From Nymphaea colorata (lineage: Eukaryota > Streptophyta > Magnoliopsida > Nymphaeales > Nymphaeaceae), in the NCBI RefSeq assembly GCF_008831285.2, contig NC_045150.1:4850001-4914000 (forward strand): a stretch of DNA of 64,000 nt, given 5' to 3'. The notes beneath the pieces are model-generated. The model ran no database searches. It was given only the letters and a program-made list of their open reading frames with translations, and had not been told where the DNA came from. This document shows positions 1 through 64,000 of the stretch, piece by piece. The translations under genes and the position numbers were made by a program. Every line of letters begins with the position of its first letter. Position 1 is the first letter of the stretch.

Positions 1-962
1 AGAAAATAAGGAGGAGAATCCATTGTTAGATGAGCCAGAGGAAACTGTCCTACAAGCGGTGGTAGTTGTGGATGTGCACACTATAGCTGCACTAAAAATT
101 AGAGGTGCTAGGCGAAGGAGAAAAACAATTGGCCAAATTAGAAGTGGTAGAGGAAGTTGTAAAGAAAAACGACGATTGTGTGACATCGATGTAAGTAATC
201 TATGTCATTTATACAAGTACTTATAATTAAAGTTTCTACATTGGATAATATCTTTGACACAAGTTTCATGTTATAGAAATGCAAGTGCTGCCAATGGCAT
301 CTAGTCGTCAATTGGTATGAAGATTTGTCAGACTTCCAGAAGTAGAGATTGACAAGAATGTAGTTCTCGGGACAACTGTCTTTTGATGCCATGGAATTTC
401 AATGGGGGCCCCAGTATGCCCTAACACAAAAGTGAAATTCTCAGACAAACATATTTGTGTTTGATGGATTCGAGATAATGATCATTTTAAAAGACATTGC
501 TACGTTGTTGAGTTTGAAAACTCACAAAAAACTTATGCTCAGGACGTAGGTACAACTTGAGTGGAAAGAGCAGGCAATATTCTAGGGTTGACAAATTTGG
601 AATTCCAAAATGTTGTGGCTTTTGGAGGAGAGTCTATGTCAATAATTGTTGTAGCGCTACAAATAAATTGTAGCATGCAAAGCATGATGCACATTCACAA
701 AACAGACCAAACATTGAGGTCCTTTCTTCTTTATTTATTTGGTATGTGTCTTTTTAATGACAACTCAGACTCTAGAATGAGCTGGCTGTATGCCCAATTT
801 TTAGAAAATGTGGACTAGATTCACTACTAGGCATGAGGATCAACTATGCTAGCTTAATTGTATAGTCAGCTAGAGCTATTTAACAATGGGGTTGCATCCG
901 TGGGAGGATGTTGGACAATATCTTCATCATATAAATTTATTGCGAAAAGGATTATCTTTCAT
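1..962 (+). pseudogene. Plant mobile domain (PMD) gene, left-arm copy, first part
   Basis: The copy enters from outside the window with an acidic stretch encoding DEPEETVLQ, then a motif SGRGSCKEK shared with the right arm. A likely intron runs from GTAAGT near 192 to a TAG acceptor near 276; the right arm has the same donor and acceptor. Downstream, 300-560 encodes the PMD signature (WYEDLSDFQK, then TNIFVFDGFE-like), and 690-900 encodes the later PMD segment (FGMCLFNDNSD, then an SQLE-like helix). Stop codons and frame changes break the reading frame. PMD proteins occur both as host genes (MAIN/MAIL) and as passengers of transposable elements; the context here favours the passenger type. 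The copy is split at 962 by a gypsy insertion and resumes at 23,357. Confidence 0.7.
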
Positions 963-3958
963 TGTCACACCCTAACACATTGACCTACAAATAACCCTCT
1001 TTTTTTGTTAACACATAAAACATTGAGGTGCAATGACACAACAATTCAAAAGGAAATGAGCTATGCAAGTAAAAAACAGTGGGGCAAAGTTTTCATTATA
1101 TGATAAATTCAATTCATACAAAATCACATTACATTTCTCAATAATACGTATGACAAAAATGCCCAAACCACAACATTGATGCCTAACAAAAATAAGATAT
1201 CAATAAGACCAAAACATGATGCGCTGATACTACAATAGACCTAAAACCTCCCCAATAATACGTGAGTTCTGCCACCTGAACAACCTGCTGCCTTGGATCC
1301 GCCAAAACCTGAAAAATAAAATAACAGAAGGCTTAGCTTTCACAATATGACAACATACCAAATAAATTCCTAACCCTCTAAGATAATAGCTCAAATATGA
1401 AATATAGTAATTACGGAAACAAAACATTATCATGTCGTGATAGGGTAGGTAGTCGCAGGACTTGTCGTGGAAGTCCCTCACATACACCACAACATGTAAA
1501 GGCCACTCAATGACTATCATAACAAATTCATTAGTCACATGCAATTCATGTATAAACATATCATTCACAGTCACTTCATTCACATTCTTTTCATTTACAT
1601 TAACTTTAGTGAATTGACAGTTCCTGTGGGTGCAAACACAAACACATGCACATCACAGGTGACATACAGTCGAGAGACAACCCCGTAATGGCACGAAACA
1701 ATATGAATGCATTCAAACTGCAGTGGTAGAGCACTCGTCCATGGATGTGTAACTTACAAGGAGAGTTGCTTAGCCTTCCCTAGGACACCCAGGTTGGGAA
1801 GGTGGGAGCCCAACGCTCCAAGCACATCACACAACAATATCCTGAGGCCTTGCACCGCCTACGCTCTGAGCAAGCGAGACGAGTGGCGAAGGCGGGACGA
1901 CTCCCAAACATATTGCCACAACCCACTGGACTCACATCTATTAATCTTTCTTACTTATCATTATGATAACATGTTCACAATATGACCAGCTAGCACATGA
2001 GGTTGATTCACTTCACGAGTGCACCCATACCTCCAAACGCATCCACATGAGGGCTACACGTATAGCCATCATTCTTAGTTAGTTGTCATAACATTATAGG
2101 TACAACTGCCATTCAATTTCATTCAATTACATCATGCTCATAGCAATGCATACGAAACATTTTGCAACATTTGCATCAATCATGTCTTACAAAACTTAGC
2201 CGAATCACAGAGAGTAGTCTCGATCCATGATTGGCTCGTAACTGTCCTTTGCAATTATCATTCTATGATGTTTTCTAATGCACAATCGAGGTCGAGGAGA
2301 TTCTTGTCTCGATACCCCACCTTATTTGTTCTAAGCAGTTATCATTGCTAGCATGCACATGCAATTGCATAGTAATTTTAAAAACAAAATCAATCACATG
2401 CACACATTCATGTAGCAATAAGCACTTATAACACATACATCAATCACAAACACAACATAGGATCCTACGATCCTAAGAAACCATGCACTCAACATTTGGC
2501 CCTCAGGTAGAGATTTGCCTAGAATGCCTCTATTCCTATCTTACGTCACCAAAATACACAAAATGCCTTGAGCTTCGAACCTTGTCGCTCAAGGCCTGCT
2601 TGACGTGCCCGGTGTACTTGCAAACATAATCAAGCAATAAAATTTCTACTCATTTCGCTTTACAATCTATACAAGTTTGAAATAAAATCCTTGAGGCATA
2701 TGTCATCGCCTCAAGAGGGTGCCGATGGGTAGTATCGGCCCATAAAGCCCTACAATAAATCTCTTCCCAACTCTTTGAGGTTGTGACTAAACAATTTAAG
2801 CTTTGAGCTCTCAATTTAACTAATCACTAATATGTTTCTCACTTGCTTTCTTAGTTGAGACGTCAACCCCGCAATTAAGCTTCCCAACTTACATACTCTA
2901 TCACAACCAACACGCATTATACACATCGACAATAGCATGCGCGACGTGTTCATTACCCTTCTCCACAATATCAAAATCTCTATAATGCTTTCCAATCGCT
3001 TCGAAAATCAACCCGCCATGCTAAAAAGATAAATATACACATGGATCCTCGTCCCTCCAAAATAGTCTTAGACCTTCCCCAAAAAACAAAGTCGCTGGCA
3101 AGCATTCTAAATCATCAAATCTTAAGTCTCGCATGCACAATCAATAATTATACATGTGCTAACATAAAATATTAGACAATTTAAGCTTAATTAGCCTCAC
3201 TTACCCAACCTTTGAATCCAAACTACTGCAATCCTCCCGGCAGCCACCTCAAGTGTTCGGTTGATCCCCAACGGCGAAAATTAACCATTGCCATCACCTC
3301 CCAAGCCTTCAACTCACTGGTATGAGGGGAATGATGTGTCTCCAAGCTGCAATCTAATCCAACAGCCACAAAGAGTGAAAATCAGCGAAAAGGGAGTTTA
3401 AGAGAGGGGTCTGTTGTTAGAAGGGGCCCATGGTAGCTGTGAGGGAGGTTGAAGATGAGTGAGAGAGGACACGAGAGGATGGGAGTGGGAGGAGGCTGGC
3501 AGTAAGGAGAGAGAGCGATAGAGAGGGGAGACAAACAAAGTGGGGAAATCGAGCGGGAAATGGGGAGAGGGGGAGGAGGAGGCAAAAGAGACGGGGAGAG
3601 CTCGAGCAGATAGAGCGTGGGCAGAGGGAGTGGGACGACATAGGAGGGAGATAGTGATGATAGAGAGGGGAGATGGCATAAACAACGAGAGAGGGAGGAG
3701 GAGAAGAAAGAAGAAAGAAGGAAGAGACAAAGAGAGGTCGAGAGGGCTCACCTGAGTGCCGCCACCGCCCTTCACCTCCGTCGCCGCTGCCCTTCTTCCA
3801 CTGCCTGCTTCTCTATGTCGCAATAATCAACGAGATACGAAGGGGGAGAGAGCCAGTGACCAGAGAAGGCGGAGGGAGAGCCGGCGTTGGGCAAATCACA
3901 CAATGGATTTCAGGTCCGGGTTTGGATCCCGATCCAACCCGACCTGCCAAAATAGATA
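963..3958 (-). repeat. 3' LTR of the del-like element
   Basis: This 2,996-bp LTR is intact. On the plus strand it begins TGTCACACCC and ends ...CCAAAATAGATA, where the other LTR ends in ...CAGACA, so the terminal TG of the minus-strand start has mutated to TA. It contains a GA-rich tract (about 3,400-3,740) that produces spurious long ORFs on both strands. I see no gene in it. Confidence 0.85.
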
Positions 3959-4502
3959 ACGTCACATCCTACCCTCCTTAAATAAAATTTCGTCCTCAAA
4001 ATTTAGATCATACCTCAACATGAGAACAAGTGTGGATACTTTTTTTGCATATCATCCTCGAGCTTCCATGTGCTCTCCTTCAATCCATGATGTTGTCATT
4101 CCACTTTCACCAAAGAAATTCTCTTAATGCGAAGCACTTGTTTTCTTTGATATATAATTCTAATAGTTTTTTCTTCCATTGTCAAATCATCTTGCACTTG
4201 AATAGATTGAAAGTCAATCACATATGTAGGATCTGGTACATACCTTCGAAGCATGGAAACATGGAAAACATTATAAACATGACTCAAATTAGGTGGTAGT
4301 ACCAATTTGTATGCCACCTCTCCGACCTTCTCTAATATCTCAAAATGTCCAATGAACCTTAGGCTCAACTTTCCCTTATTGCCGAATCAAAAAACACCTT
4401 TATTAGGATAAATTTTCAAGAACACATGATCACCAACCTCAAAAGCCAACTCTCTGCATCGAATGTTGGCATAACTCTTCCGTCTACTCTGAGCTGTCAA
4501 TA
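3959..4502 (-). pseudogene. Gypsy integrase C-terminus and chromodomain remnant
   Basis: The minus strand reads the conserved end of a chromovirus polyprotein. It starts with AQSRRKSYA, then a LAFEVGDHVFLK motif, FIGHFEILEKVGEVAYKL, LPPNLSHVYNVFHVSMLRRY, and LVKVE, followed by a chromodomain-like tail (STWKLEDDMQKKYPHLF). Known chromoviruses use this region to target integration. There are two visible lesions: a stop after NKGVF at about 4,388, and a TGA where family members normally carry Trp just after LVKVE (about 4,096). The 5' side is cut off by the deletion at 4,502. No function is expected. Confidence 0.85.
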
Positions 4503-5558
4503 TGGGGCAAATTTTTCATTATATGATAAATTCAGTTCACACAAAATCACATCAGATTTCTCAATAATTCGTATGACAAAAATACCCCAACGACAACATT
4601 CTGCCTAACAAAAACAAGACATCAATAAGACTAAAATATGATGCACCGACACTACAATAGACCTAAAACCTCCCCATAGGATGTGAGTTCAGCTACCTGA
4701 TCAACTTGTTGACCCAGGTTCACCAAAACCTGAAAAATAAAAAAACAAAAGGCTTAGCATTAACAGTATGACAATATACTAGATAAATCCCCAACCCTCT
4801 AATGTAAGGGCTCAAACCTAAGATATAGCAATAACGAAAGCAAATCATTATCATGTCGTGATAGGGCATATAGTCACATGACTTATCATGGAAGACCCTC
4901 ACATATACCATGACATTTAAAAGCCACTCGATGGCCATCATAACACATTCATTAGTCACATCTCATTCACGCATAAACACATCATCCACATTTACTTCAT
5001 TCCCATTCTTTTCATTTACATAAGCTTTAGTGATTTGATAGTTCCTGTGGGTACAAACACAGATATGTGCACACTACAAGTGACCTACAGTCAGGAGACA
5101 ACTCTCGTGATGGCCCGAAATGGTATGGATCCATTCACACTGTAGCAATAGAGCACTCATACATGGATGTATGAATTCCAAGGAGAGTTGCTCAGCCTTC
5201 CTTAGGAGGTTGGGAAGGCAGAAGCCCAATGCTCCAAGCACATCACACAACAATATCATGGGGCCTTGCATCACATGAATTCCGAGCAGGCGAGGCCAGT
5301 GGTGAAGGCAGGACAACTCTCAAACACATTGCCACAACCCACTGGCCTCACATCTATTAATCTTTCTTATTTATCATTATGACATCACATTCACAATATG
5401 ATCAGCTAGCACATGAGGTTGGTTCACTTCACGAGTGCACCCATACCTCCAAACGCCTTCACATGAGGGCTACACATGTAGTCATAATTCCCATCCAGCC
5501 GTCATAACATTACGAGTACAACTACCCTTCAATTTCATTCAATTACATCATGCCCATA
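4503..5558 (-). repeat. 5' LTR of the del-like element, first part
   Basis: It is directly homologous to 1,080 onwards of the 3' LTR (shared TGGGGCAAA start and the block around TTCATTATATGATAAATTC). It lacks about 117 bp of the LTR end, which was lost with the internal deletion. The segment is interrupted at 5,558 by the Tat-like gypsy and resumes at 21,457. Confidence 0.85.
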
Positions 5559-8500
5559 TATTCGCACCCCAGTCTTTTTCTCAAGGGGGTTAAAATGCGA
5601 ATCAGCAAAATTTTTTTAAATTGAGGTTTTGAAAAATATCTTAAGGGAAAGGGATCCACCCATCGGTACGAGGTCCAACCGTTCCTACCGCCTTTAACAG
5701 GGGTAGTTGGACCAAGGACTAAGAATCATTTGGATCATATACGAGTTTTTGATTCAAATCCTATATGCTTATGCATTGAGGTTTTAGATTCAAGAACCGA
5801 AATTCATTTTAAATGAGTAATTTGAACTCCTTTTGAAGATTAGAGGATTTTCAAATTGGTTCAAAAACCTTAGTTTTTGGGCTATTCGATTTGAAATACA
5901 CAATTCTTGAGGATTTTGAAGAGCGAAATTGAGTCATTTGTTGTGAACTCTAGATGGTTCATGAGTTGAAATTGTGATCAACTTTTAAAAAATAGCTAAG
6001 TTTCCTTAGCAAAAAAACTTGATTTTTTGAATTCTTCTTTTGCCAAATCGTGTGATTTGGTTAGGTAAAGTTCATTCTTTTGATGAAACATAGGTTCCAA
6101 ACGTATTATTTTCCAAACATACTTTGGCCAAGAATATGAATGCATTGCTCGTGTTTTCTTTTGAAGTGAAGAGAAGTTTACAAATTCTTGTTGCAATATG
6201 ATTTGGTCACTTTTTGCAGATCAAATTTGAATCACTTAACTTCTTGAGAATGTGCATGTGGTGCTATTGATTTAGAGTGAAAGTGAATGCATGAAATGAG
6301 AAAGGAAACTATATGGAACATTCATTCTTCCCTCTCTCATAACCTCTCAAGATTCGTTTATATGAAACATACATTCTTCACTCTCTCAGAATCTCTCAAA
6401 GTCCATCCATTGTAATTACATGTCATACAATCTACACACAAATATTGATTTTAATTAAAATGTAGGACTTTTTCTAAATGTGCTTATTATATGATTAAGC
6501 ACATGAATTAGAGATGTAGTCCATAAGCTTGAGACTTAACATAAAATTATCAAAATGATGAAAAATACACAAATGATGCCAAAATCAATCTTTGAAATAG
6601 ATGAGAGACATGTATGACATCCACTTTTGTCTCAAGATAGCCAAAAAATTAGATCTTATATTGATTTAGATGGCTGAAAGTTGTGGACATTGATTCCAAT
6701 AAAGAGCTTGTTTCTTAGCTAGAAATGAGAAGTCGTTCATCAAATTTCAAATTTTGTACTCATGAAATCGTCAACTTCTTTGGATGGTTCTAGGATAGTT
6801 GGCATTTCAAACATGTAAAATTTGACATTATTAAACCAATTCCTATAAAACATGATCTGATTTCAATAACGTACATAGATCTTATGTATGGATTGCTGAA
6901 ATTAAGCAAATTTTAAAATGAAATGAAAATGATCTCATAACTTGGTATTATGAAAATCAAAATGATTTGTTTTCTTAGACCAGTTTGGAAACGTGTTCCA
7001 ACCTGATTTTAAGAGAGGAAAACAATTTTTAACAAAAGATTGAACACATATATGTATATATATAACAATGTATACATACACGTACCTCACTTCTTCAAAA
7101 TGAAATTTTATCATGGGACCGCATGACTCATGAATCATGATGATTCATGGATGGGTTCTTTTATGTAGGAAGACTGAAAACTTGTTTCAAATCTTCCTTA
7201 CTACCCTTGATCAATTAAATAAAGAATGAAACAAAAGAACTTTAAATAGAATGAGATAAATGAATACTCAAGCTAGTTCATCCTTAATTTCGCCATGCAA
7301 AGGTCGATTACATTCATGAGAATGCATCCATGCTTAATAGGCTTTTTTCGTCATATATATATTGCAGCAAGATCACTCTCTCACCATGGGATTCTATCAT
7401 GGTGGGGAGTTCAAAATGGTTTTAAGCTGGTTGTTTTGAAAGGGACATGGCCTTGGAGCCCATTCCAAAATTTGATACATAGTTTCATCTTTAAGAAAAA
7501 TCGATGTATGCATGCATTATGCATTAACATGTACATTTAATCGTATGTTTTTCCTAGCTGGACATCATGTTCAGCCATGAAATACACAAAAATAAACCCT
7601 CCACACGAGTTGCTGAAATTAAAATTAACTAACGAGAAGCCAAAATAGACGAGAAATGAGTTTAAATCACCTACCTTGCGGTCGGTCTTCATACTTGATC
7701 TTCGCCTTCACTTGTTTTCTAAATCGAGCAGTCCTGAGCAAGAATCCAAGCTTGGATTCGAGCTTAGCAAAGCTAGAAGTAGAATAGCTTGCTTGCACGA
7801 TCTAGGTGGGCTGGGCTAGGTGTGGTCAACCTTGGTTTAGACCTAGCTGACCAACTTTGACGAAAATTTTGGACAAAAATACCCTTGTACAGGGTTTTGC
7901 CTTATTTTGTGCTATTTATTTATTTTTGTTTGAAATCGAGCTTGTTAGGTTAAAAGCCAGTTTCTAAGCTCCAAATTTCATTGAATTATGATTATCCAAT
8001 TAAAATTTGAATAAAATTTGAAAATTCTATTAAATTTGGCTCGAAAAGGGTATTTCCATCCATAATTTGATTGATGACGGATTTCAACTGAATCAAACTT
8101 TCGTTTGAAAAATTGAATTTTAATTTGGCATTTGATTTATGCATTTGACAAATCCAAATGTTTATTTGCCATTCATAAACCAATTTGGGCTCTATAATCT
8201 CAATTTGGCCATAGAGGGGCAAAATTGTTCAGATTGGTCAATTTTGACCAATTGGCAAAGTCAAAGCTCATTTGTGAGTAGTTTGACTTTGTTTGATGTA
8301 ATTTGATAAATTTGAGTCAAGAAAGCTCTTAATTGAGCTAAATTATACTTTGACTGAGTTTAGTCAAAGTGGGTTTGGTTCGATCAAAGTCTATTTTCGT
8401 CCATTAATTGGATCGTGAAACAAACCTACTTTTTGGCCAAGCTGAGCTCATGTTGATTGAGCCTAGTTGGGTGAACTAGGGTCGAACCTACTTGAATTAA

Positions 8501-9110
8501 GTGGGTTTGACCAACCTAGTTATGGATTTTCGAAGATTGAAAACTCTTTAAAGAGGACCTAGTTAAAGAAGAGAGAGATGCATAAATGTTTCTCTCTTCC
8601 TAGGTTTTTAGTTATGATATCATTCATTTCTCCTTGAAAATGATTTTATTTAATTGGAAGAAAACTTTTATTTATTTATTTATTTTAAATGGGGGGGAGA
8701 CCCCTGGGGGCCTCTTGACCACACGGGCTAGGTGGGGCTCACACGTGGGTCCCACGGTATTCTAGACTGAATTAGATCCAATTCTTGGATCTAAGTCAAA
8801 ATTTGAATTTTCCAATTGGATTTGAATTTCAAATGACATTTGTAATTGAATTTGGATTTCAAATGACATTTGTAATTGAATTTGAATTTCAAATGACATT
8901 TGTAATTGAATTTGGATGTCAAATCCTAATTTGGACATAGTTTGGACTCATAATCTTGCATTGGGATTCGTGTCATGGGTTAAATTCATTATTCGAACCC
9001 AAATTGTGGGTAGGTTTGAAATTGGCTTTGAAATTGTAAAATTTCACAATTCTTTTGTGAATTTTTCACATTACTTCAATTTTGATGTGAAAAAATTTGG
9101 GATGTTAACA
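5559..9110 (-). repeat. 3' LTR of the Tat-like element
   Basis: It is homologous to 17,573-21,451. On the plus strand it begins TATTCGCACC, against TGTTCGCACC in the other LTR, so its outer TG is mutated to TA, and it ends GATGTTAACA. Relative to the 5' LTR it lacks about 390 bp near 7,797, the stretch that includes the TATA box. It has a 30-bp unit in three exact-length copies at 8,821-8,910, where the 5' LTR has one. Confidence 0.9.
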
Positions 9111-9125
9111 GATGCCCCTCTTTGC
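9111..9125 (-). other. Polypurine tract of the Tat-like element
   Basis: On the minus strand the purine-rich GCAAAGAGGGGCATC directly precedes the 3' LTR start (TGTTAACATCCC). This is the expected position for plus-strand DNA priming. Confidence 0.75.
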
Positions 9126-10204
9126 TGTTAAGGAAGTTGAAGAATTAACTTAATAGCAGAATTTACAAGCCAAATTTTTGCAAATTGAAATTGAAAAATC
9201 TACTTTTCAAGTGATGTTGAACCAACCCTACTCGAGGGGAAATGATAGGCATAAACCTGAAATAAGAAGATTTTCCTCTTTCTCACGGGAGACTTTGTAG
9301 AGGAATTAATGTTGGTCGAAAAATTTTGCAATTGTGAAAGTTTTTGCGTTTGATGTTTGGAGAACTTAGCCTTTGATGTCTTTTAGACCATTGGCAAGTG
9401 CTTTTTCTCTCCTTTTACTTAGTTTTTCGCCTATTCACTTTTGCTTTTAAATTTTAATTTTCTCTTTTTGAGCCGCCCTTCACTCTTGGGGAAAATTCCT
9501 CACCACTCCAAAAGCTACTACGGAGTTCCATCGCTTTGGCAGTTTTGTGTAGTTTGTTTTGTGCAATATCAAGTCTATCGGGCTTTCTTTTGAACCCCTT
9601 GTAGCGAGCTTTAGGCCGGTAACTCCTAGACCAGTTGGCCTTAGGGTACCAAGTGTAAAACACTCCGCGGACTTACTTGCTCGAATTCAAAAGGCTTTAG
9701 GAGACTTAATATAAGCAAAATGTTCGTGGATTGCTTTTTAGATTCACGGTGTAAGCATAGGTCGTATGCCCACCCGCGCCTAAAAGCTTTGAACCAGAGA
9801 AACAACTACACTCACCCCGAGCTCATCGCTCAACTCATTTTGCTTGATAGCTTTTTCTTGTATCTTGCCAAGGTCCTTTAGGTCACAATGACTTTTTCTT
9901 GTGGCATCTCATGCTAGACCTTTACAAGTGCCAATTGTCGGAACCAACATTAATTTCTCGACATTAATCCCTCAATTTCATTGAAATTTCTTACATATTT
10001 CAAGCCAATGCCTTTGCTGTTGTCCTCGAGACATGGGCTGAGTTTGAAAATTTTGATGCTTTTTTTTTTGAAACTAAGGGATACTATGCCCCTTAGTTGT
10101 TTTGAAAATTGGTAAAAATGTGCTTATTAAAGCACAATTGTTTCAAAATCATTGATTTGCAAATTCAAGTATAGAATTTCTTGAGATGCAAAGCATTAAT
10201 CGGA
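9126..10204 (-). other. Non-coding 3' region of the Tat-like element
   Basis: About 1.1 kb lies between the integrase stop and the polypurine tract. No conserved ORF was recognised. Long 3' non-coding segments are common in Tat-branch elements. Confidence 0.6.
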
Positions 10205-10963
10205 TCAGGGATTTCGACCCCATCGGCGAATCAACCGATAAGAATTGTGGGGTAGAACCTCCTTGACGACACAAGGTCCTTTCCAGTTCGGTGCCCATTT
10301 TCCTTTAGGTATATTCCTGAGTGGAACTATAGATCTTAGAACAAGATCATTTACCTGAAATTTTCTCTCAATGACCGATTTGGCATAATGTCGGGCGACT
10401 CTCTTGTGATAGACTTCAGCGCGCTCTGCTGCTTGTAGTCTTTTCTTATCTAAGAGGTCTAATTGAGCAAGTCTCTTTTTTTGATACTTGCTAATTGGGA
10501 GTTCAATGAGAGCAGCAAATTTCATTGCTGGTTTTTGGACATGTAATAGAAGAACAATTTCCGTTCCATATACTAACTCTACTGGTGTAGCATTGGTGGT
10601 GTCCGAATTGTGGTTCGATATGCCCAAAGTGCATTGTGCCTTTTCTCGTGCCAATGTCGGCCTGTTTCAACAGTCCTTTCTAAGTCACAAACCAAAATAT
10701 TGTTGGTTGCTTCTGCCTGACCATTACCTTGGGGGTAATATGGGGCAGAGAAGTGATGTTGTATTTTGTGTTTGTGACAAAGATTGCACACTTTCTCATT
10801 TTTAAAATGAGTACCGTTGTTAGAAACGATATCGTGCGGGATGCCAAATCTACACAAGATTTTTGTGGATGAAGAACACTACATGTCGTCCTTCGTTTGT
10901 TTTTAAGGTGATTACTTCGACCCATTTGGTGAAATAATCTGTAGCTGCAAGAAAATCCGCCAT
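10205..10963 (-). pseudogene. Integrase core and C-terminus of the Tat-like element
   Basis: The minus strand encodes the catalytic core and C-terminal part of a gypsy integrase: ATDYFTKWVEV (first Asp), FGIPHDIVSNNGTHF (second catalytic position), YYPQGNGQAEATN (Glu region), TPVELVYGTE, then WAPNWKGPCVV. The second catalytic Asp is replaced by Asn (codon at 10,819-10,821). The frame shifts several times (about 10,857 and 10,600-10,650). The zinc-binding N-terminal domain is missing because a deletion near 10,960 joins the archaeal-type RNase H straight to the core. Integration of cDNA into the genome would be its normal role; this copy cannot do that. Confidence 0.88.
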
Positions 10964-11500
10964 ATTATGTGTACAAGAGAAATTCAATTTGAGGTAGTAA
11001 GGAATCATTTTCTTGTCTGGTGTAATGAAAAGTATCTCAATGCCTGCCCTACCTGTGCTTTTAGATCCATCAAAATATATCTCCCAAATTGGCTCTGGTT
11101 CAGTCGTTAGGATTTGCTCATATGAAAAATCATCATCTGTTTTGATTTCTTTAGATAGAGGAAAATCTGCCAACTAATCTGCGATGGCTTGCCCCTTGAT
11201 TGATTTTTGTGACACATATTCCAAATCATATTGCATCAATAAAACCTGTCACTTTGCTATCATTCCATTCAGAAATGGCTGTTCGAGGGTATATTTGAGT
11301 GGATTAAGTTTGGATAAAATTTTAACTTCGCATGCCAATAGGTAATGTCTTAATTTTTGACACATCCATACCAAGGTTAAGCAAGTTTTTTCCATGTGCA
11401 AGTAGTTCTTTTCATACTGCACAAATGTCTTACTGATGTAATAAATGGCATGTTCTATTCGACATCATTCTTCATATTGAGCCAAAAATCCACCACAGGC
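10964..11500 (-). pseudogene. Two RNase H domains of the Tat-like element
   Basis: After RT, 11,174-11,500 reads the usual gypsy RNase H (FLAQYEE, YYISKTFVQYEKNYLHMEK, LACEVKILSK) with stops. Then 10,964-11,173 reads an archaeal-type RNase H start (LADFPL, WEIYFDGSKSTGRAGI, FITPDKKMIPYYLKL, CTHNMA). The second domain breaks off at THNMA and continues directly into integrase, so its last part and the integrase finger were deleted together. A duplicated RNase H is characteristic of the Tat lineage. Confidence 0.82.
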
Positions 11501-12607
11501 TCAATTGTTGACTGTGATGTAAAGAAGTAGAGGTTTTCCCAGAATTGGAGGTTTTAAAATTGGTGGGCAAAGAAAATACTTCTTGATCTTTTCAAATGAG
11601 GCTTGACATTCATGTCTCCATTCAAACTTGACTCCTTTCTGCAGTAAATGGTTGAAGGGTTCACATCTTATGGCAAGATTAGATATAAACCTTCTAATTG
11701 ACTGAATTCTGCCTTGCAAGCTGCGTAGCTCCTTAAGTTTTGTTGGCGGTGGCGTCTCGATGATCGCCTTTGCTTTGGAGGGATCCATTTCGATTCCATT
11801 TTTGCTAACCATAAATCCCAAAAGCTTACCAGATTCCATACCAAATACACAGTTTTGTGGATTCAACCTAAACTTATATTGTAAGAGTCTATCAAAAACT
11901 TGAGAAAGAATGTTGATGTGATTATCCCTTTTTTTTTACTTAATTAGTAGATCATCTACATATGCATCCATGATTTGATGCATTTGATCATGAAAGATAG
12001 CTGCCATAGCTCTTTGATATGTTGCCCCAGCATTCTTCAAGCCAAACGGCATTACTGTATAGCAGAAGGTGCCCCATAGGGTTGTAAACGATGTTTTGGC
12101 TTGATTTTGAGCAGCCGGTTTGATTTAGTTATAGCCAGAATATCCATCTATAAAGGAGAACATAGCATGACCTGCAGTACTGTCTACCAACAAGTCGATG
12201 TTTGGAAGTGGATAGTCGTCCTTTGGTGTGGCTTTATTCAAATATCTGAAATCGATGCAAAGTCAAATTTTACTATTTTTCTTTGAGACTACCACAATGT
12301 TTGCTAACTATTCAGGATAGTCGATTGTTCGGATGAACCCTGCCTTTAGTAGGTCTTCTAGGCCTTCCTTAACTTGCCCGTCAAGACGAGGGTCTAGTTT
12401 CCTCAACTTTTGTTTGATTGGCTTGCATTCTGGTTTCAATGGTAGTTGATGCTCGACTAATTTTGTATCGAGTCCTGGCATGTCCTCATAAGCCCATGCA
12501 AATGCTTCTTGATGCTCTTTGAGGAAGTATATCAACTCTTTTCTTTTACCTGCTGAGAGACTTGTTCCGATTTGTAAAATTTTTGGATTCTCTTCTTCTC
12601 TAGACAT
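11501..12607 (-). pseudogene. Reverse transcriptase of the Tat-like element
   Basis: The N-terminal part (12,308-12,607) includes HQEAFAWAYEDMPGLD and a VKEGLEDLLKAGFIRTIDYP segment, typical of gypsy RT. The catalytic box reads YVDD on the minus strand at 11,951-11,962 and is intact. The connection domain at 11,501-11,866 shows FGMESGKLLGFMVSKNGIE and a CEPFNHLLQKG motif. The stretch 11,867-12,307 carries the core RT but with frameshifts. RT copies the element RNA into DNA in cytoplasmic particles. Confidence 0.88.
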
Positions 12608-13052
12608 TATGCCTCAGTGAGTTCTGGATTTACCTCCTTAAAGGCCTTTGATGTTTGATCATCACATGTCATCCTAAAGATTATAAAGAAGTTAGATGAG
12701 ACTTGAGACATTGTACATGGAAGTGAATTGCATATGTCATTGAATCTTTGATGGTATTACAAAATGAAGACACTTGGTCTATTTGGAGTATAATGATAAC
12801 AAAATGATGACCAGATGACAAAATGATAGCGAATTTATTGATTCAGATTGATGGTGAACATCCGCCTATGGTGTTGCTCTTGACAAAAGGTACAGGTTTG
12901 AATTCTTCCTCAACATCCACTTTTTCATAGCCTTGGCATCCCAAGGCTTGAGTGCTTCGTTGTCCTGTCAAGATAATTGGTTCCAAGATTCTATTTTCAT
13001 ATTTGCCAAGGCCAGTAAATGGCTAGTAGCCATGGCGTATGAGTAAATCTAA
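12608..13052 (-). other. Protease-RT junction of the Tat-like element
   Basis: No single frame spans this 445-bp stretch. Fragments of a coding frame are visible (KVDVEEEFKPVPFVKSN near 12,870-12,950), then non-coding-looking sequence, then an acceptor-like ATAATCTTTAG near 12,680 followed by a short open stretch ending NPELTEA. Ogre elements of the same branch remove an intron at this place; that comparison is from knowledge of the family, and splicing here is only a possibility. Confidence 0.4.
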
Positions 13053-13988
13053 TCATTTCTCATTCTGACAGAATTTCTTGAATAACGGATGACTTTTGTA
13101 ACTTGTTTCAGGTTTGGCAACCTTTTTCACCCACATTGGTTTCTTTGGTTTCTGAATGGCCAACCTGCTAAGACTTTGAGATATTTCTTCTTTTTTGTGG
13201 ACTCGAATACTAGGTACCTCAATTGTATATGTTGGTACCAGAATCATTGGGTGCACGAGACTATTCTGCCTATCCTCTGCATAGATGGTTATAGTAATCC
13301 TATTGTAAGTCCATTTGATGCATTGATGTAGAGTTGAAGGAACTGCATTGGTAGCATGGATCCATGGTCTACCAAGCAATAGGTTGAATGAGGGTTCTAT
13401 ATCCACTACATGAAATAAAACCCGATGATACGTCTCAGAGATATTCAGATCTAGACATATACATCCTAGGCATGGTTGTCCTGTTCCATCATATACATGG
13501 ATGAAAATCGACCACTGTGTATAGTCAGCCTGTCTTATGCCTAACTCATGAGCTGTTTGCTGTGAACAGATGTTTAGGCTTGGTCCACCATCAATTAAAA
13601 CATGAGAAACTCTGGTGCCCCTTGTTTCTATCACTATGTGCAAGGCATCATTATGCGATGCACCTCCAATTGGTAGATCTTTATCAGAGAACATGATCAG
13701 ACCATTTTTACATAATTCAAATTTCCATTCATTTCCTCGGTTAGGGCTAAATCCTCCCTTCTTGACTTTGAGTAAGGGGTCTAATTCCTTGAAAATGGAT
13801 TCTAAGGGTTCAGGGTCGCACACTTGTGACTTCTGATCAATTTCTGTCAAGCAGTCTTGTTTAACCAGTCCGGTTTGTGGATTGATGGATCCTTTATCAT
13901 GTTTGAAGGGTAATCTAAAGAAATCCAGGGACGCTGTATCCCTTTTGTTTGTCACCATAATTTGATGATTTGTTGAAAATCTAACCAT
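13053..13988 (-). pseudogene. Aspartic protease of the Tat-like element
   Basis: The 311-codon open frame contains the retropepsin active site in the form VLIDGGPSLNICS at about residue 130, and LLLGRPWIHATNAVPSTLHQ, the second conserved block of gypsy proteases. It follows gag in the same frame, separated only by one TGA at 13,998-14,000. It would normally be made as part of a Gag-Pro polyprotein and cleave it. The ATG at 13,986-13,988 may simply be an internal Met. The frame itself is undamaged. Confidence 0.85.
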
Positions 13989-13997
13989 CGAAACTAT

Positions 13998-15400
13998 TCA
14001 TTTCCCATGTTTAGGAAAAGAGTTTTTGAGAATGTCAGGTTGTTCATTGACCTCTTTCATGATTTCTTTATCAACTGCATCTTGTACAATATTTTTAAGT
14101 ACAAGGCAGTCTTCTATGTCGTGTCCTGGAGCATGATGAAATTTGCAAAATTGCTCTTTGTTTTTTCCCATCATCGATGGGGGGTTGGAGACTTTTGAGA
14201 GAAACAGAGTACGTCTTTCAATCAACATGTGCATGACCTCTTCATAACTCTGTTGTAATAGTGTTAATTTCCTATCGTATCTCCATCCAGGATGTTTGTT
14301 TTTAGTGCCACTGCTACTGCCACTAGCTCTGTCCATTACCCCTTTATTTTTGGGATATTCTGACTTCTCTTTCTTGAAGGTGGCGGTGTTGGCTATGACG
14401 TTGGCTGGAGCATTTTGACTCCTGCTATTCTTCTTTGTATCTTCCCTAACCTTTATCGGGATGACAGCATCAAAAGCTCCATTTTTAATTTCTGCTTCAA
14501 TGCATTCTGCCCTCTCGGTGAGATCGATAAAAGACTTGATTGGAACACTAGAAATGAGGCTCTTCAATGGTTGTGTCAAATTGTTCACGATCAGTCCTAA
14601 TGCATGGGATTGGGAGATTGGATCCCTCATCTTGTTGCAAGAAGACCTCCATCTTTGAATAAAATCTCTCACCTTTTCACCTGGCCTCTGTTTCAGATAA
14701 CATAGTGTGGTGATTGTTGGTGCAGTTTCGACGTTTTGAATGAACCTTTCAATGAAAAGGTTCATTAACTTGTCAAAATTCTTCAATTCGAGTGGGTTGA
14801 TGTGTTCCAGATACCATTGTGCGGTAATTCCTTCCAGACTTCTTGGGAAACATTGAAAGAGGGCCCTGTGATTGTGGCGAAATTTGTAGCATTCAACAAA
14901 GAACATGGCCAAATGTGCCGTTGGGTCTCCATGGCCATCAAATTTGATAAATTTCGTAAGCAAGTTTTTTATATGCTTGTCGTTTTCGAAGCTTTCGTAG
15001 AAATCTTCGCACATGAAATTCCTTTTATTCTTGCATTTGAGTTGAACTGCGTTCAACTTCTTTTCAACTTCTTGAATTTTTGTTTTCCACGATTCTTTTT
15101 TGAGAGTTTTTGGTTCTTCCTCACTACTCGATTCTGTTGTAGTGTATTCAGAAGAGTCGAAACTTCTTGATGAATAATTCTTTGTTTTCTTCCCTTTCTT
15201 TTTGGTTTTTTCTGCCTGGGCTTGTTCTTCATTGAACATAATCATGTATCTCCAAAATCTTCTGTATTCTTCAAATTCTAGATCATTCATTTCTAGCTTG
15301 GGAGGTGTTTCTGAGGAGGATTCTTCTCCCTGTCTCCCATAAAAGTTTGCTTTAGCTCAATTTCAATCCTTCTCTTTTGTTGGCTTCTGGTTTCGACCAT
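13998..15400 (-). pseudogene. Gag of the Tat-like element
   Basis: The N-terminus is probably MVETRSQQKRR at 15,400. The frame then closes at 15,293, and the main 430-codon frame (from ATG at 15,290) continues one frame over, so I read a frameshift near 15,293. The central block (HLAMFFVECYKFRH, CFPRSLEGITAQWY, LMNLFIERFIQ, RPGEKVRDFIQRWR) is the gypsy retrotrans-gag domain. Near the end is a zinc-binding motif CKFHHAPGHDIEDC. A lysine- and serine-rich region (about residues 25-70) precedes the core. The protein would form the particle shell and bind element RNA. Confidence 0.88.
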
Positions 15401-15573
15401 AAAGCGGATGTTCACCTTGCAAAAAGAAAAATTGAAAATGTTAGGATTTGAATTGATGGGAGATGACAAATTTTGATTGCATATTGAAAGAAAGATGAGA
15501 ATGACGAAACATGACAAAGTTCAACACAACTTGACAAATTTTGGCTTAACAACAATGAACTACACATGACAAT

Positions 15574-16785
15574 CTAAAATAGAAGGATAGATGGGCGGAC
15601 TTCATCCTGCCATTTTACATATTCAGGACCCATTCCTAGACCAAGGACAAGATACAAGTGAGCAAATGATTCACAACGTCGTTGGACATAGGTGTATATG
15701 CCGGACCACTCTTCGGTATCTAGTTCACACTCTACGATGGCTCCTTCTGACTCAATTGGACATGCTTTCCTTTGATGCAGTGATAACTGTCTGAGGCAAC
15801 GCTTTGGATGGTATTCGATTATGAAGAATGGTCCCAATAGAAGACTTCTTCTCACTGGGTTGTAGGTGTATCTTGACTTGATGACTTCTCGATCAAAGAA
15901 GTCCCAAATGATGATGGAGTCATCCACTTCCTCCATCTTCCTACGGTAGTCCTCCATACTGGATAACTGGCCGTCGGTATTCTGAAAATGACATGATTGT
16001 GGCCCCACATGTTTGTAGAACCATGCTTGTAGTGCGAAGATACATCATTCTATCGAGTCTGCATCTCCAATTGAAAATTTGGTCAGCCCTCTGTAAAGAA
16101 ATGCCAAGGCTGCCATTGCTACGGATATGTGACGGACTTTGACATGCCCTCATTTTCTGAAGAGGCAAGCTATGCAGAAATCCATTATGTGTTCTTCATT
16201 GTTGAAGAAGATAAGACCCGCGGTACAAGTTACCATAGAGTTTTTGTACTTGTCTGCAACACTTCTAGATAGTGACGCAGGGTTGACAAGTTGGGAATAT
16301 GTTTCACCAAGTTCTTGTAGTTGAAGATATTGATGTCCATCTTTCTCTAGAAAAGACCAACTCCGTTTCCCTGTGAGTTTACGAATCACTTCTAGAGTTT
16401 TGACTTGACCTTGGTTTATAAGGAACTGGTCTTCAATTGGACCTCTTGGGTCACCTTTTGGTTTTGGCAAACCCATAATGCTGGAGAACTCATCAAGAGT
16501 GATTGTCATTTCACCCCATGAAAACCAGAATGTGTTGGTCCTTGGGTTCCATCTTTCGGCAACTGCATGGATTAGATTACCATTGATAGGTTGCATGACA
16601 AAACTAATTGCTTCTTTGAGACCACAATCTTCTAAGTGGTCCGAAAACATACACCGAAAAGTTGGGTACCATGAAAGATACCACTGAGGTAGGTATACAC
16701 CACTTGGGATGATGTGAAGTCCGGATCGACCTTGACACGGCCCGAATAGGATGTGGTCATATAGGAAAATGCTTTCTAAGTCCAT
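15574..16785 (-). pseudogene. PMD-type extra ORF upstream of gag in the Tat-like element
   Basis: The frame starts with MDLESIFLYDH at 16,785. It has the PMD hallmark around residues 75-105 (AERWNPRTNTFWFSW, GEMTITLDEFSSIMGLPKP), then EDQFLINQG and YLQLQELGETYSQLV. At about 16,150 the frame breaks, continues at 15,941-16,168 (NWRCRLDRMM) and again at 15,574-16,008 (WDFFDREVIKSRYTYNP, TYVQRRCESFAHLYLV). The strand and the position between PBS and gag match the additional ORF of Tat-branch elements. Function of such PMD passengers is unknown; host relatives act in gene silencing. Frameshifts suggest this copy is dead. Confidence 0.8.
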
Positions 16786-17552
16786 CTAGACAAGAGAAGG
16801 TATTAGACTTTGACATGAATTGACCCAATAGAGACTCGAGAAGAGTTTTGACATTGGGTTTGGACATGGACTTAGAGGCAAAGTAAAACATCATATGCAT
16901 CCAAACAAGCAATTAAGGAGAAATTGATAATGCATTCTCTAGGACTCTTGCCTATATGCATTGTTTTGAAAATGGGTCTTGGAACCTATGGAGAATAAAT
17001 GGGTAAATTGTTCTTAATTCTTAAAATTTATCAAAGGTATGCCTATATACCCAATTTATGGTACTGGCATAGACTCCTCCAAGGGTTTTATAGATTTGGG
17101 TTCTCCAATTCTCCTTGTTCACCCATCAATATACCAGGACTATTGTCCGTTTCAGTACTAATGGGAGGACTTCTCAGTCCAATTGGGTGGTCCAGTTGTA
17201 AGGCTATATCTTGGACTAATGTCCTAGAAATAGCCTGGCAACCTGATGACCAGAACATGATATAGGTAAGGATTTGTTTTTCAAAATTCATAAGAAGATG
17301 CAAAATAGATGGCTCTATTGCATACATTCCTAAGAGATAAATTTGAAAAATTGAGAGCATACATGGGCTGCATACAATCCTAAGTTGAGAAGGGGTAAGA
17401 TAAATTGAAATGAAAGAGGTTCATGAAATCTCCTCAATGTACATTACATGATGCCGGTATGCATGTTTATGAAAAATTTTGTGCAATTGATATTCGGCAT
17501 TGTAAAATAACTTGTATATGATCCAAATAGGTCCTTAGACAAACAATGACGG
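16786..17552 (-). other. 5' leader of the Tat-like element
   Basis: About 770 bp between the primer-binding site and the PMD-type ORF. I see no conserved coding sequence; the short ORFs here are likely chance. Confidence 0.5.
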
Positions 17553-17570
17553 GTCCCACAGGGTGTGCCA
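17553..17570 (-). promoter_or_regulatory. Primer-binding site of the Tat-like element
   Basis: On the minus strand TGGCACACCCTGTGGGAC follows the 5' LTR end after the two bases GA. The TGG start fits pairing with the CCA end of a tRNA. The cognate tRNA was not identified. Confidence 0.7.
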
Positions 17571-17572
17571 TC

Positions 17573-20500
17573 TGTTCGCACCCCACCCTTTTTCTCAAGG
17601 GGGTTGAAATGCAAATCAGCAAAATTCTTTTAAAATTAAGGTTTTGAAAAATATCTTAAGGGAAAGGGATCCGCCCTTCGGTACGAGGTCCAGCCATTCC
17701 TGCCGCCTTTAACAGGGGTAATTGGACCAAAAACTAAGAATCATTTGGATCATATACGAGTTTTTGATGCAAATCATATATGTTTATGCATTGAGGCTTT
17801 GGATTCAAGAACCAAAATTCAAATTGAATGAGTGATTTGAACCCTTTTTGAAGATTAGAGGATTTTCAAATTGGTTCAAAAACCTTTGTTTTTGTGCCAT
17901 TCGATTTGAAATACACAATTCTTGAGAATTTTGAAGAGTGAAATTGAGTCTTTTGTTGTGAACTCTAGATGGTTCATGAATTGAAATTATGATCAACTTT
18001 TGAAAAATAACTAAGTTTCCTTAGCAAAGATACTTGATTTTTGAATTCTTCTTTTGTCAAATCGTGTGATTTGGTTAGGTAAAGTTCATTCTTTTGATGA
18101 AACATGGGTTCCAAACGTGTTGTTTTCCAAACATACTTTGGCCAAGAATATGAATGTATTGCTCGTGTTTTCTTTTGAAGTTAAGAGAAGTTTACAAATT
18201 CTTGTTGCAATATGACTTGGTCACTTTTTGCAACTCAAATTTGAATCACTTAACTTCTTGAGAATGTGTATGTGGTGCTATTGATTTGGAGTGAAAGTAA
18301 ATGCATGAAATGAGAAAGGAAACTATATGAAACATTCATTCTTCCCTCTCTCATAATCTCTCAAGATTCGTTCATATGAAACATACATTCTTCACTCTCT
18401 CATAATCTCTCAAAGTCCATCCATTGTAATTATATGTCATACAATCTACACATAAAGATTGATTTTAATTAAAATGTAGGACCTTTTCTAAATGTGATTA
18501 TTATATGATTAAGCACATGAATTAGAGATGTAGTCCATAAGCTTGAGACTTAACATAAAATTATCAAAATAATGAAAAATACACAAATGATGCCAAAATC
18601 AATCTTTGAAATAGATGAGAGACAAGGATGACATCCACTTTTGTCTCAAGATAGCCAAAAAATTAGATCTTTTATTGATTTAGATAGCTGAAAGTTGTGG
18701 ACATTGATTCCAATAAAGAGCTTGTTTCTTAGCTAGAAATGAGAAGTCCTTCATCAAATTTGAAATTTTGTACTCATGAAATCGTCAACTTCTTTGGATA
18801 GTTCTAGGATAGTTGGCTTTTCAAACATGTAAAATTTGACATTCTTAAACCAATTCCTATAAAACATGATCTGATTTCAACAGCGTACATTGATCTTATG
18901 TATGGATTGCTGAAAGTAAGCAAATTTTAAAATGAAATGAAAATGATCTCATAACTTGGTATTATGAAAATCAAAATGATCCGTTTTCTTAAACCAGTTT
19001 GGAAACGTGTTCCAACCTGATTTTAAGAGAGGAAAACAATTTTTAACAAGAGATTTAACACGTATATGTATATATATAACAATGTATACATATACGTACC
19101 TCACTTCTTCAAAATGAAATTTTATCATGGGACCGCATGACTCATGAATCATGATGATTCATTGCTGGGTTCTTTTATGTAGGAGGATTAAAACTTGTTT
19201 CAAATCTCTCTCACTACCCTTAATCAATTAAATAAAGCATGAAACAAAATAAATTTAAATAGAATGAGATAAATGAATACTCATGCTAGTTCATCCTTAA
19301 TTTCGCCATGCGAAGGTGGATTACATTCATGAGAATGCATCCATCCTTAATAGGCTTTTTCCGTCGTATATATATTGCAGCAAGATCACTCTCTCACCAT
19401 GGGATTCTATCATGATGGGGAGTTCAAAATGGTTTTAAGGTGGTTGTTTTGAAAGGAACGTGGCCTTGGGGCCCCTTCCAAAATTTGATACATGGGTTCA
19501 TCTTTAAGAAAAATCGACGTATGCATGCATTGTGCACTAACATGTAGATTTAATCGTAGGTTTCCCCTAGCTGGATATCATTCCCAGCCATGAAATACAC
19601 GAAAATAAACCCTGCCCACGAGTTGCTGAAATGAAAATGAACTAATGAGAAACCAAAATAGATGAGAAATGGGTTTAAATCACCTACCTTGCGGTCGGTC
19701 TTGATACTTGATCTTCACCTTCACTTGTTTTCTAAATCGAGCAGTCCTAAGCAAGAATCCAAGCTTGGATTCGAGCTTAGCAAAGTTAGAAGTATAATAG
19801 CTTGCTTGCTGGAATTTGTAGTAGGAAAGAAGGCTTCTCACCACGAAAATCCTAAGTAAGAGTTCACTTAAGCACCCTAACTTAGCAAAATCAATGGAGA
19901 GAAATAAAGAAGAAAATATGAGAAAAGAGGGAAGAGAGCTTGGACGAATCTCTCCTCTCTTCCTTGGCTTCTCCCTCCTAACTCTTTGGCTGAAACACTT
20001 GATGGAATACCTCAAATTTTCGTCCTCTTCCTTGGTGGCCAATGGGAGGTTTATATAGAGGAGGAGGTGGGTTCAACCACCTTCTTTAATTTGCCTTGGA
20101 AGATTAAGCAAGGCTTAGAGAGATGAAAAATGGATTAAATGAGTTTTAATGGCTCTATTTAATCATTCTTAGCCCATTTTCACGAGCTAGGTGGGCTGGG
20201 CTAGGTGTGGTCAACCTTGGTTCAGACTTAGCTGACCAACTTTGACCAAAATTTTGAACGAAAATGCCCTTGTACAGGGTTTTACCTTATTTTGTGCTAC
20301 TTATTTATTTTTGTTTGAAATCAAGCTTGTTAGGTTGAAACCTAGTTTCTAAGCTCCAAATGCCATTGAATTATGATAATCCAATTTAAATTTGAATAAA
20401 ATGTGAAAATTCTATTAAATTTGGCTCGAAAAGGGTATTTCCGTCCATAATTTGATTGAAGACGAATTTCAATTGAATCAAACTTTCGTTTGAAAAATTG

Positions 20501-21451
20501 AATTTTAATTTGGTATTTGATTTATGCATTTGACAAATCCAAATGTTTATTTGTCTTTCATAAACCAAATCGGGCTGTGTAATCTCAATTTGACCAAAAG
20601 GGGGCAAAATTGTCCAGATTGGTCAATTTCGACCAATTGGCCAAACTCAAAGCTCATTTGTGAGTAGTTTGACTTTGTTTGAGGTAATTTGATAAATTTG
20701 AGCCAAGAAAGTTCTTAATTGAACTAAATTGTACTTTGACTGAGTTTAGTCAAAGTGGGTTTGGTTCGGTCAAAGTCTATATTCGTCCATTAATTAGATC
20801 ATGAGACAGACCTACTTTTTGGCCAAGCTGAGCTCATGTTGACTGAGCCTAGCTAAGATTTGGGTGCACTAGGGTCAAACCTACTTGAATTAAGTGGGTT
20901 TGACGAGCCTAGATGTTGCTTTTCGAAGATTGAAAACTCTTTAAAGAAGACCTAGTTAAAGAAGAGAGAGATGCATAAATGTTTCTCTTTTCCTAGGTTT
21001 TTAGTTATGATATCATTCATTTTTCCTTGAAAATGATTTTTTCATTTAATTGAGAGAAAAATTTTATTTATTTATTTATTTATTTTAAATGGGGGGTGTG
21101 ACCCCTAGGGGGCTCTTGACCACACGGGCTAGGTGGGGCCCACACATGGGTCCCACCTAGCATTCTAGACTGAATTAGATCCAATTCTTGGATGTAAGTC
21201 AAAATTTGAATTTTGCAATTGGATTTGGATTTCAAATGACATTTGTAATTGAATTTGGATGTCAAATCCTAATTTGGACATAGTTTGGACTCGTAATCTT
21301 GCATTGGGATTCGTGTCATTTGTTAAATTCATTATTCGAACGCAAATTGTGCTTAGGTTCGAAATTGGCTTTGAAATTGCAAAATTTTACAATTCTTTTA
21401 AATTTTTTACATTAATTCAATTTTGATGTGGAAAACTTTGGGGTGTTAACA
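17573..21451 (-). repeat. 5' LTR of the Tat-like element
   Basis: This 3,879-bp LTR begins TGTTCGCACC on the plus strand and ends GGGGTGTTAACA. It is the fuller of the two copies, keeping the ~390-bp segment (about 19,810-20,190) missing from the 3' LTR. That segment contains the putative promoter. A 120-codon frame at 19,680-20,042 lies just downstream of the TATA box but starts with TTG and is not supported as a gene. Confidence 0.9.
20050..20058 (-). promoter_or_regulatory. TATA box in the 5' LTR of the Tat-like element
   Basis: The minus strand reads CCTCTATATAAACCTCCC, a typical plant TATA context. The related solo LTR has a similar CTATAAATA at a comparable place, which supports a promoter role. 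Confidence 0.6.
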
Positions 21452-21456
21452 CCATA

Positions 21457-23351
21457 GCAATGCATACGAAACATTTTTCTACATTCACGTCAATCATACA
21501 CATCAATCATATCTTACAAAACTTAGCCAAACCACAAAGAGTAGTCTCGATCTGTGATTGGATCGTAGCTGTCCTATGCAATTATCATTCTACGATACTT
21601 TCTAATGCACAATCGGGGTCGAGAAGATACTCATCTCAATACCCCACCTCATCTGTCCTGAGTAGTTATCATTGCTAGCATGCACATGCACTTGTGTAGT
21701 AATTTTAAAAACAAAATCAATCACATAATCATTCAATCACATGCACACATTCATATAGCAATAAGCACTTATAACACATACATCAATCACAAACACAACA
21801 TAAGATTCTACGATCCTAAGAAACCATGCACTCCACATTTGGTCCACAGGCAGGGATTTGCCTAGAATGCCTCCATACCAATCGCGTGTCACCAAAATAC
21901 CCAAAATGCCTTGAGCTTCGAATCTTGTCGCTCAAGGTCTACTCGACGTGCCCGGTGTACTTGCAAACATAATCAAGCAATAAAATTTCTACTCATTCTG
22001 CTTTACAATCCATACAAGTTTGAAAAAAATCCTTGAGGCATAGGTCATCGCCTCAAGAGGGTGCCGATGGGTAGTATCGGCCCACAAAGCCCTCCAATAA
22101 ATCTCTTCCCAACTCTTTGAGGTTGTGACTAAACAATTTAAGCTTTGAGCTCTCAATTGAACTAATCACTATTGTGTTTCTCACTTGCTTTCTTAGTTGA
22201 GGTGTCAACCCCACAATTAAGCTTCCCAACTTACATACTCTATCCCAACCAACACACATTACGCACATCGACAATAGCATGTGCGATGTGTTCGCTACCC
22301 TTCTCCGCAATATCAAAATCTCTATCATGTTTTCCAATCGCTTTGAAAATCAACATGTCATGCTAAAAAGATAAATATACATGTGGATCCTCGTCCCTCC
22401 AAAATAGTCTTAGACCTTCCCCAAAAAACAAAGTCACTGGCATGCATTCTAAATCATCAAATCTTAAGTCTCACATGCACAATCAATAATTATACATGTG
22501 CTAATAGAAATTATTAGACAATTTAAGCTCGGTTAGGCCTCACTTACCCCACTCTTTGAATCCAAACTACTGCAGTCCTCCCGACAGCCACCTCAAGTGT
22601 TCGGTTGATCCCCAATGACAAAAATTAACTATTGTTGTCACCTCCCAAGCCTTCAACTCACTGGTATGAAGGGAATGATGTGCCCCCAAGCTGAAATCCA
22701 ATACAACAGTCATAAAAGAGTGAAAATCAGTGAAAAGGAAGCTTAAGAGAGGGGTCTATCGTTAGAAGGGGCCCACAGTAGCTTTGAGGGAGGCTGAAGA
22801 TGAGTGAGAGACGACACGAGAGGGTGGAAGTGGGAGGAGGCTGGCGGTACGAAGGGAGTGCGATAGAGAGGGGAGCTGGACAGAGAGAGTTCAGACAAAG
22901 GGGAGAGATAGACAGAGAGGGTAAATTGAGTGTGAAATGGGGAGAGGGAGAGGAGGAGGCAAAAGAGACGAGGAGAGCTCGAGCAGAGAGAGCATGGGCT
23001 GAGGGAGTGGGACGACACTTGAGGGGGAGGGTTGTGCAGTAGGGAGATATTGTTGACAGAGAGGGGAGACGACAGAAACAACGAGAGAAGAAAGAAGAAA
23101 GGAGAGGGAAGAGACAGAGAGAGGTCGAGAGGGCTCACCTGAGCGCTACCGCCACCACTGCCCTTCACCTCTGTTGCCGCTGCCCTTCTTCCACTGCCTG
23201 CTTCTCCGTGTCGCAAGAATCAGTGAGAGACGAAGAGGGGGAGAGCCAGCGACCAGCAAAGACAGAGGGAGAGCGGGCATCGGGTAAATCACGCAATGGA
23301 TTTTGGGTATGGGTCTAGATCCAGATCCAGCCCAACCTGCCAAAACAGACA
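21457..23351 (-). repeat. 5' LTR of the del-like element, second part
   Basis: It continues the LTR broken at 5,558 (CATAGCAATGCATACG here matches the same position in the 3' LTR near 2,140) and ends with CCAAAACAGACA. A GA-rich tract lies at about 22,740-23,110. No gene is supported here; ORFs in the GA tract are compositional. Confidence 0.88.
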
Positions 23352-23356
23352 TTCAT

Positions 23357-24140
23357 CTTCTAATATTTTACCTTTTCTTCATTTTTAGGTATAAGAGCAC
23401 ATTCCTTCTATTAGACATACTATGGACCATCCATTTCCATAGGCACGGCCATTACATGCATAATGGAGATGTATAATGATGTAGAACTATCCAAATCGAG
23501 CATATCAAATCTTCATATGAGTGAGGTATGTAAAGCAAATAGTGTTTCATATTTTGTTTAATAAAGACACTGGAATACTTGTGTACTGATGATCATTCTA
23601 TGTTTATGTGTAGGTGTTATTTAGGCCATACAATGTTGCAAATGAGCAAGATTGGAATATCGTGAAAGCACTTGACTTGTTGTGCAAATTGTTCTGCATA
23701 AACAAAGTAGAAATGCAACATGACTGTCGAGTTCTTTTGTAGTGAGGTGAGGTCCAATTGATTCTATAGCCACCCAGTACTACATAGCTATTTCAAAAAT
23801 GCTTTCAGGGCTAGAGTTGACTGACAATTGTTGTTTCAGAAGGAGATCCACAACTAGTCTCATAATGGTGAAATAGCTATTGCTTACGAAGGCGAGGGGT
23901 TTACACCAGGGTACCATGAGCAGTATTAGGATGTAGTGGATCATAGGGTACCCAAAATCTGTTTGATCAAGTTGTCCCCTTGTGGATCACCATCTGCAGC
24001 AACAAGAGATATCCACTTCCATCAACATCCACAACAACAGGAGATATCCCACTTCCATCATCAGCTGCAGCAGCAAAAGATATCCCACATCCTGTTGCAT
24101 CATCATCATCATCATCTCCAGCAGAGGGGGTTTGCCTAGA
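23357..24140 (+). pseudogene. PMD gene, left-arm copy, second part
   Basis: After a pyrimidine-rich acceptor (CTTCATTTTTAG near 23,387) the sequence matches the right-arm exon that encodes WLWEHISSTRP, the PMD segment before its C-terminal block. A further exon encodes LFRPYNVANEQDWNIV. The tail is rich in Gln and His (SHFHHQLQQQ, then a run of His at 24,098-24,118) and ends near 24,140. The left copy has lost the Trp codons and gained stops, so it is a pseudogene. Confidence 0.65.
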
Positions 24141-24479
24141 GGGACATCCACAGTAGACAGCATGCATATTCAAAGCAAAAGAGGCTAGGACCATGCAAAG
24201 TCTACAGCCTAGAGTCCAAACCTACCCGTGTAAGAGAGATTGGTGGCAGCAATAAACACGTTCATTGTTCATGTTGGCATTTTGACTTACAAAATTGATG
24301 ATTTGAATCATAATCTGTCAAAAACAAAACAGCATGAACATGATGATAGAGAATAATTGTATTTTATTAATAACGACAAACATTGTTTGTTTGTTTATAA
24401 CAATAATCAATAATAAGTTAATTTTATTAATAAGGATTGTCATATGGTGTGAGACAATGGATGTTTGAATTGTGAAGTT

Positions 24480-25080
24480 CCCTTTTGTTTTGTTTCATTT
24501 CGTTAGGCATGTGTAATGAACTGTGTTGTCCCACTATCATATTATCCCATATGAATTTTATTATTCCCTATTGTGAAGTTCCCTTCTGTTTTATCTTTGA
24601 CGTGTTGTTATCTTGCTATATCATTTTTGTTTGTCGATCTCTAGCTCTATTCATGTGTTGTTATCTCCCTATCTCATTTCTATTTGTATTTCTCCCATTG
24701 TATACAAGCGTTGTTGTCTCCCTATTTCATTTTAGTTCATGTTTCTCCCATTGTTTACACATGTTGTCAGTTTCCTATCCCATTTTTGTTTGTCTCTTAC
24801 TCTATACATGCATTGTTATCTCCCCATCTCATTTTCGTTCTTTTGGTATCCATTGTGTTATCTCATTAACTATGTCATTTCATTCATCTTGATTGATGAT
24901 AAGCAAACACAAGTGTTGCCTTAGAATTTATTTGATGTTTCTTTTGCTTCTTGCTCTCTCCTTTTCCTTAGACATTATGCATGTTTCTTTTGCTTCTTGC
25001 TTTTTCCTTTGCCTTATACATTATCTCATGTTTCTTTTGTTTCTTGATCTTTCCCTTGCAGATCAAACATTTCCTTATCT
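24480..25080. repeat. Array A, left arm (degenerate ~58-bp tandem repeat)
   Basis: Units resemble TTATCTCCCTATCTCATTT followed by a TTTGT...CTCCCATTGTATACATG segment. They repeat about every 57-60 bp between 24,590 and 24,860, with looser TTTCTTTTGCTTCTTGCTCT repeats at 24,938-25,060. The reverse complement (GAGATAGGGAGATAACAATG) recurs in the right arm at 47,450-47,540. ORFs across it are repeat artefacts. Confidence 0.7.
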
Positions 25081-25359
25081 TAGGCACGTTGGTTAGACAA
25101 TGCTAAGGACTATATGTCCATGTTTTTTCTTTTAGTTTGCTTATTATATATTGTTCATATCAATGGTTTATGTTTTCTTCTTCTTTGTGTGATTTCTATT
25201 TCTGGACCTTGATGTAATGTAATCCACCAAGTTGCCACATATCTATTTTTTGACATGTGGTATACCATCTTATGATGAAAACAACATGCTTGTGAACAAG
25301 AAAACAACATCAAGAATAAAATATGATATATTGATCTATTATATACATAATCCAAAGCA

Positions 25360-26101
25360 AGATCGATGTGATTGCAGATTGCTTCTATGCATCTCATGAT
25401 GAAAACACCAAATACATATCCATTGTTTTATCGGCGTGCTTTCTTATGCAAAAATTGCCACTAAATCTATAAGAATTCTTTCACGATCCATAGATTAGGT
25501 GTATTAGTCAATGCATTTTCATTGAATTGTAGTATAAATAATCTTTCTTGTGCATGTCGAGAATGTATAGTACCCAATGATGGCACTTTTTCCACAATGT
25601 AGGAAGTAGGACCTACAGAATACAATGTCAACACATGAGTGAAGATGAAGTGTGATAAATTGAAGTGAGAATGTCTAATGCATCTGTTGAGTATAGACCA
25701 TTTCAAACGAGCTCAACAAAATGGGGTTGGGAAGCATATTTCTAGCATGCACAAAACCACAACCGAAGGGCTTCTGACAGACTGCACAGTAGGATACATG
25801 AACATAAAGAATGTTCTAATAACAAGCAAGCAATAAATGTATTGCAAAAACTAAACTACCATGACAGCAGGACTAAGAATGCAGCACTTTTCATTCGCTA
25901 CTCTTCATTGCATTAACTCTATTGCATTGTGCAAAACTTGTGAGGAGAAGACAAAATATATGAATGATCCACCTACCATATTCCCTAACGGTAATGTTAA
26001 TGAGAGAGTACTTCCAATATTGCTAATTTATTCATTTGGTTGAGCTCATGGACAATCTGTTATATCATATCACTGAACAACTTTCGTTTCTTCTCCTTCA
26101 T
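25360..26101 (-). pseudogene. Ulp1-like gene b, left-arm copy
   Basis: On the minus strand the frame begins near 26,101 (ATGAAGGAGAAG) and matches the right-arm copy at 46,433-47,205. A conserved block encodes HFIFTHV...LYSVGPTSYIVEKVPSLGTIH. The C-terminal block reads FGVFIMRCIEAICN, the end of a C48 (Ulp1) peptidase, which removes SUMO-like modifiers. In the right copy the active-site motif is GHDCGF; here the Cys codon position is TTT Phe (25,410-25,412) and the preceding Asp is Val. The Cys is therefore lost in this arm only. Stops and indels also break the frame. The Ulp1 label rests on this short C-terminal motif. Confidence 0.55.
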
Positions 26102-26158
26102 TGCTCTCACCTTCTTAAACGGGACAATAGCCTAGAGAAGCAGCACACAATACATCCA

Positions 26159-26245
26159 ATGTATTGTTGGATGCAGGTACACTAAATGTATTGCTCTCAA
26201 CTTTTTGTCATGCTACATTTAGTGTACCTGCATCCAACAATACAT
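26159..26245. repeat. Perfect 32-bp inverted repeat with 23-base loop
   Basis: The arms 26,159-26,190 and 26,214-26,245 are exact reverse complements (ATGTATTGTTGGATGCAGG... against ...CCTGCATCCAACAATACAT). The right arm of the large duplication has only a single relative of this sequence near 46,325, so the hairpin formed after the duplication. Confidence 0.9.
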
Positions 26246-26429
26246 TTATCTTACACGCGTGCTCTTGCTAGAGAAGCAGCACACAATAATACATGTCGAA
26301 GAAGTACCTTGTCATTTGTGTGCCAGATAAATAAGCGATAGTGCAGACGACAGTACAAACATATGTTCCTTGGACATTGTCCATCTTGCAGTTATCAATT
26401 GCTTCAATTTAATGCAACTACTGCAATGG

Positions 26430-26990
<561 letters not shown>

Positions 26991-27039
26991 TGTTTATACA
27001 TATACATACATGACAACCATATGTTTATGTTAGAGTTGA

Positions 27040-27400
27040 GATAATGTTTTTATATTTATTGTTTACATTAGAGTTGAGATAATGTTGTTTATGCTAAAGT
27101 TAAGACAATGTTGTTTATGTTAAAGATGAGATAATGTTGTTATATGTATTGTTCATGTTAGAGCTGAGATAATGTTGTTTATATTACAGCTAAGATAATG
27201 TTCTTATATGTATTGTGGATGTTAGAGCTGAGTTAATGTTGTTTATGTTTGAGTTGAGATAATGTTGTTATATATATTGTGCACGTTAGAGCTGAGATAA
27301 TGTTGTTTATGTTAGATATGAGATAATACTGTAATATGTATTGTGCACATTATAGCTGAGATATAATGTGAGATAATTTTGTTTATGCTAATATATACAT
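27040..27400. repeat. Array B, left arm
   Basis: A degenerate tandem repeat of GTTAGAGTTGAGATAATG followed by TTGTTATATGTATTGTGCAC, with single and double unit spacing. The mirror array is at 45,240-45,640. Confidence 0.85.
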
Positions 27401-27479
27401 CTTAATATAACAAAAATTTTGAAAAAAAATTGTGTTTCTCAAAAAAAAAGTGGTATCCTAAAAAGGAGGTGATTAGATG

Positions 27480-28705
27480 TTAAAAATGGGCAGGAACAAA
27501 AAAGACATGGTTTTCTATAATAGAGGCAGTTTCAAATAGATTAGGGCAAAAGGAAAGATTGTCTCTAGCAATAACAAAAAAAGATTGTCTCCATAAAGAA
27601 TGACTCCAACAAAAAAAACGATCATCTCCAGTAGAAAGAAATAAAGTCTCCATGATGAGGGAGAAGAAAACCCTCAATGTCAAAAAACTACCCAACTTTA
27701 AAATGAGAATGACGCATTCCACCAAAAGTCTAGATGCCCACTCCAGCAAACCAACCAGCGACACCAGCAAACTAGCAGTCATTCCAACCAGGATGATACA
27801 TTCTCAAAAAAAAAGTCACCTAGGCTGAGTCTACAATAGTTAGAAGAAGGAAACCCAATGACAATCTACTCGCTATTTACATCGAAGATTTTCTCCCAGC
27901 ATGTAAGCAAGGTTACTATGAAGTTTGTTTTTTGACATTTTAGAGTGCAAGCGTGTGAATCTAGGCCTTTGAAGGTATGTTATAAGGGCAAGTTTCATGG
28001 TACATATCCTTGATCTTGCTTGCTTCCGTTACATATCCTTCATCTTGCCAAAAAAAAAAAATTATTTTTCATACTAACAGATATATAACAGTATGCTGCG
28101 CAACATCCATTGACGAATGATAGTGTCATTCTTATGACAAAAGCTATACAAAAGAATTTGGGAAGGACAACAGCCTTGCTGAAGTTGACATGGTTGTTCC
28201 TTTTTCTATATTTCCCTAACTCTCTGCCACCTTTTTTTTCCTTACTCACCTTCTTGTACCACTCATGTGATTCAGCTCTTACTTTTTTGCATCTGGGAGA
28301 CACAAAAATATTGGGTGTTGTATGTCATCCATAACGTGAAAAAACAAATGCAGATATACTACCCATCCTTAGGCTATGACAACTTTCAAATAGCGGAAGA
28401 CCTTTACAGATTGGTAGTCAACTTAACCTTAAATGTCTTTAAGATAAATTGTGTCTAGTGTGTTAGAAATTTCGGTTCTTCTGCAGAGGTATTGCATGGA
28501 AAACATCTTCGGCATCAAGACATTGAAGTACTACAAACTTGCTTTAGTTAAATGTCCACAGCAAAGAAACAACTATGACTATGGTGTTTTTGTGATGAAA
28601 TACATGCATGAGATATCGAGTGCAAGGAAGCCTAACTTTACCCAAGCTGATGTTATTAGGATGATTAGAAAATCATATGGAAACATGCTTGTGATAGCTA
28701 GATAG
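27480..28705 (+). pseudogene. Ulp1-like gene a, left-arm copy
   Basis: The first part (27,480-27,840) matches the right-arm N-terminal region, and the peptidase part follows at 28,130-28,705. There KYWVLYVIHNVKKQMQIYY, PSLGYDNFQIAEDLYR and QQRNNYDYGVFVMKYMHEI align with the C48 Ulp1 core. The expected catalytic His before Trp is Tyr. The Asp of the I-x-D-S-L-G motif is not visible, and the catalytic Cys is Tyr (codon 28,580-28,582). The frame is interrupted several times. Normal members cleave SUMO from proteins; this copy would not. Similar Ulp-like passengers are known from Mutator-like elements (Kaonashi group). Confidence 0.72.
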
Positions 28706-28729
28706 ATTGAAACATAAAAAAACTTATTA

Positions 28730-28902
28730 ACTTATCCTTGTCGTGAACTCAAAGAAACATTCTATTTTTGTTATCTTATTCATGTAATGAACTCAAGAGA
28801 AGCAATCCATTTTTGCTATCTTATGTCTATCATTATTTTTTTTATTATATCCATTTTATTATCTCATTGTCTTGTAACCATTTCTGTTGTTGCATTAGAC
28901 TC
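28730..28902. repeat. Array C, left arm, part before the copia insertion
   Basis: The sequence GTTATCTTATTCATGTAATG, and then TATCTCATTGTCTTGTAACC, begins a ~75-bp degenerate tandem repeat that continues after the copia element at 33,971. The last bases GACTC (28,898-28,902) are the copia target duplication. Confidence 0.7.
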
Positions 28903-29322
28903 TACAAAACCACACGCCAGGAAGAAGAATGAGATAGAGAGAGAAAGGAGAAGACAACAAAGATTTTAATGTGGTTCGACCTTTGTTCTACGTCCACAAT
29001 GGAGGGTGTCTCTTTCTTGTTAAAGTTTACAAGACAAGAGACTTTCTTTTGTAGTCAATTTACATGTCCATCAATCACATATTTGTTGGGATTTGATTTG
29101 ATTACAGAATCACACGTTTCCCCTTTTTCAATTGCTAAACATAGAATATCCTAATCTTTTGTAGCAGTCTTGTTGGCCTGGGCGTTATCTTTGGTATGTA
29201 CATGATTTCTTGTGGATCTGATATGGGCGAGATCTCCTCCAGCTGCAGACATGTGAGCTTGGATGTTATCACTTCCAGAAACATTCATGGAGCTGTCGAG
29301 TATGTCATGTTGTGGTTTAATA
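28903..29322 (-). repeat. 3' LTR of the copia element
   Basis: 420 bp, TACAAAACCAC at one end and TGTGGTTTAATA at the other, directly repeated at 33,551-33,970. Confidence 0.92.
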
Positions 29323-29331
29323 TCCCCCCTC
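29323..29331 (-). other. Polypurine tract of the copia element
   Basis: On the minus strand GAGGGGGGA immediately precedes the 3' LTR (TATTAAACC). Position and composition fit a plus-strand primer. Confidence 0.8.
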
Positions 29332-29334
29332 AAG

Positions 29335-31745
29335 ATGAACGCTCGGGAAAGAGCGTTAAGCTTGAATCTAAGATTGTTCAAAGTAGGTTGAGCAAGAGGC
29401 TTGGTGAGGATGTTCGCCAGTTGATCAGCACTAGGTATAGTAGACTTGAAGATGATTCTTAGCGATATGATCGCAAACAAAGTGAACATCAATCTCAATA
29501 AGCTTGCTTCTATTATGAAAAACTGGATTGGAGGAGAGAGAGAGGCAGCACTGATGTTGTCACACCATAGACGAGGAACGTTTGGCATAGTAATATGTAA
29601 TTCCTTGAGTAAAAATGTGAGCCATAAAACCTCAGAAGAACAGGATGCTAGAGCATGGTATTCAGCTTCAGTGCTTGATCGAGCAACAGAAGGCTGTTTG
29701 AGGGCAGACCAAAAAACAAGAGATGATCCTCTAAAGATGGCAAAACCTCCAGTAGACTTACGATCATCAATATTGCCAACCCAGTCGGCATCAGTGTAAG
29801 CATCAATGTGAAAAGTGGTGGCCGGATTTAAAAGAAGACCACAAGATAGGGTGGCCTTGACATAGCATAAAATACGCTTGACAGCAGTCATGTGAATAGT
29901 AGTAGGCAGTTGCATGTACTGACACACTTTGTTAACAACAAAGGAGAGATCAGCCATGTGAGCGTAAGATATTGCAGTGCGCCAACAAGTTGTTGATATG
30001 GAGTGCGATCAGAAAGAGACTCCCCAGCATGTTTTGACAGTTTTAAAGTGGTCGACATAGGCGTGCAGTGAGGTTTTGCATTAATCATATTTGCTTTCTG
30101 CAGAAGATCAAACATATACTTTTCTTGAGAAAGAAATAAACCCTTGGAGGAGAAAGTCGCCTGAATTCCCAAAAAATAGTGCAGTAGGCCAAGATCTTTA
30201 ATGCCAAATTCTTGATCTAGAGTGTTCATGATGGACTTGATCATAGTATCATTATTTCCTGTAATAATGATATCATCAACATAGATCAAGATATATAAAG
30301 TGGAATCGGATCGCACCTGCATAAAAAGAAAGGAATCCACTTTTGAGCCAACAAACCCCAACGTAACCAAAAAAAAAAAATAGTAAGTTGTTGGAAACAA
30401 GCACAGGGAGACTGTTTTAAACCGTAAATAGCCTTACGCAGTTGACAAACATGATGAGGAAAACGATCATCGATGAAGCCCAGTGGCTGAGCCATATATA
30501 CCTTCTCAGTAAGAACGTCATGAAGGAAAGCATTGTGAACATCAAGTTGCCAAACAGTCTAGCCAAAAGTAATGGCAAAGTGAGAAGAACACGTATAGAA
30601 GTATGTTTGACTACGGGACTGAAGGTTTCAAAGTAGTCAACACCATGTTCTTGAGTGTAGCCCTTAGCCACTAAGCGAGCCTTTCTAGTGTGCCATCAGC
30701 TTCCTTTTTAATACAAAAAACTCATTTCGAGCCAATGATATTAGTAGAGGGAGGCGGTGATACAAGAGTCCATGTGTGATTCTTGTATAGAGCTGCAAGT
30801 TCGTCTTTCATGGCTTGAACCCAATGAGTGTGCTTGACGGCTTGAGACGTAGTACGAGGTTCAGTTTCAGAGTTTAGATGGGTGAGATGAGCGGGGAGAT
30901 TTGGAGATGATGTAGGTTTTTGGCTTAAGAGAACTAGTTTGGGACCGAGTGAGCATGTGGTGAGAGTGATGCGGTCTAGAGGGTGGTGAAGGGTTCAGCG
31001 GTGAAGGATTAGGTGGTGAATGGGTCGGTGAGGGTGGAGGTTCAGATTGTATGTCCTGAACAATGTTGGAGGGTGAATGAATGGGAGGGATTGGTGGTAG
31101 GGACTATGTACTATTTGGTGAATGGTGCAAGGGTGTGAGAGAGGAACGGTTTGAGAGAGGTGGTATGCTTGGGGAGGGCATGGTAATGACTAAGGGCTGT
31201 GGAGGTTTACTTGGTAGGGGTTGGGCTGGTGGCACCAAGGTTTTAAAGGGATATACACTTTCATCAAAAACCACATGTTTGCTGGTAAGGAGTTTGCTCG
31301 TATCTCGATCAAAGCAAATGTATCCTTTGTGTGTGCTGCTATATCCAAAAAAGACATGTTGCTCGCTGTGAAACTGCAGTTTATGAGTGTTGAAATCACA
31401 TAAACAAGGATAACAGACACATCCAAAAACCTTTAGAAACTTATAATCAAGAGAGTGTTTGAACAAAACTCGATATGGTGACTTCATTTTGAGGACCCTA
31501 GTTGGCATTCTATTGATCAAGAAAACAACAGCTCTAAAGGCAAAGTCCCAATACTTGTAAGGTAAATTGGCATGTGCAAGTAGAGTTCATCCGATGTCAA
31601 CTATATGCATGTGTTTGCATTCTATGCTGCCATTTTTCTAATGAGCATGTGGGCATGCAACTCTATGAACAATACCAATTTGTTTGATATAGGTGGAAAC
31701 AATGTGATATTCTCCTCCCCAATTGCTTTGAACAACCTTGATTTT
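29335..31745 (-). pseudogene. Copia integrase end, reverse transcriptase and RNase H
   Basis: Pieces in three frames read in order. The integrase tail is at 31,104-31,520 (RMPTRVLKMKSPYRVLF, FLKVFGCVCYP). RT starts at 30,417-30,671 ([20 protein letters not shown]), continues at 30,286-30,495 ([19 protein letters not shown]) and reaches the catalytic YVDD at 30,272-30,283 in 29,888-30,400. RNase H is at 29,335-29,957 (DAYTDADWVGNIDDRKSTG, SSTEAEYHAL, LWCDN, ADQLANILTKPL). At least four frame changes disable it. The last frame runs through the PPT into the LTR. Confidence 0.9.
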
Positions 31746-33533
31746 TCAATCAAATTGATGTTCTACCATAACTTGAAACATTTTAAAGGCGAAAAAAACA
31801 TCTGATCTATTTTTGATAATATAAATCCAAGAGAAACGAGAGAAGACATCCATGAAATCAACACAATAGCTATAACCATGCAAAGATGTGGTAGCAGTCG
31901 GTCCCCAAACATCAGTAAAAATCAAATCAAGTGGAGCATTAATTTTATGTAGTGTTTGAGCAAAAGGAAGAACATGACTTTTCCCTCTTTGACATGCATC
32001 GCATATTTGATTATGAGATTTGTTGTCAATAGGTAAGTCAAATTTATTCAAAACATGCATCACAATTCTAAAATCTGGATGTCCCAAACGATTATGCCAA
32101 TCACCAACTGAGACCCGTTCTTCTACAAGTGTTGTTTTCTGGTGAGCTCCATGTTGTTGTAACTTCAGTTGATACAATCCTCCTTTATTTGATCCCTCTA
32201 GAAGTTTCTCCCCTGTTGTCTGATTTTTAACATAACAATGATTTGCATCAAATTCAAAAACAATGTTATTGTCATGGGCAAATTTATGCACAGATAGAAG
32301 ATTTTTAGAGATAGTAGGAACATGCAGCACATTGTTTATAAAAAATCTTGAATCTAAGTTGTAGAGAGAGACATTACCAACATTCTTGATTTGAAGACCA
32401 GCATTATTTCTAACTCTCAGTTGATCTTGCCCATGATATTTTGAGTGAACGGAGAGATTGTTTAAGTCAGCCGTCACGTGATGGGTAGCACTGGTGTGGG
32501 GATACCAGAATCCGTTATCTGTTTGAGGTATGGTTTCCATATGATAAGCTTTTGGGGATGAAGACACCTTTTGGAACTTATATAACTTGCAGTTTAACGC
32601 ACCATGTCCTAATTTCCTGCAAGCTTGACATACGGTTCGGCATTGAGAAGTGAAGTGGCCACGATTTCCGCAAGCATGGCAACTGACATTTTTATCCTGA
32701 GGATGGATTCTTGGATGCCCTCTTTGCTGCTCATTCTTTCCACAGTAATTGGGATTCTTGAAGTTTTGTCGGTGTGCTACATAGGCTGAAGGATCCTCAA
32801 GGTTTCCAGATTTCGAAATTTTAGAATCTTGAATAAGAAGCAAAGAATATAATTCCTCCAAGTTTATGGGATCGACACGAGTGCACAACAAAACTTTCAA
32901 GGTGCCATATTCGTCACTAGGAAGACCATAAAGAATATTCATGACAAAATCCTCTTCATCTACTGGTTTGGAGGCCATGGCTAGCTGATGAGCTATGTCT
33001 TTAGCTTTGTGAAAATATATTGTTATGGATTCATTTCCTTTTTCCAGGTTTTGTAGGGCAGATTTAAGTTGTTGCACCTTTGTTCTAGATTGAGCAGCAT
33101 AGATGCGTTTTATGGTGGTCCAGACTTTGTATGACGAGTCAAGACCTACAACTTGACTATGGACGACTTCACTGAGCGATAAAATGATCCAACTTAACAA
33201 TAGTTGGTCACCTCGATGCCATTCCAAGAAGGCTGGATTTAAGATAGTTCTTTTGTCATCTTCACTAGGCAAGAACTCGTTTGGACATTTGAACGACCCA
33301 TCAATATATCCCATTATATTATAACTCTTAAGCAAAATGAACTAAAATCCCCAAAGCAAGTAGTTGTCGGAAGACAATTTGATGGATAAAAAATGTTGAA
33401 GACTAGTTGGGGCAGGTATGATAGAGAAGATCAGATCTGAAAATGGCAGATTCATATTGTTGAAACCAGACTTTGTTGATCCCACAACTGTGTTGTAGGA
33501 GTCTCCTTCTGGTGTTGCTGGTTGATTGGCCAT
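31746..33533 (-). pseudogene. Copia gag, protease and integrase
   Basis: Translation starts at MANQPATPEGD (33,533), five bases after the PBS. A TAG at 33,342-33,344 interrupts gag after SSDNYLLWGF; the frame resumes unchanged for 529 codons. Gag has two zinc knuckles (CHACGNRGHFTSQC, CQACRKLGHGALNC). The protease box reads WYPHTSATHHVTADL, whereas copia proteases carry Asp-Ser-Gly at HTS, so the active site is lost. Integrase follows with its HHCC finger (WHNRLGHP, CDACQRGKSH) and FTDVWGPT, containing the first catalytic Asp. The frame ends after VEHQFD at 31,746. Confidence 0.92.
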
Positions 33534-33538
33534 AACTA

Positions 33539-33550
33539 GCTCTGATACCA
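33539..33550 (-). promoter_or_regulatory. Primer-binding site of the copia element (initiator tRNA-Met)
   Basis: The minus strand reads TGGTATCAGAGC, the standard complement of the plant initiator Met tRNA 3' end, directly next to the 5' LTR. Confidence 0.92.
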
Positions 33551-33970
33551 TACAAAACCACACGCTAGGAAGAAGAACGAGATAGAGAGAGAAAGGAGAA
33601 GACAACAAAGATTTTAACGTGGTTCAACCTTTAACGTGGTTCAACGATAGGAAGGTGTCTCTTTCTTGTTAAATTTTACAAGACAAGAGACTCTCTCTTA
33701 TAGTCAATTTACATGTCCATCAATCCCATATTGTTGGGATTTGATTTGATTATAGAATCGCACGTTTTCCCTTTTTTAGTTGTTATACATAGATTATCCT
33801 CATTTTTTGTAGCAATCTTGTTGGCCTGGGCGTTATCTTTGGTATGTACTTGATTTCTTATGGATCTGATATGGGCGAGAACTCCTCCAGCTGCAGATGT
33901 GTGAGCTTGGACGTTATCACTTCCAGCGATAGTCATGGAGCTGCCGAGTATGTCCTGTTGTGGTTTAATA
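33551..33970 (-). repeat. 5' LTR of the copia element
   Basis: 420 bp, pair of 28,903-29,322. It contains a short local duplication (AACGTGGTTCAACCTTT followed by AACGTGGTTCAACG at about 33,617-33,647) absent from the other LTR. Confidence 0.92.
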
Positions 33971-34520
33971 GACTCATTATCTCGTAACCATTACTCTTGT
34001 TACGTTATTACATTATTTTGTCTCTGTTCACTTATCGCCTTTTTTATAGATGTTTTGTTATCTCATTCTCTCGTATCTCATTAACCGTTACTGCCGTTAC
34101 ATTAGACGCATTGTTAATTCATTCTCTCATTTTGTAGTAACCATTCCTATTGTTATGATATTGCATTATTTTTTCTTTGTTTATGTATCACCTTCTTTGT
34201 AGACATGTTGTTACGTCATTCTCTTGTAACCATTGCTGTTGTTATGTTATCGCATTATTTCATTTCGTTTATATATTGCCTTCTTTGTAAATGCATTGTT
34301 ATCTTATTCTGTCGTAACCAATATTGCCATTATGGTATCACAATTTTTTGTCTCTGTTTATGTATCACCTTCTTTGTAAATGTGTTATCTTATTCTCTTA
34401 TAATCATTCCTACCATTCCTGTTTGTTATTGTATGACATAACCACATTCACAGAAGCATGTGATAATGACTGTTACTTTAGACATAACCACATTCACAAA
34501 AGCATGTGATAATGGCTGTT
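33971..34520. repeat. Array C, left arm, part after the copia insertion
   Basis: About seven degenerate units of ~75 bp with TTATCTCATTCTCTCGTAAC, a CATT...TTGTTA segment, GCATTATTTC, and TTTATGTATCACCTTCTTTG. The mirror array is at 43,430-44,020. At 34,430-34,520 a 45-bp stretch (GACATAACCACATTCACA) is directly duplicated. Confidence 0.82.
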
Positions 34521-34539
34521 ACTTTAAGACAATCATTTA

Positions 34540-36912
34540 ATGTATGATACATTGCAAAAGCTGGGTACATGACTAAGATTTTTGCCCATTTTGTGTGATA
34601 TTATTGTGAGAGCTAACTACAACTGGGAAGGACCAATTGAATCCATGTGGTTCTGTAACGATTAAACAAAATAGAGAATCAAAATATGCTTAAAGTTAGC
34701 ATACAAAATACTTATAATATAAAACACTTACCAAGAGTTTTGTAAAACCGACTCGATCATATGGATTTTGTATATGTATAAACAACATACAAGTCTCAAT
34801 TGCACTTTTTGTAAATGTAACATACTCAACAACTTAAGGATAATTTTCTTGCTTGATTTTTTCTCGTGACCTATTTTCCAAGGGCACTTTTTGTCCTATG
34901 CAAACTCCTATTAGATATTAGTTTCCTCTTCAAACTATTGACTGGTTGTATCGTGTGACCCTAGACTTATTGAACATGATATTAATACCATAACCATGAC
35001 TCTTTTTCTCCAAAGGGTTTAACGTGATGAAACGTATTGTTTTGGGCTGGCTTCTAATTGTTGCATCGTTGTCACGTCATAGAGTCGAAACATTCTCTAG
35101 AGCTTCTTTTGCCAACTATGTTATGTATTCATAAGTCCAGTCATTTCTTGTTGTCAGGTTCTTAATATACGTCGGTGTTCTGCACAGGTGATGGTAGCGG
35201 AACAAGCTACGAGACTTAAGACCATGACCGAAAGAAATTTTATGGCAAATCTTTATTATCTCCAACTATGCATTTTTGGTCCATCTTCTTAGGACGTATC
35301 TCTCTAGCAGTTCCTGGCTGAATGTTTCGACATAAAATACCTTTAAGTTTATATTTCTTACAAGAACATTCGACATCACATGTTTCAATATGATAGGTCA
35401 CAAATGCATCATTGGTCTTAGTCGAATTTCTCTTCCTTTTGATCACATGATGTACACAACAACTTTTTTGTTGTGCAAGTAATTCGATATCACAATTAGT
35501 CATTTGAGTGACCTCTTTCTTAAACCATTCAAATGTAGTTGGTGTATACATAACTGCTGTCAGACAATGATATTCATACCCAGACTGTGAGGTCAAAACA
35601 CAAATGCTTTCACATCTTCTTTGAGCTCGCATTCTCTAAGACCATCCAAAAACATGTCATAGTGTTCCATGAATCAAGATATTTATAAGCAAAAGTACAC
35701 TCCCCTTTTAGTGCAACATGCATGCTCTCTACTCTTTGTGTGTTTATCATGCCAGCACAGAAGTATTGTTTTCCATATGCCAACTCCCACTTTTCTTTGT
35801 CATCATACAATTTTTGAAGTCATCTACTCTTGTAGTTATATACTTCAATCATTTGTGTTTACATAAATTCGAATGTCTCACCATCTTCACGCTGAATAAC
35901 ATATTTTGCAAACCTCTCCTTAAACTAGTCTTATGATTCATTACATGTTTTATGTTCTTTGATACATTATAGAATATATGCCACAAGCACAAAAAATGAT
36001 ATGCCTTTGGCCATATGAAGGACATTGCAGCTGCTATTGCACTGTCACCATCCATCAGTACAACTTTTGTGGTACTTCCCGTTGATGGCCTCAATGAATA
36101 CCTTGAACAACCACTCATATGTTCAAGTGGTCTTGACCTTTGTGGTACTTTAAAATGATGGTTCACCTCTACAAACTAGGCAAAATGGGCCAACCATAGG
36201 TATTGACCTTCATGGTTGTGTCAAAAACAAGAACATCATTGAAACTTGGATAGTGTACCCTATACCTTGAGTTTATCCAGAAGACATTTGTGGCATAACT
36301 ATCATCAATTATCTGCATGACACTTTAGAAACATGTTTCTTTGCTTAATCTTTTCTGAATGCATTCAACTAATGCCATAAATTTTCTTCATTGATTTTGT
36401 CTTCTTTCTCTTCAAGTGGTTTATGATCCATGCGTGTGAACATTCTCATGACATCCTTTTAGTTTATCAAACAGATCATATGCCTTCCTTGGCAGTATGC
36501 CTACACCAAAAACCAACTCACTCATTTCAAATGCGATGCTGATAATTTTCAATGCGACCTCAACATGTGGCTCATGCGAGAAGGTGCCAATAGATGGTTG
36601 TGTTCAATCGCCACTGCGCACCAGTATTTTTCATTTAGATGCCTTGCTAGCTCTAAATTTACATGACAACCACACTTTGTATCAATTCTTTGCTTCTTTA
36701 CATGGACTTGATGTTTTTCATGCTTCTTTTGAACAAACATATGACCTCAGAACCATTGAACCTATGATACAAAGCATAAGAGTTGTAGGAACTATATGTT
36801 GCGTCTTCCATCTCAAACTCCATTCCTATAGTAGGAGCACATTCTTTGGTATTTCTCATTTCCTCATAGAAGGACTCAATCTCTTGTTTTCTACCAAAAA
36901 AAGATGATGACG
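34540..36912 (-). pseudogene. FAR1-type Mutator-like transposase, left-arm copy
   Basis: On the minus strand, 36,549-36,906 encodes the FAR1 DNA-binding start (EMSYSSYNSYAL-like, then MFVQKKHEKHQVHVK, CGCHVNLELARHL and AIEHNHLLAPSRMSHML). Next come EWLFKVFIEAI near 36,100 and the MULE core with VLMDGDSAIAAA and FLCLWHIFYNVSKNIKHV (35,849-36,166). WELAYGKQYFCAGMINTQRVES lies at 35,610-35,810, and a SWIM-type end CDVECSCKKYKLKGILCRN at about 35,330 has Asn where His is expected. Frameshifts (for example between 36,100 and 36,060) and stops disable it. The normal protein cuts and moves the element; FHY3/FAR1 light-signalling factors are domesticated relatives. Confidence 0.82.
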
Positions 36913-37781
36913 TGTTTGCATCCTCAAAAATGTTTTTTGGTTTTTGGAGTGCTCTAGAAAAATGAGGTTTATTTTAAACAAGAGAGAAAGGGACTCGCCC
37001 GTCAGTACGAGGACCTGATGCCTTTACCGGGGATAATCAATCTAAGGGCTATGTTTATTTTTTATGCATTTCGTTTTAGCTTAAACATCTTTTTCATTAT
37101 AAATGTGGTGTTGTGTTTAAGAAAATGTTGAAGAATTGATATCTCAAATTTTTGAGAAAATTTTTGAAGAGCCATTTGAGAATGTGAAACATTTTGTTTT
37201 GAGAAATCTTTAACTTGATAAATATTTACAAATATTGTTTGGAATCATTTGAAGATCACTTTTGAAATCTCTTTAGTGTTTTCTTAAGACTTTAAGTAGG
37301 TTCGAGATTTTGCTCTAATTTGATTACTACCTTGTTATAACTCCATCTCATCTTCTTTTAGTTCTTTTAGAGATGTACTTATGATCATTTGTGATGTTAA
37401 GTGAACGTGAATGTGAATGTATGGATGCATTGGCCCTACATGGTTAGAAGAAATCATTCATTCCTACCATGACATTCATTTAGAAGCATTCCTACCACCA
37501 CATACATTTAAGTTTCTCATTTTATAATTTTTATGAAGGAAGAAAACTTTTTGAAAATGGAATAGGTTGTCGACCATCAAACATAATTCCAATATTAGGT
37601 TATTACTTGAGTTTTGGTATTGATGAAGTCAGCAATTGAAAAGATCTTGGGAGAAAATATTTCAAAAGAATGGAAAAGAGGAAAAACTTTAATAGAAGAG
37701 GAATATGGAGAAAAAGAGACAGAAAAATTACTAAACAAATGATTTAAAAGAGAGAGAGAGATACGTATACATGTACATACT

Positions 37782-37854
<73 letters not shown>

Positions 37855-39867
37855 ATGCATTTATGAAAGCTAGTGAAGAGAAAGTTTAAATCAAATAGAG
37901 AGGGAGAAGAAGATTTTAGAAAGAGAGAGAGAGATTTTAGAATGGAATATACGTATATATATTTATATATACGCATACGAGAGTTTGTAAAAGAATATGT
38001 CAAATCATAAAGAGAGATAGTCATGGGCACATATACGTATATAACATGTATATACACATATGTCATCATAAGAATTGAAATTAAGAAATGATTTGAAAAT
38101 ATCCGACTTCAATTTTTATGTAGGTTGGAGAGGAACTTAGACTCATGCAAGAGCCTAAGTTAAGTCTCCAAAGCCTCATTAAAGAGCGTATTTGCTTTTG
38201 AAATATTTTAGAAAACATGATTCAAAATATTTTATATGTGAACATAAAAACATTATTATCTCATTTGTCACTAGAGAATATATTTCTTCCACCGTTGCAT
38301 ATGGAAAAAATCAATCAATGTAATAAACTGCTTATTGGGGTCCCTAATCGGGTGACAAAAAAAAATGTAAGAATGACATGAAAATGCACTTTAATATGTA
38401 CAAATTCGTGAAGGGCTTCGCCGGGTTGGACAAGTCTCAACCTAAAAAATCAACATAAAAATAAAGAAATCTCAACCCCAAACACTCATACCCCCTTTAC
38501 ATTTGCTCATCAATTATGAAAAATTAATACATCAAGCATGAGCATCATTTCAAGCATAAATGATGAGTAAAACAATATAACAAGCATATTTTTAGAGGCA
38601 AATGAAGAAATGAAATTTATTTCACCTTGTTTATACTCCTGGTACACTCAAGATGTAGCTCTCGACTCCGGATAGGAAATCTTTAAAGTTTTCTTGCACA
38701 GCCATGGGGAGTTAACAAAGGAGAAACGAAAAATGAAAATGAAATAAGGATTACATACCTCTAATATCTTCTCATGCCCTTTTGAAGAGTTGGAACTTCA
38801 AGAAGAAGAAGAAGAAGAAAAGAAGAGAGAAATGGGGAAGAAGAGTCAAATCTTCAAGTGAAGAATCATTAGAAGTTCCCCCAAGGGTTAGTTTATGCCC
38901 AAGAGGGAGGATTGTGGGGGTATTTATAGGGAATTTTGGAGACAAAATTCAAATTTTGATTTTTTTTTTTTTAATTTGACAAGATTTTCATGCAAATTTC
39001 AATTATTTTTTAATAATTTTAATTTTTTTAAAATAAGCTTTGACTAAGTGGGATTGGTCATTAGCCCTGCAAACACCCTTTTGGGGTGTGGGTAGGGCTA
39101 ATGCCCACCTAGCCAAGCCAAAACTGCCAGTTTTAAGCTAAGAAAAGGGGAGGTTGCACTAGCTTTGTGACTCATCATGTGCGCACAGCCGCGCGCACAG
39201 TGCTGTCGCGCATCAGGTGCTGGCGCGTCGCCTGACGTCCATGAGCGCTCACCATCACGCACGAGTGCATGCCATTGCTCTCAATGGTCAATTTTTTATA
39301 TTAAAAAAATAAAATAAAAAAATGATGTTTTCATAAGAAGGCATAAAACCAATTTTTTGAATGTGTATAAAAATGGTTTTTGTTACACATGGCAGATCGA
39401 CTCTGTTTTCAATGACTCCAGACTTGTTTTAAATCCAGATTCAGTTCAATTGGTTGCCGACGACTTCCAATGGATTAAGCTCGAAAACACAATTTTGGTG
39501 CAAGGACGAGACATAAAACAAAAGGGAAGGTTTGTGCATGCGCATGCGGTGCTCAATAGCATTAAATTTTTCCGTTTGGATCTCAACTTTGGAATTTGAG
39601 TTTGAATTTCTCTTGGGTTTTGGATCTAATTGGGATCCGAGAGTTGGATTTTGAATTTAAATCTCACATCTAAAGTTGAGTTTTGAATTTGAATTTTGTG
39701 TTTAGGTTCAGACAAGTGTTTAGAGATTCATTTTGGATCGACTAGTCGCGAATTTATTTTGGGTCTATGATTGGGCTTAAGGCCCAAAAATTGAATCCAG
39801 TTGAAACATTTGAGATTTGAGTGCAAATGAAATACACCCCTTTTTGAAAAAATTTGGGGTGATAACA
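36913..39867 (-). mobile_element. Solo LTR of a Tat-like gypsy family
   Basis: It begins TGTTTGCATCC and ends TTTGGGGTGATAACA, matching the ends of the Tat-like LTRs. An internal CCGTCAGTACGAGG and TTACCGGGG block matches the conserved LTR segment near 5,660 and 17,680. Flanks are TGACG (36,908-36,912) and TGACA (39,868-39,872), a target duplication with one change. The right arm shows the empty site (GATGTCATCATC near 40,924). It includes a TA tract (37,791-37,851) and a GC-rich island (39,178-39,280). No coding sequence was recognised, consistent with LTR-LTR recombination. Confidence 0.85.
38921..38929 (-). promoter_or_regulatory. TATA box of the solo LTR
   Basis: The minus strand reads CCCTATAAATACCCCC, a good TATA box in the position equivalent to that in the full-length Tat-like 5' LTR. 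Confidence 0.5.
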
Positions 39868-40890
39868 TGACATCACATGCATTGTGTCATCCGATGATGT
39901 AGGTATTTCATAATAGTCGCCACCTTCATTCAGCTCTTTCTACCACATATTCAGGCCGATGGGTTTGTTGCCCCCTCAACCCCATGACCTTTTGTACCCC
40001 ATTCTATGTCACTAGCTGCTTTCATGCCTTATTTTGTTGAAACAGAGAATTGTGTGCCACCCTGTGTATGCAATGAGCTTATCCTGGGGGTTGACGCTAC
40101 TTCTATGAGAGTATACAGGGTGGTGGACTCTACTACATATATATGAAGTCCCAGTATTGACCTTTGTGACATAAAAGGTACAATGTATATATTTACTTAA
40201 TGTTTTAACATTGCATGGACAAAGTACATGTACTTATCATTCATTCCTTCATGCAAAGGAGGATGTTCCCAAAGGAGCACAAAGGCTGCTGGTGAAGAAA
40301 ACTTGGCCTTGAAGCAAAAATGGTGGGAATGTCAACAAAAGGGAAGGATGGTGAGTTCATAACAATGTCGTTGTACTTTTTTATTCGTTGATGTTAAATG
40401 ACAAATGCTTGGGCATTCAAAGCAATCGAACAAGCACTTCTAGTGGATTTGAAGGTGAAGGTGAAGATAGAATTCAAAAAGAAAAAAAATGTTTATGCAA
40501 TAGATATGATGTATATTCTTGTTATAGGTGAAATAACGACTGTGTGTTGCAGTTCATATGTGATATAATGTTATGATATAACATGTGGGAAATAGTTTTC
40601 ATAAGATAACAAATTTGTGACAACGAATGCATGAGATAATAAATTCATGACATAACTTTATGCATGAGATAACGAATTCATGAGACAACTTTACGCATAT
40701 GATAATTAATGTGTAAGATAATGCTCAATGTTATTGGCTGACAAACTTTATGCATGAAATAATATTGAATGTTATTTTATCAATAGACATTATGTGTAAG
40801 ATAGATTGTGTGAGACAACAAATTCATGAGATAATGTTCAATGTTATTAGATCGACAGACTTTATACATTCAAATGATACAATGTATAAA
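39868..40890. other. Central spacer of the inverted duplication
   Basis: The first ~48 bp (to about 39,915) still match the right arm: CATCCGATGATGTAGG here against CTACCATCATCGGATG near 40,900. The remaining ~970 bp are unique between the arms. At 40,555-40,860 lies a degenerate tandem repeat around TTCATGAGATAATG and GACAACAAATTCATGAG. Both FAR1 copies are read away from this spacer, so it sits where a divergent promoter would be. No ORF here is supported. Confidence 0.6.
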
Positions 40891-43310
40891 CTATCTACCA
40901 TCATCGGATGGTGCAGTGCACATGATGTCATCATCATCGGATGGTAATGAACTAGAGAATGAGTCCCTCTATGAGGGGATGAAGAATACCGAAGAACATG
41001 CTCTTGTTGTAGAAATGGAGTTTGAGACGGAGAACACCACATACCATTTCTACAATTCTTATGTTTTGCATCACGGGTTCAGTGTAAGGAATGGTAGATG
41101 GAGAGAAACACACATAGTGCAGTTCTAAAAAGATCATATGTTTGTTCAAAAGAATGATGGAAGAGATCAGTTCCATGTGTCTAGAAGCACAAGATCAACA
41201 CAAGTTGTGGTTGTGTTGTCAATTTGAAGCTAGCAATGCATCAAAATGAAAAATATTGGATTTGCGTAGTCACAATTGAACACAACCATCCATTGGCACA
41301 TTTTTGCATGAGCCGCATGTTAAAGTCGCATCACGAAATGTTAGCATCACATTCCTAAATACGTAAATTGGTTGATGGTGCAGAAATACCACCAGGGAAG
41401 ACACATTACCCATTTGTTAAAGTAGAAGATTGTTGTGAAATCATTCTATTCACATGCATGGATTATAAACACCACTGGAGGAGAAAGTGTATAGAATCAA
41501 TGAAAGAAGGAGAATTTATGTCATTGCTCAAATGCATTCAAAAAAGATTAAGCAAAAACACATGTCTCTACAGTGCCATTCAAATGGACGATGATGGTTA
41601 TGTCACAAGTGTATTATGGGCAGACTCGATGTCTGGGGTAGATTATGGATGCTTTAGTGATGTTCTTATTCTTGACACAATTGCGAAGGTTAATACCTAC
41701 AGCTGGCCCTTTACCCAGTTTATAGGGGTGAGCCATCACTCTAAAAGTTGCATTTTTGGCGGTGCATTCTACTTTGATCAGACCATTAAGACATGTGAGT
41801 AGTTGTTCAAGGTATTCACTGAGGCCATGAACAAGAAACACCCCAAAGTTGCACTGACAGAAGGTAACAGTGCAATAGCAACTACATTGTCCCTCATATG
41901 GCTAGAGGTGGATCATTGTTTGTGCTTGTGGCATATATTCCAAAATACAATGAAGAGCATAGGACATGTAATAATCAGAAGATTGGCTTTAAGGAGACTT
42001 TGTAAAATGTGTCCTTCAGTACAAAGATGGTGAGGCATTTGAATCTATGTGTTCATAAATGATTGATGCATATAACCTATAAGAAAACACATTTTCGTGG
42101 CTTCAAAAATTATATATAGACAAAGAAAAGTAGGTGTTGGCATATAAAAGACAATACTTGTATGCAAGCATGATAAGCACACAATGAGTGAAGATCATGC
42201 ATGCTGCATTGAAAATTGGAGTGTACTCTTGATTATAAAGATATTGATTCATGGAACACTATGATACATTTTTGGACAGTCTTAGAGATTGTGAGCTCGA
42301 GAAATGTGAAAGCATTTGCATCTTAACCTCAAAGTCTTCATATGAATATCCTTGTTTGAGCTGCATCTATGTACACACCAACTGCAGTTGAATGGTTTAA
42401 GGAAGAGGTCATTCAAGTGACTAACTGTGATATATAATTACATGCACAACAATCAAGTTGTTGCATATATCATGTAATCGAAATGGGGAGAGATATGACT
42501 AAGATCAATGATGTGTTCGTGACCTACCACATCAATACAGATGATGTCGAATGTTCTTGTAAGAAATATAAATTTAAATGCTCTAAAGATGCTTGATTGA
42601 AAGAACATTCAGAATCTGCCAGAGAGATAATGAAGATTTGTCCTGAAATTCCTTCTTGTGATGGTCTTAGGTCTCACAACCTGTCTCGCTACTAGTATAT
42701 GTGCAAGACACTGACGTATCTTGAGACTTGATAGAAAGAAATGACTGGGCTTATGAATACATGACATAGGTGAGAAACAAAGCTCTAGAAAACATTTTGA
42801 CTCTAAGTCGTATCAATGATGCGATAAGTAAACCCTAGCTCGAAACAATGTGTCCCATCACCTCAAACCTCTTGAAGAAGAAGAGCTATGGTTCTGCTAT
42901 CAATATTATGTTCGATAAGTTTGGGGTCAATGTTGTAAAATATGAGGGTACATTACGACCAGTCAATGATTTGAAGAGAAAGCTAATATCTTATAGTTGT
43001 TTGGGTAAGACAAGAAGTGCCCTAAAAACACATAATACCAAAAGAAAAATCAAGTAAGAAAATGATCCTCAATTTGTTGCATGCGCTACATTTGCAAATG
43101 GTGTAGTTGAGACTTGTATGTTGACCACATATATGCAATATCTATATGATCAAGATGGTTTTACAAAACTCCTAGTAAACTTTTTTATATTATATGTATT
43201 TTGTATGTTTTAACTTTAAGCACATTCTGATTTGTTTAATTGTTACAGAACCAAATGGATTCAGTTGGTTCTTCTCAATTGTAGCCAACTCTCACAATGA
43301 CACCCGACAG
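40891..43310 (+). pseudogene. FAR1-type Mutator-like transposase, right-arm copy
   Basis: The FAR1 domain starts with EMEFETENTTYHFYNSYVLH and GFSVRNGRW at 41,010-41,100. The MULE domain at 41,540-41,980 reads IQMDDDGYVTSVLWADSMS, DVLILDTIAKVNTYSWPFTQ, FIGVSHHSKS, and HCLCLWHIFQNTMKSIGHV. The first DDE Asp (LILDT) is present. The second region, usually Thr-Asp-x-Asp, reads TEGNSAI, so the acidic pattern is lost. A TAG at 41,800-41,802 stands where Trp is expected (left arm has TGG). The SWIM end (VECSCKKYKFKC, about 42,550) is followed by a stop. A tail frame is at 42,848-43,057. Lesions differ from the left arm, so the copies decayed separately. Confidence 0.82.
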
Positions 43311-43429
43311 AATGGGCATAAAATTTAGCCATGTAACTAGCTCTCACATGTATCATATATTAAATGATTGTCTTAAAGTAACAACCATTATTGCATGCTT
43401 ATGTGAATGTTGTTATGCCATACATTAAT

Positions 43430-44020
43430 GGACATGAATGGCAGGAATGGTTTTGAGAGAATGAGATAACAACACATCAACAAAAAAACCGATACATAAA
43501 CGAAAACAAAATAATGCGATAATGTAACAATATTAATTGTTACGAGAGAATATAATAACAACGTGTTTACAAAGAAGGCAATACGTAAACAGAGATGAAA
43601 TAATGCAATAATAACATTAGAAATTGTTACGAGAGGATGAGATCACAACATGTTTACAAAAAAGGCGATACAATAACAGAGAAAAAATATGAGAGAATGA
43701 GATTATAACGTGTCTACAAAGAAGATGATAAGTAAACAAAGATGAAATAATGCGATAACGTAACAACAGTAATGGTTACGAGAGAATGAGATAACATGTC
43801 TAACATAATGGTAGTAACGATTACAAGAGATTGAGATAACAAAAACAATATAGCTAAAAAAAAAAGATAACAATAGACATAAGGTAACAAAAATGAATTG
43901 CTTCTCTTCAGTTCATATAAGCATAAGATAACAAAAATGGGTTGTTTATTGAGTTCATTACAAACAAAAGATACGAAAAATGGACTATTTCTTTGAGTTC
44001 ACGACAGGAACTAGATAACA
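43430..44020. repeat. Array C, right arm
   Basis: Degenerate ~75-bp units with GTTACGAGAGAATGAGATAA, CAACGTGTTTACAAAGAAGG, GATACGTAAACAGAG, GAAATAATGCGATAATGTAA. It is the reverse complement of the left array C and is uninterrupted here. Confidence 0.82.
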
Positions 44021-44059
44021 AGTTTATTCACATTTCAATCTGCCTAACTATAACAAGCA

Positions 44060-45190
44060 AGTTTCCATATGATTTTTAATCATCCTGATAACATCAGCTT
44101 GGGTAAAGTTAGGCTTCCCTCCACATATCTTGTGCATGCATTTCATTACGAACACACCATAGTCACGGTTGTTTCTTTGCTTTGGATATTTAACTGGAAC
44201 AAGTTTGTAGTACTTAAATGACTTGATACCGAAGATTTTTTTTTTTGTACAATACCTCTACAAAAGAACCAAAATTTCTAACTCACCAAATACAACTTAT
44301 CTTAAAGACAATTAAGGTTACACTGCATACCAATCTATAAATGTCTTATAGATCGTATATCCATACTTGTTTTTTCAAGTCGTGGCCAATGTATAACACC
44401 TAACGTATTTGTGTGTCTCACACACAAGGAAATAAGAGCTGAAACACACGAGTGGTACACATATAGGCATTACAGAGAAGGTGAGTAAGGAAAAAAAAAA
44501 GGTGGACATTTGGGAAAACATAGAAAGAAGAACAACCATGTCAACTTTAGTAAGGTTGTTGTCGTTCACCACTGAATTCTTTTGTATGGCTTCTGTCATA
44601 AGAACGCCACTATCGTTCATCAATCAATGTTACATAGAATACAGTTATATATCGGTTAATATGATTAATATTTTTTGCAAGATGAAGGATATGTAATGGA
44701 AACAATCAAGATCAATGATATGTACTATGAAATCTGCCCTTATATGACTCCTTCGAAGGCCTAGATTTGCAGGCCTATCATCCAAAACATCAACAACAAA
44801 AAATCATACTAGCACTGCTAATTTGCTTCTGACAACTATTGTAGACTCAGCCTGGGTGGCTTTTTTTTTGGAATGTGTCATCCTGGTTGGAATGGCAGCT
44901 GATTTGCTGGAGTCACCAGCTGGTTTACTAGAGTTGCCACTTAGATTTCCTGTGTAACGTGTCATCATTGTAAAACCGAGCAGTTTTTCAGCATCGAGGA
45001 TCTTCTTCTCCCTAACCATGGAGTCTTTGTTTCTTTCTGCCATAGACAATTGTTTGTGTTGTTGGAGTCATTCTTACCAGAGACAAAATTTCTTCGCTCT
45101 CACTAGAGATCATCTTTCTTTATTGCCTAAATCTATTCAAAACTGCCTTTGTTATAGGAAACAATCCTTTTTTGTTCTCATGAGTTTTAA
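44060..45190 (-). pseudogene. Ulp1-like gene a, right-arm copy
   Basis: On the minus strand the N-terminal part (44,800-45,190) encodes MAERNKDSMVREKKILDAEK and a Ser/Lys-rich segment (NSSKPAGDSSKSAAIP), matching the left arm at 27,600-27,840. The peptidase part is at 44,060-44,620. The KQRNNRDYGVFVMKCMHKI motif has Tyr for the catalytic Cys (codon 44,159-44,161), and KYVRCYTL has Tyr at the His position; the left arm shows the same two replacements. The frame is broken in several places. Its convergent neighbours are array C and array B. Confidence 0.7.
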
Positions 45191-45239
45191 CATCCAATTG
45201 CCTCTTTTTTAGGATACTGTGTCTTTTTGGAAAACCATG

Positions 45240-45640
45240 TTCATTTCTTTTCAAAATGTTACTTATGTTAACATGTGTATACTAGTATAAACAACATTAT
45301 TTCAACTATAACATGCACAATAAGCAATAACAATATTATATCAGTTCTAACATAAACAACATTATCTCAACTTTAATGAACATAATACATATAACAACAT
45401 TATTGAGTTGTAATATGCACAATATGTATAACAATATTATCTCAACTCTAACATAAACAACATTATCTCAGCTCTAATATGCACAATGCATATAACAACA
45501 TTATCTCAGCTATAACATAAATAACATTATTTCAGCTTTAACATGCATAATACATATAACAACATTATTTCATCTTTTGCACAAACAACATTATCTCATC
45601 TTTACCATAAACAACAGCTCTAACATATATGGTTGCCATG
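45240..45640. repeat. Array B, right arm
   Basis: Tandem units of ACAACATTATCTCAACTCTA then ACATGCACAATACATATA, mirror of 27,040-27,400. Seven or more units are visible. Confidence 0.85.
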
Positions 45641-45649
45641 TATAGATAC

Positions 45650-45960
45650 ATATGAACATATATAGAGCATATAACAAGCAATAGAGTATATACATATAAG
45701 TTCATAAATATAATTTCATATTTCAACTAATTTTATCATATTATAACTTAGATCTATATCTAGCACATAACGTCATATGTTAATTTTAGTCAGCACATAA
45801 CAAGAAATAGAGTATATACATGTAAGTTCATACATACAAGTTCATATTTCAACTAATTTTATTATATTATCACTTAGATGCATATCGAGCACATAACGTC
45901 ATATGTTAATTTTAACCAGCACATAACAAGCAATAGAGTTCATACATATAAGTCTAATGA
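45650..45960. repeat. ~118-bp tandem repeat, right arm
   Basis: Two and a half units with GCAATAGAGTATATACATAT, AACTAATTTTATCATATTAT and CATAACGTCATATGTTAATT. This is the mirror of 26,430-26,990, without a TA expansion. Confidence 0.85.
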
Positions 45961-46290
45961 AGTAATCCATTGTTGCAGCTATATTAAATCAAAGGAGTCG
46001 GCAACTGCAAGATGAACAATGTCCAAGGACCATCCGTATGTACTATCATGTGTTTATCAATGACACAAAAAGGGCAACGTACTACTAAAATATGTACTAT
46101 CACGTGTGGTCACTCACATTCATTCGACTGCATTTAATGAAGTTGTATATTGCTATAGCTACATTAAGTTAAATTAGTCAATTGCTACAAGATCAATAAT
46201 GTCCAAAGAGCATTTGTCTGCACTATTGTGTGTTTATCAATGGCACAAAAACAGCAAGGTACTTCTACGATATATACTATCCCGTGCTAT
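45955..46290. repeat. ~180-bp direct duplication, right arm
   Basis: The blocks 45,957-46,110 and 46,130-46,285 share AATGAAGT..TATTG, ACAAT/AATAATGTCCAAAG, TGTGTTTATCAATG and GGCAA/CAAGGTACT segments. The left arm has a single related block at about 26,290-26,450. Confidence 0.65.
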
Positions 46291-46432
46291 TTTTCCAGCA
46301 AGATCATGGATATAAGTAACTGTATTGTTGCATGCAGGTGCATTAAGTGTGGTATGACAGAACAAATTTGGACTATATATATAAATACATGACAATCTCC
46401 ATGGAATTATCTTGTTTGAGAATATAAGAGCA

Positions 46433-47205
46433 ATGAAGAAGGAGAAACAAAATCTGTTCAATGATGAGATACATCAGAGTGTCCATGAGCTCAGCCCACA
46501 TGAATGGGTTAGCAACATCATAAGTACTGTCTCATTAATGTTACTGTTAGAGAATATGGTAGGTGGATAATTTTTATAGTCTATCTTCTCCTCACAGGTT
46601 CTGCATGATGCAGTAGAGTTAGTGCAATGATTAGTAGCAAATGAAAAGCGATGCATTCTCAATCTTGCTGTCATGGTAATTTAGTTTTTATAATAAATTT
46701 ATTGCTTGCTTATTATTAGAACATTCTTTATGTTCTTGTATCATGGTGTACATAGTGCAGTCAACCGAAAGCCTTTTGGTTGTGGTTTCATGTATATTAG
46801 AAAGATGCTTTCTGACCTCACTTTGTTGAACTCATTTGAAATGGTCTATACTCAACATATGCATCAAATTTTCTTGCCCCAATCTGTCACACTTCATCTT
46901 CACTCATGTGCAAAGATTGTATTATGTAGGTTCTAAATCCTACCTTGTGGGAAGAGTGTCATCATTGAGTACTATACATTTTTGACATACAAAGGAAAAC
47001 TTGCTTATACTACAATTCAATAGAAATGCATAGACCAGTATAGCTTCATTTGTGCTTCGTGGAAGAATTCTTACAAAGTCATTGCAGGATCAACATGATT
47101 CAGTGGTGTGCTTTTCTTAGGAAGGAAGATCCCTGCCAAAACAGTGGACATGATTGTGGTTTTTCCATTATGAAATACATAGAAGCAATCTACAATGACT
47201 ATTAA
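46433..47205 (+). pseudogene. Ulp1-like gene b, right-arm copy
   Basis: The first exon-like frame starts MKKEKQNLFNDEIHQSVHEL at 46,433. A block encodes HFIFTHVQRLYYVGSKSYLV near 46,890-46,950. The last block is DPCQNSGHDCGFSIMKYIEA, ending in TAA at 47,203-47,205. The Gln plus Asp-Cys-Gly arrangement is the C48 Ulp1 active-site signature and is intact here, in contrast to the left copy and to gene a. Internal stops (for example after ENMVGG near 46,568) and frame changes remain, so I treat it as a pseudogene, though unrecognised introns could explain some. Assignment as Ulp1 depends on the C-terminal motif. Confidence 0.58.
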
Positions 47206-47419
47206 CCTAATTTTGATTTTGTACATAACGGATAGACGTTTCATATTGCATTATTGATATTCTTTTTCTGTTCACAAACAGGGTTGTTTTCTTCATTGAA
47301 TAGTATACCACATTTTAAAAACCAGATATGTGACAACTTGGTAGAGTATGTTATATCGGGGGCAGCAAATAGAAAGCGCACAAAGAAGAAAACAAAAATC
47401 ATGGACATGAACAATGTAC

Positions 47420-47660
47420 AATGACATGTGTACAACATGAGAAATACAAAAGGAAATGAGATAGGGAGATAACAATGCATGCATAGAGCTAAAGATTGAC
47501 AAACAAAAATGAGATAGTGAGATAACAACACGTCAAAGATAAAGCAGCGGTATATGTAACAAACATAAGATAATAGAATAGGAAATAATCAAATGCACAT
47601 GAGAAAAAATGATAACATGACGACACAGTCCATTACACGCACCTAACGAAATGAACCAAA
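47420..47660. repeat. Array A, right arm
   Basis: GAAATGAGATAGGGAGATAA and AAAATGAGATAGTGAGATAA repeats, mirror of 24,480-25,080. Shorter than the left array. Confidence 0.65.
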
Positions 47661-47879
47661 ACGTCTCCCACATCATTCACACCATATGACAGCCTTATTA
47701 ATAAAATTAACTTATTATTTATCACTGTCATAAACAAACAAACAATATTTGTCGTTATTACTAAAATACAATTATTCTCAGCCATCATGTTCATGTCATT
47801 TTGTTTTTGACAGATTATGATTCAATAATCATTTTTTGAGTCAAAACAGCAACGTGAACAATCAGCGTACTTATTACTA

Positions 47880-50198
47880 CTAGCAATCTCTCTTCCACAA
47901 GTAGGTTTGGAAGTTAGGCTGCAGTTTCCATATGGTCCTGGCCTGTTGTGATTCAAATCTCCCTGCCCATATGCTCCTGGTGCAATTTACTGTGGATCTC
48001 CCTCCGAGCAGCCTCCTTTGCTGAAAATGATGATGATGAGGCTACATGATGTGGGATATCTTCTGTCACTGAGGTTGATGATAGAGGAAGGATATCTCCT
48101 ACTGTTGTGTATGTTGATGTAGTGGAATATCTCCTGCTGCTACAAATGGTGATCCACGAGGGGGCAACTAGATCAAAGAGATTTCAGGTACCCAACGATG
48201 CACTACATCCCAATATTACTCATGGTACCTTGGTGCAAATCCCTCACTGTCGTAAGCAACGACCATTTCACCTTCATGAGACCAGTTATGAAGCTCCTTT
48301 TGAAACAACAATTGCCAATCAACTCTAGCCCTTAAAGCATTTTTGTTCTTTAATCTCTTGTAGGGTTGGGGTGGATATGAAATTGATTGGCCCACACCTT
48401 GCTGCAAGAGGACTATGCTGTTGTGCTGCATTTCTATTTCATTCATGCAGAACAATCACACATCTATGAACAACAACTCAAGCGCTTGGACGATATTCCA
48501 ATCTTGGTATTTTGTAATGTAGTATGATCTAAACATTGCCTACACATAAACATGAAATAATTGTTCGTACACAATTATATCAGCATTCTTATTGAGCAAA
48601 ATATGAAACACTATTTGCTATACATGCCTCACCCATCTGAATATTCGATACAATCTACCTGGATGATTCTGCATCATTGTATTCTCTGAGACCGATACGT
48701 CTTCACTATGCATGTAATGAGTGTGCATCTGAAAATGGACAGTCCATAATAGGTCTAGTAGAAGATATGTGCTCCCACAACCAGAACTAAAGACAAAGTA
48801 AAGATATTACAAGATGAAAGATAATCGTTTTATAATAAGTTTACATGATGAAGATACTATCAATACCTACAACAACAACCAATATCCTCCCACAGATGCA
48901 ACTCCACTTTTAAATTGCTCCAACTGACTATACAAATACGCAAACATAGTTGTTCCCAATGCATAGCAGTGAATCTGGTCCACATCTTTCAAAAATTGGA
49001 TGTACTACCAACTTATTCTGGTGTCTGAATTATCACTAAAAAGACACATGCCAAATAAATAAACAAGAAAAGACATCAATGCTCGGTTGGCTTTTTGTGT
49101 AGGTGCATCATTTTTTGCATGTTATCATTTATTCTCTAGATATAACACAATTATTGACATCAACTTTCCCCTCAAAGGCCATAATCTTCTAGAACACCAA
49201 CTCTGTCAATCCTAGAAGATCGTTGCTCTTTGCTCTTAAGTTGTACTTAGACGTCCTGAACAGAAGTTTTTCTTGAATTTTCAGACCCAATAGCCTAAAA
49301 ACGTCATTTAGGGTGATCACCATCTCAAATTTATCAAACACAAATGTGTTTGTCTAAGAATCCCACTTACGTGCCAAAGCGTACAAGGGTCCTCATTGGA
49401 GTTTCATGGCACCAAAGCACAACAGCCCCGATAACTACACCAATATGCGCTTCTGGAAGTCTGACAAATCTTCATACCAATCGACGACCAAATGCCAATG
49501 ACAGAGCACACATTTCTTTAACACAATACCAGTGCCAAAGGCATTATCTAATGTAGAAGCTTTAATTACAATTACTTGAATAAATGTCACAGATTACTTA
49601 CGTCGATGTCACATAATCACCATTTTTTCTTTACAACTTCCTCTACCACTTCTAATTTGGACAATTGACGGTGCTTGCAAGACAACCGCCGCTTGCAAGA
49701 CAACTTCCTCAGGTTCATCAAACAGTAGATTCTCCTCCTTATTTTCTTTTTCCTCTTCATTCTTTGTCTCTGCGGCCTGTCCCTCCCTTTTTGCCACCAC
49801 CTGCTCCTCATTTTTCCTTATCCCCTTCATTCTCTATTTCTGTGGCTCTTTCCCTCCCTTGTCACCACCTCGTCCTTATTTTCTTTCTCCCTTTCATTCT
49901 CTCTCTCCTTGGCCTGCCCTTTCGTTTCCACCACCTCCTTGTCCTCATTGTCTTTCACCCCTTCATTCCCCTTCTCCATGACCGGCTCCTCCTTTTCTTT
50001 GTCCCCTTCATTCTCCTTTCCCACGACCTGCTCCTTTTTTTCTTTCTCCCTTTCATTCTCCTTCTCCACCATTGAGAAAACGACACATTCAATTGCCCTA
50101 TGCTCTTCTACAACGACAACTTCAAGTGCCCCTTCCTCTATTGGTTCTTCGCACTCATTGTTTACACATATCATTCTATCTCTGACCAAGTTCTTCAT
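47880..50198 (-). pseudogene. Plant mobile domain (PMD) gene, right-arm copy
   Basis: On the minus strand the gene starts near 50,198 (MKNLVRDRMICVNNECEEP). A 90-residue charged tract of imperfect ~15-residue repeats (KENEGDKEKEEPVME, RENEREKENKDEVVT) follows. Next are FDEPEEVVLQAAV, SGRGSCKEK, an intron (GTAAGT near 49,580 to AAAG near 49,500), WYEDLSDFQK, and the PMD core TNTFVFDKFEMVITLNDVF near 49,290-49,350. Then come FLVYLFGMCLFSDNSDTRIS, WLWEHISSTRP and a C-terminal Ser/His-rich tail near 48,000-48,100. Occasional stops are visible. This is the copy with the fewest interruptions and shows the uninterrupted introns into which the del-like gypsy inserted in the left arm. Confidence 0.7.
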
Positions 50199-50299
50199 GT
50201 TTGGTCCAATGTATTGGTCGAACAGACATCGTACAATGGACGATCAGTGTGAAATTCTTTCGTATTGCTTCAAATAGACATGATTAATTTGCAAGAAGC

Positions 50300-51056
50300 A
50301 AAAGAAACATGAGATAATAATGTCTATCGCAAGAAAAGAGGTAAAAGATTACAACACATGTATAAGATAGACACACAAATATGAAATAGCGGATAACATT
50401 ACCATATAAAGTAGAAGACAAACTAACAGATATAAGATAGTGAAATAACAAAGCATTCATAAAGTAGAAGATAAAAAAAGGACATAAGATAATGAAATAA
50501 CAACATGTTTTGTATTGTAAAATATAAACAAAAAGATATGAGATAATGAAATAACAACGTATTTATATATTATAGAAAATAAATACAAGGATATGAGATA
50601 ATGAAATAACAATATCTGTTTATACTATAGAAGATAAATAGAATGATATGAGTTATTTCATTATCTCATATCCTTTTGTTTATTTTCTACAGTATATACA
50701 CGTGTTGTTATTTCATTATCTCATATCCTTCTGTTTATTTTATGTAGTATATATGTGTTGTTGTTTTATTATCTCATATCCTTCTTCATATGTTCTATAT
50801 GTGTTGTTGTTTTATTATCTCATATCCTTCTTCATATGTTCTAGAATACAGACGCATTATTATTTTCATTATTTCATTTCATTATTTCATATCCTTCAGC
50901 TTTATCTTATACAATATATATATGCGTTGTTATTTCACTATCTTATATCCATCTATTTAGCTTTTACAGTACGGACGCGTTGTTATTTCATTATCTCATG
51001 TCCTTTTGTTTATCTCATACAGTATATACGCACTTTGTTATTTCATTATCTTTGTA
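50300..51056. repeat. Two facing ~60-bp tandem arrays (inverted tandem array)
   Basis: From 50,300 to 50,652 units of about 60 bp read GATATGAGATAATGAAATAA followed by CAACGTATTTATAT and TATAGAAAATAAATA. From 50,653 to 51,056 the same unit is repeated in reverse complement (TTATTTCATTATCTCATATC). The switch occurs at about 50,652. Each side holds roughly six units. The 142-codon ORF across the second half is a repeat artefact. The array lies just upstream of the PMD gene and may mark the outer end of the right arm. Confidence 0.85.
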
Positions 51057-53672
51057 ATGCTTCCTACAACATATGAACTAACGAAACAACGCAAGAATAA
51101 CTTGGAAAAAACAAAGACTATATCAGTCACAGTTGAACTTCCTTCGGCTTGTAGACTCCGCTCGCTTTGCTGGGAACCGTCTCAGCCTCTGCTCACTCTG
51201 ATAACGACTTTCTGTTTGCTCTGACTGGTGGACTCTACTACCTCTTCGACCAATAATGAGAATCACTCTAATGACAAGAATTGATCCAACAGATGCCCTT
51301 ATGTTTGCTCCAATTGATGCTCTTCGACTGACGGCGAAAACTACTCCCTTGTTGTTGTGAACTTTTGAAGGTTATGGACAACCCAAACATTCAAAGTGTT
51401 ATGGGGAACAACCACCCCCACCACACCACCACCCCCCCCCCCCTAAACTTCCACCTCTAGGAGTCGCTTTGTCGAAAAACCATTTTACTGCCGAGAGGGG
51501 TATTCTTGGTCATCAATGCCTTCATGTACAACCTATCCTATCACCATCATTTTTGTGATCCACATCAGGGCATTATTGTCTATCGAGTCCACCTCAATTG
51601 TGTGTCGAGTCCACCCACCGATTCACCATCGACCCAGACTTGTGCCGATTCGAACTCTGATTCACCTCTTTCATACACATCGGTGGCATATATGACCAGC
51701 TATGGACTGTTATAGGAAGGACATGAACCCCTGATGCCACACTCTAAACCAGGACAAGAGGTAAGAAGAAGAACCAACAATGACGACAAATAGTGGGGAG
51801 TGACAATAACAACAGCAGCTTGGAGTGATGGCATCCAAAGCAGCAAGAGTCCTTGAGTCAATGGTAGCAGGAACAACGAGTGATGGAAGGAACACACTCC
51901 AGGGTGAGAAATGGAGGCAATAGGGTCAAAGGGTGACCACGAACAAAGAACAAACAATAAGATTCATGGTGGGAAGGAGACTAGATTTGCGCGCCTAATA
52001 ACCGTTACATTTTGTGTCTGGATTTTTGTTAGACTTCTCAAGGTCCAAGAAAAAAACAGAGACTTCTATATGCGCTCTCGCCCCCTAGAGCACAGACTTT
52101 TCCCCATGTATGATGAAGCTTATATAAAACTCAAGAACACATACAAAAGTCCGTCCTCTACAGTAATGTCCACGCTCATCAAACACCCACTTATATCAAC
52201 TCTGGATGACCCTGAATCTCCCATAGTTCAAATAAAGCAAATGCAACTTAAAAGTATAACAATCCAAGAATATGTCATTGCAATTTCAAGAATAAACAAC
52301 TATAATAACATGATTGCAATTGCAGTCACTGTGTGTATATTTGTGTAAAAAATATTGTGCCAATGTGGGATACAGACATTTTTTGTGGGAGGTATAACCG
52401 ACGCTGAAAAAGTCCGGTAAGAGTTTCTTATTTCAGATGGCATTATGTACCAAAGTTGATGTGTATCTATAGCACATTAGAAGAGCTGGCTTTGCGAATC
52501 ATTATGAAAGCACTCAACCACATTTAGTGGTAAGTGTGAGAGGAAAGTGAAGCTCACAGTTTTTTTTTCAAAAAAAGAAATCAGTAATTTGGAAGACACC
52601 CATGACATGACCTGGAAGGGGAAGAAACCTCTCACCCTGCTGGATTTTTCATTTGCAAAAACGAGAACAATATTGGTACAAGAAAATGAAGAACACTGTG
52701 AAAAGAAAATGGGGACACACAGGGTCGGGTGTGAGGATGTTGGGGTTTTTTCTCAATAGTAGTTAGATGAACACAACAAGCACTGTCGATGGTTCCTCGT
52801 CTTCCCCGATCGTCTTTCGACTAAGAGGAATCATTGGTACCAAACCGTCGATAGGCTAGGGCTGCCGTCTCATCAAAGTGTGTGTGTGTGTGTGTGAGTG
52901 AGAGAACAACAGTTCCTACCTTGCGATGGATGGCCTGGTGGAGATCCGATGGTCCTTCCTTTCCTGCAAGGGTAGAAGCAGAAATATTTTTCATAAGGAA
53001 GGCTGAATTAAGGTTTCTAAATTTTAACTAGGGCTGAAATATCATTTTTTCAAAATTTTTATATAGAACAAGTGAAATTTTTTAAAATTTATGTATAATT
53101 TTTTTTAAAAATAAATGAGGTGGGCCCCAGGCTCCGCCCTTGCTTCCCCTCCCACAAATGGCAGTGGTAAAGCTCGGCAACAATTGCGTGGGCATAGTGG
53201 CTACTAGGGCAGGGCTAGAAATATTTTTCCTGGAGGTCGAACTTGATAAATGACAATGCCTGAACAAAATTTTTGAAGATTTTTCCCAGAAAAATATATA
53301 GCGGACAAATTAAAATTGCAGAATGTTTTCAAATTTAATATCGTATTCTTCAAAATCCTCCCCTAGGCCCCCATACTAAGCAAATGAGCATGTATGTCAA
53401 GGATATCTAAGCTTACCACTACAGACCGGGGCATTATTATATCCCATGCACATGACATGGTTTAAGAAAATCAGTTACGCAATTTTGTTGGACAACACTT
53501 TTAGTATCTAGTTGTTGCCTTTACTGGCAGTGGGGCATCAATTATTCATACATGGTGGCTCATGTACGTGGTTGATAAGCAGGTTGACATGTGGAAATCA
53601 GTCATTAACATAAATTTCTTAAACATGGTTTACAAGTTGGGCTCAATGTGGCGTAGATGTGGTTGAGGTACA
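51057..53672. other. Intergenic sequence without recognised gene
   Basis: No conserved protein was recognised. It includes a C-rich run (51,420-51,446), a (TG)n tract (52,879-52,896), and AT-rich pieces at 52,960-53,160 and 53,208-53,390 beside GGGCCCC/GGCTCCGCCC edges that look like scraps of dispersed repeats. Confidence 0.5.
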
Positions 53673-53758
53673 TTCAAAAACATGACTACAAGAAGACTAT
53701 ACATGTCTCAAGGGGTTCAAAAACATGACTACAAGTAGACTATACATGTCTCAAGGGG
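53673..53758. repeat. 43-bp tandem duplication
   Basis: TTCAAAAACATGACTACAAG plus 23 more bases occurs twice in a row, with one difference. Confidence 0.9.
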
Positions 53759-53825
53759 CATAGCGTGACTGGGCATCAAAGGATCACACTCAAGGTGTCC
53801 AAAGTTCGAATACTATGGTTGCTGC

Positions 53826-53909
53826 AGGCTCTCATGAGTACTCTGCTGATATTTAAATGGTAGTTTTAGGCTCTCATGAGTACTCCGCTGATATCTAAAT
53901 GGTGGCAAT
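53826..53909. repeat. 42-bp tandem duplication
   Basis: AGGCTCTCATGAGTACTCTG plus 22 more bases occurs twice in a row with a few substitutions. Confidence 0.88.
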
Positions 53910-54114
53910 TACAACACTCAAGTTAAAAGGATCTATACTAAATTCATGCAAGTCTCAAAGTAAGCCACAATCTTAGAAGCATAAGGATATTGGCTTTGGG
54001 GGTTTTATGGCGAAGACAGTTTCCCTTCAACATAGGTCATCGAAAGAATCTCAGATGACCCGCCAAAGCACGAAAGCCAAGATCTTTCAAAAAATTGATT
54101 CCTATTTGAAGAGT

Positions 54115-54270
54115 GCATATATGTATATATATATATATGTATGTATATATACATACATACATACATATATACATATATATATGTATATACATATATATAT
54201 ACATATATATATGTATATACATATATATATACATATATATATGTATATACATATATATATACATATATGT
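54115..54270. repeat. AT minisatellite with 30-bp higher-order unit
   Basis: Alternating TA/CA/GT steps resolve into a 30-bp unit (ATGTATATACATATATATAT, then ACATATATAT) at 54,181, 54,211 and 54,241. The first two copies are exact and the last has one change. ORFs across it are artefacts. Confidence 0.9.
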
Positions 54271-54743
54271 ACAAATATCCTAATAGACTATATGTGCATC
54301 CTCCAAGCACAAACAGCGTTTGGGAGTAAAAAAAAAAACTATGAAACCCTAAAAGAAGGTCCTCTTATTGTTAAAAAAAATGTAATGGCAATGTTTTAGA
54401 AAAGGTCTTTTAATAAGAAATGGATGAGGAAAAAGGAGCGGCTAGTTCATGGGGCCATGTTAGTGGCACTTTGTGGGAGGATTCCAACAGGAGTTGTGCG
54501 CTTGGCCCCAAACAACTCACAAAGATGCCCAAGTCATGCATGCTTTTAGCCATACAACTTGCGTAATCGAGACTGTCAGAATCTTCAAATGTTTGTTGGT
54601 AGTGGGACGATTCCTTCAATTAGGCCACAAGGTTGTTGGCATTAATAAATTAAATTAAGACGAAAGTGCGGACATGGCAGCCCACTCAACCCAGCTTTTA
54701 ACGAGCCAACGGATTAGATTTTTAGTTTGCTTAAACTCTTGTC

Positions 54744-54886
54744 AAGGTCGTTTTGGTAGTAAGAATACCGTGAGAGTATTTCAGAAGTCCTAGTCAACAA
54801 TGGAGGCAAATTCATATAACAACTGTTTTATGAATAAGCAAATTTATAGAACACTGACGTTCTATTTCTGCTGCCAAACGACTCTT
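54744..54886. mobile_element. Candidate MITE
   Basis: AAGGTCGTTTTGGTAG at the left and CTGCCAAACGACTCTT at the right are imperfect inverted repeats about 110 bp apart. No clear target duplication. Size and form fit a small non-autonomous DNA transposon. Confidence 0.45.
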
Positions 54887-55025
54887 AAAGTTTGTTTGAC
54901 AAACAAAACAATATATCAGTGTTACATAAATATGACTCAATAATTAAAGCAGATTCATGAAATATTTTTAAAAATATTTTATGAACATGCTTCAATTCAT
55001 GATCTATTTGCCAAACAAGCCCTAA
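54886..55025. mobile_element. Candidate hAT-like foldback MITE
   Basis: TAAAGTTTGTTTGACAAA at the left mirrors TTGCCAAACAAGCCCTA at the right. The centre (about 54,950-54,990) is a near-perfect palindrome around GAAATATTTTTAAAAATATT. No clear target duplication was found. Confidence 0.5.
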
Positions 55026-55732
55026 TGCTTGCACCTTATGTATATGTCACATATTTTTTTTTTAGACAATGAAATTCGATAACCGAAGACATTCCTTTGC
55101 AAATGAAGCAAACTTTGGTGTTTGACATTATTTCTCTTTTCTTTTTTGCTTAAATGGTGATAGCATTCTCTTTTATGGGTTTTCAGCCCCCTTTTCTGGC
55201 CGGTGAGCTGCTGTTGTTTTTTCTTTTCCTTACAAACTCTATAATATAAATAAAAATTATCAACTTTAAACATGAAAGCTTGAACGTTACGAATATCTAA
55301 AAATCATTCCTCATAGTTTTTTTTATATAATAATCTTTATTTATACATTGAAAATGATTTTTTTTTCAATTACTATTATATTTTAGGGATGTTTTTCAAT
55401 TTGTTATTAGCAATTTTTGGTCGACTACAACATTGTAAAGGAAACCTTCGAATTGAAGGACTCCCCAAGTAGCCGAGTGGGGCCGAAGTCAGCCAAGAGC
55501 CGCCCATCTTACGTGGCTGCCGCCCAAGTCGGGACCCGCCAACCGGACGGTGGATGACAGCCCAAAGGAGACTATCGGACGGTAAGCGATCGGCGAAAAG
55601 TTGTGAAGTGGGCCACCCCATCTTTTCTCGCCGTCCAGATGGTTCCGCAGGCAGCATTTCGTTTCATTTCGCTCGAATTTGACCGGCATTTCGTTTCCCT
55701 TTCGAAATTCAGAAACTCAGCCCCGCTTATGG
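55026..55732. promoter_or_regulatory. Upstream region of the actin gene
   Basis: AT-rich to about 55,400, then clearly GC-richer (55,440-55,700) approaching the TATA box. I recognise no specific element. ORFs on the minus strand here are not supported. Confidence 0.45.
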
Positions 55733-55742
55733 TATATATAAA
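55733..55742 (+). promoter_or_regulatory. TATA box of the actin gene
   Basis: GGTATATATAAACGG is a strong TATA box. A start about 30 bp downstream (near 55,770) leads into a CT-rich leader exon, as usual in plant actin genes. Confidence 0.75.
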
Positions 55743-55769
55743 CGGCCCAGCGTTTAGCCTGTTCCTCCA

Positions 55770-58831
<3,062 letters not shown>

Positions 58832-60190
58832 GACTACGATTTCTGGTGGTTGTTGCTCTTGGCTTCTTTCTGGTTGTCTATGTGAGGTCGGTCTAGTCTG
58901 GTTGAGGGATGAGTTTTTTTTAGGTACGAGAGTAATTGTCTTTCACTCTGGCTGATATTCCCCTACCCGATATGTAGCATTAAAGTATTGTGCAGTGGCT
59001 TGTTACTCAAAAGTATTAGATGGGAAGGCATCGGTTTCAGTTTGCTATTCACTTTTAGTCACCATATCAGGCCAATGCTATTTTTATGGCAAGGATATGG
59101 TGCGAGTTTGGACCTTTTAAAATTACTCTCCTTGTCTTTATATGTTTACATTCTATTTATCTAGAATGTAGGGTTTTGGTGTGTTGATGGTAGGAAGAGC
59201 AATGCGATGCACACATTCTCTTGATTGTGCTTGTCCTTTTAGATTTCATTGTGTTCTTTTCTTTGGTCTGTCTATATTGTATCAGGCATCTTTCAAGTGT
59301 CAGCCTATATCTCGTCTTTACTATTATACTCGATATTGCATTCTGCGCTGCTTTGAGTAACCGAGTTGATTACGTCTTGTTTCCATGCACGGCTCCCTTC
59401 TGTTTGCAGGGAGAAGTTTTAGGGTGGTCACGATTTCCACTTTTATGATGAGTACAGTGAAATGAAAAGCAAAACTGGTACATTCGAGTTGTCTCCTGTG
59501 GCAAAGATGTTTTCATTTTTTTCCTTGACCTACTTTCCTAGCTCTAATGGGAACTATTTAGCTTTGTTTATTGTTGCCAAAAGCACATTTGCAGAGGTAT
59601 ACGATTGTGTCCAGTGCTCTATATTATAAAATATAAACGCAGCTTAACTGCAAGGATGATCTTTTGTGAATCTTTCTTTTGTTTGTACGTGATATGCGAA
59701 TAACGCTTAGCTTTACTGTCCCTGTATCTGTATTGCCATGCTATGCTATGCGTGTTTGATGAACAACATTTTTTTTTTGCCGCTCGGACTGCAAAGGTTA
59801 TGTAGTCGTTTGCGGGGTCTGGACCAACTACTTATTATCCCTCTGAGTTGAACGAAAGCTACGAGTCGTGCTTGTTCATCGTGGCAGTTCAGCTTGCAGA
59901 TTTAAATTCCTGGATTTTATACTCATTTGTTTCATCTACACAAATTTTGTCCTTTAGACGGTTATTCAGAAGAAGAAAAAGCTGTAAAACTTGCAACATC
60001 GGGGACGGAAGGACTTGAATTACACCGAAAGAGATTTAGGGTGGGGTGTTGTTTTTTTTATTTTTTTAGGGGTACCCTGCTGGACGGTGGGTTGAATGTG
60101 AATCTTAAACCCAATTAAGAAGTGCAGTCTCTGATCAAATAAAGGTCAGGCTCTGGGTCTTGACTTGAAAGGGTTCAACGACTTCGGTTG
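58832..60190 (+). other. Actin 3' UTR and downstream flank
   Basis: T-rich sequence follows the stop. A poly(A) site could not be fixed; several AT-rich stretches (for example ATTATAAAATATAAAC near 59,624) are possible signals. No second gene is visible. Confidence 0.5.
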
Positions 60191-61844
60191 CTCCTCAATT
60201 GAATGTAACGATGGGGCAAAGAGAGGTTTGCTCTTGTTTTGCCTTTCTCCGCCAACAATTTAGGGACATTGAGACAGACTTTGGCGGTTCAAAGTCACTA
60301 ACGATCCAGCACGTATCCTTCTTGCTGTCCTTTAGACAGTAAAGTCCGATTGCTTTCCACGTCGAGCTGCATCTCCCACGTCTTTCTGCATAACAACACA
60401 GGTTGTAGCCACTGGATAAGAGAGTAACAATCTGAGTGTCATTATAAACCCTGAATGAGGTTTTTGTACCTCCATTTTGTTTTATGAGCTTTTCCAAGGT
60501 GTTTTCCTCCTTGCAAGGTTGAGTGTCTTGAGGCGGATTTTATTTCCATTAAAATTTTGTGGTGAATTATCTCACATGGCAGGCAAATTATAGTGGCTTT
60601 GCAATGCCACAAGTTAAGAGGAAATATAGGTCCCATTGAGATGAGACAATGAAAATTCACCTTGTTCAGAATCTTATGTGAGAGTGAATCATGAAAGTGG
60701 GTTGGATGAAAGTTTGAACTCTATCTATGGAGTTTTTCACCTCTAAAGCTCTATTCCGGACGGTCCTTTTCCTTTTAAAATTGTACATCTATTTTTAAAT
60801 GTCAGTTACAAAGTCAGCCTAGTAAGATAATAGTAAGAAAATACTATTTTAGATTTTGGATTTACTAGATGGTAACTGGTGCATATTGGAATACAACTAA
60901 ATGAATATCTATCACATTCAACTTCTTGAGAAAAGAAGATTGTCACTTCGTTAAGCACACGATTGTCGTTGAAGGGCATTTTCATTGTTTTAGCAGACTT
61001 AAAAAGGGAAGCTTCCGTTGGCCGGCTGTTGACATATGAGAATGAGAAAGCACCAGTTCATAACTCTTGGAAGCTGACAACCAGCTTCCTGAATAAGGTT
61101 CCACGATGACCCAAGGTCTACAGTGACCATGCTTTGTCACCATTGAACTTTTCAATGGAAAGCCCTAAATGGACACTTTCTTATGAGGTAAGTTTATCTA
61201 CGATTACGAATTGTTGATCAGGAAAGCGCGTCTTGAAAAGTATAAGTCTTCCACATCACATTTTTCATAAACAAATGAGAGCTTTGGATGACTGGACTCA
61301 CTCACAAAGAAGACGACGAGGGTAACCGAAAAAGCCAAAAAGGAAGTCCAACAACTCACTGCCCCACACGGTTTGGGAAGGAAAAAACGGTCCCTTTACG
61401 TCTTGTGTGGGCAAGAGTGACGGTACTAGAAAGAAATGATATGTCTGAGTATGTTTCTCTTCGGAATGATTAATTGATTTTGTGACCATGACAAATTTAT
61501 TCTCCCCTTTCTTCGCTCACATTGTTTTGCTTTTTTTCTTCTTTGAGTCTCCTTCTAGCAAAATGGTCAGCATAATGTACATGGCAAATTTGAAACGTAA
61601 TGCCTGCCAGAAATGGTTTCTAAGTCAGTCGCTTTTCCTTTTACCTTTATTTTAGTTGTCTTGTTTCATTGTCCTTTCCCGTTCTTCCTTTTCCTCTGGA
61701 TCTCCTTTTTTTCTCCATCTCCTCTAAGAGCAAGAAAAGGATTCAAGAGGACAACACCACAATTTAAACCCTCATGAAACTGTGAAGCCATATCGTTCTG
61801 GAAATCCTCTGAAAAAGAAAGATGTCTCAAAATTTTGAAGTTAA
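60191..61844. other. Intergenic sequence without recognised gene
   Basis: Short open frames occur on both strands (longest about 100 codons, 60,195-60,497 minus), but none resembles a known protein and none is long enough to stand alone. Confidence 0.45.
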
Positions 61845-62075
61845 GGCCCTGTTTGATGCATATCGATTTTATTGTGCATCGGGAGAAACTTGCTGTTTTT
61901 GTATGGCTTTTCATACTCAATTCAAACACAAGGAAAATTACTCAGCCAAATTTTATGGATCAGGGTAATTTTACTTTGAAAAAAAGTCAGACCTGGGGAG
62001 GTCCGACTTTTTATCATTGGCTTTTTTCTATGGTAATCTACCACTCAAAAATTTTACCATGCCATCAAATGAGAC
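61845..62075. mobile_element. Candidate MITE with TTAA flanks
   Basis: Left end GGCCCTGTTTGATG and the complement of the right end GTCTCATTTGATGG are imperfect inverted repeats, flanked by TTAA at 61,841-61,844 and 62,076-62,079. A short hairpin (AAGTCAGACCT against AGGTCCGACTT) lies near 61,986-62,013. GGCCCTGTTTG starts are common among plant MITEs. Confidence 0.42.
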
Positions 62076-62898
62076 TTAAAAGACATGCTTCAGGGATCGG
62101 GACTCTCCAAATTTGAGACCCTAAATCCCATTTGACAAATAATTGTGGAAACTGCAATTGTTGAAAAGAAAACTACCAAGAAACCAGAATATTTGGACAT
62201 CTCTGGCTACTTAATACCTGAACAGTAATGGGGTGTTTTGGCAGGGGCAGAGCCATGGCTCTGGCAGGGCCATGTGATTGAAAAAATGCGATGCAATGCA
62301 TGTGATAAGTCCAAAAATCGATGCCATAAATGCATGAGGTGGTGGTGAGGTCTTGGTGCAGTCTTTTATTTTAATGGCCATGTTATGAATGATTTTATGT
62401 TACGGTAAATGATCATCGCAGTTTTCTTACTCATCTTTTAACTTTTTTTTTTTTTTCTAAATGTCATGAATGTATTGGAATTCAAGTCATGATTTATTCA
62501 TTGATGGAGGTTATGGGTCATATGTTCATGGTCTCCAGGTCCTACAAATGGATGCCTGGGAGTCTATGTCAAGTATACCAACTGTCGTGTACCAAGGTGG
62601 TGTTGTGGGTGCCGGGTGTTGTATAAGTGTATTCTTCCTCAAATACAAAAGTTGTTTTTGCAATGTCACCGTATATAACATAAAGTACGATGTTTCTTTT
62701 TTTTTTTTTTTTTCAACGCCATGGCCCCCCTCAAGTATTGAAAACAAAATTTTATATACTAAAATTTTCAAAAAAGATTCTGTTTTGTTTCCTTCAAAAT
62801 TTTCGAAAAATTATGGTGGCCCTGTGAAAATTTCCGTTAATTTTATTTACGTTTTTTTCCTTGATCTTCAGCTTTCCGACAACAAAATCCTGGCTCCA
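62076..62898. other. Intergenic sequence without recognised gene
   Basis: Contains T homopolymer runs (62,440-62,456, 62,697-62,713) and a GGCCCCCCTCAAGTATTG-AAATTTTC block that looks like part of a dispersed repeat. The 189-codon ORF across this and the following microsatellite is not supported. Confidence 0.45.

Positions 62899-64000
<1,102 letters not shown>

Follow-up and report, generated by a model that had tools for sequence, protein, structure and literature searches.

A probable head-to-head pair of decayed MULE copies with Ulp1-like and PMD passenger genes and short-motif arrays in Nymphaea colorata

What kind of structure is a block of some 51 kb in which the same four genes and the same spacer arrays recur in mirror order around a small centre? 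The block lies in the window, by which we mean the whole stretch of 64,000 nucleotides analysed here (Nymphaea colorata contig NC_045150.1, positions 4,850,001 to 4,914,000); coordinates are those of the window, with negative values lying to its left. A first-pass annotation had left two options, one enormous transposon with arms of more than 10 kb or two copies joined head to head. It is the latter that we retain, as the block very probably represents two MULE copies rather than one giant element.

The inverted repeat between the arms is genuine. Self-BLAST matches 23352-36911 with 40927-48818, and a second inverted match pairs 126-962 with 48814-49667. With the LTR insertions removed, the arms align end to end outwards from 39912/40885 with 80.0% identity over 8,451 aligned columns (72-75% by BLAST, gaps counted). 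In the flanking genome the left arm can be followed as far as about -1454, a point that faces 51709, and the outer ends of the arms lie near -1446 on the left, so that the left arm runs out of the window, and at 51,698 on the right. The centre, anticipated at about 1 kb, measures 972 bp (39913-40884) and has no homology between the arms; it consists of 132 bp followed by the 5' region of the right unit. The right unit (40,045-51,698, forward strand) is one MULE copy of about 11.65 kb whose ends are accurate to a few bases only; its 5' start recurs in other copies, and its 3' end is placed by alignment to the left arm and to further loci. The left unit (1-39912 including insertions, reverse strand) reaches about -1446 outside the window and is missing about 840 bp at its 5' end.

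About 30 kb of the 51-kb length is made up of later insertions, every one of them either in the left side or next to the centre. An outer LTR element spans 963-23351, and a Gypsy element (5559-21451) sits within its LTR. The others are a Copia-type LTR element (28903-33970, reverse strand) and a solo LTR beside the centre (36913-39867), recognised by its end sequences and with no second LTR seen. The duplications flanking the LTR insertions are TTCAT, CCATA, GACTC and TGACG/TGACA, of which CCATA and GACTC were computed and the other two were picked out by eye in the sequence. A second PMD-like open reading frame, at 16150-16785, is part of the inner Gypsy element and not of the arm.

The arms do carry homologous sets of four genes, as had been described, but neither arm has them intact; they are now pseudogenes that are decaying neutrally. 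The FAR1-like/MULE transposase pseudogene occupies approximately 40885-43300 on the forward strand in the right arm and 34560-36910 on the reverse strand in the left arm, where the solo LTR separates it from its start at 39868-39912. The MULE domain (PF10551) scores above the curated Pfam cut-off of 27.6 bits in the right arm (51.1 bits, E 1.9e-13) and just below it in the left arm (24.5 bits, E 3.6e-5). The FAR1 domain is under its cut-off of 28.1 in the right arm (23.5 bits, E 9.1e-5) and weak in the left (E 0.07). A CxC...C stretch spotted by eye in the left arm may correspond to the C-terminal SWIM zinc finger of Jittery/FAR1-type MULEs; Pfam gave no match for it. When the right transposase was used as a protein query, none of 312 candidates matched. 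Differences between the arms in the FAR1-MULE region are spread evenly over the codon positions (83/364, 82/362 and 81/364; p 0.99), and the best transposase frame contains 11 private stops and one shared between the arms.

Two Ulp1-like pseudogenes accompany the transposase. Ulp1-like a (right, 44010-45270, reverse strand, Pfam E 0.036 only; left, 27480-28720, forward strand, E 5.2e-7) has a tyrosine at the position of the catalytic cysteine in both arms, and this replacement was found in all six aligned copies. Ulp1-like b retains DCG in the right arm (46000-47340, forward strand), where its Pfam E-value of 4.2e-4 is exactly at the cut-off; the left copy (25080-26565, reverse strand) was recognised by homology to the right one and has no Pfam match. 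DCG is present in 4/6 aligned copies, alignments for each gene having been obtained for six of the nine family copies. Ulp1 domains were overlooked when whole long frames were scanned and were detected in short pieces; frames of middle length across right Ulp1-like a and b likewise gave no Ulp1 match in Pfam. In a live element, Ulp1-like a would be a pseudoprotease, and Ulp1-like b might be a genuine SUMO protease. The PMD pseudogene is antisense in the unit. Its domain stretch lies at 48200-49400 on the reverse strand in the right arm (E 1.6e-10), and its 5' part in the left arm, at 1-962 on the forward strand (E 4.2e-7), resumes at 23352 past the LTR nest. The PMD stretches have three further shared stops (four are right-only) and a slight codon-phase signal between the arms (p 0.06).

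The non-coding DNA between these genes is filled with a short motif. Two 8-mers, which overlap, are common to 8/8 intervals of the arms, and TGAGATAA is one of them; in 300 shuffled controls the mean number of shared 8-mers is 0.003. Across seven copies of the family it occurs at 113 sites in 34,406 bp of non-coding DNA, against 2 sites in 43,149 bp of gene parts and 5 sites in 71,257 bp of control DNA; gene boundaries for these counts were assigned manually with BLAST and Pfam matches as the guide, and the seven were drawn from nine copies with the partial copies C6 and C8 omitted. In the right unit, exact TGAGATAA sites occur upstream of the transposase (40400-40870, forward strand, three sites) and at 43300-44010 (forward, three), 45270-46000 (reverse, five), 47340-47640 (forward, one, weak alone) and in the inverted terminal array at 50260-51060 (nine). 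The left unit has arrays at 24500-25080 (reverse strand, two sites), 26731-27480 (forward, eight) and 28720-34560 (reverse, two), the last interrupted by the Copia-type insertion. TGAGATAA is the top or tied 8-mer in 6/7 copies, the exception being C1, in which AGAGATAA and others rank above its seven exact TGAGATAA sites. Copy Y has 33 sites and copy C9 has 14, though only 500 and 461, respectively, of the 4015 non-coding bp of the right unit are matched in them.

Such conservation of the motif suggests that TGAGATAA is probably the target of a protein. The arrays may form an anti-silencing system like that of VANDAL elements and their VANC proteins, which is the best reading by analogy but one that we put forward tentatively. 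It is also conceivable, though on balance doubtful, that the arrays are sites for the transposase or for host transcription factors, with an enhancer-like role, rather than anti-silencing targets. Transposon proteins are known to bind subterminal repeats, which counts towards the transposase. The motif has a GATAA core, and since GATAA is also a frequent plant GATA/I-box core, a host factor might use the sites. Against such roles, each of the right unit's five non-coding intervals contains the motif, including those far from its ends, which is the VANDAL pattern.

How, then, did two units come to face each other? Relatives elsewhere in the same genome bear on this question. A PMD query gave at least 43 scored matches, which we merged into at least 40 loci with both arms included, leaving PMD gene relatives at at least 38 other loci. 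The single-arm copies whose existence the first-pass annotation had thought informative are among them: of the copies examined, C1 and Y are single units with four genes each in the same order, and C9 has three. The right and left arms fall within one subfamily of six with support of 100/100. Their sister grouping appeared in 158 of 1000 bootstraps and is not rejected by the AU test (p 0.354). The trees are star-like and do not demonstrate that the arms are closer relatives than either is of the rest of the subfamily; with all rows oriented, the left arm joins L004, L006 and L013 weakly (88/85) and not the right arm. A pairing of the two arms (98/94) in a first tree was rejected because loci were unoriented and L004, L006 and L013 misaligned. 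Of the right unit's non-coding DNA, 2395 bp are matched by the left arm and 2373 bp by another copy, C9b. The C15 copies were considered as young transpositions and rejected, as Y and a relative match past the expected end of the element, as far as the compared DNA extends; since the match passes that end and the C15 inverted pairs are 99.0 and 99.9% identical, these copies look like segmental duplications.

The star-like trees, in which the arms are not demonstrably closest, thus point to two copies from one amplification burst. Two members of the MULE family may have inserted head to head, or have come into that arrangement by other means, around the time of that burst, and both would have been dead since.

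An alternative, which we consider unlikely, is that one inserted copy was duplicated in inverted orientation in situ, by fold-back or template switch, with the single-copy 5' region forming the centre. The left copy ends at the transposase start and the right one has its entire 5' region, the outcome expected of a template switch, and the right unit is without a target duplication. However, a duplication long after insertion predicts a long branch shared by the two arms, and none was seen; a duplication around the time of the burst is possible. The 5' region that the left unit lacks was looked for at 51600-57000 and at -6000 to -1400 and found in neither, and the idea that the right unit had inserted into it was rejected on these grounds. 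The 9-bp target duplications that had been hoped for, within the 8-11 bp that characterise MULEs, did not emerge, the best agreement being 5/9 for each unit and 6/9 for the pair, within the random distribution; this negative weighs little, given the age of the DNA and ends defined only to within a few bases. A 16-bp direct repeat (40121/51226) was rejected as a target duplication, as its copy at 51226 lies inside both arms. Terminal inverted repeats are lacking in non-TIR MULEs; here the 3' and 5' ends show a weak similarity over a short stretch in three of the pairs tried, with a score of 28 against maxima of 24-28 in a small null.

It is very improbable that the block is one giant transposon or macrotransposon with arms of more than 10 kb as terminal inverted repeats, the pair moving together. 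Although the mirror is continuous across the whole unit, PMD relatives occur at those other loci, no second opposite-facing pair within 50 kb was found among the PMD matches listed, no duplication surrounds the pair beyond the best 6/9, and the right unit's own 5' start falls inside the centre. Also very improbable is an assembly artefact in which one arm is misjoined, because a false duplication would give near-identical arms, whereas about 20% of aligned sites differ between these, and the LTR insertions are confined to the left side and the vicinity of the centre.

Two family members from one burst remain our preferred reading, and the whole explanation, in which they lie head to head and dead within a family that when live had an anti-silencing passenger system, is one that we slightly favour. 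From its 5' end, the unit consists of a motif array, the FAR1-like/MULE transposase, an array, antisense Ulp1-like a, an array, sense Ulp1-like b, an array, the antisense PMD gene, the inverted terminal array and a short end. In a live element, the transposase would mobilise the unit. One of the passenger proteins, PMD or Ulp1-like, would bind TGAGATAA in the non-coding intervals, and through this binding all copies would become hypomethylated and be relieved of silencing, as VANDALs are by VANC. A more speculative proposal, which we rate as rather unlikely, is that a FAR1-type MULE lineage evolved sequence-specific anti-silencing independently of VANDAL/VANC, with PMD or Ulp1-like protein binding TGAGATAA arrays in every non-coding interval and shielding all copies from DNA methylation, one partner being an ancestral pseudoprotease.

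The combination that the first-pass annotation had considered unusual is indeed so, in that Ulp1-bearing MULEs, antisense PMD in MULEs and VANDAL motif arrays have each been published separately; no match was found in the literature searched for a transposase, two Ulp1-like genes, PMD and motif arrays in one element. Among MULEs with antisense PMD, Table 1 of one survey includes MUDR, MUDRAVI2 and MULE-Solanaceae_1 (PMC6446971). They resemble the present family in having the PMD gene opposite to the transposase, but that source lists these groups with SWIM or CCHC and not FAR1, and the term "Ulp1" is absent from its text. PMD-C has also been captured by MULEs, the grass and Amborella cases described being transposase fusions (PMC5418596). 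Jittery-like MULEs with a ULP region are described from grapevine and melon, including Jitvine-1 (11.9 kb) and Jitvine-2 (14.4 kb); like the water-lily family, they have a transposase of the FAR1/FHY3-related group and ULP sequence downstream, but no mention of PMD, a second Ulp1 or a motif array was found in their description (PMC2528002).

The closest parallel may be that with Arabidopsis VANDALs, in which VANC motifs sit in non-coding tandem repeats (PMC5735166). The VANDAL group includes Ulp1-bearing KIU/Kaonashi members (PMC5735166, PMC10398659, PMC13317346), and half of it is listed with PMD and/or DUF (PMC6446971, Table 1). Both systems are MULEs with passengers, a short motif arrayed in non-coding tandem repeats and degenerate ends, and Ulp1 is present in some VANDALs. 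Unlike the VANDALs described in these sources, the water-lily family combines a FAR1-like transposase with two Ulp1-like genes and PMD per unit, and its motif is TGAGATAA rather than YAGTATTAY or AGTTGTCC/AC. DUF1985, the VANC domain, had no Pfam match in the arm frames scanned, which are decayed and give partial coverage; scans of long frames also lost real domains. Ikeda et al. raised, as speculation, the idea that MULE-captured PMD genes act in the anti-silencing of transposable elements (PMC5418596), and the present family, which has both PMD and VANC-like arrays, turns that speculation into a concrete prediction with one named 8-bp motif (TGAGATAA) and three candidate passenger proteins. 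The transposon family is of greater interest than the palindrome itself, and it suggests that dense arrays of a short motif are not peculiar to the VANDALs of Arabidopsis.

The mirrored DNA at C13:4850001-4914000, in a 408-Mb plant assembly, is an ordinary palindrome, formed by two dead MULE copies lying head to head and enlarged by LTR insertions. Self-comparison revealed a long inverted match within the window and, once the LTR insertions were removed, the arms could be aligned from end to end outwards from 39912/40885, with the left arm extending into the genomic flank to about -1446 (negative coordinates lie left of the window), the counterpart of 51698. The first-pass annotation had proposed a ~51-kb mirror block around a ~1-kb centre. 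The mirror is real and the centre measures 972 bp, but the full size does not stand as that of one block, as LTR insertions have enlarged it. The left arm is broken by an outer LTR element (963-23351), which encloses a Gypsy element (5559-21451), as well as by a Copia-type element (28903-33970) and by a solo LTR that adjoins the centre (36913-39867). Flanking duplications of the insertions were either computed (CCATA and GACTC) or read from the sequence by eye (TTCAT and TGACG/TGACA). The K2P distance between the arms (0.239) exceeds that of all three LTR pairs (outer, 0.133; Copia, 0.093; inner, 0.066), and thus the arms split before the three dated insertions. Direct repeats ~85-92% alike at -19924 to -5072 (loci L032/L031) point to one more LTR element beyond the left unit, and actin-like exons were spotted by eye in ORF translations at 57160-58492 (+).

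Outward from the centre, both arms carry a FAR1-like/MULE transposase gene, two Ulp1-like genes (a, antisense; b, sense) and, outermost, an antisense PMD gene, which bears out the mirror order reported earlier. All are broken in both arms. The MULE domain (E = 1.9e-13 right, 3.6e-5 left) and PMD domain (1.6e-10 right, 4.2e-7 left) were found in each arm, and the FAR1 domain scored 9.1e-5 on the right, under the curated cut-off, and 0.07 on the left. Peptidase_C48 matched Ulp1-like a at 5.2e-7 on the left and 0.036 on the right, where another family outscored it (0.0019), and matched Ulp1-like b at 4.2e-4 on the right; no such match was found in the left Ulp1-like b. Frames of ~440 aa across the two right Ulp1-like genes had no Ulp1 match, and the identity of Ulp1-like b therefore lies in a borderline match plus a DCG motif. 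Nine copies were offered for comparison of the catalytic sites, and six aligned for each Ulp1-like gene. Tyr (TAT) occupies the catalytic Cys position of Ulp1-like a in all six (both arms, C9b, C9, C1 and Y) and so is most simply an ancestral change, while DCG in Ulp1-like b is present in four of six copies (right unit, C6, C1 and Y) and absent from the left unit and C9. It is possible that the unit pairs a dead Ulp1-like protein with an active one. Directly upstream of the right PMD domain, acidic tandem peptide repeats with periods of 15 and 23 residues occupy 49732-50069 (ORF 49827-50243, -). The inner Gypsy element has, on the - strand, its own PMD-like ORF (16150-16785; 2.5e-14) ahead of its gag ORF (13998-15356); this PMD resembles the Gypsy-borne PMD-A class described in PMC5418596 and is readily mistaken for the arm genes.

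The annotation had left two options, two joined copies or one enormous transposon. Single-arm copies elsewhere in the genome favor the former: the full set of four genes occurs in C1 and Y, and three of them in C9, in the order of the right unit. Of the other copies, C9b has the transposase, Ulp1-like a and PMD genes, C3 the transposase and PMD genes, and C8 and C6 are partial. The rightmost 840 bp of the centre belong to the 5' region of the right unit itself: other copies can be matched to them as far as 40045, a start that the copies have in common. The picture of two joined copies is blurred by a left copy without its first ~840 bp, by 132 bp between the units that match neither C3 nor the right unit, and by unit ends placed only to within a few bases. 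The 9-bp target duplications that the annotation had looked to were not found for the right unit (best 5/9), the left unit (5/9) or the pair (6/9); values of 5 or 6 are usual for random pairs. By our own count, six family-copy pairs lie <=150 kb apart among the matches listed, all opposite-facing (contigs C13, C15 (two), C5, C1 and C2). At identities of 96.6, 99.0 and 99.9%, the C5 pair and the two C15 pairs look like inverted segmental duplications of recent date, or else artefacts of the assembly; the pairs on contigs C1 and C2 are 75-78% identical. At locus L036 (C8:5434500-5444499, about 4001-7086), the PMD end forms a small inverted repeat and includes additional copies.

When the two arms separated may be judged from their divergence. 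Differences between the arms in the FAR1-MULE stretch show no phase bias (83/364, 82/362 and 81/364 by codon position; p 0.987), and PMD gave a hint in one stretch (p 0.06) and not in the other (p 0.40). Right-only, left-only and shared stops number 4, 7 and 1 (at the frame end) in the best transposase frame, 3, 1 and 1 and then 3, 14 and 2 in the two PMD stretches, and 1, 1 and 1 in Ulp1-like a. The shared Ulp1-like a stop is probably the gene's own, and those in PMD may be introns or genuine lesions common to both arms. The overall picture is of arms that split with the transposase still open and decayed afterwards. The PMD query gave at least 43 scored matches (a lower bound, with 40 of 83 candidates scored), which merged into at least 40 loci, at least 38 besides the two arms. 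In a 31-row tree, whose tips are long and inner branches short, one subfamily (100/100) unites both arms with PMD-matching loci L020, L004, L006 and L013; the left arm groups weakly with the last three (88/85). In an alignment of nine copies covering three gene regions (5,336 columns), the two arms paired in 158 of 1000 bootstraps; neither this pairing (AU p 0.354) nor any of four others tested was rejected. Of the right unit's 4015 bp of non-coding DNA, the left unit and C9b cover equal shares (2395 and 2373 bp), followed by C3 (1518), C1 (975), Y (500) and C9 (461). From the tree, the bootstrap and AU results and this equal coverage, we infer that the two units are members of one burst. An in-place duplication could have accompanied the burst; one long after it seems unlikely. 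One enormous transposon is unlikely, with single units elsewhere and no other opposite-facing pair within 50 kb among the PMD matches listed.

The two units also share a short motif, TGAGATAA, with 37 sites in the window where shuffled sequence would give 4.84. Their eight intergenic intervals hold 33 of the 37 sites, and other arm parts hold 0 in 14,830 bp. Two 8-mers, overlapping each other, are common to all eight intervals, and the motif is one of them (mean number of 8-mers so shared in 300 shuffles, 0.003). The flanking sequence varies between intervals, and thus the short motif is the shared thing. The right-arm interval I3 has one site, a count reached in 16 of 500 shuffles, and control DNA, taken from within the block and from its surroundings, has 5 in 71,257 bp. 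The test was repeated on further copies, some with arrays barely alignable to the right unit: across seven copies, 113 sites fell in 34,406 bp of non-coding DNA versus 2 in gene parts totalling 43,149 bp. The count exceeded the maximum of 100 own non-coding shuffles in each copy, and the motif was the top or tied 8-mer in six of seven, the exception being C1; some single intervals in C1, C9 and C9b have no site. The terminal array comprises two halves of opposite orientation in the right unit and in Y, and several other loci have both-strand matches at one place.

As with the annotation, no described element matching the unit came to light: none uniting a plant mobile domain, MULE and Ulp1 was found in open-licence literature, among the matches listed. 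Its parts have published precedents. Ulp1 is present in some VANDALs (KIU) (PMC13317346). In grapevine and melon, MULEs of the MuDR-like and Jittery-like kinds contain ULP (PMC2528002). Many groups of plant MULEs include PMD, frequently in antisense, and PMD and/or DUF is listed for half of the VANDAL group (PMC6446971); an anti-silencing role for captured PMD has been speculated (PMC5418596). The family appears to be an undescribed variant among passenger-bearing MULEs, and its motif array recurs throughout the family. That array is best read as a putative VANC-like target system, in which the TGAGATAA arrays would serve as target sites. Arabidopsis VANDAL VANC proteins are described as binding short motifs in non-coding tandem repeats with rapid turnover and as causing methylation loss (PMC5735166, PMC10398659). 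Tandem peptide motifs are also described in variable regions of VANC proteins (PMC5735166), a likeness to the acidic repeats upstream of the right PMD domain.
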